From assembly GCA_905234665.1 (NCBI GenBank), contig CAJOIV010000014.1, forward strand, positions 1-64,000: DNA of 64,000 nucleotides. Reading direction: 5' to 3'. Shown piece by piece: positions 1 through 64,000 of this stretch (its first letter is position 1; each line of letters opens with the position of its first letter). The notes beneath the pieces were generated by a model. That model saw nothing but the letters and a program-made list of their open reading frames with translations. It was not told the DNA's origin and did no database searches. Made by a program: the position numbers and the translations under genes. This DNA comes from an uncultured Bacteroidales bacterium. Its GTDB lineage: Bacteria > Bacteroidota > Bacteroidia > Bacteroidales > P3.

Positions 1-2
1 AC

Positions 3-551
3 ACCCTCCTCATCTCCCTCCACGACACCACAATCCTGCCCACCGACTACCACGACACCCTCTGGCTCGACCACGACACCACCTACTACATCGACACCAT
101 CACGCGCTACACCCTCACCGTCCTTGCCGACCCCGCCGCCATGCAGGGCTATGTGGCCGGCAGCGGTTTCTTCCCCATGGGCACCGTGGTCTCCCTCGGC
201 GCCATCAGTGGCAACGGTCACACCTTCGACCACTGGTCTGACGGCACCACCGAGCTGCCCCACACCGTCACCATCGACGGCCACATGAGCATCACCGCCC
301 ACTTCAACGTCTCGGGCATCGACAGCCCCGGCGCGGCAGCCGTCTGGATGGCCTACTCGCGCGACAGCCGCATCCTCATTTCCGGCACACAGGGCCAGCC
401 CGTCAGCGTCTACGACCTCTTGGGCCGTCAGGTCTGGAGCAACGGGTCGCAGACGGCCTCCGGCAGCCAGCTGGTCACACCCGTCCTCCCCGCAGGCCTC
501 TACCTCGTCAAAGTCGGAAATTCAACCCCTGCCAAAGTCATCGTCCGATGA
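3..551 (+). CDS. T9SS C-terminal sorting domain protein, 3' part only
   Basis: The reading frame is open from the window edge, so the N-terminus lies outside. The first visible part (about residues 1-45) is Asp/Thr/Tyr-rich. Next comes a module resembling a divergent InlB B-repeat (YTLTVLADP ... FDHWSDGTTELPHTV ... ITAHF). The C-terminus is a T9SS type A sorting domain: VSVYDLLGRQVW, then LPAGLYLVKVG and a basic end (KVIVR). Proteins with this domain are secreted across the outer membrane by the type IX system and attached to the surface or released. The function of the missing part cannot be inferred. The stop codon overlaps the miaB start (ATGA), so the two genes are probably co-transcribed. 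Confidence 0.85.
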   Translation, partial: TLLISLHDTTILPTDYHDTLWLDHDTTYYIDTITRYTLTVLADPAAMQGYVAGSGFFPMGTVVSLGAISGNGHTFDHWSDGTTELPHTVTIDGHMSITAHFNVSGIDSPGAAAVWMAYSRDSRILISGTQGQPVSVYDLLGRQVWSNGSQTASGSQLVTPVLPAGLYLVKVGNSTPAKVIVR

Positions 552-1993
552 ATATCTTCCTCGAGACCTATGGCTGCCAGATGAACTTCGCCGATAGCGA
601 GGTTGTCGCCAGCATCCTCGGGAACGCTGGCCATACCATAGTGTCCGACAGCGAGGCCGCCGACCTCATCCTCATCAACACCTGCGCCATCCGCGACAAC
701 GCCGAGCAGCGTATCCGCCACCGCCTGCAGGACCTCCGTGCCCTCCAGCGGCGCAATGCTCGTCTCCGCGTGGGCATCCTCGGCTGCATGGCCGAACGCC
801 TCCAGAGCCAGCTTATGGCCGAGGAAGACAACGTCAGCCTTGTCGTGGGCCCCGACGCCTACCGCCGCCTGCCCGAGCTCATCGCAAGGGTGGGGGAGAT
901 GACACACTCCTCAGTCAGCAAAGCTGACAGCTCCCCTAACTTAGGGGAGCAGCCGGGAATACAACCGGCTCCCGCCCACTCCTCCCCTAAGTTAGGGGAG
1001 GTGGCCCAACGGGCCGGAGGAGTGTGTAAAAACCCAGCCCTTGTTGACGTCGAACTCAGCACCACGGAGACCTACGACGACATCGAGCCCGTGCGCCTCG
1101 CCTCCAACGGCATCTCGGCCTATATCTCCATCATGCGCGGCTGCCAAAACTACTGCGCCTACTGCGTCGTGCCCTACACCCGGGGGCGCGAGCGCAGTCG
1201 CGACCCTGAGACCGTTCTCCGCGAAGCCCGCACCCTCTACAGCCAGGGCTACAAAGAGGTCACCCTCCTCGGCCAGAACGTCAACAGCTACCGCCACGCC
1301 GACGTCGGCTTCCCCCAGCTGATGGATGCCGTGGCGCAGATCGCTCCCGACCTCCGCGTGCGCTTTGCCACGTCGCACCCCAAGGATCTCTCCGACGACC
1401 TCCTCCGCGTCATGGCCGCGCACCCCAACATCTGCCGCTGCATACACCTCCCCGTCCAAAGTGGCTCCGACCGCATCCTCAAGCTCATGAACCGGCACTA
1501 CGACTCGGCATGGTACCTCGGCCGCATCGACGCCATCCGCCGTTTCCTGCCCGACTGCTCCATCACCACCGATGTCATCGTCGGCTTCTGCAGCGAGACT
1601 GAGGAGGAGTTCCAGGCCACCCTCGACCTCTTCCGGCAGGTGCGCTACGACTACGCCTATATGTTCAAATACTCCTTGCGTCCAGACACCTACGCCGCCC
1701 GCCACCTCGCCGACGACATCCCCGACGCCGTCAAGGGCCGTCGCCTCGAAGAACTCATCGCCCTCCAGGGGCAGATAGCCCTCGAGAACAACCGCCTCGA
1801 GGTGGGGCGCGACTACGAGGTCCTCGTCGAGGGCGCCTCGCACCGCAGTCCCGAACGACTCTTTGGCCGCAACAGCCAGAACAAGGTCATCGTCTTCGAC
1901 CGCCGCGACGCCCTCCCCGGCCAGTACCGCCGTGTCCGCGTCACCGACTGCACGGCAGCCACCCTCCTCGGCGACCTAATTCCTAATTCCTAA
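548..1993 (+). CDS. miaB: tRNA-2-methylthio-N6-dimethylallyladenosine synthase MiaB
   Basis: Radical SAM methylthiotransferase that modifies i6A37 of tRNA. The N-terminal MTTase domain carries its three cluster cysteines in ETYGCQMNFADSE, INTCAIRDNAE and ILGCMAERL. The radical-SAM CxxxCxxC motif is in MRGCQNYCAYCVVPYTRGRE. A TRAM domain closes the protein (VGRDYEVLVEG ... LFGRNSQNKVIV). The start ATG overlaps the upstream stop by 4 nt. It has 481 residues, longer than usual, because residues 119-160 come from an inserted palindromic element in the linker between the MTTase and radical-SAM domains. The last residues (LIPNS) and the stop codon come from a CCTAATT heptamer tract. All catalytic cysteines are intact, so it is probably active. 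Confidence 0.97.
   Translation: MNIFLETYGCQMNFADSEVVASILGNAGHTIVSDSEAADLILINTCAIRDNAEQRIRHRLQDLRALQRRNARLRVGILGCMAERLQSQLMAEEDNVSLVVGPDAYRRLPELIARVGEMTHSSVSKADSSPNLGEQPGIQPAPAHSSPKLGEVAQRAGGVCKNPALVDVELSTTETYDDIEPVRLASNGISAYISIMRGCQNYCAYCVVPYTRGRERSRDPETVLREARTLYSQGYKEVTLLGQNVNSYRHADVGFPQLMDAVAQIAPDLRVRFATSHPKDLSDDLLRVMAAHPNICRCIHLPVQSGSDRILKLMNRHYDSAWYLGRIDAIRRFLPDCSITTDVIVGFCSETEEEFQATLDLFRQVRYDYAYMFKYSLRPDTYAARHLADDIPDAVKGRRLEELIALQGQIALENNRLEVGRDYEVLVEGASHRSPERLFGRNSQNKVIVFDRRDALPGQYRRVRVTDCTAATLLGDLIPNS
902..1027 (+). repeat. Palindromic coding element, copy A (inside miaB)
   Basis: 126 nt (42 codons) bounded by ACACACTCCTC and GAGGAGTGTGT. Inside are stacked hairpins: GTCAGC-AAA-GCTGAC, CTCCCCTAAcTTAGGGGAG, AGCCGG...CCGGCT, CTCCCCTAAgTTAGGGGAG and GGCCC-AAC-GGGCC. 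It encodes HSSVSKADSSPNLGEQP ... HSSPKLGEVAQRAGGVC with no stop in the miaB frame. Confidence 0.9.
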
Positions 1994-2010
1994 TTTCTAA
2001 TTCCTAATTA
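1975..2010 (+). repeat. CCTAATT heptamer tract
   Basis: About five imperfect tandem units of CCTAATT/TCTAATT spanning the end of miaB and the gap to the PASTA gene. The miaB stop codon lies within the tract. A 7-nt unit carrying TAA places a stop in all three frames after three units. Confidence 0.8.
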
Positions 2011-2011
2011 A

Positions 2012-2902
2012 ATGAACCTCTTCCAACGCTTTCCGCTTCTCAAGCACATCCTCTATATGATTGGCGTCTCCGTCGTCATCCTCTTCCTGGTGTTCCTCTT
2101 CATCAAGATGTTCGCGCGCCAGGGCAAGGAATACGAGCTCCCCGACATGCGGGGCCAGGCCCTCGCAGCCCTCGAGGATGAGAATCCCCTCGACTTCCAC
2201 TTTGTCGTCATCGACTCTCTCTACAACCCTGACGTCGAGGGCGGAACCGTCCTCCAGCAGGATCCCAAACCCGGCACGATGGTCAAGTCGCGCCGCAAGA
2301 TTTACGTCACTCTGGCCTCCTACGCCCCGGCCGACGTCGTCCTCCCCGAACTGAGCAATATGTCCGTGCGCAGCGCGGTCTCGGCCCTCGAGGCTGCAGG
2401 CCTCGTCTGCGGGCGTTTGCGCTTTGTCGACAGCCCCTACCGCAACGTCATCCTCGACTGCTCCTGCAAAGGCAAGATGGTCTATGCCGGCGAGAAGATG
2501 TCGCAGGGTGCCGTGGTCGACCTCACTGTGGGTATCGGTGAGGGGGTCGCAGCCACACGCGTACCCTTCGTCATTGGGCAGGTCCCGGCCAAGGTGCGCA
2601 GGGGCATCCTCGCATCCTCCCTCAATGTGGGACGCGAGCATTTCGAGGGCGTCACCGACCGCGCCACAGCCGTCTGCTACCGCCTCGACCCCGACTATAC
2701 AGGCGTCACCCGCTATCCTCTCGGCACGGATGTAGAGATTTGGTACTGTGACGCTTCCGAGGCCGATGCCGAGCGCATCATCGCCACCTTCAAGGTCGAC
2801 TCCACCAAGATCATCCGCCCCGACGACGACGAGTTCTACATCTCCTCCTCCTACGACGATGACTATGACTACCCGAGCAATGACGACGACTGGGACTGGT
2901 AA
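2012..2902 (+). CDS. PASTA domain membrane protein
   Basis: 296 residues. A short cytoplasmic N-terminus is followed by one transmembrane helix (about residues 13-33, VSVVILFLVFLFI), then three PASTA-like modules (about 41-110, 111-178 and 180-247) with features such as PDMRG, VLQQDPKPG and VPFVIGQVP. The acidic tail (about 265-296) is rich in Asp and Tyr. PASTA modules in other proteins bind peptidoglycan stems or act as spacers. There is no kinase or transpeptidase domain. Bacteroidota commonly encode such a protein just upstream of rluD, which fits here. The ATG directly follows the heptamer tract. Confidence 0.85.
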   Translation: MNLFQRFPLLKHILYMIGVSVVILFLVFLFIKMFARQGKEYELPDMRGQALAALEDENPLDFHFVVIDSLYNPDVEGGTVLQQDPKPGTMVKSRRKIYVTLASYAPADVVLPELSNMSVRSAVSALEAAGLVCGRLRFVDSPYRNVILDCSCKGKMVYAGEKMSQGAVVDLTVGIGEGVAATRVPFVIGQVPAKVRRGILASSLNVGREHFEGVTDRATAVCYRLDPDYTGVTRYPLGTDVEIWYCDASEADAERIIATFKVDSTKIIRPDDDEFYISSSYDDDYDYPSNDDDWDW

Positions 2903-2924
2903 TTCTGGGACACACTCTGGTAGC

Positions 2925-4988
2925 ATGAAGACACACTCCTCAGTCAGCAAAGCTTCAGTTGACTCCACAAGGTCGTCGACCTTCGGTTCCCCTAACTTAG
3001 GGGAGCAGCCGGAGATACACTCTGCATCTGACGTTGTTTCTGACATTGCATCTGATGTTGCTTCTGACCGCGGCAGCCACTCCTCCCCTAAGTTAGGGGA
3101 GGTGGCCCGAAGGGCTGGAGGAGTGTGTCCAAAATCCGCGCCAGCCGGAGGAGTGTGTAAAACTGCGACTTTCCTGTTCCTCCTCATCCTCCTGTTCTCC
3201 TTCCCCGTCCATGCCCAGGAAGTGCTCCTGCCGGTGCGGCATGGGGCAGGGCAGGGACCCTGCAAGGCCGACACGGGGGCGCTCCTGCTGCCGTTCTTCG
3301 ACGACTTTGCCTCGCCTGCGGCCTCCGCGCCGCAGTGGGACTCCCGCGGCGTCTTCTTCAACGACGCCTATGCCCCCTGGCCCCCCACCGTGGGCATGGC
3401 CACCCTCGACGCCTTCGACGCCGAAGGAGTCCTCTATCCCACCGCCGTCGGCCAGCTCTTCTTTGGCGACACACTCTGCTCGCCGCCCCTGCGGCTTGAC
3501 TCGGTCTTTGAACCCTTCCCGCGGCCGCTTACCCTCGACGACTCCCTCTATCTCAGCTTCTTCTACCTCCCCGGAGGCGGCAGCGGCAACATGTGGGAAC
3601 GCATCGGCGACTGCCCCGGCCAAGACGACTCCCTCCTCCTCGAATTCTATGACCCCTCCAGCGACTCCTGGACCCTCGTCTGGGGCAGGGGAGGTGAGTC
3701 TGTCGACACCCTCATGGCCCACACCGGCACCGACTGGCAGTATGTCGCCATCCCCATCGACGACCCCCGCTACCTCTCGCCAGCCTTCCGTTTCCGCTTC
3801 CGCAACTACTGCTCCCTCGACGAGGCCCCCAAGCCCGGAATACTCTCCAATTCAGACCAGTGGAACCTCGACTACATCCTACTTGACAAGGGCCGCACCG
3901 CCGACGGACGTGCCTCGCGCGACGTGGCCTTCGTCCACCCCGCGCCCTCCCCGCTCAAGGAGTTCTACGCCATGCCCGCGCGCCAGTACACCCCCTCCGA
4001 CATGGCCGACAGCCTCCCTCTGGTCATCACCAACCTCTACTCCGAGGAGCTGGCCACCCACTACACCTATGCCATCCTCGACGACGGCGGCAGCGAGCTC
4101 TACAGCTACGACGGCGGCTATGAGAACGCCCCCGTCTTTTGGCCCGCAAGGCAGTATCAGAGTGCCCGCGCCCATGCCAGCCCGCCCGTGGGCTACGCCC
4201 TCCCCGCCACCGGCGAGGCGGCCTCCTACACCATCGTCCACACCATCCGTGAGGGTGTGAGCGGCGACCTCCACCCTGACAACGACACCCTTCGTTTTGC
4301 TCTCAGTCTCACCGACTTCTATGCCTACGACGACGGCACCCCCGAGAACGGCTACGGCCTCACCTCCACCGCCGCGCGGGTGCGTCTCGCCGTCCGTTTC
4401 CCCCTGCATGTCGAAGACACCCTCACCGCCGTCGACCTCTATTTCAACCGCACCTTCGACGACGAGAACGCCTCCAGCCGTTTCCGCCTCACCCTCTGGG
4501 ACGACGGCGGCGGCCACCCCGGCAACATCATCTACCAGGACGCCGACCTACGCCACCCCTCCTTCCAGGGGCTCAACCGCTACGTCCGCTACCCTCTTGA
4601 ACAGCCCGTCGTGGTCAGCGGCACCCTCTATGTGGGGCTTGAGCAGACCACCCGCGACTACCTCAACCTCGGCTTCGACCGCAACCGAGACGCCTCCTCC
4701 CGCACCTTCTATCTCACTGGCACAGAGTGGCAGACCTCCATCCTGCGGGGAGCCCTCATGCTGCGGCCCTGCTTTGGCCAGTCGGCACTGGTTTCTATCG
4801 CGCCCGTCGACACCCCCCAGGCGCGCGTCTGGCTTTCCGACGGGAAACTGTGCATCGACAACCCCGATCGCCTCCCTGTGGCCGTCTACGATGCCCTCGG
4901 CCGCCCGCTCGACCCCAACGCCCAACTACCCTGCGGACTCATCATCGTCAAAATCGGCCCCCGGCCCTTCAAGATAATCATCAGATAA
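2925..4988 (+). CDS. T9SS sorting-domain secreted protein with element-split signal peptide
   Basis: 687 residues. Translation appears to start ATGAAG, runs through about 76 codons of palindromic element, and only then reaches the hydrophobic signal sequence (KTATFLFLLILLFSF, then VHAQ). Removing 2931-3158 would restore MKKTATFLFLLILL, a normal signal peptide. The mature part is a large beta-rich ectodomain with no catalytic motif that I recognise. The C-terminus is a T9SS sorting domain (VAVYDALGRPL ... GLIIVKIGPRPFKIIIR). A GTG inside the element (3153) could act as an alternative start and give a signal peptide at the very N-terminus. The gene sits between the PASTA gene and rluD. Confidence 0.8.
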   Translation: MKTHSSVSKASVDSTRSSTFGSPNLGEQPEIHSASDVVSDIASDVASDRGSHSSPKLGEVARRAGGVCPKSAPAGGVCKTATFLFLLILLFSFPVHAQEVLLPVRHGAGQGPCKADTGALLLPFFDDFASPAASAPQWDSRGVFFNDAYAPWPPTVGMATLDAFDAEGVLYPTAVGQLFFGDTLCSPPLRLDSVFEPFPRPLTLDDSLYLSFFYLPGGGSGNMWERIGDCPGQDDSLLLEFYDPSSDSWTLVWGRGGESVDTLMAHTGTDWQYVAIPIDDPRYLSPAFRFRFRNYCSLDEAPKPGILSNSDQWNLDYILLDKGRTADGRASRDVAFVHPAPSPLKEFYAMPARQYTPSDMADSLPLVITNLYSEELATHYTYAILDDGGSELYSYDGGYENAPVFWPARQYQSARAHASPPVGYALPATGEAASYTIVHTIREGVSGDLHPDNDTLRFALSLTDFYAYDDGTPENGYGLTSTAARVRLAVRFPLHVEDTLTAVDLYFNRTFDDENASSRFRLTLWDDGGGHPGNIIYQDADLRHPSFQGLNRYVRYPLEQPVVVSGTLYVGLEQTTRDYLNLGFDRNRDASSRTFYLTGTEWQTSILRGALMLRPCFGQSALVSIAPVDTPQARVWLSDGKLCIDNPDRLPVAVYDALGRPLDPNAQLPCGLIIVKIGPRPFKIIIR
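2931..3158 (+). repeat. Palindromic coding element, copy B (long form plus partial 3' copy)
   Basis: The full element spans 2931-3128. A second 3' end fragment (CCAGCCGGAGGAGTGTGT) ends at 3158. Together they are 228 nt (76 codons), open in the gene's frame. The central spacer is expanded by degenerate GCATCTGA/TTTCTGAC-like repeats. It encodes HSSVSKAS ... SPNLGEQPEIH ... HSSPKLGEVARRAGGVC. Confidence 0.9.
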
Positions 4989-4989
4989 C

Positions 4990-5027
4990 TCCTAATTCCT
5001 AATTTCTCATTCCTAATTCCTAATTTC
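4990..5027 (+). repeat. CCTAATT/CTCATTC heptamer tract
   Basis: Tandem heptamers fill the whole gap between the T9SS gene and rluD. The tract contains no ATG, and the rluD frame stays open through it. Confidence 0.75.
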
Positions 5028-5036
5028 TTCCCTCCC

Positions 5037-6080
5037 TTGGAACTCTACGAACGCCACCGCATTGTTGTCGACCCGGGACAGGAACCCGAGCGACTCGACA
5101 AGTTTCTGCAGATGAGACTCTCCGGTGTCTCGCGCAACAAAATACAGTCGGCCGCCGACACGAACTGCATCCTGGTTAACGACTCCGTCGCCAAGTCCAG
5201 CTACAAAGTCAAACCCGGCGACACCATCGTCGTCCTGCTGCCCTATCCGCCCCACAACGAAGAACTTGTCCCACAGAACCTCCCCCTCGACATCGTCTAT
5301 GAGGACCCCTACCTCGTCGTGGTCAACAAGCAGCCCGGCATGGTGGTCCACCCCGCCCCCGGCAACTATACCGGCACCCTCCTCAATGGCTTGTTGTATC
5401 ATCTCTCCGGAACTTCCGGAACCTCCGGATTATCCGGAACTTCCGGAGATTCCGCCCCCGTCGCGCCCTCCCCGCAGCCCTACCTTGTCCACCGCATCGA
5501 CAAGGACACCTCGGGCCTCATGCTTGTCGCCAAGACAGAGGAGGCCCAGGCCTTCCTTGCCAAACAGTTCTTCGACCACACCATCGAGCGCAAATACCAG
5601 GCCCTCGTCTGGGGCAATCTCGACGACGACGACGGCACCATCGAAGGCAACCTCGAGCGCCTCGCCTCCGACCGCCGTGTTGTCCATGTCACCCCCGACC
5701 CCGACAGGGGCAAACATGCTGTCACCCACTGGCATGTGCTGGAACGTTTCGGCTACGTCACCCTCGTCGAGTGCGTCCTCGAAACCGGCCGCACGCACCA
5801 GATACGCGCCCACATGCGCCACATCGGGCACCCCCTCTTCAACGATGCCGCCTACGGAGGCGACACCATCCTCAAAGGCACCACCTTCTCCAAGTATCGC
5901 CAGTTTGTCGACAACTGCTTCTCCCTCTGTCCGCGTCAGGCCCTCCACGCCCGCGTGCTGGGCTTCGTGCACCCCGCCACCGGCGAGACCCTCCATTTCG
6001 AACAGGAACTCCCCGCCGACATGGCGGCACTCCTCGAGAAGTGGCGCGCCTATACTGCCGCCTCGTCGCGCCCTGAGTGA
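5037..6080 (+). CDS. rluD: 23S rRNA pseudouridine synthase, RluD family
   Basis: 347 residues. The N-terminal S4 domain is LDKFLQMRLSGVSRNKIQ. The catalytic region has YLVHRIDKDTSGLMLVAKT with the nucleophilic Asp, followed by ERKYQALVWG and TGRTHQIRAHMRHIGHPL, the standard RluA/RluC/RluD motifs. The proposed start is TTG at 5037: no ATG exists between the upstream stop and this codon, and the first internal ATG (5112) would remove part of the S4 domain. An extra Ser/Gly/Thr loop (GTSGTSGLSGTSGDS) from a 9-nt tandem repeat lies just before the catalytic strand. The gene is in the same frame as the upstream gene, separated by one stop codon. Confidence 0.93.
   Translation: MELYERHRIVVDPGQEPERLDKFLQMRLSGVSRNKIQSAADTNCILVNDSVAKSSYKVKPGDTIVVLLPYPPHNEELVPQNLPLDIVYEDPYLVVVNKQPGMVVHPAPGNYTGTLLNGLLYHLSGTSGTSGLSGTSGDSAPVAPSPQPYLVHRIDKDTSGLMLVAKTEEAQAFLAKQFFDHTIERKYQALVWGNLDDDDGTIEGNLERLASDRRVVHVTPDPDRGKHAVTHWHVLERFGYVTLVECVLETGRTHQIRAHMRHIGHPLFNDAAYGGDTILKGTTFSKYRQFVDNCFSLCPRQALHARVLGFVHPATGETLHFEQELPADMAALLEKWRAYTAASSRPE
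5406..5450 (+). repeat. 9-nt tandem repeat (TCCGGAACT) in rluD
   Basis: Five 9-nt units of the type TCCGGAACT, each with the palindrome TCCGGA. They encode Ser-Gly-Thr/Leu/Asp triplets within the open reading frame. Confidence 0.8.
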
Positions 6081-6161
6081 TAACAAGTAGTTGAAAAACA
6101 TCTTGTTAACTTTTTGTTAGGATGTAACAAGGTACAAACCAGCATTTTGCACGGATTTTCT

Positions 6162-6196
6162 CCGCTCGGCTTCGCTCTTAGAGCGAAGCCGAGCGG
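6162..6196 (+). terminator. Strong GC-rich hairpin downstream of rluD
   Basis: Perfect 16-bp arms CCGCTCGGCTTCGCTC / GAGCGAAGCCGAGCGG around a TTA loop. No T-run follows directly. The flanks TTTCTCCGCT and AGCGGAGAAA can form a competing outer stem. It is a terminator or attenuator candidate. Confidence 0.5.
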
Positions 6197-6441
6197 GGTT
6201 ATAGCGGAGAAAGTGCTGTATTGATGTTGTTTTCAAGCGATTAAGAATCTTTTTTTTTTCCTTTTTTCAATCTGGTCATCAGCAAGGCCGCGGGCAGGGG
6301 GCTGGCCGCGTGATAAATAACCTCAGAAGAATTGCGGTAGGGTGTATGTGGGGTGAAGAATGCGGCCCCGTTAAATGTTTTAACAAATAGGGGGGTGAAT
6401 GTTAAAATATTCATAATGTTGAAAAAATGTGCGTTTGAGCT

Positions 6442-6472
6442 TTGAATATGTGCGGAATTATTCGTAATTTTA
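6442..6472 (+). promoter_or_regulatory. Possible promoter of the giant surface gene
   Basis: TTG at 6442-6444, a 20-nt spacer, then TAATTTTA at 6465-6472, close to the Bacteroidota TAnnTTTG consensus except for the last base. Confidence 0.4.
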
Positions 6473-6626
6473 CGCTTTCGAAGAAAAGTGCGGATTTGTG
6501 CGTATATATATATATGCCAAAGCCGTGAACTGTCTCCGACCCCTTCGCGTGCGGGCAGCACGCACCAAAAAAAATAAAAATACACGCCAAAAAATAAAAA
6601 CTATGCATACTCAACCCACTCAAACG

Positions 6627-9600
6627 ATGAAAAAGACTTTGCGCCTTTCGCGCCTGAAACGTGTGGCCCTCACCCTGCTCCTCGGCCTTTCCGCCGGCAC
6701 TGTGCAGGCCCAGACCATCAACGTCAGGCATAACTACAACGACGAGACCATGACGGTCACCGTCAGCAACCCGCCTTCCGGCAACTACGTGGTGGTCTAC
6801 ACCTACTCCAACACTACTGAAACCCCTGGCGTTCCCACGGCCGACGCCCCTGCCAATTATGACACGGAGGATTACAACGGCGTGGGCACCATTGCCTTTG
6901 TCGGCACCGCCACGGGCAGCATCCCCGTCGGGCCCACGGGCGACATCGCCGTCGGTGGCGACTGGACCAAGGTCACCGTCGCCATCTTCGCAGAGGGCGC
7001 TACCCCCGAGTCTACGGCTGTCTGCACCACGACGGTCGCCATCGATCGCTATGCCACTCCTGTGCGCAGCCTGAGTGCCGATGGCTACAGCATCATCATC
7101 GACGGTACGGGCAACCCGGACAACACCCGTCTGACCTACGACAGCCCCAGTGCTCCGGATATCGTCTCCACCGTGGACTACAACACCACCACACACAACG
7201 TGGAGCTGGCGGTCGGCGGCCAGGGCCTCGTCCCCTTCACCGTCTACAGCATGCGCACCATAGGTCCCGCGGCCTATCCCTCGCTGCCGCTCAAGTGCTC
7301 TACCATGGCCTACCGCATTCCCGCCTTGATTGACTTCCACCCCTACCATAGCGGCACCTCTGTGCGTTACGCCACCGGCACCGTGGTGTCCGGCTCCATG
7401 AGCGCACCCGTCGCCAGCATCTACATCAACTACAACAACTACGAGACGGACCGCGTCACCCTCAAGGACCCCAACCCCTACGACAACACCTCCTACAACG
7501 TTGTCCTGCCCAGCGGCACCGCGTTGCACGACGCCACCAACACCCTGGGTATCCCCTATCCCAACTTCAAGATGGTCGCGGGCCCCGTCGACCTCACCGC
7601 CGAGTCACGGCTCATCACCTCGGACGTCATGGTGGTCGACACCCTCTACAGCAACTACTACCTCTTCAGCTACAGCGAGGGCGCGACCACACACTACCTC
7701 TCCTTCGACCCCGTCAGCCACTCCCTGGCCAACACCACCACCTTCGACTACAACTGCCTCTGGCAGCGTAACCCCGAAGACAACCACCTCTACCATCTGC
7801 AGGGCGGCCACCGCTACCGTCTGGGTATCGACGACAATGGTACCCTTGCCGTCCACTACAACATTGAGGAGTACGACGTCTGGTATCGCACAGGCAGCCA
7901 GATCTACACCATGTGGAACGACCTGCGCCGCAACATTGCCTACCGTAACGGCCAATGGATCCTCACCGCCGAAGGCACCGACGCCGAGCTCAACGTGGCC
8001 CACCAGCTGAAACACGAGGAGGTCGATGCCTGTCAGATCACCGCCTTCAACAGGATTGAGACAGGTGACATCAAAGTCCCCGCCACCGCCAATGTCGGCG
8101 AGTATGCCCCCAAATGGCTCGCCCTCGACCAGGAACGCACGTGGACCGTCCAGGTCTCGCCCCGTCTCTACCTCGACGTCTATAGCCTGCCTCCCCACGA
8201 GATATTCCAGTTCGAGGACAACCTGGGCAACACCCAACGCATGTGGTACTACAACAACACCGCCTACCAGTCCTACGTCGACATCCCGCACCGCCTCAAC
8301 CAACCCAACAGCCCTGCCGCCAACGACAGCCGTTATACATACAACTGGAGCGTCGTCGACGCCGCGGACCAACCCTCCACCGTCGTCACGGCAACCCCCG
8401 CGGCCAACAACCCCAACCAGGTGACCCTCACCTGCAGCAGTGCCATCAACAGCCTCCAAGCCCTCACCCTCAAGGTGTCGATCTCCTACGAAGACAACAC
8501 GGTCAACGCCAACCATGAGCCCGTCGCCGGCAGCGCCGCCGCTCCCGCCGTGCTGCCCCTCTTTGCCGAGCACAAGGTGGACATTACGGACCTGACCTCG
8601 GTGCCCAACGCCGCAGAGAGCGGCGCGCAGGCCTTCCGCACGAGCGGTTCCTACCTCTTCCGCTGCATGCCCGACCCCACGATCACCTCGGATGAGCCTT
8701 ACTACGACATCACCGCCGCACCCAGCGAGAGCAACAGCCACCGCGCCATCCTCACAGCCGTGCCCGACCCCGAGCGTCTGCTCGAGGTGCTATACGATGC
8801 CTCCAACCAGGTCATCACCATCAAAGACCCCGCCCTGAGCGTCGAGCATAATACCAACGCCTCCTACTACCTGCAGCCCGCCCCCGGCCAGACCAGCGAT
8901 TGGCGATACATCCCCGAGACGCCCGCCCTCTGCTTCAGCAACGACGGCGACAACAGCACCTGGAGCTTCAAGGTCACAGCCTATCAGAACGGCAGCAACG
9001 CAGCAGGCTACTTCACCTTCCGCCCCGCCGCGACCACCAATGACCAACTCTCCCTCGAGCCGCAGATGGCCACCCGCAATCAGGGCAACGGCCTCCGTTT
9101 TGTCAACAGCGTCACCAGCCGCACCGTCGGCCAGTCCGACATCTACAGCAACGCCATCGGCACCTTCTATGCCTCGCGCTGGCAGTTGGTCGACCCCACC
9201 CTCATCGAGCCCGTAATCTCCATGACTCCCGAAGGTCAGGTCACCATCACCGACGTTGCCGGCCACCTGCGCCACGTCTATGGAGTCCTCCATTATCAAT
9301 ATAAGCCCGCGGGCGAGGAAAGCTGGAGCAACACCTTCAACTTCACTCTTATCGAGAATGGCAACAACTATGTCGTTGTCAAAGACAACAACGACCAGAC
9401 CATCACCTTCGCCGAGGGCGACCAGGTCAAGGCCTGGAAGACCGCCGGTAGCGACCACCCCTATCTCGCCCCCTCGGCCGAAGTCCTCTTCACCGTCCGC
9501 CGCACCCCCGCGCCCACCCTCAGTGTGAGCACCGTCGAGGGCCACGCTCATGACATCGTCATCACCCCCGGCACCACGGAATCCATCCCCGCCGAGGGAC

Positions 9601-10562
9601 AGCAGTTCTCCTACACCGTCAGCACCAGCAACGGCACCAGCACTCCCTCCGACTGGTCCGCCACTACCACCATCCCCACCGTCTACCTCCCCGGCACCTT
9701 CACAGCCTATGCCGTCGCCCCCGACTGCCTCAAGTCGCTTGCCTCCGAGCCCTTCGCCTACAGCCCCAAACTGATGATCGGCGCCTCGACAGCCGTCAAC
9801 GCCCAGCCCACATCGTATGACATCATCGTGTATGTGGGCGTCCCGAGCACCGCTGCCAATGACTACAACGAGTGGGCATCGGATGCCACCACCACCTTCC
9901 CCGCAACCAATCAATTCGAAGTCCGTTACACCCTCGACGGCTCGCCCGTGACGGCCTCTTCAACCCTTTGCGAGTCCCACGAGGCCAACGACGCCTCGGG
10001 TCACACCTACTACACCATCCCCATGGTCGACGGCTACGCCAACATCCATGCCAAGGCCTTCCCCACCCAAGGCAGCCCCTATGCGGCTTCCGACGAGTTC
10101 GTCTATAAGTTCCTTGCCAACGAATACATCATCTACGACACCATCCATACCTCCAGCACAGACTACCACACCTACACCCTCGTGCCCAACGGGGGAGAGC
10201 AGGCCACCGACAACGACATCCAGAACCTCAAGGACAGACTCGACCCCCGTTTTGTCTGGATTGGCAGCTCCACAGCTGGCCAGGAGACCGGCTTCCGCAA
10301 CGAGAGGACCCGTAAATACCTCACCCTGCAGCGCATCACCGACGTGCAGGGCGAGACCCTGACCCTCGTCGCCGGCGACACCCGCGTCGACGGACAGGGT
10401 GCCAGCGGCGGCGACGCCACCACCTACAGCTCCTCCACCTGGCAGTGGAGCGGCGATGAAGACGCCAACGAGGCCAACCGCCACCGCCTCTACACCACCA
10501 TCGACCAGACCACCTACTACCTCGCCCTCCAACTACCGCGGCGGCGCCGACTTTGCAGCTGA
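6627..10562 (+). CDS. Giant T9SS surface protein, N-terminal segment (before frameshift)
   Basis: The chosen start is ATG 6627, which gives MKKTLRLSRLKRVALTLLLG and a signal peptide ending in VQAQ. ATG 6603 is an in-frame alternative. About 1,300 residues of Thr/Asn/Tyr-rich secreted sequence follow. They include a module like the chitobiase/beta-hexosaminidase C-terminal domain (FEVRYTLDGSPVTAS, about residues 1095-1160). The frame then runs into a stop at 10560-10562 with an unrelated Arg-rich end (PRRRRLCS). The coherent sequence continues without interruption in the +1 frame from about 10528, so this is the first part of a single gene rather than a complete protein. No catalytic domain is recognised. 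Confidence 0.85.
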   Translation: MKKTLRLSRLKRVALTLLLGLSAGTVQAQTINVRHNYNDETMTVTVSNPPSGNYVVVYTYSNTTETPGVPTADAPANYDTEDYNGVGTIAFVGTATGSIPVGPTGDIAVGGDWTKVTVAIFAEGATPESTAVCTTTVAIDRYATPVRSLSADGYSIIIDGTGNPDNTRLTYDSPSAPDIVSTVDYNTTTHNVELAVGGQGLVPFTVYSMRTIGPAAYPSLPLKCSTMAYRIPALIDFHPYHSGTSVRYATGTVVSGSMSAPVASIYINYNNYETDRVTLKDPNPYDNTSYNVVLPSGTALHDATNTLGIPYPNFKMVAGPVDLTAESRLITSDVMVVDTLYSNYYLFSYSEGATTHYLSFDPVSHSLANTTTFDYNCLWQRNPEDNHLYHLQGGHRYRLGIDDNGTLAVHYNIEEYDVWYRTGSQIYTMWNDLRRNIAYRNGQWILTAEGTDAELNVAHQLKHEEVDACQITAFNRIETGDIKVPATANVGEYAPKWLALDQERTWTVQVSPRLYLDVYSLPPHEIFQFEDNLGNTQRMWYYNNTAYQSYVDIPHRLNQPNSPAANDSRYTYNWSVVDAADQPSTVVTATPAANNPNQVTLTCSSAINSLQALTLKVSISYEDNTVNANHEPVAGSAAAPAVLPLFAEHKVDITDLTSVPNAAESGAQAFRTSGSYLFRCMPDPTITSDEPYYDITAAPSESNSHRAILTAVPDPERLLEVLYDASNQVITIKDPALSVEHNTNASYYLQPAPGQTSDWRYIPETPALCFSNDGDNSTWSFKVTAYQNGSNAAGYFTFRPAATTNDQLSLEPQMATRNQGNGLRFVNSVTSRTVGQSDIYSNAIGTFYASRWQLVDPTLIEPVISMTPEGQVTITDVAGHLRHVYGVLHYQYKPAGEESWSNTFNFTLIENGNNYVVVKDNNDQTITFAEGDQVKAWKTAGSDHPYLAPSAEVLFTVRRTPAPTLSVSTVEGHAHDIVITPGTTESIPAEGQQFSYTVSTSNGTSTPSDWSATTTIPTVYLPGTFTAYAVAPDCLKSLASEPFAYSPKLMIGASTAVNAQPTSYDIIVYVGVPSTAANDYNEWASDATTTFPATNQFEVRYTLDGSPVTASSTLCESHEANDASGHTYYTIPMVDGYANIHAKAFPTQGSPYAASDEFVYKFLANEYIIYDTIHTSSTDYHTYTLVPNGGEQATDNDIQNLKDRLDPRFVWIGSSTAGQETGFRNERTRKYLTLQRITDVQGETLTLVAGDTRVDGQGASGGDATTYSSSTWQWSGDEDANEANRHRLYTTIDQTTYYLALQLPRRRRLCS

Positions 10563-13500
10563 GTCGGCAACGGTGCAGATAGAGCAGCCCATCAACTCCA
10601 ACCAGTGGGTCGACATCGCCGACGCCGGCAGCCACGGCTGGGCCTCTCTCGCCGTTGGCGACAGCCTCCATGTGCGTGCCGTCTTCTCGGGCGACAGCAT
10701 CGTCTACACGGGCAACAACGTCATCTACATCATCCGCCCGGGACATGACAACCGTGTCGACCCAAGCGACTTCGACCACTATATCCCCTGGCAGTTCTGG
10801 CTCGAGTTCAGCGAGAACGACTACTCCCAGACCCCCCGTTGGGAACAGCGCATCGTCGAGAACCACTTCGACAGCCTCAGCACCGTGCGCTGGTACCTGG
10901 GTCACTACAACGGCAACGGCACCACGGTGACATACGATGGTACCCCCTTCGTCACCTATGTGGGCCACGGCACTGTGTATCACCGTGCCGACACGGCAGT
11001 CGCCTCGCAGGGCAATCTCGGCAGCCTCTTCACGTGGAAACACCACAGGGGAGCCAACTACCTCACCATCGTCAACAGCTCCAATTCCGCGGCCAACATG
11101 CCCGACTTCAGCAAAGTCATCCGCGTCGTGGCCTTGCAGAACAGTGTCTACTCGGCCGGTATCGCCGCGGCCGCCGTCTCCTTCGACAACAGGATGCACC
11201 TCTTCGCCGAGAAGGTCGACCGCCGTAACAACGACAATGGAGTAGGCGAGTGGCCTGAGTTCACCGGTTCCAAGCGTTGGCGTTTCCTCAGCAAGGACTA
11301 TGACGAGAGCTCGCAACAGTACCACTACCTCTCCTCCGACCACCACAATGCCACCCGCGTCGACGCCACCCGCTATCCCTACTTGGCCAACCAGCCCCGC
11401 ATGTCCACCAACCCCGAGTATACCCACTATGCTTTGTGGATAATGAACAGCGAGAACGTCGGCAGCAACACCAACCCCCTCTACCGCGTCAGAATCAGCC
11501 CCGCCATCGCCCAGCAGAAGAGTCTCGTGCATCTGCCCGGCAACGGCCTCGACGCCGCGGGTACCGACCTCGGCGACTTCCTCTACAAGAGCGGCCTCGA
11601 GCCTGAACCGCCCCAGGGCGTCAGCTCCGAAGACTATGCCAACGGCCTCTTCCTCCACGACCCCCTCAGCGAGGAAGAACACGAATACTCTTCCAGCCAC
11701 GACTACCATGAACTGTTAAAACACAGCAACGACTTCCAATACTGCGCCATACGCCAGTTCGAGGAGACCGACGCCAGCGGCAACGCCACCGCACAGTACG
11801 TCACCCTCTCGCCCTTCTACCACTACGCCGTGGACGGTGTCACACGCAATATCGCCGACTACCTCAGCCTCTCCAACGGCGACGGCGAAGACCGCTGGGT
11901 CTACAGCCACTTCGGCAAGGTGCCGCAAACCGGTAACCCCACAGATGCCCAGTGCCGCGATGCCGCCATCTACGACTTCTACCACAGCCGCTGGCACATG
12001 GACCAGGCACTCCTCACACCTCCCTATGTCGAGATGAACCCCTCCGGCGAGGTGACCCTCTGGCACCGTTTGGAGCAGGTCAACAACGACGACATCGGCA
12101 CCGAACACCATATCAACAACCTGGGCGACCTCCTCAAATACTTCTATTGCATCAACGACGCCACGGTGCCCGTGGAATCGCTTGTCTATCCCACATTCCT
12201 CGACGGTGAGACACCCATCACCGACCAGACTCCCGTGGCGAATATGGTCACCAGCCCGGGCACCCTCCTCTACGACCCGGCCCATAAGCCCGTCCTGACC
12301 GCAGGACAGCGCATCACCGTCGTGGCCGTCCTCACCCAGGCAACGTCGACACCCAGTTTCGCCTACGTCCCCCATATCTCGCGCCCCCACACCTTCGAGG
12401 CTGTGAAGAGTGCAACCCCCGAATGGGGCGACGCCACTGCCATGACCGATGTCCAGTTTGCCGCCGCCGCCGGCGACACGCTGCTCATCGGCCAGAATGT
12501 CAACGATGCCAACTACAGCATCTATGCCGACCCCGCCAGCGCGGTCTACGGTATCTCCACGTCGACCACCTCGCCGCAGCACATCCGCAACGAGGGTGGG
12601 AGCGACTCGTATGTCCTCCGTGCCTTCCAGCACAACAAGCTGGAGTCCGACCCCCTCTATTTCTACCAGTCCGAAAAACTGCGCCTTGTGACCACCGTCG
12701 GCGCTGTCGACGCCACCACCGGCGCGGCCACCATCACCGTCAACGTGTCCACCGTCAACGACCGTACGCCCCTGACCGACTACTACGACCTCTACTATAC
12801 CACGGCAACCCCCGGCTCGACGGGATACGACGACTCCTGGCAACTTGTCTCCGGCACTACGAACAGTTTCACCTTCACAGTTTCTGCCCTTGTCAATAAT
12901 CAGGCCTCCGCCCTCCCGCTCCGCATCCAGGCCCGCGCCATCGACGGCAGCAACTTCTACATCAACTCCGAAATCGACCTGCATTTCCTCATCCACCCGA
13001 ACTATGCAGGTAGCTTCAGCGGCGACGGCGACGGCACCCAGGCCAACCCCTACAAGATTGCCACCCCCATCGACCTCTTTACCGCCGCGGTTATTATCAA
13101 TGGCGGCACAGGCACCTCGGCCTACTTCCGTGTGGACGCCGACATTGACATGCAAAACGACAATACGCTGTCCAGCATCGGCAACAGTACCAACAACCCG
13201 TTTGCTGGCCACTGGGACGGCGGCTACCACACCATCTCCGGCCTCACCAAGCCCCTCTTCGACATCGTCGACGGCGGTCATATATATAATGTAGTCGTCG
13301 ACCAGTCGCAGATATCCGGCACCGGCAACTACATCGGCGGCCTCATCAACCAGGCCCAAGGCGAGGCGCGCATCTATAACTGCGGCGTCCGCTCCACCGG
13401 AGACTCCCCCACCACAGTCACCGGCAGCGGCATCATCGGCGGCCTCGTGGGTAAGCTCGCCGGCACGGCCCGCGTGGTCAACTGCTACAACTTCGCCGCT

Positions 13501-16500
13501 GTCACATCCAATGGCTCCACCGCCGCCGGTATCGTGGGTGACGCCCAGGCCGCAGCTAAGTCCACCCGCTCCGACCAGAAAGGCATAGTCTTCGCCTGCG
13601 TCAACTACGCCAAGGTCGATGCCGGCGACAACAATGTCTACCCCGTCGTCGGCGGCTCACCCACCGACATTCACAATAACCTCAACGCCTACAACTACTT
13701 CAACGCCGACGCTGGATACAATGTCGCAAAACTCCAGTACGACGGCTCCTACGGTAACGAACTCTGGGCGCTCAACCGCGTCGAAATGGTCCGCTACATC
13801 CTCAACTCCAACAACCGCCGCGCCGGCTGGTGGGTCAATGCCCCCAACGGCAACAATGCCTCCGACCAAACAACCACTGCCACCTACTTCACCGATGTGA
13901 TCAGTGCCGACGACAATAACACCATCGGCCAGTGGGTCCTCGATACCACTATAGCCCCTTACCCCATCCTCAAACCCCGCTACGACAACAACCACAACCC
14001 CATCCAGTACCCATCCATCATCAACCCCGACTACGAGGCCAGTTGGCGCAACACCGCCAACGCCTACGAGGGTCGCCGCCTCTCCGACTGGGGCACCAAC
14101 GGCTACCTCGCCGTCACTGTCACCAAAGGCGACAAAGGCAACGCCATCACCACCAACCCCACCATGCCCATGCAAATCTCCATCACCGACATGGACACCC
14201 TCGCCTATGACTTCAACTACGCCAAAATCCAGCTCCCCTACTTCCAGGACATCTTCGGCACCGGTTCCAACATTCAAACAGATGGTGGCAATGACTATAT
14301 CGTAACCGGCTGGAAAATAACCTCCATCACCAAGGATGGCCAATCCTACACATCCACCTACGTCACCCAAGACTCCATCGATGACTTCGCCTACAACTAT
14401 GCCAACCGCAACTCCATTATCAAAGACCTCTACCACACCTTCACCAAATCCACCGACGCCTATGGCAACACCCTCGGGGTGCAACAATCCCCTGCCCGCG
14501 TCTTCGCTCAAGGCGGCTACTTCAATGTCCCCAATGGCGTCACAGCCATTACCATTGAACCCTATTGGGGTCGCGCTTTCTACCTCAAGGAATCATACAA
14601 CGACGTCTACTACTATGACCAAGGTGGCACGGGAAGCGATCAAATAGCTACAAGCGCTCTGTACAAAGCAGACAACAACATCTATGGCGCGGCAAAGATA
14701 GACCAGTCCACCAACCAAACCATCTACACCAGTCTCAGCACCCTTTTTAATGCCTTGGAAGACAACAAAACAGTCTACGACCAAGCCATCGTTCTTCTCA
14801 CCGATTTTCACCTCAGTGATAATACTAAAAGTTCTCAAACACTGAGGGTCGCGAAATCTTACACTGTCACTTCCATTGATGTGGACAACAACCACGAACC
14901 AGACCACGTCTTCTATCACTACTTTGCTGATCGTTGCCGTTTCAGCCCCATTCGTTTCGACAACATCGTCTATGCCGACCTGAGCATGGCAAGCATCGCC
15001 AACGGCGGTAGCAAAATGGCACGACATTTGGGTCTTACTCGACCCACTGGTCACTACGAAATCACCGAAACAGCCATGGCCCACTTCTACCAATTTGAGT
15101 ACAATGGGCCGCATGATTCACCTTACAAGGTGAAGTCACCTTTTATTCTTAATGGCGGTTATTTCGATCACATCACTTCAACCCGAGGCTTCTCGCCGAT
15201 TGACCAAACCCTATACATCCATATGGGTGGTCATGTCTACCACAAGCAGTTCTCCCCCGCCAACGACCCCAATGGTGAAGATAAAAGATACACCTATCGT
15301 TGCCCTGTCATCCTCACGGGCGGCGAATACAAGGAACTCTATCTCTCGGGCTGCCTCGAGTCTAAGGCCAACAACTGCACCTACGATGCTATTCTCTACG
15401 CCTCTGGCGCTCGCATCGGCACCTACGCCTCAGGCGCCTACGAGAAAATCAACGCCAACGTAATCATCAAGGCCGACCACATCATCGCCCACGACTTCTA
15501 CGCAGGCTCTATCTCACCAAATCCCGATTATTCCCTCAAAGGCGCTATCACCACCACCCTCGATTATTCCATCGTCCACAATGTCTTCTGTGGTGCCAAC
15601 AAGTTCGGCGACATGGTATCCGGTAAGGATGTCATCACCAATGCCACAGGCACCACCTTCAATATCATCTACGGCGCAGGCTACGGAGGCAACGCAAAAA
15701 CTATTTTTAGGGAACAGAATATACAGTATACCGTAAACGACCTGTATAGTAATTTCAAAAATTACTACCAAAAGGGTACTCTGAAGTCAGGCTATGGTAT
15801 CAACACGGACTATGCAATGGACCTCTTCCCCTGGTCCAACAGCAACCAGCACTGCGGCCGCTTCTACAACTACTATTCCAGTCTCTCCCTCGCCTCTGCC
15901 AATAACGTCACCACCACCCTCACCGATTGCACTGTCCTCGGCAACTACTACGGCGGCGGAAACCTTGGCCAGGTGAAAAACACTGCTAAAAGCACCCTCA
16001 CCAACTGCACCATCTACGGAGACGTCTTTGCAGGCGGCAACGCCGCTACCGCACCCCCAGCAGTCGTCTACGAAAAACCCTCCACAGACAAGTACCCCCA
16101 GTTCGTCGGCGGCGTCTACATCAACCTCGACAAGAACAAAAACGCCACCTCCGCAAACTACGTCTGGACCAACACCCGTCCCAGCGGCGTGAGCAACACC
16201 ACCTACCTCTGGACCGATGCCACCACAGGCGTCAACTACATCTACGCAGACCGCGCAACTGCTGACCTCAGCACAATTGGTGTCTGCAAGAAAACCGACC
16301 TGACCCTCTCGGGCAACACTGTCGTGTATGGCTCTGTCTATGGCGGCGGCAACGAAGCCGAGACGGGCGACCCCGCCGTGGCCAACAATGATAATCTGAA
16401 GCCCAACCACTACACCACGGTGGTGGTGAAGGACAACGTACACGTGGCGGGTGACGTGGTGGCTGCCGGCAACCAAGGTAAGCTGACCGGTTCCACCTCC

Positions 16501-19500
16501 CTCACCATCGGTGCCGCCGACGGCGACACCGACATAGACAAGATACCCTGGATTGAGGGCGACGTCTATGGCGGCGCCTACAGCGCGGATGTCGACGGCT
16601 ATTCCAATATCCTAATCTACGACGGTATCCTCGGCCCCGTCTACGCCGGCGGCTATACCGGCTCGGTCTACAAAGAGTCGAACCTCAAGGTCCTCGGCGG
16701 CCGCATCGGCTACATCAAGGACACCGTGATGACGGAGAATAATGTGAAGACCGTCACCGCCAAACCCATCGAGGTTCCTCTGGGCGAGCCCCGCAGCTAT
16801 TATGGCGTGTTCGGCGCCGGCTTCGGCTTCGGCACCACGGTGGGCAAGTGTGCCCACGTGAGCATCGGCTCGAGTGCTACCACTGGCGACGATGTCCAGC
16901 ACACACATATCTATATTAATGGTTCTGTGTTCGGCGGCGGCGAGGCCGGCCAGGTGGGTGCCGGCTTTGAGGTATACCACGGCAGCACCGTCCCTGAAGG
17001 TTACTGGTACGTCGACGGCGAGGCTGGCACCTACAGAAAACTCAAACCCGTATCCGAAGGTGGTAATGGCCCTGAACCCAACGCCCCTGGTAACGCGCAT
17101 AGCTTCCATGCCCAGTTCTACAAGCCCACCTTCGACAAGACCACTGTCAGCATCCAAGCCCCCGACAAGGCAGAGAACTCGCTGACAACCAATATCGCGG
17201 GAGCCGTCTTCGGCGGCGGCCGCGGCTACTACATCATGGAAAACGAGGATAACCCGGGCACCTACAGCAGCACGCTGAACACCTTCAAACTGGCCATCGC
17301 CGGCGCCGTCTATGGCAGCACGGAGGTGACCATCGGCACAGAGGACCAGAAAGATAAGGCGAACGGCATCAACATCGGCTCGGTGTCTTACTACACCGAC
17401 ATAGACACCGCCCAGAAGTACCGCCTGATAGACTTCGACAACATGCGCTCCAGCGCCACCTTCTGGGACGAGAACCTCTATGTCTATGACGTCGACAGCC
17501 TCAAATATGTCATGCTCAACCCCAACAGCAGATCCTATCACCACGTGAAGACCCGTACAGGCGGCTCGAGGGAGATTCCCATCTGGCTCAACGAGGTCTA
17601 CGAGGATGTGATGTACTACCTCAACTCGGGCCGCGCCTCCGTGGTCGGCGGCGGTGAGATGGGACCCGTCTTTGGAGACAAGATCTTCACCTGTGGAACG
17701 GAAAAGAACAACCTCACGTCCTTCAACTATTATGAATCGGACGGCACTACAAAACAGACTCGCTTCGGCACCACGGCCACCACGGGCAACACCGTTGTCA
17801 AGATATATTCGGGTACGCTGGGTGATATCTGTGACAACGAGGTGAACGGCTGCGTGTACGGCGGCGGCCTGAATGCCGACGTCGACGGCACGAGCACCGT
17901 CACCATCGACGGCACCGACGCCTGGGTGCGCGGCGACGTGTATGCCGGCGGCTGCATGGGTTCCGTCTACGGCTATGGTCGTGCCCAGGCCGGCGACGAG
18001 GCCATCACCACACAGCAGAACCTCCTCAAAGGATGGGTGCGCAACGCCCACGGCGGCAGCAACCTCGCCATGCATGGCCGAGGCTGCAACAGCAAGCTGG
18101 TGGTGGGTGAAACGAATGGCAACAACGCAAACCTGCTGGTCAGCGAGTCGGTGTACGGCGCCAACTGCATCTCGCCCTCGCTGGGCACCGCGGAGGTCGA
18201 GATGCGTTCAGGCAACATCGGCTTTGTACGTCCCAACATCCCCATCAATATCCAGTATACTGACGAGCACGGCAATGTGACGCGGACAGACGCCATTGCG
18301 TCGGACGGCAACACCCCCGTTGTCAACGTGCAGCAGAATCTGGCATACGAAGGCAATGTCTACGGCGGCGGCTTCGGCCCCGAGGCCCGCGTGCGTGCCA
18401 CCAAGGTCACCGTGACGGGTGGAAACATCCGCAACGGCGTCTTCGGCGGCGGCGAGTTGGCTCCCGTCATCGAACTGGCCGAGGAGGGTGCCACATACGC
18501 CACCACCGACACTGCCACCTACCTCTATACCGTGGCCGACGAAGCCACCTCGCAGTACAAGACCAAACAGGTCAGATATGTCATATATAATGAGACTGAG
18601 TCTGTCGGCACCGGCACCGAGACTCGGGTCAAGCCTGTGGCCGATGTCACCGTCAGCGGTGGCCACATGGGCATGATTCTTGGCGGCGGCCGCGGCTACA
18701 CCTACTTTATGAACACCTTCTCCGACGCTCCCGGTCTGGTGGCCGGCGACACCCGCGTGACCATTACTGGCGGCGTGGTGCGCAGCGCCAGAGGCGACAC
18801 TACCTATTATGAGTCAGACCTCGGCGGCGGCAACGTCTATGGCGGCGGTCTCGAAGGCGAGGTTACCGGCAACACCGAGGTGACCATCTCGGGCAACAAC
18901 ACCATCATCCAGGGCCGTGCCTTTGCCGGCGGCCGCGGCTACCGCGACGCCATGCTCGGCGACCGCCACTCGGAAGAATGGCAGCAGATCTTCGACCGCG
19001 CCACCGTGCGTGCCGGTGCTGTCCATGGCAACACCTCCATCACCATCAGCGGCAGCTCGACCACCCCGGTGGTGGGCAGCGGCATCTATGGTGGCGGCGA
19101 GGGTATGAACTACCTCTGGAACTCTACGGACAAACACGACACTGTGGCTACCGTCTATGGCAATGCCACGGTCGACATCAGCGGCGGCATGATTGGCGGC
19201 GGCTACACGAACGTGGGTCTTGACAACGCCATGAACGAGCGCGTGGACAACGGCAGCTTCGGCGGCGGCCGCGTCGCCTCGGTCTGGGGCACAGCCAAGG
19301 TCCATGTCCATGGCAACGCCAACGTGGCAGCCCTCTATGGCGGCAACGACATCTCGGGCAAGGTGCACGGCAGGAACGGCTATGGGTTCCCGAGCGTCCA
19401 CAACACCAGCAGTGGCGCCAACATCGGCGACTCGACCGAGACCTATATCCTTGTCGACGGCATGCCGCGCATCGGACGCCTCTTTGGCGGCGGTAACGGA

Positions 19501-22500
19501 TACTACCCTGGCTACTATCAGGATATGGCCGGTGCCGACTGGCAGCTGGCATACCTGCAGGCAACCCCGCCGGTCCAGAGCAAGACCTACGTCGACATCA
19601 ACATGAATGCCACCTCCCTCAACAACGGTGTCCCCACCGCCGCCTTCATCGGCGCAGCCTTTGGTGGCGGCAACCAGGCCAAGGTGGGCACGGCAAGAGT
19701 GATGCTGCACAACTCGGGTCTTGTCGACACCCTCTTTGCCGGCGGCAACAGCGCCACGGTCACAGAGAAGGCCATTGTCAAGACTTTCGCCACTGGCACC
19801 ATTGGCAACACTGCACAGTTGGCGGCAGGCTACAACGTCAAACTGCTCTTCGGTGGCAACAACAAGGCGGCCATGTATATCATGCCCACCCTTGACCTCC
19901 GCACGGGCATCTTCGACCGCGTTTTCGGCGGCGGCAATGCCGGAGCCATGAAGGCCAATATGACCGACGTCCTCGACGTCCTTGGCAACCCCATCGCCAA
20001 CCCCGTGAGCACCTATGTGAGTATCAACTCCAGCAACGTGACTGTCCGCACCGCCCTCTATGGCGGTTGCAATCAGGCCACCGTCGACGGAGGCACCTAT
20101 GTGGCCATCCTCAACACCTCGAACGGCACGGAGAGCCAGGCTGCCAACACCTATGGCATCTACCAGCTCTTTGGCGGCAACGACATCAGCGAGCGCGTGG
20201 CCACCACCCGCGTGGATGTCATCGGCGGTGTGGTCCACAATATATATGGAGGTAGCAACGGCTACTACAACTACACCCCCATCCCCGGCGGCTACAAGGC
20301 CCTCGAGGGCAACGTCATTGTGTCGATTCTCAACAGCGGCCGTCCCAAGGTGGGTGACGCCCATGTCAACATCTGGGGTGGCACTATCAACTCGAGCGTC
20401 TTTGGCGGCGGCTACGCCGGCGACTGCGAGAACACCCACGTGGTTGTCGACGACCGTGTGCAGATTGGCGAGACCGCCTCTCCCGCCAGCGTCAGCGGCC
20501 GCATCTACGGTGGCGGCTACGGCATCCTGGAGAATGCCCTGCGCGCCAACAACGACGCCACCATCCAGCGCAACACCATCGTGGTGGGCAATGTCACGGG
20601 TCTGGCCAAGACCGACCTCTACCACGTCACCACCCTCAGTGAGGGCAACACCTACGCCTACGGCGGCGGCTATGGCGGCGATGTGAACAACACGCTGATC
20701 ACCATGCACCCCGAGTGGGATAAGGACCTTGAGGCCCTCTATGGCGGCTGCTACGGCTCCAATGTGGAAGGCACTGCCCGCGTGGTGCTCAACCCCTTGA
20801 CCGACGTGGCGGATGAAAGCCATTTGAACGTCAACTACGTCTACGGCGGCAACGACTATACCGGCACGGTCAACCACAGCACCCTGACCATCAACAGCGG
20901 CCGCTACCGCAAGGTCTTTGGCGCCGGCAACGGTGTCTACGGCACGGTGAATAAGTATGGCGTCTACACATCCAGCACATCCAGCCCGAGCCAAGCCAAC
21001 GGCCCGGCCAATGAGGCTTCCGATATCAAGGTGCGTGTGCCCAACAGCAAGTACCCCGTGGTCGACATCTATGGCGGCGACTTTATCGAGAACGTCTATG
21101 GTGGCGGCAACCTCGGCACCTGCAAGGTTGACACCAGTGCCACGGCCCACAGCCTGCTTGAGGATTATGCTTTCGTACAGGTCAACATCCACGGCGGCAC
21201 CTTCCGCAACGATATCTTCGCCGGTGCTGCCGGACAGAGCGGCATGAACCCCCTCATCAACGGCCTCAAGGTCCTCAACATGGACGGCGGCATTGTCACC
21301 AACAGTGTCTACGGCGGTACTGAGAGTGTCAACGACGGCTATCCGTATGAGTGCGTGAGTGACACCAACACCACGCTGCGTCCTTCGAGCATTCTCAACT
21401 TGGTGGGCGGCGACATCGGCATCAACGTCTATGGCGGCGGCTACCTGGGCCAGGTCTACGGTTCGGTGTATGTCAACGTCGGCAAGGATGCCGTCGAGAA
21501 GTGCCGCGCCTACAACCGCCTCTATAACACCACCCACAACTACAACCAGCAACCCTTCAAGCCTGTCTTTGCCACCACGGCGCAGCAGACCCACAACGGC
21601 GACACCCTGCTGCCCGCCGACCTCTTCCTGCGTGCCTCCATCTACGCCGGCGCCAACTGGGGTTCGGGCAACACCAACTATACCTTCAACACCCCGGGAT
21701 TCTACGGTGGCGAGTGCCGCATCCGTATCGACGGTAACGGATACAACACCACCGCCGAAGGTGGCGGCACCGTCAACGACCTCCCGGCCATGGCTGTGAA
21801 GTACTCCCTCATCGGCGCCGGCACCTCCTGCGAAGGCGGTGATGTGCTGCGCGACATCCGCGTGCTCAACTACGGCGTGTGGGAGAGCGGTTCAAACTGT
21901 AATGTCTCCAAAGACCTCAGGTCTATCCAGCGCGCCGACAGCGTCGTCTTCAAGCATGTCGCCCTCGCCCTCACCGGCGACCAGGATGCCTACTCGGCCT
22001 ATCCCTCGTCGAAGTTCTCGATGACCCGTTGCGATAAGGTGGTCTTTGACGGATTCAACGTCCTGGAGCTCGAGAAACCTGCCGTGAAGATTGGCGAGCT
22101 GGCTTTCCGCACCAATACCACCCTTCTGAGTGACGAAGGCAAGGGAGACCTGCTGGACGGCACCGAACTCGACAATATGCGCGGCATTATCAATACCTAT
22201 GGCACCTGCACGGATGGCTCCGACCATACCAGCATCACTACCGAGCTCTGCTCCTCGGTGACACCCATCGTCACCGCCACGGGCAACAACTACTCCACCA
22301 TCCTCGTCAACAACGGTGCCTATATCGATGTCTACGAGTCGGATGGCAACACGGTGCAATATGGTGCCGTGCTGGGCTATGGTTATCTGCGCGCCCAGAG
22401 CGCCACACAGGCCATCGTCACCGCCCGCGCCAAGACCGACGAGGTCAACATCACCGATGGAGGCTTCCTCGGCGTCTGCCGTCTCGACAACGAGCAGGAT

Positions 22501-25500
22501 GAGTCCACCCACGCCATCACCGAGTTCCACTACGGCAACAACGGCACCGACGAAACCGACTACCGCGCATGGAAGTTCGGCAGGGGCACTCGTATGCGTC
22601 AGGTCACCGTCGTGGCCCACACCGACACCACGCAACTGCCCAACAACTATGGCCTTTTGGTCGATACTATAGGAGGTGGCGCAGGCACGGTCCATCTCGG
22701 ACTTGTGGTGGCTCCCCTCGAGTTGCCGCCAGCCGACATGGGCAACTACTACGTCATCGACGGGGGCATCACCGTCGACCAGGAGAACCGCGAGCTGATG
22801 CTGACGCAGTCCTCCTTCATCCCCACCAGTGATGCTGCCCACATGTCTACAGGAGATTGGATTTCGTCCGAGAATGGCGCTACAGTCGCAACTTCAGCTA
22901 TCAAGCAAATCGTTCGTGAAATCACAAGTGATCCTTCCCACACCTTCGGCCTCACCATCGGCAAGGGTGCCAACTTCAGCTCCAGCACGCCTTCCGGCGG
23001 TTCAACTTCCATTGCCAGCAATGCAGAATGCCGTACGGCCATCTACAGTACGCCATTCTTCGAGAGCACGCATGGCTATGCCACCACCACCGTTTCTGGC
23101 AGCGAAAATGTGGTGCCCACCCTCAATGTATACCTCACCTACGACCCCAGATTCTCGACTACGTTGATGGGCGATATCACGTTCACCCTGCGAGAATTCA
23201 ACAGCAGTCATGTCGAGGTGGGTACCGTGGATGTGACCATCTCCATCTCGACCATCCTGACCGAGTTCAAGGACCAGACCTACGAGCTCGTGGCCATGAA
23301 GAACGGTTTCGACAACCACGTCTACTCTCGCAAACTGATTCTGCCGGCCTCTATGCGCCGCCGCAGCCTCTACCTCTCCGACATCGAGTGGGAGCCCCTC
23401 TCCGTTCAGACTAGTCTCGACACCAACGGTACAACAGAAAACTTCGGCTTCACCACTGTCGCGAGCGCTACCTCCAACCGCGCCAACCTTGGTGAGAACA
23501 CCTTTGCCCTCTCTGTCCGTCCCACCGAGGACCTCTCCAACACCCTGACCACCACCCTCGGCTGGTACCGCATGGATGTGGACGACCTCGATGTCCGTAC
23601 CATGTCTGCCGTTTCAGGCGACAGCCGTCAGCCCTACAGCGTTGAGCCTGCTGCTCAGACCACCGGACGCAAAATCCACTATGATGCCAACGGCGGCAAA
23701 GGCCTTCAGATAGGTATCCTCGACGGCCGCAGCTCGGCAGGCTTCGACATGTCGCTCTACTACAACGGCGACCAAGAGTACAGCACCAACGGCATCCGTG
23801 GCCGCGTGAAGCTCTACTTCAAGTACTACAACCAGAACGTCACCGGCAGCAATGCCCACGACGAGGGCAACGCCGAACAATTCACCCTCACCCTCTATGT
23901 GCGCACCCGTATCGGTGCCGACACCATCTACCTCTGCTCGGAGCCTTCCATCACCCGCGACGGCATCACCCTGTATCCTCACGGCGAGGCACCCAACACT
24001 GGAGGATACACAGACCACAAGCACTACCCCAGTGGTTGGCCGCAGGAAGACAACTATGAGGGCAAGAACCCCCGCCAGTATGTCCGTTCGTTCGAGCGCG
24101 CGCTGAACCCCAATATCTATAAGGCGGGCGACGTCATCTACATTATCGGCCCGGTCGACATCGACGGCCGCAAGAACCTCAACATCCACGGAGCGGAATA
24201 CAACTTCGTCCCCGTGATGCGCTACCCGGGGTCGCACTTCATGTTCCCCGGCGATACCTGCGCCTACCGCGGCCCGCTGGTGCGCCTGTCGCAGGAGGGC
24301 AAATTCTCGACCGAGAATGTCTTCTTCGATGGCCGCATGGTCTCCAGCCGCAAGAGTTTCTCCACGACACGACCCGATATCCTGTATGATTCGGTGACTC
24401 GCAACGGCACTACCTACTATGCCTATGGCGAAACCGCGACACAGCCAGGTTCGGGTTGGAAACAGGACACCCTTGCCGCGACAGCACCCATCTTCGAGGT
24501 GAAAGACGCCGGTGTCCTCACCCTCGGCAACGAGACCGTGGTGCGCAACAGCTGGAACAAGAATGCCGGCACCAACGAACTTCTCGGTAGTGTGGCATTG
24601 ATTCACCAGCCTAACTCCACCTACACCCTGCCTGAAGACGCTACGACGTATCCTGCCCATCCGCGCATGGTGGTCACCAAGAATGTGGATATCTATAATA
24701 ACGTGGTCGGCTCTGCCGGCGGCAATATCCCCACAGGTGCCATCCACCTCAAGAAAGGTGTCTTCCAGTTGGGTGTCACCACCAAAGGCTCGGCCAAGCA
24801 GAGGGCCTCGGAAATCCACATCGAGGACAACTACGAGGCCAACGGCATCTTCTGGACCACCAACGTCACCACTGGCAATCCCCAGGCGGTCGCCATTCCC
24901 ACCGAGGGCACCAACGCCTTTGCCAAGGCCAATGTCTACCTCAACCACGCCAAGCACAACAACAGCGAGGTGGAGGACGACATCAGCATGGTGGTCTCCT
25001 TCGCCGACGAGCAGAACGCCGGCAGTCGCATAGGTATCAGCAAGGAGTTCCCGGGCCTCAACCCCCTCGTGCGCGACACCATCCGCATTGCCCAGGTCAC
25101 CAACAGCTATCCCACTTATGCCGCCAACGCCAAGGCCAACAACATCTTCTTTAACGATAAACGTTTCGCCTCCTCCAAAGATGCCAACGTCTTCTACCAC
25201 TCCTCCATTGCCCCCACGACGATCTTCTTCCAGCGCTGCGCCACCTTCCAGAAGCAGCTCTATGAGGATGCCAGCCACAACAGGCAGGTGCTCTACACCT
25301 ATGTCGACGCACAAGGCGAAGGAGCCGAAGATGACGAGACTGTCACCATCCTGCAGCAGCCCGTCCTGAGCTACCACATGAACAGCCTCTCGGCCTGTCC
25401 CGACGGCACCGACACCGTGGTCTACAGCGTCCACGGCGGCTTCTACCCCTACACCTACAGCTGGACCAGCGGCACCACCGACCTCGGCACGAGCACCACG

Positions 25501-27963
25501 CAGTACTCCAACGCCCAGATCAACGAGGCCATCGGAGTCCATAACTACGACTTTGCCGTCGCCTCCAACAGCGACACGCTGGTACTCTCCAACATCCAGA
25601 ATGCCGGCACAGGCACTACCACGGCTTACAATTACACCGTCACGGCCACCGACATCGCCGGCTGTGAGCAGACCAAGGAGTTCACTGTCAACGTGCAGCG
25701 CGTAACTACCGGTAACTCCAGCCTCACGCTCAACGATCATGTCTCGGACAATAACTATGCCTGGGGCAACACAGCCTCAGACCACACCGAGGTGGCCGCC
25801 CGCACCCACAAGGGTCTGCATCTCCTTGCCGGAGTATACCCCGAAGCAAGTTATGGTAGTGTGACAGGCACGATGAATGGCAGTATTGTCAATCTTGGCA
25901 CACCTTACCTCAATGACAATTCTATCACACCTGATGTCTCTCAAGCTACCCTCCTCTGCCCGGGCGACGCCATCACGCTGAATGCTAACCCCACAAGCGG
26001 AAATAGCTTCATCCAATGGGATTTCGACCCCTACGATGTACCCAGCACCGTCTTCGTCATGCCCAGCAACAGTGGTATGCCAGGCAACGATGCCAGCGTC
26101 ATCACCATCAACGCCTTCTTCGGCCCCGCCAACTACTGGAAGGATGTGGTGACTACTCAACCGAGCACCTTTACTACCGACTACTGGGGCACTGTCCATA
26201 TCCACAATGCCAACGACCTTGCATGGCTCATCAGCCTGGCCAACGGCTTCAACGACCAAGCCCCGCGCGACTTCTGGTACGACTCCATCATCATCCACAA
26301 CTCGAGCGAAGTTGGCGCATACGACATGATGGCACACCTCTGGACGCCCCTCGGCACCAGCCAGCATCCCTTCCGCGGCCGCATGTTTGTTGAGAATGAC
26401 GTTGTCATCACGAATATCATCGTCAACGAACCCAACATGGACTATGTGGGCTTCTTCGGCCACACCGAGAATGCCGTCATCGAGAACCTCCACATCAACA
26501 ACAGCGTCTTCCACGGCGGCCAGTATGTGGGTGGCATCACGGCCGACTCGAAAAACGATGTCATCACCAACAGCAGTGTGACCAACCACAGTCCCGAGGA
26601 CGCTACGTCGGCGGGCTACGGTGAGAATGCCATCTCCGACGGCGGCGACGACTACACCATGATTACCACCACCTACTGCAGTGGTGGTCTGGTGGGTACG
26701 GCCGAGGGCACCACCATCGCGAACTGCGAGGCCCGCGCCCGCTACATGGGTGCCGCTATCTACAACGGCGGTATCGGCGGATGGGTCAAAGACGTGACTG
26801 GAACCAACTGCGCTGTGCGCTCTATGCCGCGCATGTCGTCACTTTATAGTGGCGGTATCTTCGGCTACAGCACTGCCAGCACCCCCAGTTCGGGTTCGAA
26901 GAATAACAACGGTACCCGCATTGTCAACAACTACGTCTACTACAACTACACGGACGGCTCTGTGACCCGCGCCGGCGGCCTGGTGGGCTATGCCAAGAAC
27001 ACCATCATGGCCAACAACTACGTCTATGGCAGCAGCAAGGGTGCCTCGGTCTCCGGAGCCATCGGATCCACCATCGACGACGGCGTCCACATCGAGAACT
27101 GCTTCTATGAGCAGGGCTTCGACCACCAGTCGTTTGGCTACTACAGCACCCTCGACACCACGGCCATCACCACCTTCTCGGGTTCGGGTGCCCACGTCAT
27201 CCTCACTGACACGCTGGGCAACAACAGCAACCTGACCCGCCAGCTGAACCGTTGGGTCTATGCCCACGGCGGTAACCACAACTACTGGCGTTCCGACACG
27301 GCAGACGTCAACAACGGCTATCCCGTGTTCGGCAATCCTGAGTACCAGCAGCTGACGGACATCCAGTATGTGGCGTCCTGCGACAGCTTCACAGTGGAAG
27401 GCACCGTCTGCACGGAGAGTGGCACCTACCAGTACCACGCCGTCGACAGTGCGGAGTTCACCGACACACTGGTGGTTCTGCACCTGACGTTGAACTATAG
27501 CGAGTTCACCGAGCTGATGGATACCATCGGCGCGGGTCAGGACTACGACGCCTACGGCTTCCACTTGACAGCCACGGAGCTCGACCTGATGCGCGAATCG
27601 ATGCAGCAGGAAGGCACTGTGACAGTGGTGGTGACCGACACGCTGCAGACCCTCGCGGGTTGCGACAGCGTGGTGACCCTCTACCTGACACTGAGCACGA
27701 CAGGCATCGCGCCCGTCGACGCCCATATCAGTGTGAACGTCTATCCCAACCCGACGACGAAGAACGTCACCGTGGAGGCCACGGGCCTGCAGACGGTGGA
27801 GCTCTACGACGCTGTCAGCCGGAAACTGCAGACCGCTAACACATTATCACAGTCACACACTCACTCATTAACCCTTGACCTGGAAGGCCTGCCCGCAGGC
27901 GCCTACTACCTGCGCATCCGCACAGAACAGGGAACTATCATCAAGAAAGTTGTTAAACGATAA
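10528..27963 (+). CDS. Giant T9SS surface protein, main segment (after frameshift)
   Basis: Continuation of the preceding segment in the +1 frame (SNYRGGADFAAESATVQ). About 5,800 residues, so the intact protein would have about 7,110. In order, numbering from 6627: beta-rich domains; a first GLUG-like block (about 2129-2320, with IIGGLVGK); a long (Y/F)GGG repeat solenoid (about 3100-4950); further beta domains; a PKD-like stretch near 6270-6360; a second GLUG-like block (about 6520-6790); a CDSVVTLYLTL module; and a T9SS sorting domain (VNVYPNPTTKNVTVEA ... GLPAGAYYLRIRTEQG ... IKKVVKR). It is most likely a cell-surface adhesin or matrix protein. It is followed 26 nt later by a small protein gene. 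Confidence 0.88.
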   Translation, partial: SNYRGGADFAAESATVQIEQPINSNQWVDIADAGSHGWASLAVGDSLHVRAVFSGDSIVYTGNNVIYIIRPGHDNRVDPSDFDHYIPWQFWLEFSENDYSQTPRWEQRIVENHFDSLSTVRWYLGHYNGNGTTVTYDGTPFVTYVGHGTVYHRADTAVASQGNLGSLFTWKHHRGANYLTIVNSSNSAANMPDFSKVIRVVALQNSVYSAGIAAAAVSFDNRMHLFAEKVDRRNNDNGVGEWPEFTGSKRWRFLSKDYDESSQQYHYLSSDHHNATRVDATRYPYLANQPRMSTNPEYTHYALWIMNSENVGSNTNPLYRVRISPAIAQQKSLVHLPGNGLDAAGTDLGDFLYKSGLEPEPPQGVSSEDYANGLFLHDPLSEEEHEYSSSHDYHELLKHSNDFQYCAIRQFEETDASGNATAQYVTLSPFYHYAVDGVTRNIADYLSLSNGDGEDRWVYSHFGKVPQTGNPTDAQCRDAAIYDFYHSRWHMDQALLTPPYVEMNPSGEVTLWHRLEQVNNDDIGTEHHINNLGDLLKYFYCINDATVPVESLVYPTFLDGETPITDQTPVANMVTSPGTLLYDPAHKPVLTAGQRITVVAVLTQATSTPSFAYVPHISRPHTFEAVKSATPEWGDATAMTDVQFAAAAGDTLLIGQNVNDANYSIYADPASAVYGISTSTTSPQHIRNEGGSDSYVLRAFQHNKLESDPLYFYQSEKLRLVTTVGAVDATTGAATITVNVSTVNDRTPLTDYYDLYYTTATPGSTGYDDSWQLVSGTTNSFTFTVSALVNNQASALPLRIQARAIDGSNFYINSEIDLHFLIHPNYAGSFSGDGDGTQANPYKIATPIDLFTAAVIINGGTGTSAYFRVDADIDMQNDNTLSSIGNSTNNPFAGHWDGGYHTISGLTKPLFDIVDGGHIYNVVVDQSQISGTGNYIGGLINQAQGEARIYNCGVRSTGDSPTTVTGSGIIGGLVGKLAGTARVVNCYNFAAVTSNGSTAAGIVGDAQAAAKSTRSDQKGIVFACVNYAKVDAGDNNVYPVVGGSPTDIHNNLNAYNYFNADAGYNVAKLQYDGSYGNELWALNRVEMVRYILNSNNRRAGWWVNAPNGNNASDQTTTATYFTDVISADDNNTIGQWVLDTTIAPYPILKPRYDNNHNPIQYPSIINPDYEASWRNTANAYEGRRLSDWGTNGYLAVTVTKGDKGNAITTNPTMPMQISITDMDTLAYDFNYAKIQLPYFQDIFGTGSNIQTDGGNDYIVTGWKITSITKDGQSYTSTYVTQDSIDDFAYNYANRNSIIKDLYHTFTKSTDAYGNTLGVQQSPARVFAQGGYFNVPNGVTAITIEPYWGRAFYLKESYNDVYYYDQGGTGSDQIATSALYKADNNIYGAAKIDQSTNQTIYTSLSTLFNALEDNKTVYDQAIVLLTDFHLSDNTKSSQTLRVAKSYTVTSIDVDNNHEPDHVFYHYFADRCRFSPIRFDNIVYADLSMASIANGGSKMARHLGLTRPTGHYEITETAMAHFYQFEYNGPHDSPYKVKSPFILNGGYFDHITSTRGFSPIDQTLYIHMGGHVYHKQFSPANDPNGEDKRYTYRCPVILTGGEYKELYLSGCLESKANNCTYDAILYASGARIGTYASGAYEKINANVIIKADHIIAHDFYAGSISPNPDYSLKGAITTTLDYSIVHNVFCGANKFGDMVSGKDVITNATGTTFNIIYGAGYGGNAKTIFREQNIQYTVNDLYSNFKNYYQKGTLKSGYGINTDYAMDLFPWSNSNQHCGRFYNYYSSLSLASANNVTTTLTDCTVLGNYYGGGNLGQVKNTAKSTLTNCTIYGDVFAGGNAATAPPAVVYEKPSTDKYPQFVGGVYINLDKNKNATSANYVWTNTRPSGVSNTTYLWTDATTGVNYIYADRATADLSTIGVCKKTDLTLSGNTVVYGSVYGGGNEAETGDPAVANNDNLKPNHYTTVVVKDNVHVAGDVVAAGNQGKLTGSTSLTIGAADGDTDIDKIPWIEGDVYGGAYSADVDGYSNILIYDGILGPVYAGGYTGSVYKESNLKVLGGRIGYIKDTVMTENNVKTVTAKPIEVPLGEPRSYYGVFGAGFGFGTTVGKCAHVSIGSSATTGDDVQHTHIYINGSVFGGGEAGQVGAGFEVYHGSTVPEGYWYVDGEAGTYRKLKPVSEGGNGPEPNAPGNAHSFHAQFYKPTFDKTTVSIQAPDKAENSLTTNIAGAVFGGGRGYYIMENEDNPGTYSSTLNTFKLAIAGAVYGSTEVTIGTEDQKDKANGINIGSVSYYTDIDTAQKYRLIDFDNMRSSATFWDENLYVYDVDSLKYVMLNPNSRSYHHVKTRTGGSREIPIWLNEVYEDVMYYLNSGRASVVGGGEMGPVFGDKIFTCGTEKNNLTSFNYYESDGTTKQTRFGTTATTGNTVVKIYSGTLGDICDNEVNGCVYGGGLNADVDGTSTVTIDGTDAWVRGDVYAGGCMGSVYGYGRAQAGDEAITTQQNLLKGWVRNAHGGSNLAMHGRGCNSKLVVGETNGNNANLLVSESVYGANCISPSLGTAEVEMRSGNIGFVRPNIPINIQYTDEHGNVTRTDAIASDGNTPVVNVQQNLAYEGNVYGGGFGPEARVRATKVTVTGGNIRNGVFGGGELAPVIELAEEGATYATTDTATYLYTVADEATSQYKTKQVRYVIYNETESVGTGTETRVKPVADVTVSGGHMGMILGGGRGYTYFMNTFSDAPGLVAGDTRVTITGGVVRSARGDTTYYESDLGGGNVYGGGLEGEVTGNTEVTISGNNTIIQGRAFAGGRGYRDAMLGDRHSEEWQQIFDRATVRAGAVHGNTSITISGSSTTPVVGSGIYGGGEGMNYLWNSTDKHDTVATVYGNATVDISGGMIGGGYTNVGLDNAMNERVDNGSFGGGRVASVWGTAKVHVHGNANVAALYGGNDISGKVHGRNGYGFPSVHNTSSGANIGDSTETYILVDGMPRIGRLFGGGNGYYPGYYQDMAGADWQLAYLQATPPVQSKTYVDINMNATSLNNGVPTAAFIGAAFGGGNQAKVGTARVMLHNSGLVDTLFAGGNSATVTEKAIVKTFATGTIGNTAQLAAGYNVKLLFGGNNKAAMYIMPTLDLRTGIFDRVFGGGNAGAMKANMTDVLDVLGNPIANPVSTYVSINSSNVTVRTALYGGCNQATVDGGTYVAILNTSNGTESQAANTYGIYQLFGGNDISERVATTRVDVIGGVVHNIYGGSNGYYNYTPIPGGYKALEGNVIVSILNSGRPKVGDAHVNIWGGTINSSVFGGGYAGDCENTHVVVDDRVQIGETASPASVSGRIYGGGYGILENALRANNDATIQRNTIVVGNVTGLAKTDLYHVTTLSEGNTYAYGGGYGGDVNNTLITMHPEWDKDLEALYGGCYGSNVEGTARVVLNPLTDVADESHLNVNYVYGGNDYTGTVNHSTLTINSGRYRKVFGAGNGVYGTVNKYGVYTSSTSSPSQANGPANEASDIKVRVPNSKYPVVDIYGGDFIENVYGGGNLGTCKVDTSATAHSLLEDYAFVQVNIHGGTFRNDIFAGAAGQSGMNPLINGLKVLNMDGGIVTNSVYGGTESVNDGYPYECVSDTNTTLRPSSILNLVGGDIGINVYGGGYLGQVYGSVYVNVGKDAVEKCRAYNRLYNTTHNYNQQPFKPVFATTAQQTHNGDTLLPADLFLRASIYAGANWGSGNTNYTFNTPGFYGGECRIRIDGNGYNTTAEGGGTVNDLPAMAVKYSLIGAGTSCEGGDVLRDIRVLNYGVWESGSNCNVSKDLRSIQRADSVVFKHVALALTGDQDAYSAYPSSKFSMTRCDKVVFDGFNVLELEKPAVKIGELAFRTNTTLLSDEGKGDLLDGTELDNMRGIINTYGTCTDGSDHTSITTELCSSVTPIVTATGNNYSTILVNNGAYIDVYESDGNTVQYGAVLGYGYLRAQSATQAIVTARAKTDEVNITDGGFLGVCRLDNEQDESTHAITEFHYGNNGTDETDYRAWKFGRGTRMRQVTVVAHTDTTQLPNNYGLLVDTIGGGAGTVHLGLVVAPLELPPADMGNYYVIDGGITVDQENRELMLTQSSFIPTSDAAHMSTGDWISSENGATVATSAIKQIVREITSDPSHTFGLTIGKGANFSSSTPSGGSTSIASNAECRTAIYSTPFFESTHGYATTTVSGSENVVPTLNVYLTYDPRFSTTLMGDITFTLREFNSSHVEVGTVDVTISISTILTEFKDQTYELVAMKNGFDNHVYSRKLILPASMRRRSLYLSDIEWEPLSVQTSLDTNGTTENFGFTTVASATSNRANLGENTFALSVRPTEDLSNTLTTTLGWYRMDVDDLDVRTMSAVSGDSRQPYSVEPAAQTTGRKIHYDANGGKGLQIGILDGRSSAGFDMSLYYNGDQEYSTNGIRGRVKLYFKYYNQNVTGSNAHDEGNAEQFTLTLYVRTRIGADTIYLCSEPSITRDGITLYPHGEAPNTGGYTDHKHYPSGWPQEDNYEGKNPRQYVRSFERALNPNIYKAGDVIYIIGPVDIDGRKNLNIHGAEYNFVPVMRYPGSHFMFPGDTCAYRGPLVRLSQEGKFSTENVFFDGRMVSSRKSFSTTRPDILYDSVTRNGTTYYAYGETATQPGSGWKQDTLAATAPIFEVKDAGVLTLGNETVVRNSWNKNAGTNELLGSVALIHQPNSTYTLPEDATTYPAHPRMVVTKNVDIYNNVVGSAGGNIPTGAIHLKKGVFQLGVTTKGSAKQRASEIHIEDNYEANGIFWTTNVTTGNPQAVAIPTEGTNAFAKANVYLNHAKHNNSEVEDDISMVVSFADEQNAGSRIGISKEFPGLNPLVRDTIRIAQVTNSYPTYAANAKANNIFFNDKRFASSKDANVFYHSSIAPTTIFFQRCATFQKQLYEDASHNRQVLYTYVDAQGEGAEDDETVTILQQPVLSYHMNSLSACPDGTDTVVYSVHGGFYPYTYSWTSGTTDLGTSTTQYSNAQINEAIGVHNYDFAVASNSDTLVLSNIQNAGTGTTTAYNYTVTATDIAGCEQTKEFTVNVQRVTTGNSSLTLNDHVSDNNYAWGNTASDHTEVAARTHKGLHLLAGVYPEASYGSVTGTMNGSIVNLGTPYLNDNSITPDVSQATLLCPGDAITLNANPTSGNSFIQWDFDPYDVPSTVFVMPSNSGMPGNDASVITINAFFGPANYWKDVVTTQPSTFTTDYWGTVHIHNANDLAWLISLANGFNDQAPRDFWYDSIIIHNSSEVGAYDMMAHLWTPLGTSQHPFRGRMFVENDVVITNIIVNEPNMDYVGFFGHTENAVIENLHINNSVFHGGQYVGGITADSKNDVITNSSVTNHSPEDATSAGYGENAISDGGDDYTMITTTYCSGGLVGTAEGTTIANCEARARYMGAAIYNGGIGGWVKDVTGTNCAVRSMPRMSSLYSGGIFGYSTASTPSSGSKNNNGTRIVNNYVYYNYTDGSVTRAGGLVGYAKNTIMANNYVYGSSKGASVSGAIGSTIDDGVHIENCFYEQGFDHQSFGYYSTLDTTAITTFSGSGAHVILTDTLGNNSNLTRQLNRWVYAHGGNHNYWRSDTADVNNGYPVFGNPEYQQLTDIQYVASCDSFTVEGTVCTESGTYQYHAVDSAEFTDTLVVLHLTLNYSEFTELMDTIGAGQDYDAYGFHLTATELDLMRESMQQEGTVTVVVTDTLQTLAGCDSVVTLYLTLSTTGIAPVDAHISVNVYPNPTTKNVTVEATGLQTVELYDAVSRKLQTANTLSQSHTHSLTLDLEGLPAGAYYLRIRTEQGTIIKKVVKR
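15945..21490 (+). repeat. Protein-level (V/I)(Y/F)GGG repeat solenoid within the giant gene
   Basis: More than 25 irregular repeats with the core hydrophobic-Tyr/Phe-Gly-Gly-Gly-x, for example YYGGGNLGQV, VYGGGNEAE, VFGGGEAGQV, VYGGGLNADV, LYGGNDISG, VFGGGNAGAM and VYGGGYLGQV. Each core is followed by a short strand ending in Val-Thr-Ile/Val-x-Gly. The pattern suggests a right-handed beta-solenoid. At DNA level it appears as recurring TATGGCGGCGGC. Confidence 0.8.
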
Positions 27964-27989
27964 GTACTGCACCTAAAACATCACGACTT

Positions 27990-28196
27990 ATGAAAAAGCT
28001 CAAGTATACTAAACCCGAAATCGTGACAGTCACCTTCAGTGTGGAAACGGTGATGACCTCATTGGCATTTGGTTCAAATCATAGTTCCTTGTACCATGAC
28101 TATGAACGTTACAAGTATGGCAATGATTTCGGCACCGGCGAGACCTATGGTTCTTACACCGACGCAGGGGGTGAGTACTCCACTGGCAGCTGGTAA
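27990..28196 (+). CDS. Small protein, KPEIVTVTF family (68 aa)
   Basis: 68 residues. The N-terminus KKLKYTKPEIVTVTFSVE is followed by MTSLAFGS and a hydrophilic Gly/Tyr/Ser-rich tail ending GEYSTGSW. There is no standard signal peptide. It resembles the many short Bacteroidales proteins with a Tyr-x-x-Pro-x-(I/V) start and an L-A-x-S segment, whose function is not known to me. A second member is at 58249-58419 in the same setting, directly upstream of a lipoprotein gene. The start ATG is 27 nt after the giant gene's stop, so the two are probably co-transcribed. A secreted small peptide or modified-peptide precursor is conceivable, but no maturation enzyme is nearby. Confidence 0.7.
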   Translation: MKKLKYTKPEIVTVTFSVETVMTSLAFGSNHSSLYHDYERYKYGNDFGTGETYGSYTDAGGEYSTGSW

Positions 28197-28245
28197 CCTT
28201 CATGCCCTAAAAGAACTAATTGTGTAACATATCAAAGACATCAAT

Positions 28246-30594
28246 ATGTATAGAAAACATTCCGCGCTTATGCGCATACTGCCGGCGATGTTCCTCGTAG
28301 CAGGCCTCGCCACCGGCTGTCAGAAAACCATCAGCGACTTCGAGATTCTGGCCACCTCGGAGGCAGCCGACCCCGGCGATGCCTCCAAGACCCGTCTGGT
28401 GGATGAGCATCTTGTGTACTGGGAAGAAGACGACACCATCTCGTTCAACCAGGTGGGCAACGTTGATAATTTCCAAGCCAGGTTTAGTGCCAAAGGCGAA
28501 GGTGATGATAAAGATATTAATGCCGTTTTCAAAGTGGCTGAAGGAATCAAGGTCTCGCTCGAAGGAAAGTATATCGCCCTTTTCCCCTACAATGGAAACA
28601 ATATCCTGAAGGATGGCGATGTCCAGATTGTCCTCAAACCGGAGCAGGGCTACCGCGACGACAACTCTTTTGCCCGCAGCGCCTGCCCCATGGTGGCGTA
28701 CGGCGGATTCAAGGACGAGACGGACCATGTGGTGCGCCTGCTTTTCCACAACCTCAGTGGCCTTGTGCGCATACAGGTCTTCAATACCGCCCCGGGTGTC
28801 CCGACGGTCAATCTTGAGAAGATTACCATCACCTCCAACGGCACCCAAAAACTATCCGGAACCTTCAAGGTGAACGACTACACCCAGTATGCCCCTTACC
28901 TCAGCGGAGGCAGCGGCAACACTATCACCATCACACCTTCCAGTCCGATAGCTATTCCTAAGGAAGGTCTGGCTTTCTATGTCTCGCTGCCCGCTACGCA
29001 TGGAACACGCACCGTCAATTACACTGGTATGACCATCAAGATAGAGGCCAATGACGGAAATAGAGGCAAGTTGGTGATGCAGCGCGGTATTGAGAACATC
29101 CCCGTCCGCCGCAATGGCATTACCTATATGCCAGCCCTGAATGTCGAGAGTTGGTCGCAGAGCAGTAGCGGCGGCAGTGCCACATCGGGCATCAGTGGCT
29201 GCGGCACGGCTGAACGTCCTTTCTTGATTTATTCGGCGGCTGACCTCTGCAAGGTGCGTGATATATGCAACAGCAACACTCCCGTCCTCAACGGTGTGGC
29301 GCTCACCGGTGAGAATAGTCAGTATGTGCGCTTCAAACTGATGCGTTCCGATATCATCCTCGACGACATCAACTGGACTGACAATATCCACGACTTCTAT
29401 TGCCAACTGTTTTACTCCGCCAACACGAACAACTCCACTCCCGGCATCACCAACAACAGTAGCCTGCCCATCATTAGAAACTTGCATGGCTCGGTGTTGG
29501 GTCTTGCGGTCAAAGGCGGTTTCAACAAGTCGCCACGAGAGGGCGACACTGCCCAGTACTCACCCCTCTGCCATACTGTCGAAGTCTCTGGTTCGTTGAT
29601 GAACTGTGCTCTGAGCAGTTCTGCCGAGTATGTCTACACCCTCGGCAACCTGGCTATCGCCGGCCTCTGTGTCTATAACAAGGGTCTAATCAGCGGCTGT
29701 GGTTGCCGTGGCAAGATGGGTGCCACCAAGATCAGCGGCATCTGCTATCAGAATCAGAGTACCGGCACCATTGAGAAATGCTATGCCGCATCGCCCATGC
29801 AGGCTACGCCGCACAGCAGTGCCCAGGAGGTCTCGGCAGCAGGTATCTGCTTCAATAACTACGGCACCGTCAAGGAGTGCTACATGGCTGCCAACATCAA
29901 CAAGAACAGAACCCGCTGGGGCGGCATTGTCTACAACAATTCGGGCAAGGTGGAGCAATGCTATCTCGATGCCTCCGGCATCATCCAGTCCACCGTTGGC
30001 GTGGGCGGAATCGTCTACAAGAATGAGGGTGCCAATGCCGAGATAGATTACTGCTGGTCCGACGCCGACCTTATCGACGTCACCACTGGCGGCGCGGGCG
30101 GCGTGGTCCACACGATGGTCAGCGGCGAGGTGCGCAACTGCTTCCGCGGCTGCGGCATGGGTGGCATCACTTGTCGTGGAGGCGCCACGGGCGGCGTGGT
30201 GGCATATATGCAAGGCGGCACGATTGCCAACAGCTACTGCTACGGTGACATGACCCAGTCCACCGTCTCGCAGAAGGGTACCTTTGCCGGCTCCATCAGC
30301 GGTGGCACGATTGTGAACTGCTATGGCATCAGCTGCATCGGCATTGACAATATTGTCGGCTTCTACGGCGTCAAGAGTGGCGGCACCATCAGCAGCTGCT
30401 ATTCGAACATTGAGAACAGCGCCAATAACGTTGACGGTGTCACTGTTTCGGAATCGGGTTTTGCAACCCTTCTCACCTCCCTCAACGGCTGGCATCCCAC
30501 CACCGCAGAAACCTACCGCAAGTGGGTCGCCGCCTCGGGCAGCAAGCCTCCCATCCTCTCGCAGAAGAAAGAATGGCTGACAATAAGCAAATAG
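28246..30594 (+). CDS. Fimbrillin-like lipoprotein with GLUG-type repeats
   Basis: 782 residues. A lipoprotein signal peptide ends in LATGC (Cys near residue 25). The N-terminal half resembles Bacteroidales fimbrillin-family domains: SKTRLVDEHLVYWEEDDTIS, YIALFPYNG, and VVRLLFHNLSGLVRI. A GISGCGTAERPFLIYSAADL segment then opens a C-terminal half made of GLUG-like repeats (AGICFNNYGTVKECYM, GGIVYNNSGKVEQCYL, GGIVYKNEG, GGVVHTMVSGEVRNCF). These occur in surface adhesins. It shares the GLUG theme with the giant protein upstream and probably acts with it at the cell surface. The second gene of this small-protein/lipoprotein arrangement is at 56316-58226. Confidence 0.8.
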   Translation: MYRKHSALMRILPAMFLVAGLATGCQKTISDFEILATSEAADPGDASKTRLVDEHLVYWEEDDTISFNQVGNVDNFQARFSAKGEGDDKDINAVFKVAEGIKVSLEGKYIALFPYNGNNILKDGDVQIVLKPEQGYRDDNSFARSACPMVAYGGFKDETDHVVRLLFHNLSGLVRIQVFNTAPGVPTVNLEKITITSNGTQKLSGTFKVNDYTQYAPYLSGGSGNTITITPSSPIAIPKEGLAFYVSLPATHGTRTVNYTGMTIKIEANDGNRGKLVMQRGIENIPVRRNGITYMPALNVESWSQSSSGGSATSGISGCGTAERPFLIYSAADLCKVRDICNSNTPVLNGVALTGENSQYVRFKLMRSDIILDDINWTDNIHDFYCQLFYSANTNNSTPGITNNSSLPIIRNLHGSVLGLAVKGGFNKSPREGDTAQYSPLCHTVEVSGSLMNCALSSSAEYVYTLGNLAIAGLCVYNKGLISGCGCRGKMGATKISGICYQNQSTGTIEKCYAASPMQATPHSSAQEVSAAGICFNNYGTVKECYMAANINKNRTRWGGIVYNNSGKVEQCYLDASGIIQSTVGVGGIVYKNEGANAEIDYCWSDADLIDVTTGGAGGVVHTMVSGEVRNCFRGCGMGGITCRGGATGGVVAYMQGGTIANSYCYGDMTQSTVSQKGTFAGSISGGTIVNCYGISCIGIDNIVGFYGVKSGGTISSCYSNIENSANNVDGVTVSESGFATLLTSLNGWHPTTAETYRKWVAASGSKPPILSQKKEWLTISK

Positions 30595-30642
30595 CCGACG
30601 CAGACTGCTCCTTGACATTCGGAAATCAGAATCCTTGACATC

Positions 30643-30918
30643 ATGTGTACATATAACATCACATTAAGCGACTCTCTCATCGAACGGGCACGTCCGGCTA
30701 TCGGACGCGACACAGACATTGCCCAGTGGATGCAACTCCAGATGGAGGCGCTCTTGACCCGTCTTGCAAACACACCAAGGGAAACAGAGCGTCTGCGCCC
30801 TTTCACAATGAAAGAGATAGACGATATGCTCGATGAGGCGGAGGGCGCTTTCGATTCGGGTGACTACCTGACGAATGAAGATGTTTTTCACCGCAGGAGA
30901 GAATCTGTGGCTTTATGA
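30643..30918 (+). CDS. Antitoxin-like protein of a type II TA pair
   Basis: 91 residues. The N-terminus MCTYNITLSDSLIERARPAI and AQWMQLQMEALLTRLA resemble short Bacteroides proteins encoded just before RelE/ParE-family toxins. The helical N-terminal part may dimerise or bind DNA. The acidic C-terminus (about 58-85, DDMLDEAEGAFDSGDYL) would bind the toxin. The stop overlaps the toxin start (ATGA), which is typical of TA operons. Assignment as antitoxin rests mainly on this position. Confidence 0.7.
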   Translation: MCTYNITLSDSLIERARPAIGRDTDIAQWMQLQMEALLTRLANTPRETERLRPFTMKEIDDMLDEAEGAFDSGDYLTNEDVFHRRRESVAL

Positions 30919-31166
30919 AAATCCGATGGCATAAGCGGGCCGTTGCCCAACTCTACGAGGTGGAACAGTCGGTTCTGAAATTGTCAGATATGCCGATGAT
31001 GGGTGCTCTCGATCCGCTATTTGCCCATAGGAAGCGGGCTTACCGCAGCATTATTGTCAGGAAACTCAACAAGGTTGTCTATTATGTCGACGGCGGGGTT
31101 GTCCATATCGCAGCCTTTTGGGACTGCCGTCGCGAACCCAGGAATCAGGCTGCACAAGTGAAATAA
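30915..31166 (+). CDS. RelE/ParE family toxin, shortened
   Basis: 83 residues. The C-terminal half matches the ParE/RelE fold of Bacteroides toxins: PLFAHRKRAYRSIIVRKLNKV, VYYVDGGVVHIAAFWDCRRE. The N-terminal strand (MKIRWHKRAVAQLYEVEQ) leads directly into SDMPMMGALDPLF. From memory, relatives have about 15-20 more residues here, including the second half of the helical hairpin. The protein is therefore shorter than the roughly 100 residues usual for the family and may be inactive or a divergent form. It is translationally coupled to the antitoxin gene. Confidence 0.75.
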   Translation: MKIRWHKRAVAQLYEVEQSVLKLSDMPMMGALDPLFAHRKRAYRSIIVRKLNKVVYYVDGGVVHIAAFWDCRREPRNQAAQVK

Positions 31167-31179
31167 TTAAAGGTATTTC

Positions 31180-31209
31180 TTGTTATATCAAAAAAAGTTC
31201 GTATCTTTG
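31180..31209 (+). promoter_or_regulatory. Promoter of rpmE2
   Basis: TTG (31180-31182), 19-nt A-rich spacer, TATCTTTG (31202-31209), an exact match to the Bacteroidota consensus. It implies a 5' leader of about 95 nt before the rpmE2 start. Confidence 0.85.
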
Positions 31210-31312
31210 CACTCGCATCAAGCAAAGAAATATCAGTAGAAAAAGTAAACAACAACATCAATAACAATCGTTTAAGAGCCACTGCTTAAAACGGCAAAAA
31301 GAACCCAAAAAC

Positions 31313-31570
31313 ATGAAAAAAGGAATCCATCCCGAGAATTACCGTCTTGTTGTCTTCAAAGACATGTCCAACGACAACATGATTCTGACCAAGAGCTGCG
31401 CCGCCACCAAAGAGACCGTCACCTATACCGACGGCAACGAGTACCCTGTGGTGAAGTTGGAAATCTCCAACACGTCGCACCCCTTCTTCACCGGCAAACT
31501 GAAACTCGTCGACACCGCCGGTCGCGTCGACAAGTTCATGAGCAAGTACAAGAAATACGCCAAGAAGTAA
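31313..31570 (+). CDS. rpmE2: 50S ribosomal protein bL31, type B
   Basis: 85 residues. [34 protein letters not shown] and [12 protein letters not shown] are the family hallmarks. The zinc-binding CxxC motifs of the type A form are absent (only one Cys, in [10 protein letters not shown]), so this is the zinc-independent form. It is a monocistronic gene between its own promoter and a strong terminator. Confidence 0.97.
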
Positions 31571-31596
31571 TTGTAATTTGTTTTAGTTTTCATCTT

Positions 31597-31628
31597 GAGT
31601 CCCGCACCTTTGGCGCGGGACTCTTGTT
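31597..31628 (+). terminator. Terminator after rpmE2
   Basis: GAGTCCCGC / GCGGGACTC stem (31597-31605 and 31615-31623) followed by TTGTT. The 3' end overlaps the -33 element of the next promoter. Confidence 0.85.
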
Positions 31629-31653
31629 ATATTGGAAAAAATGTGTATATTTG
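31624..31653 (+). promoter_or_regulatory. Promoter of the beta-helix/DUF481/fucosidase cluster
   Basis: TTG (31624-31626), 19-nt spacer, TATATTTG (31646-31653). It abuts the rpmE2 terminator hairpin. Confidence 0.85.
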
Positions 31654-31732
31654 CATTCGGGAGCACAAAGCACCCAGTATGGTAAATAGAAAAGTAACAG
31701 ATTGTTAAGTCTTATTAAAACCCTTCACGACT

Positions 31733-33067
31733 ATGAAAAAAACTATTCTTTTCCTGATGGCCCTCTGTGTGGCCGGAACGACCTTTGGTCAGAAGTATTA
31801 TGTCTGCAGTGGCACGGGCAGCAACCGCAACGATGGCAGCAAAGCTTCCCCCTTCAAGAACTTGCAGAAGGCTCTTGATGTGGCCGAGAACGGCGCCACC
31901 ATCTATGTGGCAGAAGGTAACTACTACGGCCTGCTGAACAAAGGCAACATCATTATCACCAAACCCGTGACCATCATTGGCGGCTACAACAGCGACTTCA
32001 CCGAGCGCGATGTGCTGAAGTACCGCAGCATGGTGCAGCCCACCCCCGCCTCCAACGGCACGGCCAGCGGCCAGGGCACCATCCAGCTCAGGAGCATCAA
32101 GGCCCCCACAGAGAAGGTGGTCATTGACGGCCTTATCCTGGACCGCGGCAACTCCATCGCCTATAACGTCAAAGGCGACGGACGCCCCGAGGGCGTGGCA
32201 TCGGCACAGATGAACCCCATCGGCACTGCCGGCATCGGTGGCGCCAACCTCGACGAGAATGTCTCCACCACCGAGACGGCCATGATCTACTTCGATGGCT
32301 ACCAAGGCGTGGTGAACCAAATCAACGTGGAAATCAAGAACTGCGCTTTCCTCAACTGCCCCAACTACGGTATCGTGGGCATGCTGAACGAGGGGTCGCT
32401 GACCATCGACAACTGCATCTTCGTGAATGTCCGTATGGCTACCCTCGACGTGCGCGGTGCCAATGCCAAGAAGGTCATCCCCATCACCTTCACCAACAAC
32501 ACCGTGCTCTTCGTATGGTCCCGTCTGCGCGACCTGGCCGATATGGGCTATGGCTACCGCATGATTCCCGGCACGACCAACACCATCAGCCACAACATCT
32601 TCGGCTGCGCTTGCTTTGCTGCCCTCGACCGTACCCATGTGGACAGCAACAAGGAGCGTGAGGCCATGCGCAAGGAGGCTGTGACTGACAATATCTTCTT
32701 CCTCAACCGCCAGGCCGACCTGACCATCCCCGGCGGCGGCATGTTCATGCGTGTCAGCGCCACCGACTTCGACGATGTGGAGCAGCTCGACAAGGTGTCG
32801 GGCAACAAGGTGCTCACCGACCCGAAGCTGCTTGACGGCAAGGTCGACAAGGCCTATCTGGCAGGCTTCCTGAACCTCAAGTCGTCCAGCACGATGAATG
32901 TCAACTACGGCAGCGCGGCCAATCAATTCCGCTCGGCCATGGGCATGAACCTCCAGGGCACTGGCAGCACCACGGCATCGATGTTCGCCAACCGCTACCC
33001 CTGGGAGGAGGCTCTGAAGCTCTTTGGTGCTGTGCAGGGCTATGGCGCTCAGACAATCAAGAACTGA
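31733..33067 (+). CDS. Secreted right-handed beta-helix protein
   Basis: 444 residues. The signal peptide is MKKTILFLMALCVAGTTFGQ. The next segment, YYVCSGTGSNRNDGSKASPF then KNLQKALDVAENGATIYVAEG, is the usual opening of DUF1565/pectate-lyase-like parallel beta-helix proteins. Repeated strands follow (VVIDGLIL, VEIKNCAFLNCPNYG, LTIDNCIFVN, ITFTNNTVLF, NTISHNIFGC). No catalytic residues can be assigned. As first gene after the promoter, upstream of an outer-membrane barrel and a fucosidase, it may bind or handle glycans in the periplasm or at the surface. Confidence 0.8.
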   Translation: MKKTILFLMALCVAGTTFGQKYYVCSGTGSNRNDGSKASPFKNLQKALDVAENGATIYVAEGNYYGLLNKGNIIITKPVTIIGGYNSDFTERDVLKYRSMVQPTPASNGTASGQGTIQLRSIKAPTEKVVIDGLILDRGNSIAYNVKGDGRPEGVASAQMNPIGTAGIGGANLDENVSTTETAMIYFDGYQGVVNQINVEIKNCAFLNCPNYGIVGMLNEGSLTIDNCIFVNVRMATLDVRGANAKKVIPITFTNNTVLFVWSRLRDLADMGYGYRMIPGTTNTISHNIFGCACFAALDRTHVDSNKEREAMRKEAVTDNIFFLNRQADLTIPGGGMFMRVSATDFDDVEQLDKVSGNKVLTDPKLLDGKVDKAYLAGFLNLKSSSTMNVNYGSAANQFRSAMGMNLQGTGSTTASMFANRYPWEEALKLFGAVQGYGAQTIKN

Positions 33068-33103
33068 GAAGTAAGAACCAAGAGGTAAAAGCCAAGAAGT
33101 AAT

Positions 33104-33856
33104 ATGCGGAAAGTCTTTGTCACCCTGCTCCTGACGGCCTGCGTTGTCACGGCTTCGGCCCAGAAGAGACCTTGGGAATATTCCCTCACCTTCGGCGGCG
33201 AGTTGAAGTCGGGCAATGTCAACACTTTTGTCTTCAATAATAAAGGTGGTATCGAGCGCAACGACAGCCTCCTCTCCCTCAGCGCCAACTACGGTATCAT
33301 CTATGGCATGAAGGACAAGGAGACTTACGACAAAGGCTTCACCGCCACCATCAAGGCCGACCTCTGGCAGTACGACCGCTGGTCACCCTTCATTATGTTC
33401 TCCTACCTGAACAACAAGTTCAAGGGTTTCGAGTACAAATTCAACGGCCTGATAGGCGCCAAGTACCGCATCTATACCATCCCCGGCAGGTGCGACTACT
33501 CCATCTCGGCGGCATACGTGCAGGAGTGGGTGGAATATTTCGAGCAGGACAGGCACAACGAGCGTCTGCGCCCGAAACTGTCGCGTCTCTCTCTGCGCTT
33601 CAAAGTCAAGCAGAAGATCAGTGACGTCGTCTCTATCCTCCACATGACGTTCTACCAGCCCTCACTGATGGAGTTGGATGGATTCAAGAGTTTTAAGGAG
33701 GACTATATCATCACCAGCACCACCTCGATACAGAACAAGATAAGGAGGAACATCTTCCTCGACATCAACTTCGACTACGAGTACCGCAGCGTGGTGCCGG
33801 AAAAGGTAAAGAATACGGATATTATCACCTCAGTATCCCTGAGGGTAAAGTTCTGA
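33104..33856 (+). CDS. DUF481 family outer-membrane beta-barrel protein
   Basis: 250 residues. The signal peptide ends in VTASAQ. The rest is alternating beta strands rich in aromatic residues (YSLTFGGELKSGN, LLSLSANYGIIYGMKD, FIMFSYLNNKFKGFEYK, GAKYRIY) ending in the strand SVSLRVKF. This fits DUF481 (YdiY-like) barrels, whose function is unknown. It lies 36 nt after the beta-helix gene, across a low-complexity GAAGTAA-type gap, and 4 nt before the fucosidase gene, so the three are probably one operon. Confidence 0.8.
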   Translation: MRKVFVTLLLTACVVTASAQKRPWEYSLTFGGELKSGNVNTFVFNNKGGIERNDSLLSLSANYGIIYGMKDKETYDKGFTATIKADLWQYDRWSPFIMFSYLNNKFKGFEYKFNGLIGAKYRIYTIPGRCDYSISAAYVQEWVEYFEQDRHNERLRPKLSRLSLRFKVKQKISDVVSILHMTFYQPSLMELDGFKSFKEDYIITSTTSIQNKIRRNIFLDINFDYEYRSVVPEKVKNTDIITSVSLRVKF

Positions 33857-33860
33857 GAAT

Positions 33861-35309
33861 ATGAAAAAGACTCTCTTCTTCATTTTGGCCCTGGGTTTGT
33901 TCTCCTCTCTTCCCGTCGCGGCACAACAGAAAGGCAAGGTCGTCAGGCATGACCGCGAGGAGGAGACGGACACGGCGATACTGAACCGTGTTGCCGAATG
34001 GCAGGACCTGAAGTTCGGCTTTATGGTGCACTGGGGCATGTATGCCCAGTGGGGCGTGGTGGAGTCGTGGAGCATCTGCAACGAGCCGTGGATTACCCGC
34101 GAGGCCAAGCCAGGTGTCAGGACCACGAGGTCGGGAAGAGTCATCTACGATAGCTACAAGTGGAACTACCGGCGGCTCAACAGGTCGTTCAACCCGAAGA
34201 ACTTCAATGCCCGCCAGTGGGCCGCCTTGGCAAAGGAGGCGGGGATGCGTTATGTGGTGTTCACCACCAAGCACCACGACGGCTTCTGCATGTTCGACAC
34301 CAAGGAGACCAACTACAGCGTGACGGGTCGCGAGTGCCCCTACAGCAGCCAAGCGCAGCCAGACATCACGCGCGACGTGGTGGAAGCCTTCCGTGATGCA
34401 GGGATGTGGACAGGACTCTACTTCTCGAAGCCCGACTGGCATAGCCCCGACTACTGGGCTCCGGAATGGTGCACGCCTGACCGCAACGTGAACTACGACA
34501 TCCAGAAGTACCCCGAGCGGTGGGACCGCTTCAGACATTTCACCTATAACCAGGTGAGGGAGCTGACGCACAACTACGGCGATATCGACATCCTCTGGCT
34601 CGACGGTGGCTGGGTACGTCCGGAATGGAGCATCAACGACGAGTCGCGTGAGTGGCTCGGATGCTACCGCCGCGTGCAGGACATCGGGATGGACAGCCTG
34701 GTAGCCATCGCCCGCGAGGAGAACCCCGACCTCCTCGTTGTGGACCGTTCGGTGGGCGGACGTTACGAGAACTACCGTACCCCAGAGAAGCAGGTGCCCA
34801 AAGAGCCGCTACCCTATGCGTGGGAGACTTGCATGACGATGGGCGACAGCTGGTCGTATGTGCCGAAGGACAACTACAAGAGCACCACCCAACTCATCCA
34901 CCTGCTGGCCGACGTGGTGTCGAAAGGCGGCAACCTGCTGCTGAATGTGGGACCCGACGCCGACGGCAACATCCCGCCAGAGGCTGTGGCAAGGATGAAA
35001 GAGATAGGTGCCTGGCTGCGGGTGAATGGCGAGGCCATATTTGACACGAAACCCCTCCCTCCCTATGGCGGTGGCCGCGTCTGCTACACGCAGAGCAAGG
35101 ACGGCAAGCATAAATATGCCATTGTCCTGCTGTCAAGACCCGCCGGACAGGCGGAGGTCTACCTCCCTCCATGGGTGAAGGATGTGCAGATTCTGGGGAA
35201 AAAGGAGGGCGTCTCCAAGCAGTTGTTGAAGTATCAGGACAGCATGCGGGTGACGATTGTGTCGACCGAGGTGATGCATCATGCCATCGTGCTGGAACTC
35301 TATAACTAA
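33861..35309 (+). CDS. Alpha-L-fucosidase, GH29
   Basis: 482 residues. The signal peptide is MKKTLFFILALGLFSSLPVA. The GH29 catalytic barrel shows the motifs FGFMVHWGMYAQWG, YVVFTTKHHDGFCMFDT, GLYFSKPDWHSP and IDILWLDGGW; the Asp of LWLDGG (near residue 246) is the expected nucleophile. SKGGNLLLNVGPDADGNIP and RMKEIGAWLRVNGEAIF are typical of the C-terminal part. It releases terminal L-fucose from host glycans, probably in the periplasm. No SusC/SusD pair is nearby, so this is not a classical polysaccharide utilisation locus. Confidence 0.93.
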   Translation: MKKTLFFILALGLFSSLPVAAQQKGKVVRHDREEETDTAILNRVAEWQDLKFGFMVHWGMYAQWGVVESWSICNEPWITREAKPGVRTTRSGRVIYDSYKWNYRRLNRSFNPKNFNARQWAALAKEAGMRYVVFTTKHHDGFCMFDTKETNYSVTGRECPYSSQAQPDITRDVVEAFRDAGMWTGLYFSKPDWHSPDYWAPEWCTPDRNVNYDIQKYPERWDRFRHFTYNQVRELTHNYGDIDILWLDGGWVRPEWSINDESREWLGCYRRVQDIGMDSLVAIAREENPDLLVVDRSVGGRYENYRTPEKQVPKEPLPYAWETCMTMGDSWSYVPKDNYKSTTQLIHLLADVVSKGGNLLLNVGPDADGNIPPEAVARMKEIGAWLRVNGEAIFDTKPLPPYGGGRVCYTQSKDGKHKYAIVLLSRPAGQAEVYLPPWVKDVQILGKKEGVSKQLLKYQDSMRVTIVSTEVMHHAIVLELYN

Positions 35310-35395
35310 TGTGTTAATGTGTCAATGTGTAAATGTTTGAGTGGCTGCCGCCCCACTTACACATTCACACATTCACCCATTCAATCATTCACTTA
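35307..35395. repeat. Converging heptamer tracts between convergent genes
   Basis: AATGTGT-type heptamers (about four units) face ACATTCA-type heptamers (about four units) across GTGGCTGCCGCCCCAC. The two arms are roughly reverse complementary, so the gap can fold into a long hairpin and may act as a bidirectional terminator. Confidence 0.6.
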
Positions 35396-36699
35396 TAGTA
35401 TAGCCTGCTGAGCGACTCCTCGGCAAGGTATTGCCTTGCTACCATCTGGATGTCGTCGGCGGTGACTGCGAGGATGTCGCGGCTCATGTCGTCGAGGGTG
35501 TCGACCCGCTCGAAGTTGAGGAATGCCTTGCCGATGCTCTGCATCTCGTTGAGGGCAAGATCGTTGTTGATGGCCATCTGCCCGATGAGCTGCTGCTGGG
35601 CCGCACGCAGCTGCTGCGGGGAGAGTGGGACATCGCGCAGGCGGCGCAATTCGGCAAGGATGAGTTCGGTGCTGCGGTCGGCGGCGCCGGAGTCCACGCC
35701 CGCATAGATGTAGAAGAGGCCCGCGTCGGTGAAGGGGACATACTGCGACTCAATGGTGTAGCAGAAGCCCTGTTTTTCGCGCACAGCGACGTTGAGACGG
35801 GAGTTCAGGGCAGGACCCCCGACAATGTTGTTGAGGAGCGTAAAGGCGGTCTTCTGCGTGTCGAAAAGGGTAGGGGCGGAGCCGCCGATGAGGAGGTGCA
35901 CTTGATGGGTGTGCTTGTTCACCGTGGCGTTGAAAGGGGTGAATTGGCTGTCGCGGGACGACACACTCCTCCGCCCTTCGGGCACCTCCCCTAACTTAGG
36001 GGAGGAGTGGGCGGGAGCCGTTTGTATTTTTGGCTGCTCCCCTAAGTTAGGGGAGCTGTCAGCCCTGCTGACTGAGGAGTGTGCCAAGAAGTGTTTCTCG
36101 CAGAGGTGGACGAGTCGGGAAAAGTCGATATCGCCCACAGCGCTGACGACCATGCGGTCGGGGGTGTAGTGGTCGCGCATGAAGCGGCGCAGCATGTCGG
36201 GCGAGAAGTGCTTGACATTGCGCTTGGTGCCAAGGATGTTGTGGGCGAGGGGATGGGCGCCGAAGATGCGCTCCTCGAAGTCGTCGTAGATGAGGTCGGA
36301 AGGGGTGTCGCGGTAGAGGTTAATCTCCTCGATGACGACATCTTTCTCTTTCTCTATTTCGTGTTCCGGGAAGGTGGAATGGAAGAGTATGTCGGCGAAG
36401 AGCTCGAGGGCGCGCTCCAGATGCTGAGAGAGGACAGAGGCATAGACGCAGGTCTCCTCCTTGGAGGTGAAGGCGTCAAGTTCGCCGCCCACGCCGTCGA
36501 TACGGTTTCGGATATGGTAGGAACGGCGGTGTTCTGTGCCCTTGAAGACGGAGTGCTCGATAAAGTGGGCAATGCCTTCCTCTGCCCCGCGCTCGTCGCG
36601 GGAGCCGACGTTGATGTATACGCCTACGTGGGTGACCACGGAGTGGTTGGGGCTGCAGATGATGCGGAGACCGTTGGGGAGGGTATGCGTGAGGTACAT
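35389..36699 (-). CDS. M16 family zinc metallopeptidase
   Basis: 436 residues. The inverted zinc motif HxxEH is HFIEH near residues 45-49, with the distal Glu in EKDVVIEEINLYRD. The second half carries the R/Y-type region GGPALNSRLNVAVREKQGFCY. There is no signal peptide, so it is probably cytoplasmic, like Bacteroides processing-peptidase homologues. Residues of about 206-246 (HSSVSRADSSPNLGEQP ... HSSPKLGEVPEGRRSVSS) are a palindromic element placed in the linker between the two M16 halves. The ORF stays open. It is the last gene of the minus-strand run that starts at 42315. Confidence 0.92.
   Translation of the reverse strand: MYLTHTLPNGLRIICSPNHSVVTHVGVYINVGSRDERGAEEGIAHFIEHSVFKGTEHRRSYHIRNRIDGVGGELDAFTSKEETCVYASVLSQHLERALELFADILFHSTFPEHEIEKEKDVVIEEINLYRDTPSDLIYDDFEERIFGAHPLAHNILGTKRNVKHFSPDMLRRFMRDHYTPDRMVVSAVGDIDFSRLVHLCEKHFLAHSSVSRADSSPNLGEQPKIQTAPAHSSPKLGEVPEGRRSVSSRDSQFTPFNATVNKHTHQVHLLIGGSAPTLFDTQKTAFTLLNNIVGGPALNSRLNVAVREKQGFCYTIESQYVPFTDAGLFYIYAGVDSGAADRSTELILAELRRLRDVPLSPQQLRAAQQQLIGQMAINNDLALNEMQSIGKAFLNFERVDTLDDMSRDILAVTADDIQMVARQYLAEESLSRLYYK
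35961..36083 (-). repeat. Palindromic coding element, copy D (inside the M16 peptidase)
   Basis: 123 nt (41 codons), sense-oriented in the host gene, no stop in frame. Both CCCCTAA/TTAGGGG stems and the GTCAGC-AGG-GCTGAC hairpin are present. It has the short spacer form, like copy A. Confidence 0.9.
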
Positions 36700-36741
36700 T
36701 GTTCAGTTGAGAGTTGAAAGTTGAAATTGTCTGTCGCAGTC

Positions 36742-36776
36742 TTAATTCCTCATGCCTAATTCCTCATTCCTAATTA
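36742..36776 (-). repeat. CCTAATT/CCTCATT heptamer tract
   Basis: About five imperfect units. On the minus strand the tract encodes the last residues and the stop codon of the ligase-like gene. Confidence 0.75.
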
Positions 36777-38397
36777 AAAGAGAGAAGGGGAGGGTGACGA
36801 AGGTGATGCCCGCGAGGGTGGCGAGGGTGTTGTCAGCCATGAAGGAGACGAGGACTATGACGATGTGGGCGAGGAGAATTGAGAATTGAGAATTGAGAAT
36901 TGAGAATTGCCGCAGGCAGCGCACGAAGAAGAAGGCGATGATGAGAAGTCCCACCCATCCGAAAGCCACGAGGAAGGTGAGGTATTGGTTGTGGAGGTGG
37001 AAGTTGGAACCCGCCAGAGGCGATTGGGTCTTGCGAAGCTCATCCTGAAGGGCTTGCTGGATGCCGCCGGTGCCGTAGCCGAGGAGGGGCGCGCGCCGGT
37101 GCATCGTCCAGCCCGCGCGCCACAGCTCCAGCCGCTGGAGGGTGGAGAAGTTACTGACGCTGCGGAAACAACGGTAGTTCTCGTACTCGTAGAAGAGGAC
37201 GTAGAAGAGCTTGCGGGGGTCGCGCTGGAGGTATACGGGGTTGGCGACGCCGTGCTCGATGGCGGCCACGTCGTCGGGCGTGAGGTGCGTCATGCCGAGG
37301 CTGTCCTTGGTGGCGCCGATGGCATTGAGGTAGCGCAGCAGGGCGGGGTAGACGGTATAGCCCACGGGGGTGAGGGAGTCGAAGGGATAGTCGCTGAGCT
37401 TGCGCCACTGCTCGCGCATCTCCTGCTCGCAGACATATTGGTGGACGTAGTTGCCGTTCTCGATGAGGCCGTCCTGCCGGTGCAGGTAGGGGTTGCCATT
37501 GGCGGTGAGGGGCGGACGCACGGCGTCGGTGGAGGGGGTGCGGAGGGTGTAGTACTCGTGGTGGTAGTAGAGCGTTGCGCCGCCAATGGCGAGCCATGCC
37601 GCCACTCCTGCCGAGAGGGCGAGCCAGCGCACCTTCGGCGCGAGCCGACGCCAGCAGGCGAGGGGCATCACCAGCGCCAGTACCAGAAGGATGATGATGG
37701 AAGTGTAGGCATGGATGAGGAAGATGAAGAAGAGGAACCAGAGGACGAGACACACTCCTCCGGTCCTTCGGACCACCTCCCCTAACTTAGGGGAGGAGTG
37801 GCTACCGCGGTTAGATGCAGAGTCAGAAACAAGGTGTATCTCAGGCTGCTCCCCTAAGTTAGGGGAGCAGTCAGCTTTGCTGACTGAGGAGTGTGTCAAG
37901 TCTGAAACCAGCAGCAGTACTATGCAGAAGCAGAGATGGAGGCCGAAGCGGATGTGCGAGATATGGGGGACAATGTCGCGGTAGGGGAGGTCCGGAATGG
38001 TGAGGTAGCGCACGAGTCCCACGATGGTCATGGCGAAGACCCCCGCGACATAGCATGCCGCCACGCAGAGTCCCTCGCGCCGGTCGAGTGGCTTCGAGGT
38101 GAGCACCACCAACGGGATGGCCAGGAAGGGGAGTCCTATCTGGAGGACATAGAGCGTGTGGGAGAGGTCGCGGGTGCCGATGCTCCAGATGAGTGTGACC
38201 CCGGCGACGGCCAAGATGGCATGCAGGGGGCGGTTGTGGCGGAAGTCTGAGAACTTCTCGCGCCAGTTCCATGAGAGCACCCAGTTGGCGAAGAGGAAGA
38301 CCCACGCCATGTTGGAGAAGAACACCGAGGTGGTCATGCTCGCCGCCAGGCCGCAGAGCAGGAAGATGTAGATGTATCTATGAATCCTACTTCTCAC
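36742..38397 (-). CDS. O-antigen ligase/polymerase-like membrane protein
   Basis: 551 residues with about ten transmembrane helices. The large loop and following helices resemble Wzy_C/WaaL proteins, with SNFHLHNQYLTFLVAFGWVG as the family signature. Such enzymes polymerise O-antigen or transfer it to lipid A core in the inner membrane. The proposed start is GTG 38397, which overlaps the end of the S41 gene. Residues of about 168-216 are a palindromic element lying between hydrophobic segments (CIVLLLVSDL and LVLWFLFFIFLIHAY). A second insertion, QFSILNSQFSIL, comes from the GAGAATT tract, and the C-terminus (RNEELGMRN and the stop) comes from a CCTAATT tract. All keep the frame open. Confidence 0.85.
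   Translation of the reverse strand: MRSRIHRYIYIFLLCGLAASMTTSVFFSNMAWVFLFANWVLSWNWREKFSDFRHNRPLHAILAVAGVTLIWSIGTRDLSHTLYVLQIGLPFLAIPLVVLTSKPLDRREGLCVAACYVAGVFAMTIVGLVRYLTIPDLPYRDIVPHISHIRFGLHLCFCIVLLLVSDLTHSSVSKADCSPNLGEQPEIHLVSDSASNRGSHSSPKLGEVVRRTGGVCLVLWFLFFIFLIHAYTSIIILLVLALVMPLACWRRLAPKVRWLALSAGVAAWLAIGGATLYYHHEYYTLRTPSTDAVRPPLTANGNPYLHRQDGLIENGNYVHQYVCEQEMREQWRKLSDYPFDSLTPVGYTVYPALLRYLNAIGATKDSLGMTHLTPDDVAAIEHGVANPVYLQRDPRKLFYVLFYEYENYRCFRSVSNFSTLQRLELWRAGWTMHRRAPLLGYGTGGIQQALQDELRKTQSPLAGSNFHLHNQYLTFLVAFGWVGLLIIAFFFVRCLRQFSILNSQFSILLAHIVIVLVSFMADNTLATLAGITFVTLPFSLLIRNEELGMRN
36874..36908 (-). repeat. GAGAATT heptamer, five perfect units
   Basis: Exactly 35 nt. On the coding strand it reads AATTCTC and encodes FSILNSQFSIL inside the ligase-like membrane protein. 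One unit more or less would shift the frame. Confidence 0.9.
37750..37896 (-). repeat. Palindromic coding element, copy E (inside the ligase-like gene)
   Basis: 147 nt (49 codons), sense-oriented, open in the host frame. The perfect terminal arms ACACACTCCTC / GAGGAGTGTGT are retained. It has a longer central spacer related to copy B (CATCTAACCGCGG-type). Confidence 0.9.
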
Positions 38398-40031
38398 CTT
38401 TCAGCAGGGCGTTGTACTGGTCGGGATGGGTGAGGACCTCGATGGCCTTGAGCACATCGGGATCGTCGACGAGGGAGCCTTCGATGCGCCCCCTCTGATA
38501 GTAGTAGCGCACAAGGATTTCATCGCGCAGATAGCGGCTGATGTCTTCGCGGTTGCGCATCAGGTCGTCCTTCTTGGCGTTCTTGAAGGTGGCCTCCAGC
38601 TGGTCGAGCTGGTTGTTGATTTCGTCGATATAGTTCTCGTCTTTGGCTACGCGGTGGAGCTCCTCGAAGAGCCGTTCAGTGTAGGTGGTGTACTCGTAGT
38701 CCTTGTCGGAGAGGAACGAAACGAAGTCCTGATAAATCTCGTCGGTGATGCGGAAATCGCTGGCGGAGGGGATGGTGGGGTGCTCCTTGACGTATTTGTT
38801 GGCGTATTGGAAGAAGAGGAACTTGTTGTAGAGGGCCACGGTGAGGAGCGAGCTGGGGGCAATCTCCACCTCAATGTCGGGCTCGATGCCGAAGCCGTCG
38901 TAGACGGTGCGTCCGTTGCGGGTCTTGAAGGCGGTCTTGAGCGAGTCGGGCACCTTGACGGCGCGTCCGTTCTCGTCGCGGCGGCTGTAGTCGATGGCCT
39001 GGATGCAGCGTCCGCTGGGATTTGGAGACGGTGACCTTCATCTGGTTGTTGTAGGGCATGGGGAGGATGTTCTGCACGAGGCCTTTGCCGAAGGAACGCT
39101 CGCCGATGATGACGGCGCGGTCGAGGTCCTGGAGGCTGCCACTGACAATCTCGCTGGCCGAGGCGCTGTGCTCGTTGATGAGGACCGCCACGGGGATGTT
39201 GAGGTCTTCGGGTGCGTGGGTGGTGCGGTGTTTCTGGTTGCGTGAGGCCACCTTGCCCTTCTGTTCCACGACCAGCTCGCCACTCTTGACCCAGATATTG
39301 ACGATGTCGATGGCTTCGTTCATGAGTCCGCCGCCGTTGCCCCTTAGGTCGAGGATGACGCCCTTCATGTTGGGGTTGGCGCGTTTGAGGTTGACGAAGG
39401 CTTCACGGACGTTCTTGGCGGCATCCTGGGTGAATTCGGTGAGGCGGATGTAGCCGATGTCGCCGGCCACCATGCCACTGTAGGGCACGTTGGGCATGTG
39501 GATTTCCTTGCGGGTGAGGGTGACGTCAAAGGTCTTGCCGTCGCGCTCCAGCGAGAGGGTCACGGTGGTCCCTGCCTGTCCGCGCATGGCGTTGCTCACG
39601 TCGGTGGTTTTCTTGCCCTCGGTGCTCTCGCCGTTGACGGCCAGGATGCGGTCGCCTGCCTTGAGGCCTGCCAGGTCGGCGGGCATGCCCTCAAAAGGCT
39701 CTGCGATATAGTGCTTGTCGCCCTCTTGATGGATGAGGGAGCCTATGCCGCCATACTGGCCGAGCATCTGCATCTTCACATCCTCCATGTCGCTCTCGGG
39801 GAAGTAGTTGGTGTAGGGGTCCATCGAGGCCAGCATGGCATCGATGGCGGTCTTGATGGCCTTGCCGGGGTCTACATCGTCGACGTAGTTGGCGTTGAGG
39901 GTCTTGTATACGTTGGCGAAGATCTCGAGGTTCTTGGAAATCTCAAAGCCCCTGTCGTTCTGGGCATAGAGGGAATTGAGAATTGAGAATTGAGAATTGA
40001 GAATTAAAAGGAAGACGAGAATCTTTTTCAT
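38387..40031 (-). pseudogene. C-terminal processing protease, S41 family, frameshifted
   Basis: Two frames together make a complete periplasmic S41/CTP protease of about 545 residues. The first part (40031 to about 39015) has a signal sequence, a PDZ domain (about 85-170, GGIGSLIHQEG ... AGDRILAVNGEST), a core with RGNGGGLMNEAIDIV, the catalytic Ser in NEHSASASEIVSG (near 290) and the Lys in GERSFGKGLVQ (near 315). After MKVTVSK the frame is lost. The continuation, SGRCIQAIDYSRRDENGRAV then PDSLKTAFKTRNGR, lies in another frame and ends at 38387. Relatives have a KYYIPSGRCIQ-like segment here, so about 8 nt appear to be missing. A truncated 386-residue product would keep the Ser/Lys dyad but lose the C-terminal domain. 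Confidence 0.88.
39973..40006 (-). repeat. GAATTGA heptamer tract in the S41 signal peptide
   Basis: Four GAATTGA units and a partial one. On the coding strand it encodes LILNSQFSILNS, the hydrophobic core of the protease signal peptide before LYAQ. Confidence 0.85.
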
Positions 40032-40077
40032 GTGGCTATAGGGATTACTTCTTAGTTCTTACTTCTTAGCTCTTATT

Positions 40078-42315
40078 TCAGTTAAAGTCGGCGACGTTGA
40101 GGTCCTCGGGCGAGACCATCCACACCACGTCGCCGGGTTGGAAGACGGTGTCTGCCACGGGATTGAGCATGTAGTCTTTGCCGCGCTCGATGGCGATGAC
40201 CATCGAGTGGTGCTTGTCCTTGAGGCTGGCCTTGCGGATGTCGAGACCCGCCAGGGGGCTCTTGTCCTTGATTTCAAGTCGGTAGATGTTGATTTCGTTG
40301 TCGGAGTGGTCGTGGATGAGCATGTCGGGTTCCACCTCAATGTCGGAGCGCACATGCGCAAGTTGGTCCTCGTTGCCGAGGATGGTGAGCCGGTCGCCGG
40401 GCATGATGAGGAAGTCTTTGGAGGGGAGGTCGTGAATCTTTCCGGCGCGCTCGATCGAGGCCACATTGACGCGGTAGTCGTTGCGGAAGCCGCTTTCTGC
40501 GAGGGTCTTGCCCACGAGAGGCGAGTAGGCTGTCACCGTCATGCGTTCCATGCTGAACTTCTGCTCCAGCGACTGGGGTATCTTGAACGAGTTCTGTGCC
40601 TGCCGTTGGTTGAAGTTGCTCACAAAACGCTCCTCGATGCGGTTGTACGAGTCGGTGGCTTTGCGCGAGAGGAGGATGACGACCACGGCCACGATGGCGA
40701 TGATGATGACCAGGCCGATGGCGGCTTTCAGGTAGGCCGAGACAACGAATCCCACGAGTGCCACGGCAATGAAGTAGCGCAATGCCAGCAGGGGGATGAC
40801 AGCCACCTGGCTGCCGTGGTAGGTCTGCAGCATCTTGCGTATGCGTTGACGGTTCACGCCCTTCACCGCCAGCGCCCAGAGGAAGGGGGCCATGACAAGG
40901 AGGGTGACCAGAAGTCCCAGCAGGTGTCCCCAGATGGCGGGGATGCCCCATTCGGCAAAGAAATCGTCGATGAGGGGCTTCAGCAACAGGCTGCTGAGGA
41001 GCGCGAGGGCCATGAGGATGAATCCGTAGATGATGATGGTGACCAGCTGTTTGGTCACGAATTGGGTGACGGCCTTGTCGTGTCCCGTGTTCTTGGTCGA
41101 CGAGCTGTATCTCTCCAACGCCATTTTCACCTTTCTGGGCAGTTTTCGGTCGGCCAGCTCGAAGGCGGGTGTGCCGGCCTTAATCATGTAGGGGGTCACG
41201 AAGGTGGTGATGATGGAGACCGACACGATAATTGGGTAGAGGTTGGGGTCGATGACGCCGAAGCTGAGACCCAACCCTGCGATGATGAAGGAGAACTCAC
41301 CTATCTGGCAGAAGCAGAAGCCTCCCTGCATGGCGGTCTTGAGGGGTCTGCCGCTGAGAAGGATACCCGTGGTGGCGGCGGTCGACTTGAATACGATGAC
41401 TGTGGCGGCAATGACCAGGATGGGCAGCCAGTACTTGACCAGCACCTCGGGGTTGACCAGCATACCCACGGAGACGAAGAACACGGCACCGAAGAGGTTC
41501 TTGATGGGCGTGATGATGCGGTGGATAACGTCGGCCTCGATGGTCTCGGCCAGGATGGCGCCCATGACGAAGGCGCCCAAGGCTGTCGAGAATCCCGCGA
41601 AGTCGGCCAACACCACCATGCCGAAGCAGAGTCCCACGGCCACGATGCACAGGGTCTCCTCGGTCATCCATTTGCGCATCCAGCGCAGGAAGGTGGGGAT
41701 GAGGAAGATGCCGAAGGTGAACCACACCACAAGGAAAAAGGCCAGCTTGACGATGCTCAGTCCCAACTCGCCTCCGTTGAAGCTCTTGCTGACGCTAAGG
41801 GTCGACAGGATGACCAGCAGTAGGACGGCGATGAGGTCCTCCACCACCAGCACGGCCGTCACGGTGCTGGTGAACTTCTGCTGCTTCAGTTTCAAGTCGT
41901 CGAACGACTTGATGATGATGGTCGTCGACGAGATGGAGAGCATGCAGCCGAGGAAGATGCAGTCCATGTTGCCCCAGCCCAGCAGGTGTCCCACCATGTT
42001 TCCAATGAGGAACATGATGGCCAGTTCGGTGAGGGCTGTGATGGCGCCAGTGGCTCCCACCTTCTTCAGCTTCTTGACGCTGAACTCCAGACCCAGGGCG
42101 AACATCAGAAACACGATGCCGATGTCGCTCCAAACATGCAGGTTGGTGGAGTCGGTGATGGCGGGAAACCAGGGGAAGTAGGGCCCGATGAAGAATCCAG
42201 CCACGATGTATCCCAACACCAGCGGCTGCTTGAGCCACTTGAATATAACGGTGGTGATACCGGCGGTAATGAGGATTATCGCGAGGTCGAGGAATATGGG
42301 AGGTAATGACGACAT
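40078..42315 (-). CDS. CPA2 family cation:proton antiporter with RCK_C domains
   Basis: 745 residues. The first part (about 1-390) has 11-12 transmembrane helices in CPA2/KefB style (PLVLGYIVAGFFIGPYFPWF, FALGLEFSVKKLKKVG, STALGAFVMGAILAET). It is followed by an unusual additional set of hydrophobic helices (about 430-570). Two TrkA-C/RCK_C-like regulatory domains follow (about 595-665 and 670-745), with MTVTAYSPLVGKTLAES, DRLTILGNEDQLAHV and SPLAGLDIRKASLKDK. It exchanges K+ or Na+ for protons across the inner membrane. It is the first gene of the minus-strand run. A CGACATA ... TATGTCG inverted repeat (42310-42335) overlaps the start codon and could affect initiation. Confidence 0.9.
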   Translation of the reverse strand: MSSLPPIFLDLAIILITAGITTVIFKWLKQPLVLGYIVAGFFIGPYFPWFPAITDSTNLHVWSDIGIVFLMFALGLEFSVKKLKKVGATGAITALTELAIMFLIGNMVGHLLGWGNMDCIFLGCMLSISSTTIIIKSFDDLKLKQQKFTSTVTAVLVVEDLIAVLLLVILSTLSVSKSFNGGELGLSIVKLAFFLVVWFTFGIFLIPTFLRWMRKWMTEETLCIVAVGLCFGMVVLADFAGFSTALGAFVMGAILAETIEADVIHRIITPIKNLFGAVFFVSVGMLVNPEVLVKYWLPILVIAATVIVFKSTAATTGILLSGRPLKTAMQGGFCFCQIGEFSFIIAGLGLSFGVIDPNLYPIIVSVSIITTFVTPYMIKAGTPAFELADRKLPRKVKMALERYSSSTKNTGHDKAVTQFVTKQLVTIIIYGFILMALALLSSLLLKPLIDDFFAEWGIPAIWGHLLGLLVTLLVMAPFLWALAVKGVNRQRIRKMLQTYHGSQVAVIPLLALRYFIAVALVGFVVSAYLKAAIGLVIIIAIVAVVVILLSRKATDSYNRIEERFVSNFNQRQAQNSFKIPQSLEQKFSMERMTVTAYSPLVGKTLAESGFRNDYRVNVASIERAGKIHDLPSKDFLIMPGDRLTILGNEDQLAHVRSDIEVEPDMLIHDHSDNEINIYRLEIKDKSPLAGLDIRKASLKDKHHSMVIAIERGKDYMLNPVADTVFQPGDVVWMVSPEDLNVADFN

Positions 42316-42417
42316 ATAGCCCTTAACGTATGTCGCGTCTAATTATTGCCTGCCCAAGGAAAAAAAAACTTTTGTTCGCACGCGCAATAAATGCGCGTCG
42401 CGCGCGTTATGGCAGGT

Positions 42418-43857
42418 ATGAAAAGACTAATCTCCACAATGGCCGTTTTTTGCTGCCTGCTGACCTTTATCGGAGGGCCGCAGGCCGCCTCGGCCAAACC
42501 CAAGAACTCCTACGAAATCACCCTCAAGATAGAGGGTGGCAAGGACACCATGATGATGCTGGGCTGCTACTACGCCCGCGGCAACCAAGTGATAGACACC
42601 GCCTACCGCGACAGCAAAGGCCGATTCTTCTTCTCGGGCGTCGACACGCTCCCGTGGGGCCTCTATTTCTTCGCCAACCCCGCCGGCAACTATGTCGAGT
42701 TTGTTGTCTACAAAGAGAAGCCCTTCTTCACCTTCGAGACCAAGGAGGACGACTGGACCACCAACATGAAGGTCAAGGGCAGCAAGGAGAACGATTTCTT
42801 CTTCGACTTCCACCGCATCGACGGGGCCCTCACCCGCGACCTTATGAAGAAGCAGCGCACCTTCGACTCCGCCGCCTTCGAGGCCTACAAACGTCAGGAA
42901 CTCCTGCGTCTCGACTCTATTAAACACGACCTTATTGTCCGTTTCCCCCAGCGGATGCTCTCCAAGATGATGCTTGCCACCGCCGAGAACGATACACCCG
43001 AGGTCGACGAGAACGGCGACTCGCTGACCCTCAACCAGCGGCGCGACTACTACCTCCACCACTACTTCGACAACCTGCCCCTCGACGACAATTTCTATGT
43101 CCGGACTCCCAAGGCCGTCTTCTACGACCGCGTCATGCCTTTCTTCGACTCCTACCTCAAATACGCCCCGCCGGAGGTTATCAAGGAGTTTGTCGACACC
43201 GTCATGCGCAAGGCCCTCAAGGCTCCCGACGTCTTCCAGTACCTTGTCATACGCCTCACCGAGAAGTACCTCCAGAGCAACGTCATGGTACACGACGAGG
43301 TCTATGTCTACCTCGTCCAGAACTATTTCGCCACCCCGGCCAATTTCTGGTCCTCGCCCTCGGGCATCGAGAAGGAGCTGATCCGGGCCAACAAGTGGGA
43401 ACGCCTTCTGGTCGGGCACCAGGCCCCCGAGCTCATCCTCTACGACACCCTTCACCATCCCCACTCGCTCCATGCCATGCCCAACCGCTGGAAGCTCCTC
43501 ATCTTCTGGTCGCCCAACTGCGGCCACTGCAAGCATATCATCCCCAAAGTCTACGAGATATACATGGCCAACCGCGAGAAGTACGACCTCGGGGTCTTCG
43601 CCATCCTCAGCGAGCCCGACGACAAGACCCGTGTCGACTGGCACAACTTCCTTCGCGACAACGGCATCGACAGCCCCACCTGGATTAACCTCGACGGCGG
43701 CGAAGCCAACGTCGACTGGCACGATGTCTACGACATCACCTCCACGCCGCAGATATACCTTCTCGACCAGTACAACATCATACAGGCCAAGAAGCTCAGC
43801 GACGGCAATCTCGAGCAGGTGCTCCGCGCCATCTGTGGTAGCCAAGAAAAACAATAA
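42418..43857 (+). CDS. Thioredoxin-like protein with DUF5106/DUF4369-type N-terminus
   Basis: 479 residues from ATG 42418. That start gives the signal peptide MKRLISTMAVFCCLLTFIGG ending before AASA; ATG 42391 and 42409 are in frame but would add only basic residues. The N-terminal beta domain (about 25-120, YEITLKIEGGKDTMMMLG) and long helical middle are typical of Bacteroidota thiol-disulfide proteins. The C-terminal thioredoxin fold has the active site SPNCGHCKHI and the cis-Pro segment ITSTPQIYLLD. It is probably a periplasmic disulfide oxidoreductase. It is 12 nt upstream of the M3 peptidase gene, probably co-transcribed. Confidence 0.85.
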   Translation: MKRLISTMAVFCCLLTFIGGPQAASAKPKNSYEITLKIEGGKDTMMMLGCYYARGNQVIDTAYRDSKGRFFFSGVDTLPWGLYFFANPAGNYVEFVVYKEKPFFTFETKEDDWTTNMKVKGSKENDFFFDFHRIDGALTRDLMKKQRTFDSAAFEAYKRQELLRLDSIKHDLIVRFPQRMLSKMMLATAENDTPEVDENGDSLTLNQRRDYYLHHYFDNLPLDDNFYVRTPKAVFYDRVMPFFDSYLKYAPPEVIKEFVDTVMRKALKAPDVFQYLVIRLTEKYLQSNVMVHDEVYVYLVQNYFATPANFWSSPSGIEKELIRANKWERLLVGHQAPELILYDTLHHPHSLHAMPNRWKLLIFWSPNCGHCKHIIPKVYEIYMANREKYDLGVFAILSEPDDKTRVDWHNFLRDNGIDSPTWINLDGGEANVDWHDVYDITSTPQIYLLDQYNIIQAKKLSDGNLEQVLRAICGSQEKQ

Positions 43858-43869
43858 ACACTATACCCT

Positions 43870-45891
43870 ATGAAAAAACAATCCCTTTTAACCCTCTGCT
43901 GCGCAGTCCTTCTGCTGACGGCAGGATGCAAGAAAAACATGGAAAACCCTTTCTTCACCGCCTGGGGAACCCCCTATGAGATTCCCGACTTCCAGAAAAT
44001 CAAGACCGAGCACTACATGCCCGCCTTCCAAGAGGGCATGGAACGCCAGAAGGCCGAAATCGCCGCCATCGTCGACAACCCCGAGGCGCCCACCTTCGCC
44101 AATACCGTCGAGGCATACGAGTACAGCGGCCAGCTCCTCAACGAGGTGGCCAGCGTATTCTTCAACCTCAGCGAGTGCGAGAACAGCCCCGAGATGGAGG
44201 CTATCGCCGAAGAGGTGACGCCCCTCCTCTCTGCCCACGGCGACGACATTGCCCTCAACGCCAAACTCTTCGCCCGCATCAAGGCCGTCTACGACCAGCG
44301 CGAGAGCCTCGACCTCAACCCCGAGCAGATGCGCCTGCTGGAGGAGACCTACAAGGGCTTCGTCCGCAACGGCGCCAACGTCCCCGAGGAGCAGCAGGCC
44401 CGCTTCCGCGAGCTCAACGAGCAGATTGCCTCCCTCACCCTCCGTTTCGCCCAGAACGTCCTCAAGGCCACCAACGCCTACAAGAAGGTCCTCGACGACG
44501 GCACCGAGGTGACCCTCTCGCTGCCCTCCTGGGAGCCCTTCATGCAGACCTGCCCCGACCGCGCCCTGCGCGAGGAGGTCTGGACGGCCTACACCACCCG
44601 CTGCAAGGGCGGTGAGTTCAACAACCTCGGCATCATCGACACCCTCGTCAACCTCCGCCTCGAGCGTGCCAACATCCTCGGCTTCCCGACGCATGCCGAC
44701 TATGTCCTCGACAACACCCTCGCCAAGACCCCCCAGAACGTCACTGACTGCCTGATGCAGATCTGGAAGCCCGCCCTCAACCTCGCCAAGCAGGAGCGCG
44801 ACATCTACCAGAAGATGCTGGCCGCCGACGAGTCCGGCGCCAAGCTGCAGCCCTGGGACTGGCGTTATTATAGTGAAAAATACCGCGTCGAGAAGTACGC
44901 CCTCAACGACGACGAGGTGCGCCCCTACTTCTCCCTCGACAACGTGCGCCAGGGTGCCTTCGACGTGGCCACCAAGCTCTACGGCATCACCTTCCGCGAG
45001 AATCCCGACCTGCCCACCTACGACACTGAGGCCCATGCCTTCGAGGTCCTCGACGGCGAGGAGGTCATCGGCATCCTCTACATGGACTTCCACCCGCGCG
45101 AGAGCAAGCGCAGCGGCGCCTGGATGACCGAGTTCCGCGGCCAGAAGGTCGACCAGCAGGGCAACAACGTCATCCCCATCATCCAGGTGGTCTGCAACTT
45201 CACCAAGCCCACGGCCGACAAGCCCTCGCTGCTCAACTTCGACGAGAGCGAGACCCTCTTCCACGAGTTCGGCCACGCCCTCCACGGCCTCCTCAGCAAG
45301 TGCCACTATCCCTCGCTGGCAGGTACCAACGTGCCGCGCGACTTCGTCGAGCTGCCCTCGCAGGTAATGGAGAACTGGTGCCGCCACCCGCAGGTGATGA
45401 AGAGCTACGCCAAGCACTACCAGACGGGTGAAGCCATCCCCGACGACCTCATCGCCAAGATTGCCGCTGCCCAGACCTACGGCCAGGGCTTTATCAACAC
45501 CGAGCTCCTCGCCGCCTCGCTCCTCGACATGGCCTACCACGGCATCACTGCCAAGCAGACCGTCGACCCGCTGGCTTTCGAGCAGAACTACCTCGACGGC
45601 ATCGGCCTCATTCCCGAAATCATCAGCCGCTACAAGAGCCCCTACTTCCAGCACATCTTCACCACGGGCTATGATGCAGGTTACTATAGCTACACCTGGA
45701 CGGCCATCCTCGACCACGACGCCTTCGCGGCCTTCGTCGAGAGCGGCGACCTCTTCAACCCCGAGCTGGCCAAGAAGTTCCGCCATATCCTCGAGAGCGG
45801 CAACACCATCGACCCCATGACCATGTACCGCGAGTTCCGCGGCAAAGACCCCAGCGTGCAGCCCCTCCTGAAAGACCGCGGCCTTATCTAA
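43870..45891 (+). CDS. M3 family peptidase (peptidyl-dipeptidase Dcp-like), lipoprotein
   Basis: 673 residues. The lipoprotein signal peptide ends LLLTAGC (Cys near residue 20). The start of the mature protein (NPFFTAWGTPYEIPDFQKIK) and the zinc motif LFHEFGHALHG (HExxH near residue 463) define the M3 Dcp/oligopeptidase A family. GAWMTEFRGQ and GYDAGYYSYTWTAILDHDAF are also conserved. It trims short peptides, here from a membrane-anchored periplasmic position. The length is normal for the family. Confidence 0.94.
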   Translation: MKKQSLLTLCCAVLLLTAGCKKNMENPFFTAWGTPYEIPDFQKIKTEHYMPAFQEGMERQKAEIAAIVDNPEAPTFANTVEAYEYSGQLLNEVASVFFNLSECENSPEMEAIAEEVTPLLSAHGDDIALNAKLFARIKAVYDQRESLDLNPEQMRLLEETYKGFVRNGANVPEEQQARFRELNEQIASLTLRFAQNVLKATNAYKKVLDDGTEVTLSLPSWEPFMQTCPDRALREEVWTAYTTRCKGGEFNNLGIIDTLVNLRLERANILGFPTHADYVLDNTLAKTPQNVTDCLMQIWKPALNLAKQERDIYQKMLAADESGAKLQPWDWRYYSEKYRVEKYALNDDEVRPYFSLDNVRQGAFDVATKLYGITFRENPDLPTYDTEAHAFEVLDGEEVIGILYMDFHPRESKRSGAWMTEFRGQKVDQQGNNVIPIIQVVCNFTKPTADKPSLLNFDESETLFHEFGHALHGLLSKCHYPSLAGTNVPRDFVELPSQVMENWCRHPQVMKSYAKHYQTGEAIPDDLIAKIAAAQTYGQGFINTELLAASLLDMAYHGITAKQTVDPLAFEQNYLDGIGLIPEIISRYKSPYFQHIFTTGYDAGYYSYTWTAILDHDAFAAFVESGDLFNPELAKKFRHILESGNTIDPMTMYREFRGKDPSVQPLLKDRGLI

Positions 45892-45929
45892 AACTATAAA
45901 GTAAAAACTAAAAACTAAAACCTGCGACA

Positions 45930-45980
45930 GCCACTCCTCCCCTAAGTTAGGGGAGGTGCCCAAAGGGCGGAGGAGTGTGT
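45930..45980 (+). repeat. Palindromic element, 3' half copy F (intergenic)
   Basis: Contains only the second CCCCTAAGTTAGGGG stem, a GCCC-AAA-GGGC hairpin and the terminal GGAGGAGTGTGT. The frame that encodes HSSPKLGEVPKGRRSVS is open straight into the pspC gene downstream. Confidence 0.85.
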
Positions 45981-45983
45981 CTT

Positions 45984-46004
45984 TCAATTCTCAATTCTCA
46001 ATTT
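45984..46004 (+). repeat. TCAATTC heptamer tract
   Basis: Three units directly before the pspC start codon. Confidence 0.7.
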
Positions 46005-46006
46005 CC

Positions 46007-46213
46007 ATGGATACTCAACGTAAACTCACTCGCAGCACCACCGACCGCAAAGTGGCCGGTGTGTGCGGCGGCTTGGGTCAGTATATGAACTCCGACCCCA
46101 CTGTCATCCGGCTCATCTTTGTGCTGGCCTGCCTCTTGGGTTTCTTCGGCATTGCCGCCTACATCCTCGCCTGGCTCGTCATCCCCGAAGAGAACACGCT
46201 CCAGCGTCAGTGA
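46007..46213 (+). CDS. PspC domain protein
   Basis: 68 residues from ATG 46007. RKLTRSTTDRKVAGVCGGLG, then YMNSDPTVIRLIFVLACLLG, and one to two transmembrane segments ending in YILAWLVIPEEN make a standard single PspC domain. PspC proteins are inner-membrane components of envelope stress responses, though stand-alone forms are poorly understood. The frame is open upstream through the half-palindromic element (GTG at 45956), so an N-terminally extended form is possible but less likely. Confidence 0.9.
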   Translation: MDTQRKLTRSTTDRKVAGVCGGLGQYMNSDPTVIRLIFVLACLLGFFGIAAYILAWLVIPEENTLQRQ

Positions 46214-46235
46214 TTTGTCACATAATGATTAGCCA

Positions 46236-47501
46236 ATGAGCACCATGCAAAAAAATAATGATATTCTTTTAGTTCTCGTTCTCGCCTTCGTCTTCATTTC
46301 CGTTTTCTTCACCCGCTCCATGCGGGAGAAAGACGTGGAACGTCTAATCCCACTGGCCGAGGCAGGCAACGAAAAAGCCATGCAGAACCTCATGCTTTAT
46401 AGCGACACCCTCGTCCCCGTGGATGTCCGCGAACACTATATGCAGGTTCTCGCTGAGAAAGGCAATCCAGAGGGGCTTTACACCATTGTCAGACCTTCGA
46501 GGCTACAGTTCCAGGATATGCCTTTCTACGACTATAAGCCCGAGAACGTCAAATGGCTGAAGTACGGTGCCGAAAAGGGCGACCCTTATTGTCTTTACAT
46601 GATGTCTGGCTACTACGACAAGGAGGGGCATCGTGACACGGTCTTGTCCGACAGCCTCATGCAGCAGGCCGCCGACAGCGGATATGCCAAGGCACGTCTC
46701 TATATGTTCTGCCAGAATCACAAAGGGAATATCCTCGCCCGTCCCTACTTTGTATTCCAGCAGGTGTGGAACGGCCCGGCACGCGACTATGCCCTGTTCC
46801 CGCGTTTCTCCAACGCTCTCGTCCATTTTTCCATAGACTTCTTCGGCAATTGCTTCAAGTCGCTCTTCACCTCCCGCTGGTGGCAGTCGCTGCTGGGCAT
46901 ACTCTTCATGATTTTGGTGCTTCTCGTGGGGGGCTTGTATCTCATCAGCCTCAAGGGGGAAGAGAGAACATCGGCAATGGTCAGCGGTGTCTATGGTTGG
47001 CTAAACTGCTTCATCCTGCTGTATCAGTATGTCGGAAGAGGCGCTGAAGGCTTCCTCCGCGCCACCGACACTATCTTCCGCTTCACCCACCAGCCCGAGG
47101 CTTTCAGCACGCTCTCCTATATGTCTGTGTGGGCCACCTGGATATGGGCACTTACATTTGTCTTCTGTTTTGTTGTTGCCATCCTCGGCAGGAGGGGCAA
47201 GGGACTCAGTGCGAAGGGGTGGATACTCTTTGTACTCAAGTTCCTTTTCTCCAATTTCCTTGCCTACTTCCTGCTCGCTTCCATGGCGATGTTCAGTCGT
47301 GTATTGGCCTTTATTTTTGGGCTCGTGGTGGCGGGTTTCTTCCTCGTAGGCGACAGAAAAGTCGACGTCGACGACAAAAAGGTCAATGACTCTTGGCAGT
47401 ACTGGCGCAATCAAAGGAAAAAGGAGAATGCCGCACAAGACCTCCGGAAAAAAGAGGAGGAGAGAAAAGAATGGCGCCGCCGCGTGATGGGCCACAATTG
47501 A
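46236..47501 (+). CDS. Multi-spanning membrane protein with Sel1-like repeats
   Basis: 421 residues. An N-terminal transmembrane anchor (about 10-26) is followed by Sel1-like helical repeats (about 35-165: RLIPLAEAGNEKAMQNLMLY, VLAEKGNPEGLY, WLKYGAEKGDPYCLYMMSGY, QQAADSGYAKARLYMF). Then come about five transmembrane helices (about 220-370) and a strongly charged C-terminal tail (QRKKENAAQDLRKKEEER). Sel1 repeats mediate protein contacts. No specific function can be assigned. It lies 22 nt after pspC and is followed by a strong bidirectional terminator. Confidence 0.75.
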   Translation: MSTMQKNNDILLVLVLAFVFISVFFTRSMREKDVERLIPLAEAGNEKAMQNLMLYSDTLVPVDVREHYMQVLAEKGNPEGLYTIVRPSRLQFQDMPFYDYKPENVKWLKYGAEKGDPYCLYMMSGYYDKEGHRDTVLSDSLMQQAADSGYAKARLYMFCQNHKGNILARPYFVFQQVWNGPARDYALFPRFSNALVHFSIDFFGNCFKSLFTSRWWQSLLGILFMILVLLVGGLYLISLKGEERTSAMVSGVYGWLNCFILLYQYVGRGAEGFLRATDTIFRFTHQPEAFSTLSYMSVWATWIWALTFVFCFVVAILGRRGKGLSAKGWILFVLKFLFSNFLAYFLLASMAMFSRVLAFIFGLVVAGFFLVGDRKVDVDDKKVNDSWQYWRNQRKKENAAQDLRKKEEERKEWRRRVMGHN

Positions 47502-47546
47502 ACAACAAAGAAGGCTGACGCAACCGCGCCAGCCTTCTTTGTTGTT
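47501..47546. terminator. Bidirectional terminator
   Basis: Perfect 17-bp arms AACAACAAAGAAGGCTG / CAGCCTTCTTTGTTGTT around a 12-nt loop, with A and T ends on either side. It separates two convergent genes and overlaps both stop codons. Confidence 0.9.
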
Positions 47547-49881
47547 AATTCCCCTTTAGGTAGGGACCGGTGACGGAGGCTGGGGCTTCGGACATGGCTT
47601 TGGGGGTTCCGGCGAAGATGATGTCGCCGCCCATGGCGCCGCCGCCGGGACCCAGCTCGATGAGCCAGTCGCAGGCCTTCAGCATCTCGATGTTGTGCTC
47701 GATGAGGAAGATGCTGTTGCCCGCCTCCACCATGGCGTCGAAGAGGCCCAGAATGCGCTGGATGTCGCCCGCATGGAGGCCGTCGGAGGGCTCGTCGATG
47801 ATGAAGACCTTGCCCTCTTCGCGCAGGTAGGATGCCAGCTTGAGGCGCTGCAGCTCGCCGCCGGAGAGGGTGGAGAGCGACTGGTTGAGGTGGAGGTAGC
47901 CGAGGCCGACCTTCCTGAGCGGCTCCAGCTTCTCGGCAATGACGCTTCCGGCGAAGAGCTCGGAGGCCTTGTTGGCGGTGAGGTCCATCACCTCGGCGAT
48001 ATTCATCCCCTGAACCTTGTAGGCGAGTACCTCCGGCGAATAGCGCAGTCCGCCGCAGGCCTCGCAGGTGGTCTCGATGGCGTCCATGAAGGCCATGTCG
48101 TTGACGATGACCCCCTTGCCCTGGCAGACGGGACAGCCGCCCTTGCCGTTGAAGGAGAAGAGGTCGGCCTTGGTCTTGTTGGTCTTGGCAAAGAGTTTGC
48201 GGATGTCGTCGGCGACGTCGAGGTAGGTGGCGGGGGTGCTGCGCAGGCTGATGCCGATGTTCTTCTGGCTGATATAGACTATCTCCCGTCGCCTTCCGTC
48301 CCCGTGCATCTCTGCGGCGCTCCCGTGCATTTCTGCGGCGTTTTCGCCGCAGCCAACGCCACCGCGCGGCCAGGCACCGCGGAAGCACTCCATCAGCGAG
48401 CTCTTGCCCGAGCCCGCCACGCCGGCGATGCCGCACATCACGCCCAACGGCAGCCGGACGGTGAGGCTTTTGAGGTTGTGGAGGTTGGCGTTCTCAAGGA
48501 GGAAAAACTCCCTGGGCGTGCGGACCTTCTCCTTGATCTTGCCCGACTCGCGGAGCATGGTGCCGGTGAGCGTTTGGCTGTGCAGCAACTCGTCGTAGGT
48601 GCCCTCGAAGACCACCTCGCCGCCGTTCATGCCCGCGCCGGGGCCCATGTCGATGATGTGGTCGGCAATCTTGATGATCTCCTTGTGGTGCTCGACGAGG
48701 ATGACGGTGTTGCCGTGGTTCTTGAGTTTCTGCACCGATTTCTGCATCAGCAGGATGTCGTGGTTGTGGAGCCCCACGCTGGGCTCGTCGAGGATGTACA
48801 TGACATCCGAGAGGGGTGAGTTGATGTATTTGGCTATTTTGCAGCGTTGTGCCTCGCCGCCCGAGAGGGTGCCGATGGCGCGGTCGAGGGTGAGGTAGCC
48901 GAGGCCTATCTCCTCCAGCGCCGCCAGCCTTTCAATCGTAGCGTGACGGATGTCCTCGGCCAAGGGGTTGTCGATTTTCTCTATCCACCGGCGGCAGTCG
49001 CTGATGCTCATGGCCGTCACCTCGGCGATATTAAGTCCGCCAATCTTGCAGGAGCGTATCTTCTCGTTGAGGCGCGTGCCGCCGCAGTCGGGACAGGTGC
49101 CCATGGTGAGCATGGGGTTGAGCACGGAGGCGTGCAGCAGTCCCTCCTCCGAGTTGATGATGCTGCGGTACATGCGGGGGATGAGGCCTTCGTATTTGGC
49201 CGTCTTGGGCCAGTTGGCGGGCGGGTTCTTCAGCTTTATCTGCGGCGAGTTGAGGAAGAGGTCGAGTTCCTCGGGGCTGTAGTCCTTGATTTTCTTGTCG
49301 AGGTCGAAGAGGCCGCTGTGGGCGTAACGTATCCAGCGCCAGCCGCCCTTGCCGAAGGCGATATAGTGGATGGTGTCCTCGTCGTTGAGGCTTTTGTCGA
49401 AATCCACCAGCTTGTGGATGTCCAGCTCGCGTATCTCGCCCAGGCCGCCGCAGCGCGGACAGGAGCCGGAGGGGTGGTTGAAGGAGAAGGCGTCGCTATA
49501 GCCCACAAAGGGCTTCCCGATGCGCGAGAAGAGCAGGCGCAGCAGGGCGTAGATGTCGGTGTAGGTGCCCACGGTGGAGCGCGAGTTGGCAGCGGGCTTG
49601 CGCTGCTCTATGACAATGGCGATGGGCAGGTTCTCAATCTCGCCCACATGAGGTCGCCCGTACTTGGGCAGGTACTGCTGCGTGAAGGAGGGGAAGGTGT
49701 CGTTGAGCTCGCGGCGCGACTTGGCGGCGATGGTGTCAAGCACCAGCGACGACTTGCCCGACCCCGACACGCCCGTCACCACGGTAATCTTTCCCTTGGG
49801 AATGCGGACGTCGACATGCTTGAGGTTGTTCTCCGTCGCGTCGCGCACGATGATATAACTGTTGTCGTGGGTGTGTTCCAT
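47545..49881 (-). CDS. UvrA2-like excinuclease ABC subunit A paralogue
   Basis: 778 residues from ATG 49881 (MEHTHDNSYIIVRDATENNL). It has two ABC ATPase modules: Walker A GVSGSGKSS (37-45) and GVAGSGKSS (near 489), ABC signatures TLSGGEAQRCKIAK and TLSGGELQRLKLAS, and zinc modules with CPRCGG, CPDCGG, CPVCQG and CEACGG. It is shorter than canonical UvrA (about 940), consistent with UvrA2-type proteins that lack the UvrB-binding domain and are often linked to drug or DNA-adduct tolerance. Residues of about 510-527 (ENAAEMHGSAAEMHGDG) are a repeat insertion shared with the upstream gene. It begins 2 nt after the RAYT stop, so the two are co-transcribed. Confidence 0.9.
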   Translation of the reverse strand: MEHTHDNSYIIVRDATENNLKHVDVRIPKGKITVVTGVSGSGKSSLVLDTIAAKSRRELNDTFPSFTQQYLPKYGRPHVGEIENLPIAIVIEQRKPAANSRSTVGTYTDIYALLRLLFSRIGKPFVGYSDAFSFNHPSGSCPRCGGLGEIRELDIHKLVDFDKSLNDEDTIHYIAFGKGGWRWIRYAHSGLFDLDKKIKDYSPEELDLFLNSPQIKLKNPPANWPKTAKYEGLIPRMYRSIINSEEGLLHASVLNPMLTMGTCPDCGGTRLNEKIRSCKIGGLNIAEVTAMSISDCRRWIEKIDNPLAEDIRHATIERLAALEEIGLGYLTLDRAIGTLSGGEAQRCKIAKYINSPLSDVMYILDEPSVGLHNHDILLMQKSVQKLKNHGNTVILVEHHKEIIKIADHIIDMGPGAGMNGGEVVFEGTYDELLHSQTLTGTMLRESGKIKEKVRTPREFFLLENANLHNLKSLTVRLPLGVMCGIAGVAGSGKSSLMECFRGAWPRGGVGCGENAAEMHGSAAEMHGDGRRREIVYISQKNIGISLRSTPATYLDVADDIRKLFAKTNKTKADLFSFNGKGGCPVCQGKGVIVNDMAFMDAIETTCEACGGLRYSPEVLAYKVQGMNIAEVMDLTANKASELFAGSVIAEKLEPLRKVGLGYLHLNQSLSTLSGGELQRLKLASYLREEGKVFIIDEPSDGLHAGDIQRILGLFDAMVEAGNSIFLIEHNIEMLKACDWLIELGPGGGAMGGDIIFAGTPKAMSEAPASVTGPYLKGN
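48300..48352 (-). repeat. 33-nt repeat unit inside the uvrA-like gene
   Basis: One full and one partial unit of CCCGTGCATTTCTGCGGCG plus TTTTCGCCGC. The unit contains the hairpin GCGGCG-TTTT-CGCCGC and encodes GENAAEMHGS on the minus strand. It is nearly identical to units in the neighbouring RAYT gene. Confidence 0.85.
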
Positions 49882-49883
49882 GG

Positions 49884-51161
49884 TTAAGTGTTGATGATAC
49901 GGTTTGCCATCTCGTTGAGGGCCACGAAGCGGTAGCGCTGCGAGGTTACGGGGATGGGGGTGTAGGCGAGGTGACGAGCCTCGGCCTTGTGGCGCAGCGT
50001 TGCTTCGACGGCGGACTGGATGGCGGGGTCGAGGAAGGCCTGATCTGTGGGTTCCAACAGCAGCAGCTGTCCTTTGGCACATGCCTCGAAATAGACGCCC
50101 CCCGGCTTGTAGTAGTGTTCGTGCGGCGACCCCTCCTTGGGGAAGCCGTCGTTGAGCAGCACCACCAGCGGAAAGCCCTGCTCGCGCAGCGTGCGGGCGA
50201 CGAGCTTCTCACCCTCGCTGATAGCCGCCGTGTAAGTGACCGTCCCGTTGTGTGCCGCTGCCAGCGTCGCCAGCAAGCACTTCTGCACCTCCTGGGGGGT
50301 GGCGATCCGCGACATCTCCACCATCTGGCGGTCGGGCCAGTCGAGGAGGAAATGGTTGCCCAGCGAGGTGAACTGCAGGGCGGCGACCTCCGTGTGGCGG
50401 TGCAGCTTGAAGAGGTCGGGGTTGTGGGTTTTGAGCCATAGGCGGCGAGGGTTGTCCTTCACATAGTCGATCATCCGCCTCAGCTGGCCGGGGGCGTGGA
50501 GGATGCGCTCGTGGTAATGGGCGGGGTCCTGCTGCCAGATGCTGCCCCTGCTCGCAAAAATGCGCGCAAAATTTTTGCCCATCTGCGCGATCATATCATG
50601 AAACTGGTTGTCAACCTGAAAAAAGTTTTCCACGGCGTTTTCCCCGCTGTTCGCGTGCATTTCGGCGGCGTTTTCGCCGCCGCTCCCGTGCATCTCGGTG
50701 GCGTTTTTCCCCCTGTTTCCGTGCATTTCGGCGGCGTTCTCGCCGCCGCTGCCGCCTCTGGTTGCCCATCCGCCGCCGCCCACAAACATCTCCTTGTAGA
50801 CCTTCGTGCAGCCGCTCTTGAAGCCCCGCACCACCGCCCCGATGCTCTGCGGCAGCGGCTCCAGCACCTGGATGACCAAATGCACATGGTCGGGCATCAC
50901 CTTCTGCGCCAGCATCTTCAGTGCAACCCCCCTCGCGGCATAGAACTCCGCCAGCCCGTCTATCATCTGATACACGCGGCGGCCGAAGGCGTTGAGCATC
51001 ACGAAAGCCGTCTCTGCGCTCTCGCCCTCCAGCGTCCCGAAGAGCGGATAGCGCCCCTCTACCGGCAGGGTGAAATGATAGATGGCACGCCCCCGGTAGT
51101 CCCAACCGTTCTCACGGTGGTGCCGCAAAGGGTCAACGGGATGTCGTTTCTCTTGTGCCAT
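49884..51161 (-). CDS. RAYT-type HUH transposase (IS200-like Y1 domain)
   Basis: 425 residues. The first 240 or so form a Y1_Tnp/REP-associated tyrosine transposase domain: AIYHFTLPVEGRYPLFG, the HUH metal motif in KVMPDHVHLVIQV, then WQQDPAHYHERILHA and the catalytic-Tyr helix RMIDYVKDNPRRLWLKTHNP. A run of 11-residue repeats (ENAAEMHGN, KNATEMHGS, ENAAEMHAN; about 136-175) is inserted between the HUH and Tyr motifs. The C-terminal 180 residues (EVAALQFTSLGNHFLLDWP ... VVLLNDGFPKEG) are an extension of unknown function. No IS ends are seen, as expected for a domesticated RAYT. It is followed 2 nt later by the uvrA-like gene. Confidence 0.85.
   Translation of the reverse strand: MAQEKRHPVDPLRHHRENGWDYRGRAIYHFTLPVEGRYPLFGTLEGESAETAFVMLNAFGRRVYQMIDGLAEFYAARGVALKMLAQKVMPDHVHLVIQVLEPLPQSIGAVVRGFKSGCTKVYKEMFVGGGGWATRGGSGGENAAEMHGNRGKNATEMHGSGGENAAEMHANSGENAVENFFQVDNQFHDMIAQMGKNFARIFASRGSIWQQDPAHYHERILHAPGQLRRMIDYVKDNPRRLWLKTHNPDLFKLHRHTEVAALQFTSLGNHFLLDWPDRQMVEMSRIATPQEVQKCLLATLAAAHNGTVTYTAAISEGEKLVARTLREQGFPLVVLLNDGFPKEGSPHEHYYKPGGVYFEACAKGQLLLLEPTDQAFLDPAIQSAVEATLRHKAEARHLAYTPIPVTSQRYRFVALNEMANRIINT
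50634..50756 (-). repeat. 33-nt hairpin tandem repeat inside the RAYT gene
   Basis: About three and a half units with period 33 nt, each containing GTGCATTTCGGCGGCG and, in two units, the palindrome GGCGGCG-TTTT-CGCCGCC. They are translated as an 11-residue repeat. Confidence 0.85.
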
Positions 51162-51218
51162 ATCTTTACGTATGTCCTGTCAATAGTTTCGTGCGTTTTT
51201 TTCCTGACGTTTTCAATC

Positions 51219-51297
51219 TGCAAAAATACACACTTTTTCCGACATACACAAAGAAGCAGGGAATATTATTTCTCCATTTTGCGGAAAATGTGTATTC
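51219..51297. repeat. 79-bp promoter-bearing repeat, copy 1
   Basis: Nearly identical to 60199-60277. The ends are inverted: AATACACACTTTTTCCG near the left and CGGAAAATGTGTATT at the right. It carries the RAYT promoter on the minus strand. Confidence 0.8.
51221..51251 (-). promoter_or_regulatory. Promoter of the RAYT-uvrA operon
   Basis: Minus strand: TTG (51251-51249), 20-nt spacer, TATTTTTG (51228-51221), followed by a leader of about 50 nt to the RAYT start. Confidence 0.8.
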
Positions 51298-51303
51298 CAC
51301 TAT

Positions 51304-51340
51304 GCCATCGGGCTGTTTTGAAGAGGAACGGCCCGATGGC
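51304..51340. terminator. Hairpin between divergent genes
   Basis: GCCATCGGGC (51304-51313) and GCCCGATGGC (51331-51340) form a perfect 10-bp stem followed by TTTGCG. No gene ends here. It could terminate a small transcript or belong to the neighbouring repeat. The rest of the 51162-51489 gap holds only the promoters. Confidence 0.45.
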
Positions 51341-51433
51341 TTTGCGTTAAAGTGTGTTAAAGTCCGCAAGGTGGTTTCTTGCGGTTACGATATTGCTTAC
51401 CCCAAGGTTAGTGGCTTACGCACGGGTACCCTC

Positions 51434-51464
51434 TTGCGGGGTTTCGGAAACCGTTGTACTTTTG
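51434..51464 (+). promoter_or_regulatory. Promoter of the SnoaL-like lipoprotein gene
   Basis: TTG (51434-51436), 20-nt spacer, TACTTTTG (51457-51464); start codon 26 nt downstream. Confidence 0.8.
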
Positions 51465-51489
51465 CAGCCGAATTCAAAACAGAAAAACA

Positions 51490-52359
51490 ATGAAACGTAC
51501 AATTCTCATGATGGCCGCAGTCGCCATCCTCGCCACAGGCTGCAAAAACAACAGTAACAACCAAAACGATACCGCAATGAACAACATCAGCAACAAGGAG
51601 AAGGCTGTAGCCCTTCTGAAAGCCATAGAGACTGGCGACACCGTGGCCATCGGCTATGTGAACGCCCAGAACTACAAACAGCACAACCTCGGCGTCGAGG
51701 ACGGACTCGACGGCTTCGGCCGCGCCCTCGCAGGGCTGGCCAGTTATCCCGACGCCCCGAAAGTGAACACCGTGCGTGCCTTCGAGGATGGTGCCTTCGT
51801 GGTCTGCCAGACCGATTACAACTTCTTCGGTCCCAAGGCGGGCTTCGACATCTTCCGCTTCGAGGACGGCAAGATTGTGGAGCATTGGGACAACCTGATG
51901 CCCTATGATGGCAAGCCCAACCCCAGCGGCCACACGCCCTTCGACGGCGCCACCGAGTTCAACGACCTCGACAAGACCGAGGCCAACAAAACCCTAGTCT
52001 GCAACTTTGTGCAGGACGTGCTGATGGGTCAGCATCCCGAGAAACTTACCAATTACTTCGACGGTAACAACTACATCCAGCACAACGTGTCGATTGCCGA
52101 CGGCCTCGACGGTCTTGGAACCGCCCTCGCCGCCATGGCCGAGCAGGGCATCAAGATGGAGTACTTCACCATCCACAAGATTCTCGGCTGCGGCAACTTC
52201 GTGCTGGCCGTCAGTGAAGGTGCCTTCGCCGGACAGCCCACCTCGTACTACGACCTTTTCCGCGTGGAAAACGGCAAGATTGCTGAGCACTGGGATGTGA
52301 TGGAGACCATCGCCCCCGAGAGTGAGTGGAAGCATCAGAATGGCAAGTTTAACTTCTAA
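51490..52359 (+). CDS. Lipoprotein with two SnoaL-like (NTF2-fold) domains
   Basis: 289 residues from ATG 51490, just downstream of its promoter. The lipoprotein signal peptide is MKRTILMMAAVAILATGC. Two homologous halves follow (about 35-150 and 165-285), each with YIQHN/YKQHN, DGLDGFG/DGLDGLG and DIFRFEDGKIVEHWD / DLFRVENGKIAEHWD. These are hallmarks of SnoaL-like cyclase-fold proteins. No substrate can be inferred. The tandem arrangement suggests an internal duplication giving a pseudo-dimer. It is anchored in the outer or inner membrane facing the periplasm. Confidence 0.85.
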   Translation: MKRTILMMAAVAILATGCKNNSNNQNDTAMNNISNKEKAVALLKAIETGDTVAIGYVNAQNYKQHNLGVEDGLDGFGRALAGLASYPDAPKVNTVRAFEDGAFVVCQTDYNFFGPKAGFDIFRFEDGKIVEHWDNLMPYDGKPNPSGHTPFDGATEFNDLDKTEANKTLVCNFVQDVLMGQHPEKLTNYFDGNNYIQHNVSIADGLDGLGTALAAMAEQGIKMEYFTIHKILGCGNFVLAVSEGAFAGQPTSYYDLFRVENGKIAEHWDVMETIAPESEWKHQNGKFNF

Positions 52360-52386
52360 ACTTTCTTCAACTTTATAATGCAACAC

Positions 52387-52440
52387 GGGCGGGCTTCAGC
52401 AAAAAAAGTCCGCCCATTTGCGAAAAAAGTCGTACCTTTG
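52387..52440 (+). promoter_or_regulatory. Inverted repeat and -7 element before hxlR-like gene
   Basis: GGGCGGGCTT ... AAGTCCGCCC inverted repeat (about 52387-52415) followed by TACCTTTG at 52433-52440. No good TTG lies at the right distance. The inverted repeat could be an operator for the HxlR protein or the terminator of the preceding gene. Confidence 0.5.
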
Positions 52441-52462
52441 CATTTGAAAAAAGGATTGCCTT

Positions 52463-52837
52463 ATGACCAAAGACTTCATCCAAGACCCCTTCTTCCCAGA
52501 GTGTCCCATCCGCAACGTGCTGGCACGCATCAGCGGCAAGTGGACGCTGGCGGTGCTCTACACGCTGGGCGGCAGCGACACCCCCATGCGTTTCCGCGAC
52601 ATTGAGCAACGTAACCCCGACTGCTCGCAGAAAATGCTCACGCAGACACTGCGCGGCCTGGAGGCCGACGGTCTGGTGCACCGCAACGTCTATGCCGAGA
52701 TGCCGCCCCGCGTTGAGTACTCTCTCACCGACCGCGGACAATCCTTTCTCCCTGTCCTGCGCCAGCTCCTCGACTGGGCCTACAACAACCTCCACGACAT
52801 CATCTCCGATCGTGAGAAATACCATGAACAGAATTGA
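52463..52837 (+). CDS. HxlR family winged-helix transcriptional regulator
   Basis: 124 residues. FFPECPIRNVLARISGKWT is the typical start with its conserved Cys, followed by the winged helix (RFRDIEQRNPDCSQKMLTQT, LRGLEADGLVHRNVY, PPRVEYSLTDRGQSF). HxlR proteins sense electrophiles, redox state or small molecules, often through this Cys, and usually control neighbouring genes. Its 3' end overlaps the macrodomain gene by 14 nt, so it likely autoregulates the whole operon up to 54821. Confidence 0.93.
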   Translation: MTKDFIQDPFFPECPIRNVLARISGKWTLAVLYTLGGSDTPMRFRDIEQRNPDCSQKMLTQTLRGLEADGLVHRNVYAEMPPRVEYSLTDRGQSFLPVLRQLLDWAYNNLHDIISDREKYHEQN

Positions 52838-53570
52838 GAATATTGACTTCTGCATCCGTTATCTGCTGGAGCAGAATCGTGTAGAGGCAGGGATGCCTGA
52901 CACGCTGAAGGAGAAACAACGGTTGCTGCGGGCTCTGATGAATATCTGGGAGCCGCAGTTGCTGAGCGAGGAGTTCCTGAAAGCGCAAGATGCGGAATTG
53001 CAAGCACTGCTTGCCGACAAGGGAGTTGTGGAAGTGGACGGTGAATTATGGCAAGGAGATATCACAAGGATGAAGGTCGACGCCATCGTTAATGCCGCCA
53101 ACAGCCGCGGGCTCGGGTGCTGGCATCCGCTGCACGCCTGCATCGACAATGCAATCCACTCGGCGGCGGGGTTGCAGCTGCGACAGGAATGCAACGACAT
53201 CCTGCGCGGTGGCGAGATAAGCACAGGTGACGCCATCGTTACGAAAGGGTACAATCTGCCCGCGAAGTACGTCATCCACACCGTGGGACCAATCATCGCG
53301 ACGGGCATCCCGACCCTGGAGCAGGAGCGCCAGCTGGCCGACTGCTACCGCAACTGTCTGCGGCTGGCCGTAGAGAATGGCTGCCGCAGCATCGCCTTCT
53401 GCTGCATCTCCACAGGCGAGTTCCGCTTCCCCAACCGCCGCGCCGCCGAAATAGCCGTGGAGACCGTCCACTCATCACTCATCACAAATCACTCATCACT
53501 AAAGGTTGTTTTCAACGTTTTCAAAGACATCGACTATGACATCTACAGCCAGCTACTCGGAGAGGATTGA
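52824..53570 (+). CDS. Zinc-type macrodomain protein-ADP-ribose hydrolase
   Basis: 248 residues from ATG 52824. An N-terminal helical region (about 20-70, KEKQRLLRALMNIWEPQLLS) precedes a macrodomain: LWQGDITRMKVDAIVNAANS, GCWHPLHACIDNAIH, TGDAIVTKGYNLPAKYVIHT, AFCCISTGEFRFPNRRAAEI and VFNVFKDIDYDIY. The GCxxPxHxCIDNAIH loop and the N-terminal extension match the zinc-dependent macrodomains encoded beside class-M sirtuins, which remove ADP-ribose from target proteins. A short CTCATCA repeat near the 3' end encodes HSSLITNHSSL in a surface loop. The gene overlaps its neighbours at both ends. Confidence 0.93.
   Translation: MNRIENIDFCIRYLLEQNRVEAGMPDTLKEKQRLLRALMNIWEPQLLSEEFLKAQDAELQALLADKGVVEVDGELWQGDITRMKVDAIVNAANSRGLGCWHPLHACIDNAIHSAAGLQLRQECNDILRGGEISTGDAIVTKGYNLPAKYVIHTVGPIIATGIPTLEQERQLADCYRNCLRLAVENGCRSIAFCCISTGEFRFPNRRAAEIAVETVHSSLITNHSSLKVVFNVFKDIDYDIYSQLLGED
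53470..53503 (+). repeat. CTCATCA heptamer-like tract in the macrodomain gene
   Basis: Imperfect units of ACTCATC/ACAAATC encode HSSLITNHSSL between the last helix and the strand VVFNVFKD. Confidence 0.65.
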
Positions 53571-54372
53571 CCTCCTGCGCCAGGCCATCAGTGAAGCCGA
53601 CCACATCATCATAGGTGCGGGTAGCGGTCTCTCAACTGCCGCAGGGTTGGACTATTCCGGCGAGGACTTCCGCCGCGAGTTCACCCCGTGGATTGAACGC
53701 TACGGTATCACCGACCTCTACTCTTCCAGCTTCTACCCTTTCGAGACTCCTGAAGAGTACTGGGCCTGCTGGGCCAAGCACATCTGGTTCTGCCGTTACC
53801 GCACGGGGACACTGCCGCTCTACAGGCAGTTACAACGCCTCTTCCCCGAGACCTTTATCGTGACCACAAATGTCGACGCGCAGTTCGAGTTGGCAGGTTT
53901 TGCGAAAGATAATATCTTCGCCGCGCAGGGCGACTATGGCCGCTTCCAGCCCGCTAGTGGCGATCCCAAGATGACGTGGAGCAACCGCCGTTGGGTGGAA
54001 CAGGTGCTGCCGCTCATCGACGACTGTCGCATCCCCACCTATATGATTCCCTTTACCGACGACGGCCGCCCTGCAGCAATGAATCTGCGTGTGGACGACA
54101 CCTTCGTCGAAGATGAACACTGGCACCGGCAAGCCCAGCGCTACACCGACTTCGTGAAGGAGGCCTCGCAGGGCAACCTCCTGCTGCTGGAATTTGGCAT
54201 CGGCTACAACACCCCTGGCATCATCCGTCTTCCTTTCGAGCAGATGGCGCAGCGTTTTCCCCACACCACCCTCGTCCGCTTCAACCGCGACAATCCCGAG
54301 CCGTACAGCCAAGACCTCCCGCGCTTCCTCTCCTTCTCCGAAGATATCTCCGAAATACTCAACCAGCTATGA
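53536..54372 (+). CDS. Class-M sirtuin (SirTM), probable protein ADP-ribosyltransferase
   Basis: 278 residues from ATG 53536, overlapping the macrodomain gene by 35 nt. The Rossmann NAD motif is GAGSGLSTAAG (27-37), TTNVD is at 110-114, and Gln131 (AAQGDYG) stands where classical deacetylase sirtuins have the catalytic His. This combination marks SirTM enzymes, which ADP-ribosylate proteins rather than deacylate them. The later segment MNLRVDDTFVEDEHWH and LEFGIGYNTPGIIRLPF are also typical. The four zinc-ribbon cysteines are not present: the expected region (PASGDPKMTWSNRRW ... DDCRIPTYMIPFTDDG) has a single Cys. No GcvH-L or LplA2 gene, the known partners in Firmicutes, is nearby. Confidence 0.9.
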   Translation: MTSTASYSERIDLLRQAISEADHIIIGAGSGLSTAAGLDYSGEDFRREFTPWIERYGITDLYSSSFYPFETPEEYWACWAKHIWFCRYRTGTLPLYRQLQRLFPETFIVTTNVDAQFELAGFAKDNIFAAQGDYGRFQPASGDPKMTWSNRRWVEQVLPLIDDCRIPTYMIPFTDDGRPAAMNLRVDDTFVEDEHWHRQAQRYTDFVKEASQGNLLLLEFGIGYNTPGIIRLPFEQMAQRFPHTTLVRFNRDNPEPYSQDLPRFLSFSEDISEILNQL

Positions 54373-54821
54373 TACTGCAAGCAATAGGCTTCCTCCGCGA
54401 GTACCCCGAGGGCGTGCTGGCCACCATCGCCGACAATCGTCCGCAGACGCGTGTGTTCCAAGTGATGAAGGTCGAGGGCACCACCCTCTATTTTGCTACC
54501 GCGCCGCAGAAAGCCGTCTGGCAGCAACTGCAGGCGAACCCCGCCGTTGAATTCATTGTCTTGCACGACCGAGTCTCTGTCCGCTGTTCAGGAACGGCAC
54601 TCTTCGATGTCAACGACAACATAAAGCGTTGGATATACGAGCATAACCCCGTCCTCCCGAGCCTCTATTCCTCTTACGACACCCTCGTCTACTTCCGTCT
54701 TCCCATCGCCCACCTCGAATATTTCGACCTCCGCCCAACCCCGCCCGTCTCGCTTCACATCGACCTCGCCGCTGGCACTACCACCGAAGGCTTCCGTGGC
54801 GAGCGGTTCTCAACCCGCTGA
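54369..54821 (+). CDS. Pyridoxamine 5'-phosphate oxidase-like FMN-binding protein
   Basis: 150 residues. ATGA overlap with the sirtuin gene. FLREYPEGVLATIADNRPQT, RVFQVMKVEGTTLYFATAPQ, KAVWQQLQANPAVEFIV and RCSGTALFDVND follow the split-barrel FMN-binding fold. Members of this family reduce or oxidise flavin-dependent small substrates, and the true substrate here is unknown. The last residues (GFRGERFSTR) lie over a small AGCGG ... CCGCT hairpin that may contribute to termination. As the last gene of the HxlR-macrodomain-sirtuin operon it may supply or respond to a redox cofactor. Confidence 0.85.
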   Translation: MILQAIGFLREYPEGVLATIADNRPQTRVFQVMKVEGTTLYFATAPQKAVWQQLQANPAVEFIVLHDRVSVRCSGTALFDVNDNIKRWIYEHNPVLPSLYSSYDTLVYFRLPIAHLEYFDLRPTPPVSLHIDLAAGTTTEGFRGERFSTR

Positions 54822-54857
54822 AGAAAGCAACACGGAACGTCGTTCTCCTTCATTTGT

Positions 54858-55484
54858 TTATTTGGTCGCCATGACTGCCAACCAGTGGTGCTGGTCGTCG
54901 GAGTGGACGGTGATGTCGCGGAAGCCGGCGGCGGTGAGGAGGGCGCGGAGCTCGTCGGGGGTGTAGGTGTGCATGCCGTCGATGATTTTCTCCCACTTCT
55001 CGTTGTTGCCCGTGAGGCCGTCGTCCTCATTGACGATGAGGAAACGGCCGCCATCCTTCAGCGTGCGGCGCACGCCGGCGAAGCATTTCTCTATCTCCGG
55101 CCAGAAATAGACGGTCTCGAAGGCGGTGACGAGGTCGAAAGAGTTCTCCCCGAAGGGCAACTCCGCGGCGCTGCCCTCCTGTATCCGGCAGTAGCCGGCG
55201 GCTATTGCAGCGGCGTTCACCTTTTGGGACTTCTCCACCGAGACGGGGGAATGGTCGATGCCCTGTACCGTTCCTTTTGATGCCAGCGACAGCATCCGTG
55301 CCACATTGGCGCCGCCGCCGCATCCCACGTCGAGGACATCCCAATTATTGGCGATTTCCACAAAGGAGAGTCCCCATTCTGCCATACGGGCGTGGGAGCC
55401 TCCATTCATACCATTCACCATCATGCGTCCGAAGAAACCCTCCGGCTTGCGGGTGTTGTTGAAAATCTTGCTTAGTAGACTCAT
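54858..55484 (-). CDS. Class I SAM-dependent methyltransferase
   Basis: 208 residues from ATG 55484 (MSLLSKIFNNTRKPEGFFGR). The SAM-binding motif is VLDVGCGGGANVARML, with acidic and later motifs VQGIDHSPVSVEKSQKV, GSAAELPFGENSFDLV and LKDGGRFLIVNED. It resembles small-molecule or quinone methyltransferases of type 11; the substrate is unknown. The start lies downstream of a clear promoter, which excludes an upstream in-frame start. Convergent with the PNPOx gene. Confidence 0.88.
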   Translation of the reverse strand: MSLLSKIFNNTRKPEGFFGRMMVNGMNGGSHARMAEWGLSFVEIANNWDVLDVGCGGGANVARMLSLASKGTVQGIDHSPVSVEKSQKVNAAAIAAGYCRIQEGSAAELPFGENSFDLVTAFETVYFWPEIEKCFAGVRRTLKDGGRFLIVNEDDGLTGNNEKWEKIIDGMHTYTPDELRALLTAAGFRDITVHSDDQHHWLAVMATK

Positions 55485-55514
55485 TGTGTAATTCTTTTTA
55501 TGACAATTGCTTGT

Positions 55515-55574
55515 GTATTTTTGTGATTGTTGCTTTCCAGTCACAAAAATACGCCTACCAAGGCTTCCCCACAA
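55515..55574 (-). promoter_or_regulatory. Promoter and 12-bp palindrome of the methyltransferase gene
   Basis: Minus strand: TTG (55574-55572), 20-nt spacer, TATTTTTG (55551-55544). The -7 is part of a perfect inverted repeat, GTATTTTTGTGA (55515-55526) / TCACAAAAATAC (55541-55552), an operator or 5'-leader hairpin candidate. Confidence 0.7.
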
Positions 55575-55592
55575 TCCCTAATAGTAATGAAT

Positions 55593-55883
55593 TTACATGC
55601 TTTTGCCTGACGTTACGGCTTGCATTTCGTCCATCAGGTAACCATACACATAGCCAGAGGACTGGAAGTAAAGGCCCGTATTGGGATCAGAGAGTTTCTC
55701 AAAGAGTCGCGAGGTGTAGACGGCATCGAATGCCTGCTGCATGGTGAGTCCACGCTCTTCCATGAGACGGGCGATGAGGTCTTTCACTATCTCCTCTTTC
55801 ATGTTCTGAAAGTCCTTGTTGGGTTTCGACAGGGCAAGGTCTATTCGCTGGATGTCGACGGTGGAACCGTGGTAGAGTCTCAT
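55593..55883 (-). CDS. DUF3990 N-terminal remnant joined to a short helical protein
   Basis: 96 residues. The first 25 (MRLYHGSTVDIQRIDLALSK) match the start of DUF3990 proteins, which have an ADP-ribosyltransferase-like fold. The catalytic remainder is missing. The rest (KEEIVKDLIARLMEERGLTM, QQAFDAVYTSRLFEKLSDPN, SSGYVYGYLMDE) looks like a separate DUF3791-like helical protein usually encoded downstream. An internal deletion therefore seems to have fused two genes in frame. It overlaps the upstream DUF3791-like gene by 4 nt. Probably a decayed toxin-antitoxin or effector locus. Confidence 0.65.
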   Translation of the reverse strand: MRLYHGSTVDIQRIDLALSKPNKDFQNMKEEIVKDLIARLMEERGLTMQQAFDAVYTSRLFEKLSDPNTGLYFQSSGYVYGYLMDEMQAVTSGKSM

Positions 55884-56101
55884 AGCGTACCTCCTTTTTT
55901 TTGACAGTAGGCTTGCAGGGTCTGGATGTTTTCGTCAACAGAAAGAGTGTGCATAATGTCATAGTGCTTCTCGCAGAGGGAGAGGGCACCATATCGACTG
56001 AGGTAGCGGTAGGCTTCGGCCTCAGTGACATTGCTGCGCAAGGCAAATACTGCTACCAGCAGGACAAGGTATTCTATCTTTTCAAGTACCGAAGTGGCCA
56101 T
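55880..56101 (-). CDS. DUF3791-like small protein
   Basis: 73 residues, largely helical: EKIEYLVLLVAVFALRSNVT, EAEAYRYLSRYGALSLCEKH and YDIMHTLSVDENIQTLQAYC. This matches the DUF3791 family found beside DUF3990 genes in gut bacteria. Function unknown; a toxin-antitoxin-like role is suggested by genomic pairing. Preceded by a clear promoter at 56208-56238. Confidence 0.75.
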   Translation of the reverse strand: MATSVLEKIEYLVLLVAVFALRSNVTEAEAYRYLSRYGALSLCEKHYDIMHTLSVDENIQTLQAYCQKKGGTL

Positions 56102-56207
56102 ACGTTCATCAATCTTGTATCAAGATAACGCCGTTGCCTTGATAATATTGCCTTCTCTCATCAAAAAAACTTCCGTAGGTCCAACAATCAAGTGCAACAC
56201 CGCTGTG

Positions 56208-56238
56208 CAAAGATACGCACTTTTCCCGACACGGACAA
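56208..56238 (-). promoter_or_regulatory. Promoter of the DUF3791/DUF3990 pair
   Basis: Minus strand: TTG (56238-56236), 20-nt spacer, TATCTTTG (56215-56208). The spacer segment GTCGGGAAAAGTGCG resembles that of the 79-bp repeats. Confidence 0.75.
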
Positions 56239-56259
56239 ATCTTTTTTCATCGGAAAAGA

Positions 56260-56297
56260 AAAGGCGGGAAAATCCTATTATGGATTTTCCCGCCTTT
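56260..56297 (-). terminator. Terminator of the repeat lipoprotein gene
   Basis: Perfect 16-bp arms AAAGGCGGGAAAATCC / GGATTTTCCCGCCTTT with a 6-nt loop, 18 nt after the stop, followed by TTCTTTTCC on the minus strand. Confidence 0.9.
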
Positions 56298-56315
56298 GTG
56301 ATGGAGGGTTGGGGT

Positions 56316-58226
56316 TTATTGCTGCGGGTATACCAGGGAGCTTTGGGTGAGATAGGTGTCGCCACCGTTCTGGTAGGCATTGTCGTTCCAATACACTGTG
56401 CCGCCGATGGTCACTGTGCCGCAGGTGTTTCGGTTATGAGTACTTACGGTCTTGCCGATGCTGTTGGTGGCAGGGTAATTGCCGCCGCCTTTGGTGGCCG
56501 TGACCCTGGTAACGCCGCTGCCAATGGTGATGGTGCCGCAGTTGCTCGCGCCTGAATAATTCGAATTGACAGTGGAACCTGTTCCTATACCCGCACCTCC
56601 AAAAAATGGTTCACTATAAATGTTGCCAATTCCAAATGAATTACTGGTATTTTCTCCTCCATCGCCACCTGTGGCTGTAACTTCTCCGCCAGTGATGCTG
56701 ATGTTGCCACATGTGCTTGATGTAGTATACGTATTTAAAACGAAACCGCTTCCTATGCCTGCTGCTCCAATACCTCCAGTTGCTGTAACTTCTCCACCAG
56801 TGATGCTGATGCCACCACCTGTGATATTCCCTCGGGACAATCCTGTGCCAATACCCGCACCACCTATACCGCCAGTGGCTACCACGGTTCCTCCCGAGAT
56901 GTTGATGCCTGTGATTGTGTTATTCGCTGTGACACAACCTGTGCCAATACCCGCAGCCTTATTACCGCCAGTAGCTGTCACGTTTCCGCCATTGATGGTG
57001 ATGCTACCACAGTTCTTATTATATCCGCTGCCGATGCCGGCCATCCAAATGCCACCTGTGGCGTTGATAGTACCGCTGTTAATAACGATATCGCCGCAGT
57101 CAACAAGGTCGCTGCCGCCAATACCGGCACCCCATCCGTCGGCTCCGCCGTAGCTGCTGGCATTGAGCGTGCCAGTGCCTTGTATGGTGAGCGTCTTGCC
57201 AGAGGCGATATGGATGCCCGGATAATCTTCATAGAAACCCGTCACGTTGTTGGTGCCTTCAATGACAAGGGTGGTGTTGTTTTCGCAAGTGATGCCTGCC
57301 CAGGAGTAACTATCGTTGTTTGTGTTAGTTGTGCCAGTGATGGTGACGTCTTTCAGCGTGACGGTAGCACCGTCGGTATTGACGCTAATCTTGTAGTCAC
57401 CTGCAAGGGTGCCGGTAAGGATGTCACCGGCCTGCGCCTCGTAGTCTCTGGTGAGGTAGGCGAGGTTGATTTGTTTGTCCATCCTCACGGTGACAGGATA
57501 GAAGTGACCGGCGGCGAGGGTCTTGCCCGTCACGGTCTTTACATAGCTTTCATAGTTGTTTGTGCCGTCGGTGGCGGTGAACTCGATGTCGCCAGTGGTC
57601 ACGGGCAACATGGCCACATAGATAGGGCCGGCAGCAGCCAAGCGGGTGACGGTGTAAGTGTTCGTGCCATTGGTGACGGTGAGGCTGGTGATAGTGCTGG
57701 TGATGTCGTTGCCACTGGTGTTCTGTATGGTGAACTGGCCTATGGCAATTCCATTCGTAAGGGTTACCGTCGAATTCCATGAGCCCGTGTAGGTGCCGAG
57801 GTCGAGACTGCTGGAGAGGGTGGCCAGTGTGCCGTCTTGGTTGTTGAGGGCTGCATTGTTCACCGAGCCGTCGTTGTTGGCCATGGCGGCGGGATAGATA
57901 TAGGTGATGCTCTGCTCGCGGTTGGGGTCAGTCAAATCCACGGTGAAGTTGGCCACCTTGCCGTTGCCGGAGATGTCGTCTGCTGTCAAGGCGTTGCTCA
58001 CGGCCTTCACAGTCGTCCCGCTGGTGTTCTTGTAGACCACGGCAATCCGCTCGCCTGCGGCGAAGGTCTTCACACCTCCGGCGGTCAGTGCCTTGGCGCC
58101 GTCGTCGGCTATCTTGACGGTGGTGGTGAGTGTCATGCTGCCACCATTCTCTTTCGTGCAGCCAGTCATCATAACGGCCACCACGGCAAGGGCGGCCAGA
58201 GTGAGAAATCTCATCTTGTTTTTCAT
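56316..58226 (-). CDS. Fimbrillin-like lipoprotein with AGIGxG repeats
   Basis: 636 residues from ATG 58226, preceded by an unusual Shine-Dalgarno-like AAAGGAG. The lipoprotein signal ends AVMMTGC. The first 250 residues resemble a fimbrillin-type domain (TFAAGERIAVVYKNTSGT, YPAAMANNDG, GHFYPVTVRMD). A DGATVTLKDVTITGT segment then leads into at least six repeats of about 30 residues with the pattern I-x-I-x-G-G-x-V-x-A-T-G-G-x-x-x-A-G-I-G-x-G, like Cthe_2159-type carbohydrate-binding beta-helices. It is likely a surface-exposed adhesin or glycan-binding protein. It follows a small-protein gene in the same way as the lipoprotein at 28246. Confidence 0.8.
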   Translation of the reverse strand: MKNKMRFLTLAALAVVAVMMTGCTKENGGSMTLTTTVKIADDGAKALTAGGVKTFAAGERIAVVYKNTSGTTVKAVSNALTADDISGNGKVANFTVDLTDPNREQSITYIYPAAMANNDGSVNNAALNNQDGTLATLSSSLDLGTYTGSWNSTVTLTNGIAIGQFTIQNTSGNDITSTITSLTVTNGTNTYTVTRLAAAGPIYVAMLPVTTGDIEFTATDGTNNYESYVKTVTGKTLAAGHFYPVTVRMDKQINLAYLTRDYEAQAGDILTGTLAGDYKISVNTDGATVTLKDVTITGTTNTNNDSYSWAGITCENNTTLVIEGTNNVTGFYEDYPGIHIASGKTLTIQGTGTLNASSYGGADGWGAGIGGSDLVDCGDIVINSGTINATGGIWMAGIGSGYNKNCGSITINGGNVTATGGNKAAGIGTGCVTANNTITGINISGGTVVATGGIGGAGIGTGLSRGNITGGGISITGGEVTATGGIGAAGIGSGFVLNTYTTSSTCGNISITGGEVTATGGDGGENTSNSFGIGNIYSEPFFGGAGIGTGSTVNSNYSGASNCGTITIGSGVTRVTATKGGGNYPATNSIGKTVSTHNRNTCGTVTIGGTVYWNDNAYQNGGDTYLTQSSLVYPQQ

Positions 58227-58248
58227 TTCTTTCTCCTTTCTAATTGGG

Positions 58249-58419
58249 TTAAAACCATGATTCACTTTCCTCGACGGAGTAGTTCTGAATGCCTTCTTGT
58301 TGCGGGTTTGTCCCAACCGGTGGCAGACCGATGGTCTTTGTACTGAGAGCAAATCCCTGTTCCATTTTGAAGGTCACCGTCGTCAAATGAGGTGCTTCGT
58401 AATTCTTCTTTTCTTTCAT
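58249..58419 (-). CDS. Small protein, APHLTTVTF family (56 aa)
   Basis: 56 residues from ATG 58419. The N-terminus is KEKKNYEAPHLTTVTFKMEQ, then GFALSTKTIG, a Pro/Gln-rich middle and the end SVEESESWF. It shares with the protein at 27990-28196 the pattern Y-x-x-P-x-x-x-T-V-T-F-x-x-E, an L-A/A-L-S segment and a Ser-Trp near the C-terminus, and both lie just upstream of a surface lipoprotein gene (22 nt here). No signal peptide. Function unknown. Confidence 0.7.
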   Translation of the reverse strand: MKEKKNYEAPHLTTVTFKMEQGFALSTKTIGLPPVGTNPQQEGIQNYSVEESESWF

Positions 58420-58453
58420 GTTGTCTATTGATTAATTGTTATTGATGCAAAAC

Positions 58454-58630
58454 ATGGCCACCCTGCGGCCCGTGGCGGGCAGCAGCCGCAAGGAAGGCTG
58501 CCCGGTGCTCTTCCTGGTGGGTGACTCCACCATGCGCACCGGCACCCGCGGCAATGGCGACAACGGCCAGTGGGGCTGGGGCTACTATGCCCACGAATTT
58601 TTCCCATACAGCCAAAATTATTTTTCGGCC
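58454..58630 (+). pseudogene. Rhamnogalacturonan acetylesterase-like fragment (SGNH)
   Basis: A short plus-strand segment encodes CPVLFLVGDSTMRTGTRGNG then DNGQWGWGYYAHEFF, the block I region of SGNH-type rhamnogalacturonan acetylesterases, with the nucleophile Ser in GDST. Everything after about 58603 is lost: no other catalytic block follows and the sequence turns into an unrelated minus-strand fragment. There is no signal peptide. A remnant, not a functional gene. Confidence 0.75.
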
Positions 58631-58633
58631 TCT

Positions 58634-58680
58634 ACATGCTTTCGCGGAGGATGGCGAGGACTTCGGGGCGGGTGAGGGTC
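58634..58680 (-). pseudogene. Duplicated 3' end of an iron alcohol dehydrogenase gene
   Basis: About 45 bases match the 3' end of the dehydrogenase gene (62759-62805) with two mismatches. They encode LTRPEVLAILRESM and a stop, out of context at the end of another gene. Confidence 0.8.
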
Positions 58681-60148
58681 AATTGATGGGGATGAGGGTG
58701 CTGACGGTGATGTTGTTGTTGGGGGCTGTCTGGCTTTCGAGGCGCGAGATGCCGCGGTCGGGGCCGGTGACGGGGGTGACGATGGTGGCGGTGGAGCCGT
58801 TGGCGAGGATGACGGTCTCGACGAAGGCTTGGATGCCGCCGTTGTAGGAGCACTCTTTCAGGAAATTGAATGCCGGCACCTGGGTGCGGTCGCAGGTGAC
58901 GGTCTCCGTCTGGAGGGTGGCGAGGCAGTAGATGGTGAAGCTCTGGAGGCCGTCGCCGAGGTGTGCCTCGTAGCAGTAGCCTTCGGCGTCGTAGAGGCTG
59001 TACTGCGGCCAGCCGTCGGGCAGGGTGCTCTGTGTCAGTTGGTAGGTGGTGGCGTTGAAGGTGTAGAGCGTGGTGCCGCTGACCCATGAGTAGGTCTCCT
59101 CGTCGCTCACGTAGGTGACGGTTGAGTAGGTCTCGTACTCGTCGTCGGTGAAGTAGCCTTCGGCCACGCCGGTGGCGGTGGCTGGCGAACTGCTGACATC
59201 GACGAGGTAGATGCTGTCCCCTTCCGAAACACGGACGGAGACGAAGAACTTGCCGCCGATGCAGCGCATCTCGGGCCAGTTGCCGGACGTGGGGAGTCCC
59301 TGAATGCGGGGCAGCGTGCCGTCGGGGGCCATGATGGCGGCCACGTCGGGGTGGTTGCCTGTGTAGCCTATGCAGGTGCCGAGGTGCCCCTGGTTGTCGG
59401 TCACGGAGTAGGCGATTTGGACGGCCTGCTCCGCAGTGCTGGGCAGCACGCTGACCATGCTGAGCGAGCTGCCGTTGTCATGCAGACGGGAAAGGCTGGC
59501 TTGCCATGAGCCGGTGGCGAGGTAGATGTCGTCGCCCACCTGGTTGATGAGACCCAGCTTACGGAGGCGGTCGCCCGTGAGGTCACCCTCGAGAGGCATG
59601 TGGTTGCCGTCGCTGACGAGACCCACGCTGCCGAAGCCCGGGACGCTGTACTCCCAGATGGGGAACGCGCCGATAACCTCGTTGAGGTCGAAGATCTTGC
59701 CGTCGCTCTTGCGGATGAGGAAGTTCTCATTGAGCCCCCCATGGCTGTGGTTGACCATGCCGCGGATGCGGTCCTGCATGCTCTCGCTGAAGCCGCTGTA
59801 GTCGTCGCAGACATAGCGGCAGCCGACGAGCCAGATGAAATTGTCACCCACGGGGACGATCTGGTTGACGCTGATGGTGATGTTGCGCGAGAGCTCGGTG
59901 ACGAGGCCCTCCTCGTCGCAGTCGTACTCGTAGGCCACGAGCTGCATGTTGCCGTTCTCGTCGATGCTGTAGAGCATGCTTTGGGTGCCGCCCTTGGCGC
60001 CCGAGCCTTGCGAGCCGAGGGCGAGGTACTTCACGCCGCCGAGGTTGATGCCCGAAAGGGAGAAGGAGGCGTCCTTGTCCTTCTCGCCGCACGATACCAG
60101 CGACACAACCAGTGCCACTGCACAGAGGATTCTAAATACTTTTTTCAT
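58679..60148 (-). CDS. Lipoprotein of unknown function, possibly beta-propeller
   Basis: 489 residues. The lipoprotein signal is MKKVFRILCAVALVVSLVSC. The mature part is made of repeated beta strands with aromatic and Gly-Asp turns (MLYSIDENGNMQLVAYEY, LIRKSDGKIFDLNEVIG, YLATGSWQASLSRLHDNG, FFVSVRVSEGDSIYLVDVSS, WVSGTTLYTFNATTYQLT). This suggests a six- or seven-bladed propeller, but I recognise no family. Its promoter region contains copy 2 of the 79-bp repeat, and its 3' end abuts the dehydrogenase fragment. Confidence 0.75.
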   Translation of the reverse strand: MKKVFRILCAVALVVSLVSCGEKDKDASFSLSGINLGGVKYLALGSQGSGAKGGTQSMLYSIDENGNMQLVAYEYDCDEEGLVTELSRNITISVNQIVPVGDNFIWLVGCRYVCDDYSGFSESMQDRIRGMVNHSHGGLNENFLIRKSDGKIFDLNEVIGAFPIWEYSVPGFGSVGLVSDGNHMPLEGDLTGDRLRKLGLINQVGDDIYLATGSWQASLSRLHDNGSSLSMVSVLPSTAEQAVQIAYSVTDNQGHLGTCIGYTGNHPDVAAIMAPDGTLPRIQGLPTSGNWPEMRCIGGKFFVSVRVSEGDSIYLVDVSSSPATATGVAEGYFTDDEYETYSTVTYVSDEETYSWVSGTTLYTFNATTYQLTQSTLPDGWPQYSLYDAEGYCYEAHLGDGLQSFTIYCLATLQTETVTCDRTQVPAFNFLKECSYNGGIQAFVETVILANGSTATIVTPVTGPDRGISRLESQTAPNNNITVSTLIPIN

Positions 60149-60452
60149 ATTCTGTCGTTTAAGGGGTTGTCGTAATTATTGCTGACTCCAATTCATTTTG
60201 CAAAAGTACACACTTTTCCCGACATACACACAGGTGCATGGAATAATATTTCTCCTTTTCGCGGAAAATGTGTATTCGTTAGTCCTCGCCGGTGCCGCCG
60301 TCGAGACGATAATTCGGTAAAAAGCCGGTGTTCCTTCGCGTCAAATGTTAAAAATGCTGTTTTTTGAAAAAAAGATGCTCGTAGATTTGGCCGTTTCAAA
60401 ATTTTTTCCGTCTTTTGCATTTCGACTAAGTTTAACCTCAAAATAGAAAAAT
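60149..60452. other. Divergent intergenic region
   Basis: 304 nt. It holds copy 2 of the 79-bp repeat with the promoter for the minus-strand lipoprotein, then AT-rich sequence with a weak plus-strand promoter candidate (TTG 60387-60389 and GTCTTTTG 60410-60417, 20-nt spacer) for the UDG-like gene. No ORF or RNA gene is supported. Confidence 0.6.
60199..60277. repeat. 79-bp promoter-bearing repeat, copy 2
   Basis: Aligns without gaps to 51219-51297. The -7 on the minus strand is TACTTTTG (60208-60201). The -33 reads GTG instead of TTG. Confidence 0.8.
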
Positions 60453-61205
60453 ATGAACGCATCAGACAACCCGATTTTTGACCGCCTTACAGCGGCAGAA
60501 CAAGAAATGTGCAACCACTACATTGAATTAGGAAACAATGCTGACTTTGTCAAGAAAGGCATCGCATTTTGTTATGATAATCCAGCGCATGGGATTTTAC
60601 TGACGGGAATGAATCCAAGTGGCAAAGGTGGCGAAGTTGTGTATTACACATCAAAAGAGGCTCTAGAATTTCCAACCAAGGGATACTGGATGGATAAGAA
60701 GAAACAGATTGTTGGAAATGATGGTTGGCTACTTGATAATACAGCCTATCTTGATTTTTTTCCTTACTTTGAGTCAATTCAAGATGACTATGAAAAGGCA
60801 GTGCGTCCGCATATTGATTTCCAAGTCAAGGCTCTAGAAATAACCCAAAAGAATATTGAAGAGCATATCCAGCCGCGATTGATAATTGCGGCGAATGCTG
60901 CTGCTGCTTATTATTGGGGATTTAGACCGGAAACAACGTGGTTGGGTTACGACTTTATAAAAGTTGTCGATGTCCCCGAAAGTTTAAGAAATACAAGAAT
61001 AGAACTATACCAAATCAATCCGGCCAATGGCTTTCGAAAGGAGACCGACCGCGTGGGGCAAGACAAATATCAGACCACAAACATCAAAGGTGCGTATTTC
61101 ATTCCATACGCCATGTATGACGACAGACATTATACGACTTGTCCCGACAAAGTACTATCGCCGCAGTTGGTCAAGGAGATATTTGAATGGATAGATGAAC
61201 AATAA
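60453..61205 (+). CDS. Hypothetical protein, possibly uracil-DNA glycosylase-fold
   Basis: 250 residues, AT-richer than its neighbours. The segment GILLTGMNPSGKGGEVVYYT resembles the GxNPG-type motif I of the uracil-DNA glycosylase superfamily, and LIIAANAAAAYYWGF could be the strand-helix in the middle of that fold. A final motif II His cannot be placed with certainty. No signal peptide, so cytoplasmic. Base composition and lack of relation to neighbours suggest acquisition by transfer. The family assignment is tentative. Confidence 0.7.
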   Translation: MNASDNPIFDRLTAAEQEMCNHYIELGNNADFVKKGIAFCYDNPAHGILLTGMNPSGKGGEVVYYTSKEALEFPTKGYWMDKKKQIVGNDGWLLDNTAYLDFFPYFESIQDDYEKAVRPHIDFQVKALEITQKNIEEHIQPRLIIAANAAAAYYWGFRPETTWLGYDFIKVVDVPESLRNTRIELYQINPANGFRKETDRVGQDKYQTTNIKGAYFIPYAMYDDRHYTTCPDKVLSPQLVKEIFEWIDEQ

Positions 61206-61226
61206 CACCCACAATCAACAAATATC

Positions 61227-61793
61227 ATGAAGCAACTAGGGGTGGGACAACAACTCCACGCATTCTGCACCTTTGACGAAGAGCAGGAAGAGTATCTTTG
61301 CGGATTTATTGACAGCGACGGCAATGTGGTTATCCCGCCGAAATATGAGGTGGCGGAGGACTTCTCGGAGGGACTTGCCCTTGTGGCTGAATATGGCTGG
61401 GGACGTGCCTACGGTTTTATCAACACTCGCGGCGAGGTGGTCATCCCGCCAATGGAGGGCATTACCGTTTTGGGGGCGTTCCATGATGGGCTATGTTTGG
61501 TTGAAGTTGACGGCAAAAGTGGGTACATCGACAAGACGGGGGCGATGACTATTCCTCCACAGTTCGATGCAGCATACGATTTCAAATATGGCGTTGCACT
61601 CGTGAGCAGTGACGCTGACAGCGATGACCATTGGGGATTCATTGACAAGACAGGCAAGGTCATCGTTTCTCTGAGATACCGTCGGGCAGAGCCGCCCACC
61701 TTTTGGTACACTGGCGACGGTCTTCTTCGCCTCCTCGATGGCAACGAAACCTTCTATTTCGATACCACGGGCAAGCAGATTTGGCCTAAATGA
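61227..61793 (+). CDS. WG-repeat protein
   Basis: 188 residues with four WG/KWG-type repeats: CGFIDSDGNVVIPPKYE, YGFINTRGEVVIPPMEG, SGYIDKTGAMTIPPQFD and WGFIDKTGKVIVSLRYR, each followed by F-x-x-G-L-A/C-L-V. No signal peptide. WG-repeat proteins are thought to act as binding modules; the partner is unknown. It begins 21 nt after the preceding gene, probably co-transcribed, and ends at a hairpin terminator. Confidence 0.88.
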   Translation: MKQLGVGQQLHAFCTFDEEQEEYLCGFIDSDGNVVIPPKYEVAEDFSEGLALVAEYGWGRAYGFINTRGEVVIPPMEGITVLGAFHDGLCLVEVDGKSGYIDKTGAMTIPPQFDAAYDFKYGVALVSSDADSDDHWGFIDKTGKVIVSLRYRRAEPPTFWYTGDGLLRLLDGNETFYFDTTGKQIWPK

Positions 61794-61799
61794 TAACAA

Positions 61800-61831
61800 A
61801 ATCCTCCGGATGCAAATGCTTCTGGAGGATT
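61800..61831 (+). terminator. Terminator after the WG-repeat gene
   Basis: AATCCTCC / GGAGGATT stem, extendable by GGA/TCT, followed by ATTCTC. Confidence 0.7.
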
Positions 61832-61906
61832 ATTCTCTTCGCTTGTTTTCTCAGATTCCAATACGATGTCTTTATGATACTTGCTACATAAGCATCGCGG
61901 TTGATG

Positions 61907-62728
61907 CTATTCTATTGTCATTTCAATATCGGTAGAGAAGGCTCGTGTGCCTCCTGTCTTCAATTCAGGTACGTTGATGCGGATGTCACAGTCGACCACA
62001 ACAATGGTTCCGTCTGCGGTTTGTAGGACATTCTCGTCGTGCATGTCGCTGAGGTAGATGTCGGGTGTGGCATATGTCCAGTTGCGGGGATTGATGATCG
62101 CGAACCCCATTCGTTGCATATAGTCGGCAATCTGCGCGTCTTCCACATGCTTGCCTTCGACAAAAGGCTGCTCTACCACAATCTTGAATTCACCTTCTGC
62201 CGTACGTCCAAAGCCGAGGACATTCAAGCGTGTTTCAGGGAAATATGCGTTGTGAAGCGAGATGCGGTCGAGCGCAAGGATGGGTTGGACAAAATAGTCG
62301 AGCCCGATGGTCTTGATGAGCGTTGCCCCATGATTATATACCTTTGCCTCGCCACCCTCGGCAATTCTCTCGCCGAGGGTTTGGGTGAGAGTCTTGTCGA
62401 CACAATCCGTCCAACAGCCGATGCGACGAGCCCACTGCTCTATGCATTCAGCCTGTTGCGCTCCGCATTCGACCTCTCTTTTGAAGTCACCGACATACGG
62501 TGCAGTTCTGCTATCTGAGCGAGCTTTTGCTCCCGCGAGTAGGGATGCAACGACATGCGTTGCACCTCCCGTTGCGCAGCCATGCTGTTCGAACGGTGAA
62601 AATCGTTTATATACAAGCCGTCCATTGATAAATAATTCTGCATAATAGTCAAGTGTTTGCAGACCCTCGGAGGTGAACCCACCGCTGATAATCATGTCGA
62701 GTTGTTTCCAAAAGTCTGCGTTTGTCAT
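61907..62728 (-). CDS. Kinase-like protein (putative polyvalent protein kinase domain)
   Basis: 273 residues. The C-terminal 160 residues look like the PPK-type kinase domain known from polyvalent proteins of mobile elements: GGEAKVYNHGATLIKTI (nucleotide-binding start with Lys), LNVLGFGRTAEGEFKIVVEQ, then YLSDMHDENVLQTADG (catalytic loop with Asp/Asn) and IVVVDCDIRIN (metal-binding Asp). The N-terminal 110 residues (ADFWKQLDMIISGGFTSEG, YYAELFINGRLVYKRFSPFE) have no recognised fold. It stands alone, without phage or plasmid genes beside it, so it may be an orphan left by a past insertion. Confidence 0.65.
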   Translation of the reverse strand: MTNADFWKQLDMIISGGFTSEGLQTLDYYAELFINGRLVYKRFSPFEQHGCATGGATHVVASLLAGAKARSDSRTAPYVGDFKREVECGAQQAECIEQWARRIGCWTDCVDKTLTQTLGERIAEGGEAKVYNHGATLIKTIGLDYFVQPILALDRISLHNAYFPETRLNVLGFGRTAEGEFKIVVEQPFVEGKHVEDAQIADYMQRMGFAIINPRNWTYATPDIYLSDMHDENVLQTADGTIVVVDCDIRINVPELKTGGTRAFSTDIEMTIE

Positions 62729-62756
62729 CTGTTTCTATTTTTCTAGATTGGACAAT

Positions 62757-63910
62757 TTACATGCTCTCGCGGAGGATGGCGAGGATTTCGGGGCGGGTGA
62801 GGGTGCGGTAGCCGACGGGGAGGATGAGGACGGCGTCGGCGACGGCTTCGAGGTTCTCCTCGGTGACGCCCAGCTCGCGGCTGTGCATCACCACGCCGAT
62901 CTCTTTCATCCAGGCTTCGAGGCAGGCGAGGCCCTCGGTGGCGACCTGCTCGTCGCTCTTGCCCTCGGGGCGCACACCCCAGACGTTTGTGGCAAAGCGC
63001 ACAAACTGGTGGAGGCCGTCGTGCATCACGTGGCGGTAGTAGGGGAGGGAGACGCTGGCGAGGGTCATGCCGTGGGTGGCGTCGGTGACGAGGCCGATGG
63101 CGTGGCCAATCTGGTGCACCTCCCAGTCGCCGCCCTTGCCGCACTTGAGGAGGGTGTTGAGGGCCCAGGTGGCGGTCCACATGATGTTGGCGCGGGCTTC
63201 GTAGTCCTGTGGGTTGCGGGCGGCGATGCGGCTGCTGTGGATGAGCGAGCGCATGAGCCCTTCGTTGATATAGTCGGTGGTGCAGTCGGCCTTACCGGCA
63301 AAGTACTGCTCCATCAGATGACTCATGATGTCGAAAAAGCCCGCAACCATCTGATACTGAGGCACTGTTATAGTGAAGCGCGGATTAAGAACGGCGAACC
63401 TGGGCATCAGCGCGGTGCCGAACACCTTGCCTCGCTTGAAGCCTTCCTTACGATTGGTGATGACGCTGCCGCCATTCATCTCGCTGCCGGTACCTACCAT
63501 CGTCAGTACGGCGCCCACGGCGACGGTCTTGCAGCTGGGGTTTTCTTGCCTCACCCAATACTTCTCCCAAGCATTCTCTTCGCAGTAGGCGCTGGCACTC
63601 ACGGCCTTAGCATAGTCGATGGTGGAGCCGCCGCCCACAGCCAGGATAAGGTCGACCTGATGGTCGCGCACCAGACGACAACCCTCCATCACCTTCTCGT
63701 AGGTGGGGTTGGGCATCACACCCGGGTCCTCGACCACCGTCTTGCCGGCCTCCTTCAACGAGGCCACGACTGCGTCGTAGATGCCGTTCTTCTTAATCGA
63801 GCCTCCGCCATAGGAGAGCATGACGGTGGGCCCATAATTCTTCAGTTCTTCAACAAGATCTCGCCGAAATAAAGCTTGGTCGGATTGTGGAATTTGAAAT
63901 TGCCCTGCAT
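62757..63910 (-). pseudogene. Iron-containing alcohol dehydrogenase, frameshifted
   Basis: From ATG 63910 the gene begins MQGNFKFHNPTKLYFGE, the expected N-terminus of NADPH-dependent butanol dehydrogenase-like iron ADHs, then breaks into ILLKN and a stop. The rest continues in another frame from about 63860: LVEELKNYGPTVMLSYGGGS, DLILAVGGGSTIDYAKAVSA, GTGSEMNGGSVITNRKEGFK and the metal ligands in HLMEQYF, HQIGHAIG and THGMTLA, ending RPEILAILRESM. An open start further upstream is excluded by the promoter at 63941-63948. A few nucleotides appear to be lost between YFGE and EELKNYG. Confidence 0.85.
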
Positions 63911-63940
63911 AATACTCAATTTTTTGTTGTTTTTGAGATG

Positions 63941-63948
63941 CAAAGATA
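63941..63948 (-). promoter_or_regulatory. -7 element of the alcohol dehydrogenase gene
   Basis: TATCTTTG on the minus strand, about 30 nt before ATG 63910. The -33 region near 63968 is not a clear TTG. Confidence 0.65.
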
Positions 63949-64000
63949 CGCTTTTTTTCTATCACATGCGAAAAAAAAGCAAGTTAATCGGGAATAATTC

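Follow-up and report, generated by a model that had tools for sequence, protein, structure and literature searches.

We propose that the genome of an uncultured Bacteroidales bacterium from the gut harbors protein-coding mobile palindromes that are probably driven by a cognate DUF559 nuclease. The elements lie in frame inside unrelated genes, and in relatives and metagenomes palindromes of the same type adjoin genes for DUF559. This association is new here; among the papers on DUF559 in the collection searched, those that also contain the word "palindromic" deal with other topics, as judged by title. The elements came to light in a 64-kb stretch of DNA, hereafter the window, which contains the following features.

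902..1027, + strand: full palindromic element (inverted dimer), in frame in miaB between the UPF0004 and radical-SAM domains; assigned from sequence, Pfam and orthologues
931..949, + strand: stem of the first (5') unit of the miaB element, CTCCCCTAACTTAGGGGAG
982..1000, + strand: stem of the second (3') unit of the miaB element, CTCCCCTAAGTTAGGGGAG, 51 nt downstream of the first stem and in phase with it
548..1993, + strand: miaB, host gene, 481 aa including the insert
2931..3158, + strand: full element plus a second 3' arm, N-terminal in a signal-peptide protein and immediately 3' of its ATG-AAG
2925..4988, + strand: host open reading frame (ORF) of the N-terminal copy
35961..36083, - strand: full element, in frame within an M16 peptidase
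35389..36699, - strand: M16 peptidase, host gene, 436 aa including the insert
37750..37896, - strand: full element with a longer linker, in frame within a Wzy_C (O-antigen ligase-like) protein
36742..38397, - strand: Wzy_C protein, host gene, 551 aa
about 45921..45981, + strand: solo 3' unit (half element), intergenic; a fifth copy, missed by the initial annotation

The unit of about 60 nt consists of a perfect palindromic stem, CTCCCCTAA-N-TTAGGGGAG, and a variable hairpin enclosed by CACTCCTC/GAGGAGTG arms. The full element is made of two such units, inverted relative to each other, and single units also occur alone. The source genome copies comprise 30 dimers and 51 and 24 single units of two types, which are reverse complements of one plan. 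A single strand of the full element is predicted to fold into a four-armed cross, and the DNA folding z-scores of three window dimers ranged from -8.2 to -10.5. Among 69 distinct variable segments, 61 can pair perfectly in a stem of 4 bp or more, compared to 15% of shuffles. The elements are 120-230 bp long; their terminal inverted repeats, about 11 bp in length, are conserved, and their outer ends read ACACAC/GTGTGT. In the source genome stretches, the 4-mer following the arm was AGTC in 54, CGCC in 52, CGGC in 22, CGGT in 10 and CGTC in 1 of 149 listed cases, and GTAG was absent from the 12 commonest 4-mers. A scan of the 30 dimers revealed no consistent target-site duplication. Some units in foreign genomes carry CTCCTCCGTC on the reverse strand. 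Neither this inverted-dimer anatomy, nor the single-unit copies, nor the DUF559 association had been noticed in the initial annotation.

The initial annotation described four palindromic copies of 126, 228, 123 and 147 nt with shared arms and stems, encoding THSSVSKADSSPNLGEQP...HSSPKLGEV, and their positions, lengths and peptides are borne out by the sequence. The stem pattern CCCCTAANTTAGGGG (up to 2 mismatches) has 9 matches in the window compared to 0.14 expected from shuffling, and the arm ACACACTCCTC (up to 1 mismatch) has 12 compared to 1.44. Insertion within a gene, claimed for all four, holds for miaB, the M16 peptidase and the Wzy_C protein; the copy at 2931-3158 is instead N-terminal, and its length of 228 nt includes the extra 3' arm. 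The host ORF of this copy, annotated as a type IX secretion system (T9SS) protein, has no Pfam match. In MiaB, the insert occupies residues 118-160, between the Pfam matches to UPF0004 (3-101) and Radical_SAM (193-361), while in the M16 peptidase it occupies residues 205-246 and is spanned by the Peptidase_M16_C match (165-371). No splicing (intein) domain was found with Pfam in the four window host proteins or in nine DUF559-related proteins, and no Rfam family matched the window at gathering scores.

The elements are widespread in the 2.67-Mb source genome, which contains 138 stems, compared to 0 for a reversed-pattern control. We scored 105 copies, the majority of them outside genes. Thirty-five copies, 29 called by a codon model and 6 by inspection, are in frame inside genes such as those for AroE, SufS and HemW. 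Their translation would be expected to yield tryptic peptides of the HSSVSKADSSPNLGEQP type. In a protein search, the element peptide was found in 29 proteins of many Pfam families, 25 of which were inspected. Among 24 genomes of the same genus, 5 have a few elements and 19 have none; the highest copy number seen in the genus is that of the source genome.

The four window copies are all in the same frame and in sense orientation, as had been reported, and this uniformity had been considered unlikely by chance. That argument is weaker than it appeared. The stem has stop codons in two of the three frames on each strand and leaves one frame open on each, so frame uniformity is mostly forced. It is the stem that fixes the phase, which is variable at the element ends. 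Sense orientation of all four copies would be expected by chance with a probability of about 1/16. Genome-wide, genic copies are non-random in frame: none was seen out of frame in the interior of a gene that was intact elsewhere, and the only cases noted were two C-terminal domains of T9SS type in which the frame shifts at a point downstream. Orientation is also non-random: all 13 internal in-frame dimers are sense (one of them decayed), and the 20 single units called in genes by the codon model include 14 sense and 6 antisense. However, intergenic copies are also biased, with 39 co-oriented with genes compared to 13 that are not (48:13 before nine terminal or decayed rows were removed), so translation does not explain the sense bias and orientation provides no evidence that the peptide is tolerated. 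Like the genes, the elements are oriented in accordance with GC skew, and replication and transcription effects are inseparable here. Coding scores upstream and downstream of the elements were discarded as a measure of orientation, being biased by construction.

Comparison with orthologues indicates that the segments are insertions. Alignment with same-genus orthologues delineated clean inserts in MiaB, the M16 peptidase, AroE and SufS, and the aligned orthologues do not share the insert residues. Among the matches listed, the 126-nt miaB insert is absent in 21 of 24 same-genus genomes, in which the two halves of the gene match separately with a gap of at most 21 nt; in the remaining three, the listed matches cover the second half only (G014 and G016) or neither half (G010). 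Empty sites were also sought at the DNA level in these orthologues, and none were found because the sequences are too diverged. The elements vary among strains as well. At the miaB site, a different 3' unit is present in a strain with 471/481 identity, and presence or absence differs at 2 of 6 sites compared between contigs that are ~97% identical. Neither of these two differences is a clean empty site: the one in pyridoxal kinase also alters the loop, and the other is compatible with deletion between flanking repeats. These differences are compatible with gain as well as with loss. An exact stem match was absent from the viral collection searched for evidence of phage carriage.

The absence of the insert from orthologues and its occurrence in unrelated hosts support the class proposed in the initial annotation, that of selfish translated palindromes akin to Rickettsia palindromic elements (RPEs). 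They also make it very improbable that selection at the protein level maintains the inserts as conserved functional modules. In favor of such modules, as well as of the model proposed below, the forward stem phase is open in 13 of the 21 dimers not called in frame, compared to 4.7 in shuffles (sd 1.6; maximum of 9 in 500 shuffles). The reverse phase also exceeds shuffles, being open in 8 of 21, compared to 3.5 (sd 1.4). The regular in-phase spacing of the two stems may reflect descent rather than selection. Against protein modules, most copies are outside genes, inserts at one site differ in length and sequence, and the variable segments vary yet preserve pairing of the DNA.

The evidence for a mobilizer comes from relatives and metagenomes, where palindromes of the TTAGGGG type flank genes for DUF559 (PF04480, Vsr-like nucleases), described in Pfam as a family of unknown function. 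Counted as perfect palindromes with arms of at least 8 within 320 bp, palindromes reach a density next to DUF559 that is 7-10 times that at a greater distance. In 28 loci, the mean was 2.25 compared to 0.25 per 640 bp further out; in a second set, it was 2.39 compared to 0.23 for 18 short ORFs and 1.58 compared to 0.22 for 12 long ORFs. Palindromes were present on at least one side in 23/28 and 25/30 loci and on both sides in 15/28 and 19/30, and 10 of the 58 loci had none within 320 bp, including the leucyl-tRNA synthetase (LeuRS) insertions L350 and L353. Two pairs of these loci are near-copies (L316/L331 and L328/L346). Palindrome sequence tracks nuclease phylogeny, with distinct clades for the TTAGGGG and GGAGAGGGG types. 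When palindrome classes were assigned by the analyst before the tree was built, the nucleases with the TTAGGGG type fell on one side of a branch, requiring a single change (0 of 500 shuffles were as low), with branch support of 94/90, which is below the tool's star threshold. In three proteins (P0001, P0008 and P0028), DUF559 is fused in frame with element peptides at both sides; they match PF04480 with 88.5, 90.3 and 103.2 bits, compared to a cut-off of 20.6. A relative in the PDB is 3hrl_A (E 4.3e-16). In other Bacteroidota, DUF559 lies in frame inside genes for MetH, LeuRS, HsdM-like proteins and an epimerase, often beside palindromes of another type.

These observations suggest the following model. 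The elements would be non-autonomous mobile DNA. Their insertion leaves no detectable target-site duplication, and most copies point in the direction of transcription. The likely mobilizer is the cognate DUF559 nuclease, a Vsr-like PD-(D/E)XK enzyme, which may cleave the palindromic junction or the target, or a site close to either; an element would be installed or overwritten when the break is repaired from another copy. Within genes, copies with an open phase would survive, in loops or linkers wherever their location could be assessed, and translation would add about 20-60 residues to a host protein that presumably still works. A bolder version, which we hold tentatively and at somewhat less than even odds, is that DUF559 and its cognate palindromes constitute a distinct mobile element: a stop-free unit that homes in frame into protein-coding genes without splicing and seeds short, nuclease-free palindromes throughout the genome.

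Other explanations must account for the same observations, and the strongest of them, though still improbable, is that DUF559 is a passenger. According to this explanation, some other replication or repair process spreads the palindromes, and DUF559 genes accumulate among them as homing genes that tolerate such sites. The source genome, with the highest copy number in its genus sample, has no DUF559 match in an assembly that is 90% complete, so spread at present requires an enzyme that is lost, unassembled or different. Across the phylum, DUF559 matches in 169 of 296 genomes sampled. Among 24 element-bearing genomes, 11 have DUF559 with nearby stems of the element type, 11 have no DUF559 match, and two more have only copies lacking the element palindrome type. 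In addition, CGTC repeats, including Rickettsia types, are said to have no dedicated transposase in the account cited (PMC3733652). A passenger would not be expected to track palindrome sequence by clade, to have palindromes so often on both sides, or to be fused in frame with element peptides. Another possibility is that DUF559 uses the adjacent palindromes for its own control.

We consider it rather less probable that a RAYT (Y1 HUH transposase, TnpA_REP) moves the elements as REPINs, with DUF559 only a frequent neighbor. Inverted dimers with singlets and the lack of a target-site duplication fit this explanation, and the source genome has two Y1_Tnp matches (C3 and C8), one of which lies roughly 600 bp from a half element. 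Of the two, C8 was inspected, and we rejected it as the mobilizer: it is flanked by a different repeat, with a GTAG-type hairpin, TAGTAGCGTGCCTCCGGCACGC. The outer ends of the elements also lack GTAG, the same-genus genome G009 carries elements with no Y1_Tnp match, and a search of foreign element loci (E up to 1e-5) recovered nothing related to the C8 RAYT. Least probable among the alternatives involving a mobilizer is that a DDE transposase, encoded by an unseen autonomous copy, moves the elements as ordinary MITEs whose terminal inverted repeats are ACACACTCCTC. The inverted repeats, length and many copies are consistent with MITEs, but the dimers lack a target-site duplication signal and single units stand alone in both orientations. 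Furthermore, no transposase was present among ORF families common to at least 3 other genomes (80 foreign and 87 own loci), where the only recurrent neighbors were ABC-ATPases and one lipoprotein-like family.

How DNA spreads into genes that are then read through, and what moves it, is a long-standing puzzle. DUF559 adjoins the palindromes, its clades correspond to palindrome sequence, and it occurs in frame in host genes; it is thus a concrete candidate that is cheap to test. If the proposal is correct, new protein loops and the odd repeated peptides in predicted proteins could be traced to the elements, and DUF559 would gain a role. A DUF559-palindrome element would supply the missing enzyme of protein-coding palindromes, with possible extension to other intragenic palindrome families.

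Related systems have been described. The initial annotation knew of no described equivalent in Bacteroidota; intragenic palindromes outside Rickettsia are already published, and CGTC-type repeats are reported from Bacteroidetes and other phyla (PMC3733652). RPEs are palindromes of about 150 bp, many of which form translational fusions by lying in frame within unrelated genes, and the accounts cited name no enzyme (PMC10969869, PMC3733652). With their 35 internal in-frame cases, the elements here resemble RPEs as a functional class; they differ in phylum, in the inverted dimer with its fixed TTAGGGG stem, and in the nuclease linked in relatives. GTAG and CGTC REPs occur as inverted doublets and singlets, mostly between unidirectional or convergent genes and sometimes within genes (PMC3733652). 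Our elements share these features, including inverted doublets that form a hairpin; unlike GTAG REPs and REPINs, they have no GTAG at the unit end, and the RAYT inspected in the source genome has another repeat. Unlike CGTC REPs, the source genome copies have CGTC after the arm in just one listed case. QMITEs are likewise small and non-autonomous; they can lengthen or link ORFs, and have direct repeats at insertion in the account cited (PMC5896051); like MITEs, our elements have inverted repeats, but no direct repeats were detected at them. For Vsr/DUF559, a study of Caulobacter found that the SOS response in a methylase mutant depended on the DUF559 protein VsrA, a predicted mismatch-repair endonuclease; double-strand breaks are suggested by the authors (PMC12907096). 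The fused proteins and the in-frame insertions described here belong to this family by PF04480 match. The ShiLan element, which carries a nuclease, is inserted in a coding gene without stop codons and with no recognized intein or intron in the account cited (PMC11855218), and the DUF559 insertions share these features. Its nuclease is instead HNH, out of frame and in a phage methylase (PMC11855218), whereas the DUF559 insertions occur in several hosts, share the host's reading frame and usually have palindromes next to them.

The four palindromic copies that the initial annotation had described in unrelated genes of the window were all recovered in their positions, at a frequency far above chance, and a fifth copy, a half element only, is intergenic near 45921-45981. 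The annotation had placed all four inside genes. This holds for three of them, listed below, but the copy at 2931-3158 comes right after the ATG-AAG of a signal-peptide protein and is thus an N-terminal addition. The 3' arm GGAGGAGTGTGT of this copy (3118-3158), like other 3' arms, carries a Shine-Dalgarno-like GGAGG and GTG codons; its GTG is in frame just upstream of the signal peptide, and from its position could serve as an alternative start codon. Elsewhere in the window, 10399-27963 is a single open reading frame of 5854 codons.

Gene-internal inserts of the window relative to Pfam domains
MiaB: residues 118-160, between UPF0004 (3-101) and the radical-SAM domain (193-361)
M16 peptidase: within Peptidase_M16_C
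Wzy_C protein: gene-internal

The genome to which the window belongs (G000; 2.67 Mb, 65 contigs, 90.5% complete, 5.6% contamination) contains 138 matches to the stem CTCCCCTAANTTAGGGGAG with up to two mismatches and none to the reversed pattern. Scoring covered the stretches around listed matches, in which 135 of the 138 stems lie, and left one stem and six 5' arms unassigned. It gave 105 copies, made up of 30 dimers, 51 solo 3' units and 24 solo 5' units; the decayed dimer at C8:43426-43545 was entered as two single units. The two kinds of solo unit share one plan of stem, variable hairpin and CACTCCTC/GAGGAGTG arms, with the 5' unit as the reverse complement of the 3' unit, which makes the full element an inverted dimer. 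Three window dimers folded strongly as single-stranded DNA (z -10.5, -8.9 and -8.2) and as RNA (-9.7, -8.5 and -8.7); in the predicted fold there are an outer stem and a hairpin on either side, and the two TTAGGGG stems pair with one another. The window's solo half folded more weakly (-3.1 as DNA, -2.2 as RNA). Over the element loci examined, the variable hairpin took 69 distinct sequences, and 61 of the 69 had a perfect stem of at least 4, compared to 15% of shuffles. In some 3' units (L053, L055, L056, L059, L063) the internal hairpins are longer, for instance with ...AAGTTAGGAAGAGAAATGCCAGTGGCATTTCGGGCAGAG... or ...GTGGTCTCCAGTGGAGACCAC..., which makes the family a mosaic of interchangeable hairpin modules.

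The stem with up to one mismatch occurred in 6 of 41 genomes (G000, 24 of the same genus and 16 others), the five besides G000 having few, and a longer core matched in 2 of 247 genomes of the order, G000 included. The core was found in at least 95 stretches of the GTDB collection; among the matches listed, titles point for the most part to metagenome-assembled genomes of Bacteroidales type, with ruminant gut a frequent source, and one genome is titled Roseburia. No exact stem match was found in viral contigs.

A codon-usage model trained on the element stretches, with coding flanks on both sides and one stop-free frame, called 29 copies in frame inside genes (9 dimers and 15 + 5 single units). 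Inspection added six: HemW-like, epimerase-like, C46:7026, C4:20064, imidazolonepropionase-like and ComEA-like. Apart from Pfam assignments, we take further hosts, from their motifs, to be AroE, SufS, MnmE (copy between the NKVD and SAK motifs), YgiQ-like, FtsK-like, MBOAT and a ketoacyl-synthase protein. No internal out-of-frame copy was seen in otherwise intact genes of G000; on contig C39, two T9SS-type C-terminal domains have an in-frame copy with a frameshift downstream of it. Alignment with 5 to 10 orthologues each, a check proposed in the initial annotation, showed that the orthologues have nothing matching the insert in MiaB, M16, AroE and SufS; the case for MnmE is weaker, as loop length varies among its orthologues. 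Among the matches listed, the MiaB halves were separate matches at most 21 nt apart in 21 of 24 same-genus genomes, with the second half only in G014 and G016 and neither in G010.

Stops in the stem close two of the three frames of each strand, which leaves one possible phase per strand inside genes. The uniform sense orientation reported for the window extends to the genic dimers (13 of 13 internal in-frame dimers, counting the decayed ComEA-like copy) but not to single units in genes, of which 14 are sense and 6 antisense. Translation alone is insufficient to explain the strand bias, because non-genic copies are likewise co-oriented with genes: of 69 rows (one without a called neighbor), 48 between co-directional genes run in the same direction and 13 in the opposite one, with 7 between convergent genes and none between divergent genes. 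Without nine terminal or decayed rows, the counts are 39 versus 13 (p 4e-4), and 8 versus 1 for dimers. In the 21 dimers outside the in-frame calls, which include some terminal fusions and three hand-added internal cases, the forward phase is open in 13 (shuffles 4.7, sd 1.6, maximum 9 in 500). The reverse phase is open in 8 (shuffles 3.5, sd 1.4, maximum 8), so openness is partly tied to the palindrome.

Contig C17 of RGIG10151 (G271; JAGCVD010000036.1, L307-L312) is ~97% identical to parts of G000, while gene-length matches in the rest of RGIG10151 are at 69-76%; misbinning of the contig or transfer of the region probably accounts for this. Six element sites were compared: four are common, one is G000-only and one C17-only. 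The last is in frame in a pyridoxal-kinase-type gene, where G000 has a different loop and three metagenome proteins have copies of differing length. In a strain variant of MiaB, identical at 471 of 481 aligned residues, the 3' unit at the MiaB site is longer. Units are thus swapped or overwritten in place, and the site differences may reflect either gain or loss. No target-site duplication was found in the 30 dimers. At L100 2440-2720, a terminator-like hairpin (CGCGGGCCCCTTGTGTT repeats) has an arm that is duplicated and contains a dimer, where the hairpin of the sister contig is plain (L311 13820-13940).

Searching 5.8 billion proteins with the insert part of MiaB only (E up to 0.01) yielded 29 proteins of about 265-841 aa from 55 candidates, five rows being the window's own. 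Their precomputed Pfam domains include pyridoxal kinase, NAD kinase, QueG, HemW, M16, sulfatase, MBOAT, substrate-binding proteins, shikimate dehydrogenase and others, and some copies in the 25 examined are terminal. Three of the 29 (P0001, P0008, P0028) are DUF559 proteins (PF04480; 88-103 bits, cut-off 20.6), in which the domain is joined in frame to element peptides on either side.

PF04480 matched in 9 of 25 genomes of the genus (the G008 match is not DUF559 proper) and in 13 of 24 element-bearing genomes, 11 of the 13 having TTAGGGG-type stems near a copy. Perfect palindromes (arms of at least 8, within 320 bp) flanked the first 28 DUF559 loci on both sides in 15, one side in 8 and neither in 5, averaging 2.25 versus 0.25 per 640 bp farther away; this set leaves out L324, L326 and L327 (not DUF559 proper) and the duplicate L341. 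For 30 further loci, chosen from the best-matching of the 169 genomes that gave hits out of 296 in the phylum, the counts were 19, 6 and 5, with densities of 2.39 versus 0.23 (18 short ORFs) and 1.58 versus 0.22 (12 long). In a tree of 31 domains, near-copies included, the 17 whose palindromes are of the TTAGGGG type (including L344, whose stems are imperfect, and three assigned by peptide) are separated from the rest by a single branch (94/90; none of 500 shuffles was as low); nine others have a GGAGAGGGG palindrome and five none or another type.

DUF559 itself lies in frame within host genes in the six of 13 long ORFs positioned by Pfam, which found no splicing domain in them. Perfect palindromes lie within 320 bp on both sides for MetH and type ISP, on one side for the HsdM-like and epimerase genes and on neither for the two LeuRS genes. 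Many other matches from the 296-genome search sit in open frames of 1000-1480 aa.

DUF559 positions (residues) within host genes (L350, L353, L358, L369, L348, L333), by Pfam
LeuRS L350: synthetase domain 14-152, DUF559 326-429, editing domain 461-622
LeuRS L353: synthetase domain 13-145, DUF559 323-425, editing domain 447-606
MetH: B12-binding_2 377-451, DUF559 502-607, B12-binding 637-726
HsdM-like: N6_Mtase truncated at 396, DUF559 419-525
Type ISP: DUF559 501-608, with Type_ISP_C split into two matches, the better one downstream of DUF559
Epimerase: domain 16-260, DUF559 300-407, then C-terminal part (by eye)

Other repeats occur as well. The 7-bp tandem (AATTCTC)n (window 36877, 39974, 45986; L092, L087, L271, L249) is found beside palindromes and matched 55 times, at 2.5 copies or more, in the 559 kb examined. 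Its three forward frames are all open and its reverse strand closed. Within genes it likewise lies in frame (peptide NSQFSILNSQFSIL), and two relatives have it in the same M16 loop. A RAYT-like Y1 transposase gene of G000 (L078 2780-3990, contig C8) has another repeat on its flanks, one with GTAG-type hairpins (TAGTAGCGTGCCTCCGGCACGC), and represents a second palindrome system of this genome.

The elements are almost certainly mobile, palindromic and tolerated in frame. We lean towards DUF559 as their mobilizer, given its linkage to the palindromes, their two-sidedness, clade specificity and in-frame fusion. The chief point against it is that the gene is missing from G000: no PF04480 match was found in this 90.5% complete genome. 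The literature searched held nothing tying DUF559 to palindromes or mobility, a weak negative since most subscription papers were not covered. In one study, a Caulobacter DUF559 protein was needed for an SOS response and the authors suggest double-strand breaks, which would fit a nuclease capable of breaking the chromosome (PMC12907096). Intragenic REPs, RPEs and CGTC repeats have already been described (PMC3733652, PMC10969869, PMC5896051), and Bacteroidetes subclass 2.6 RAYTs have atypical flanking structures (PMC6006769).
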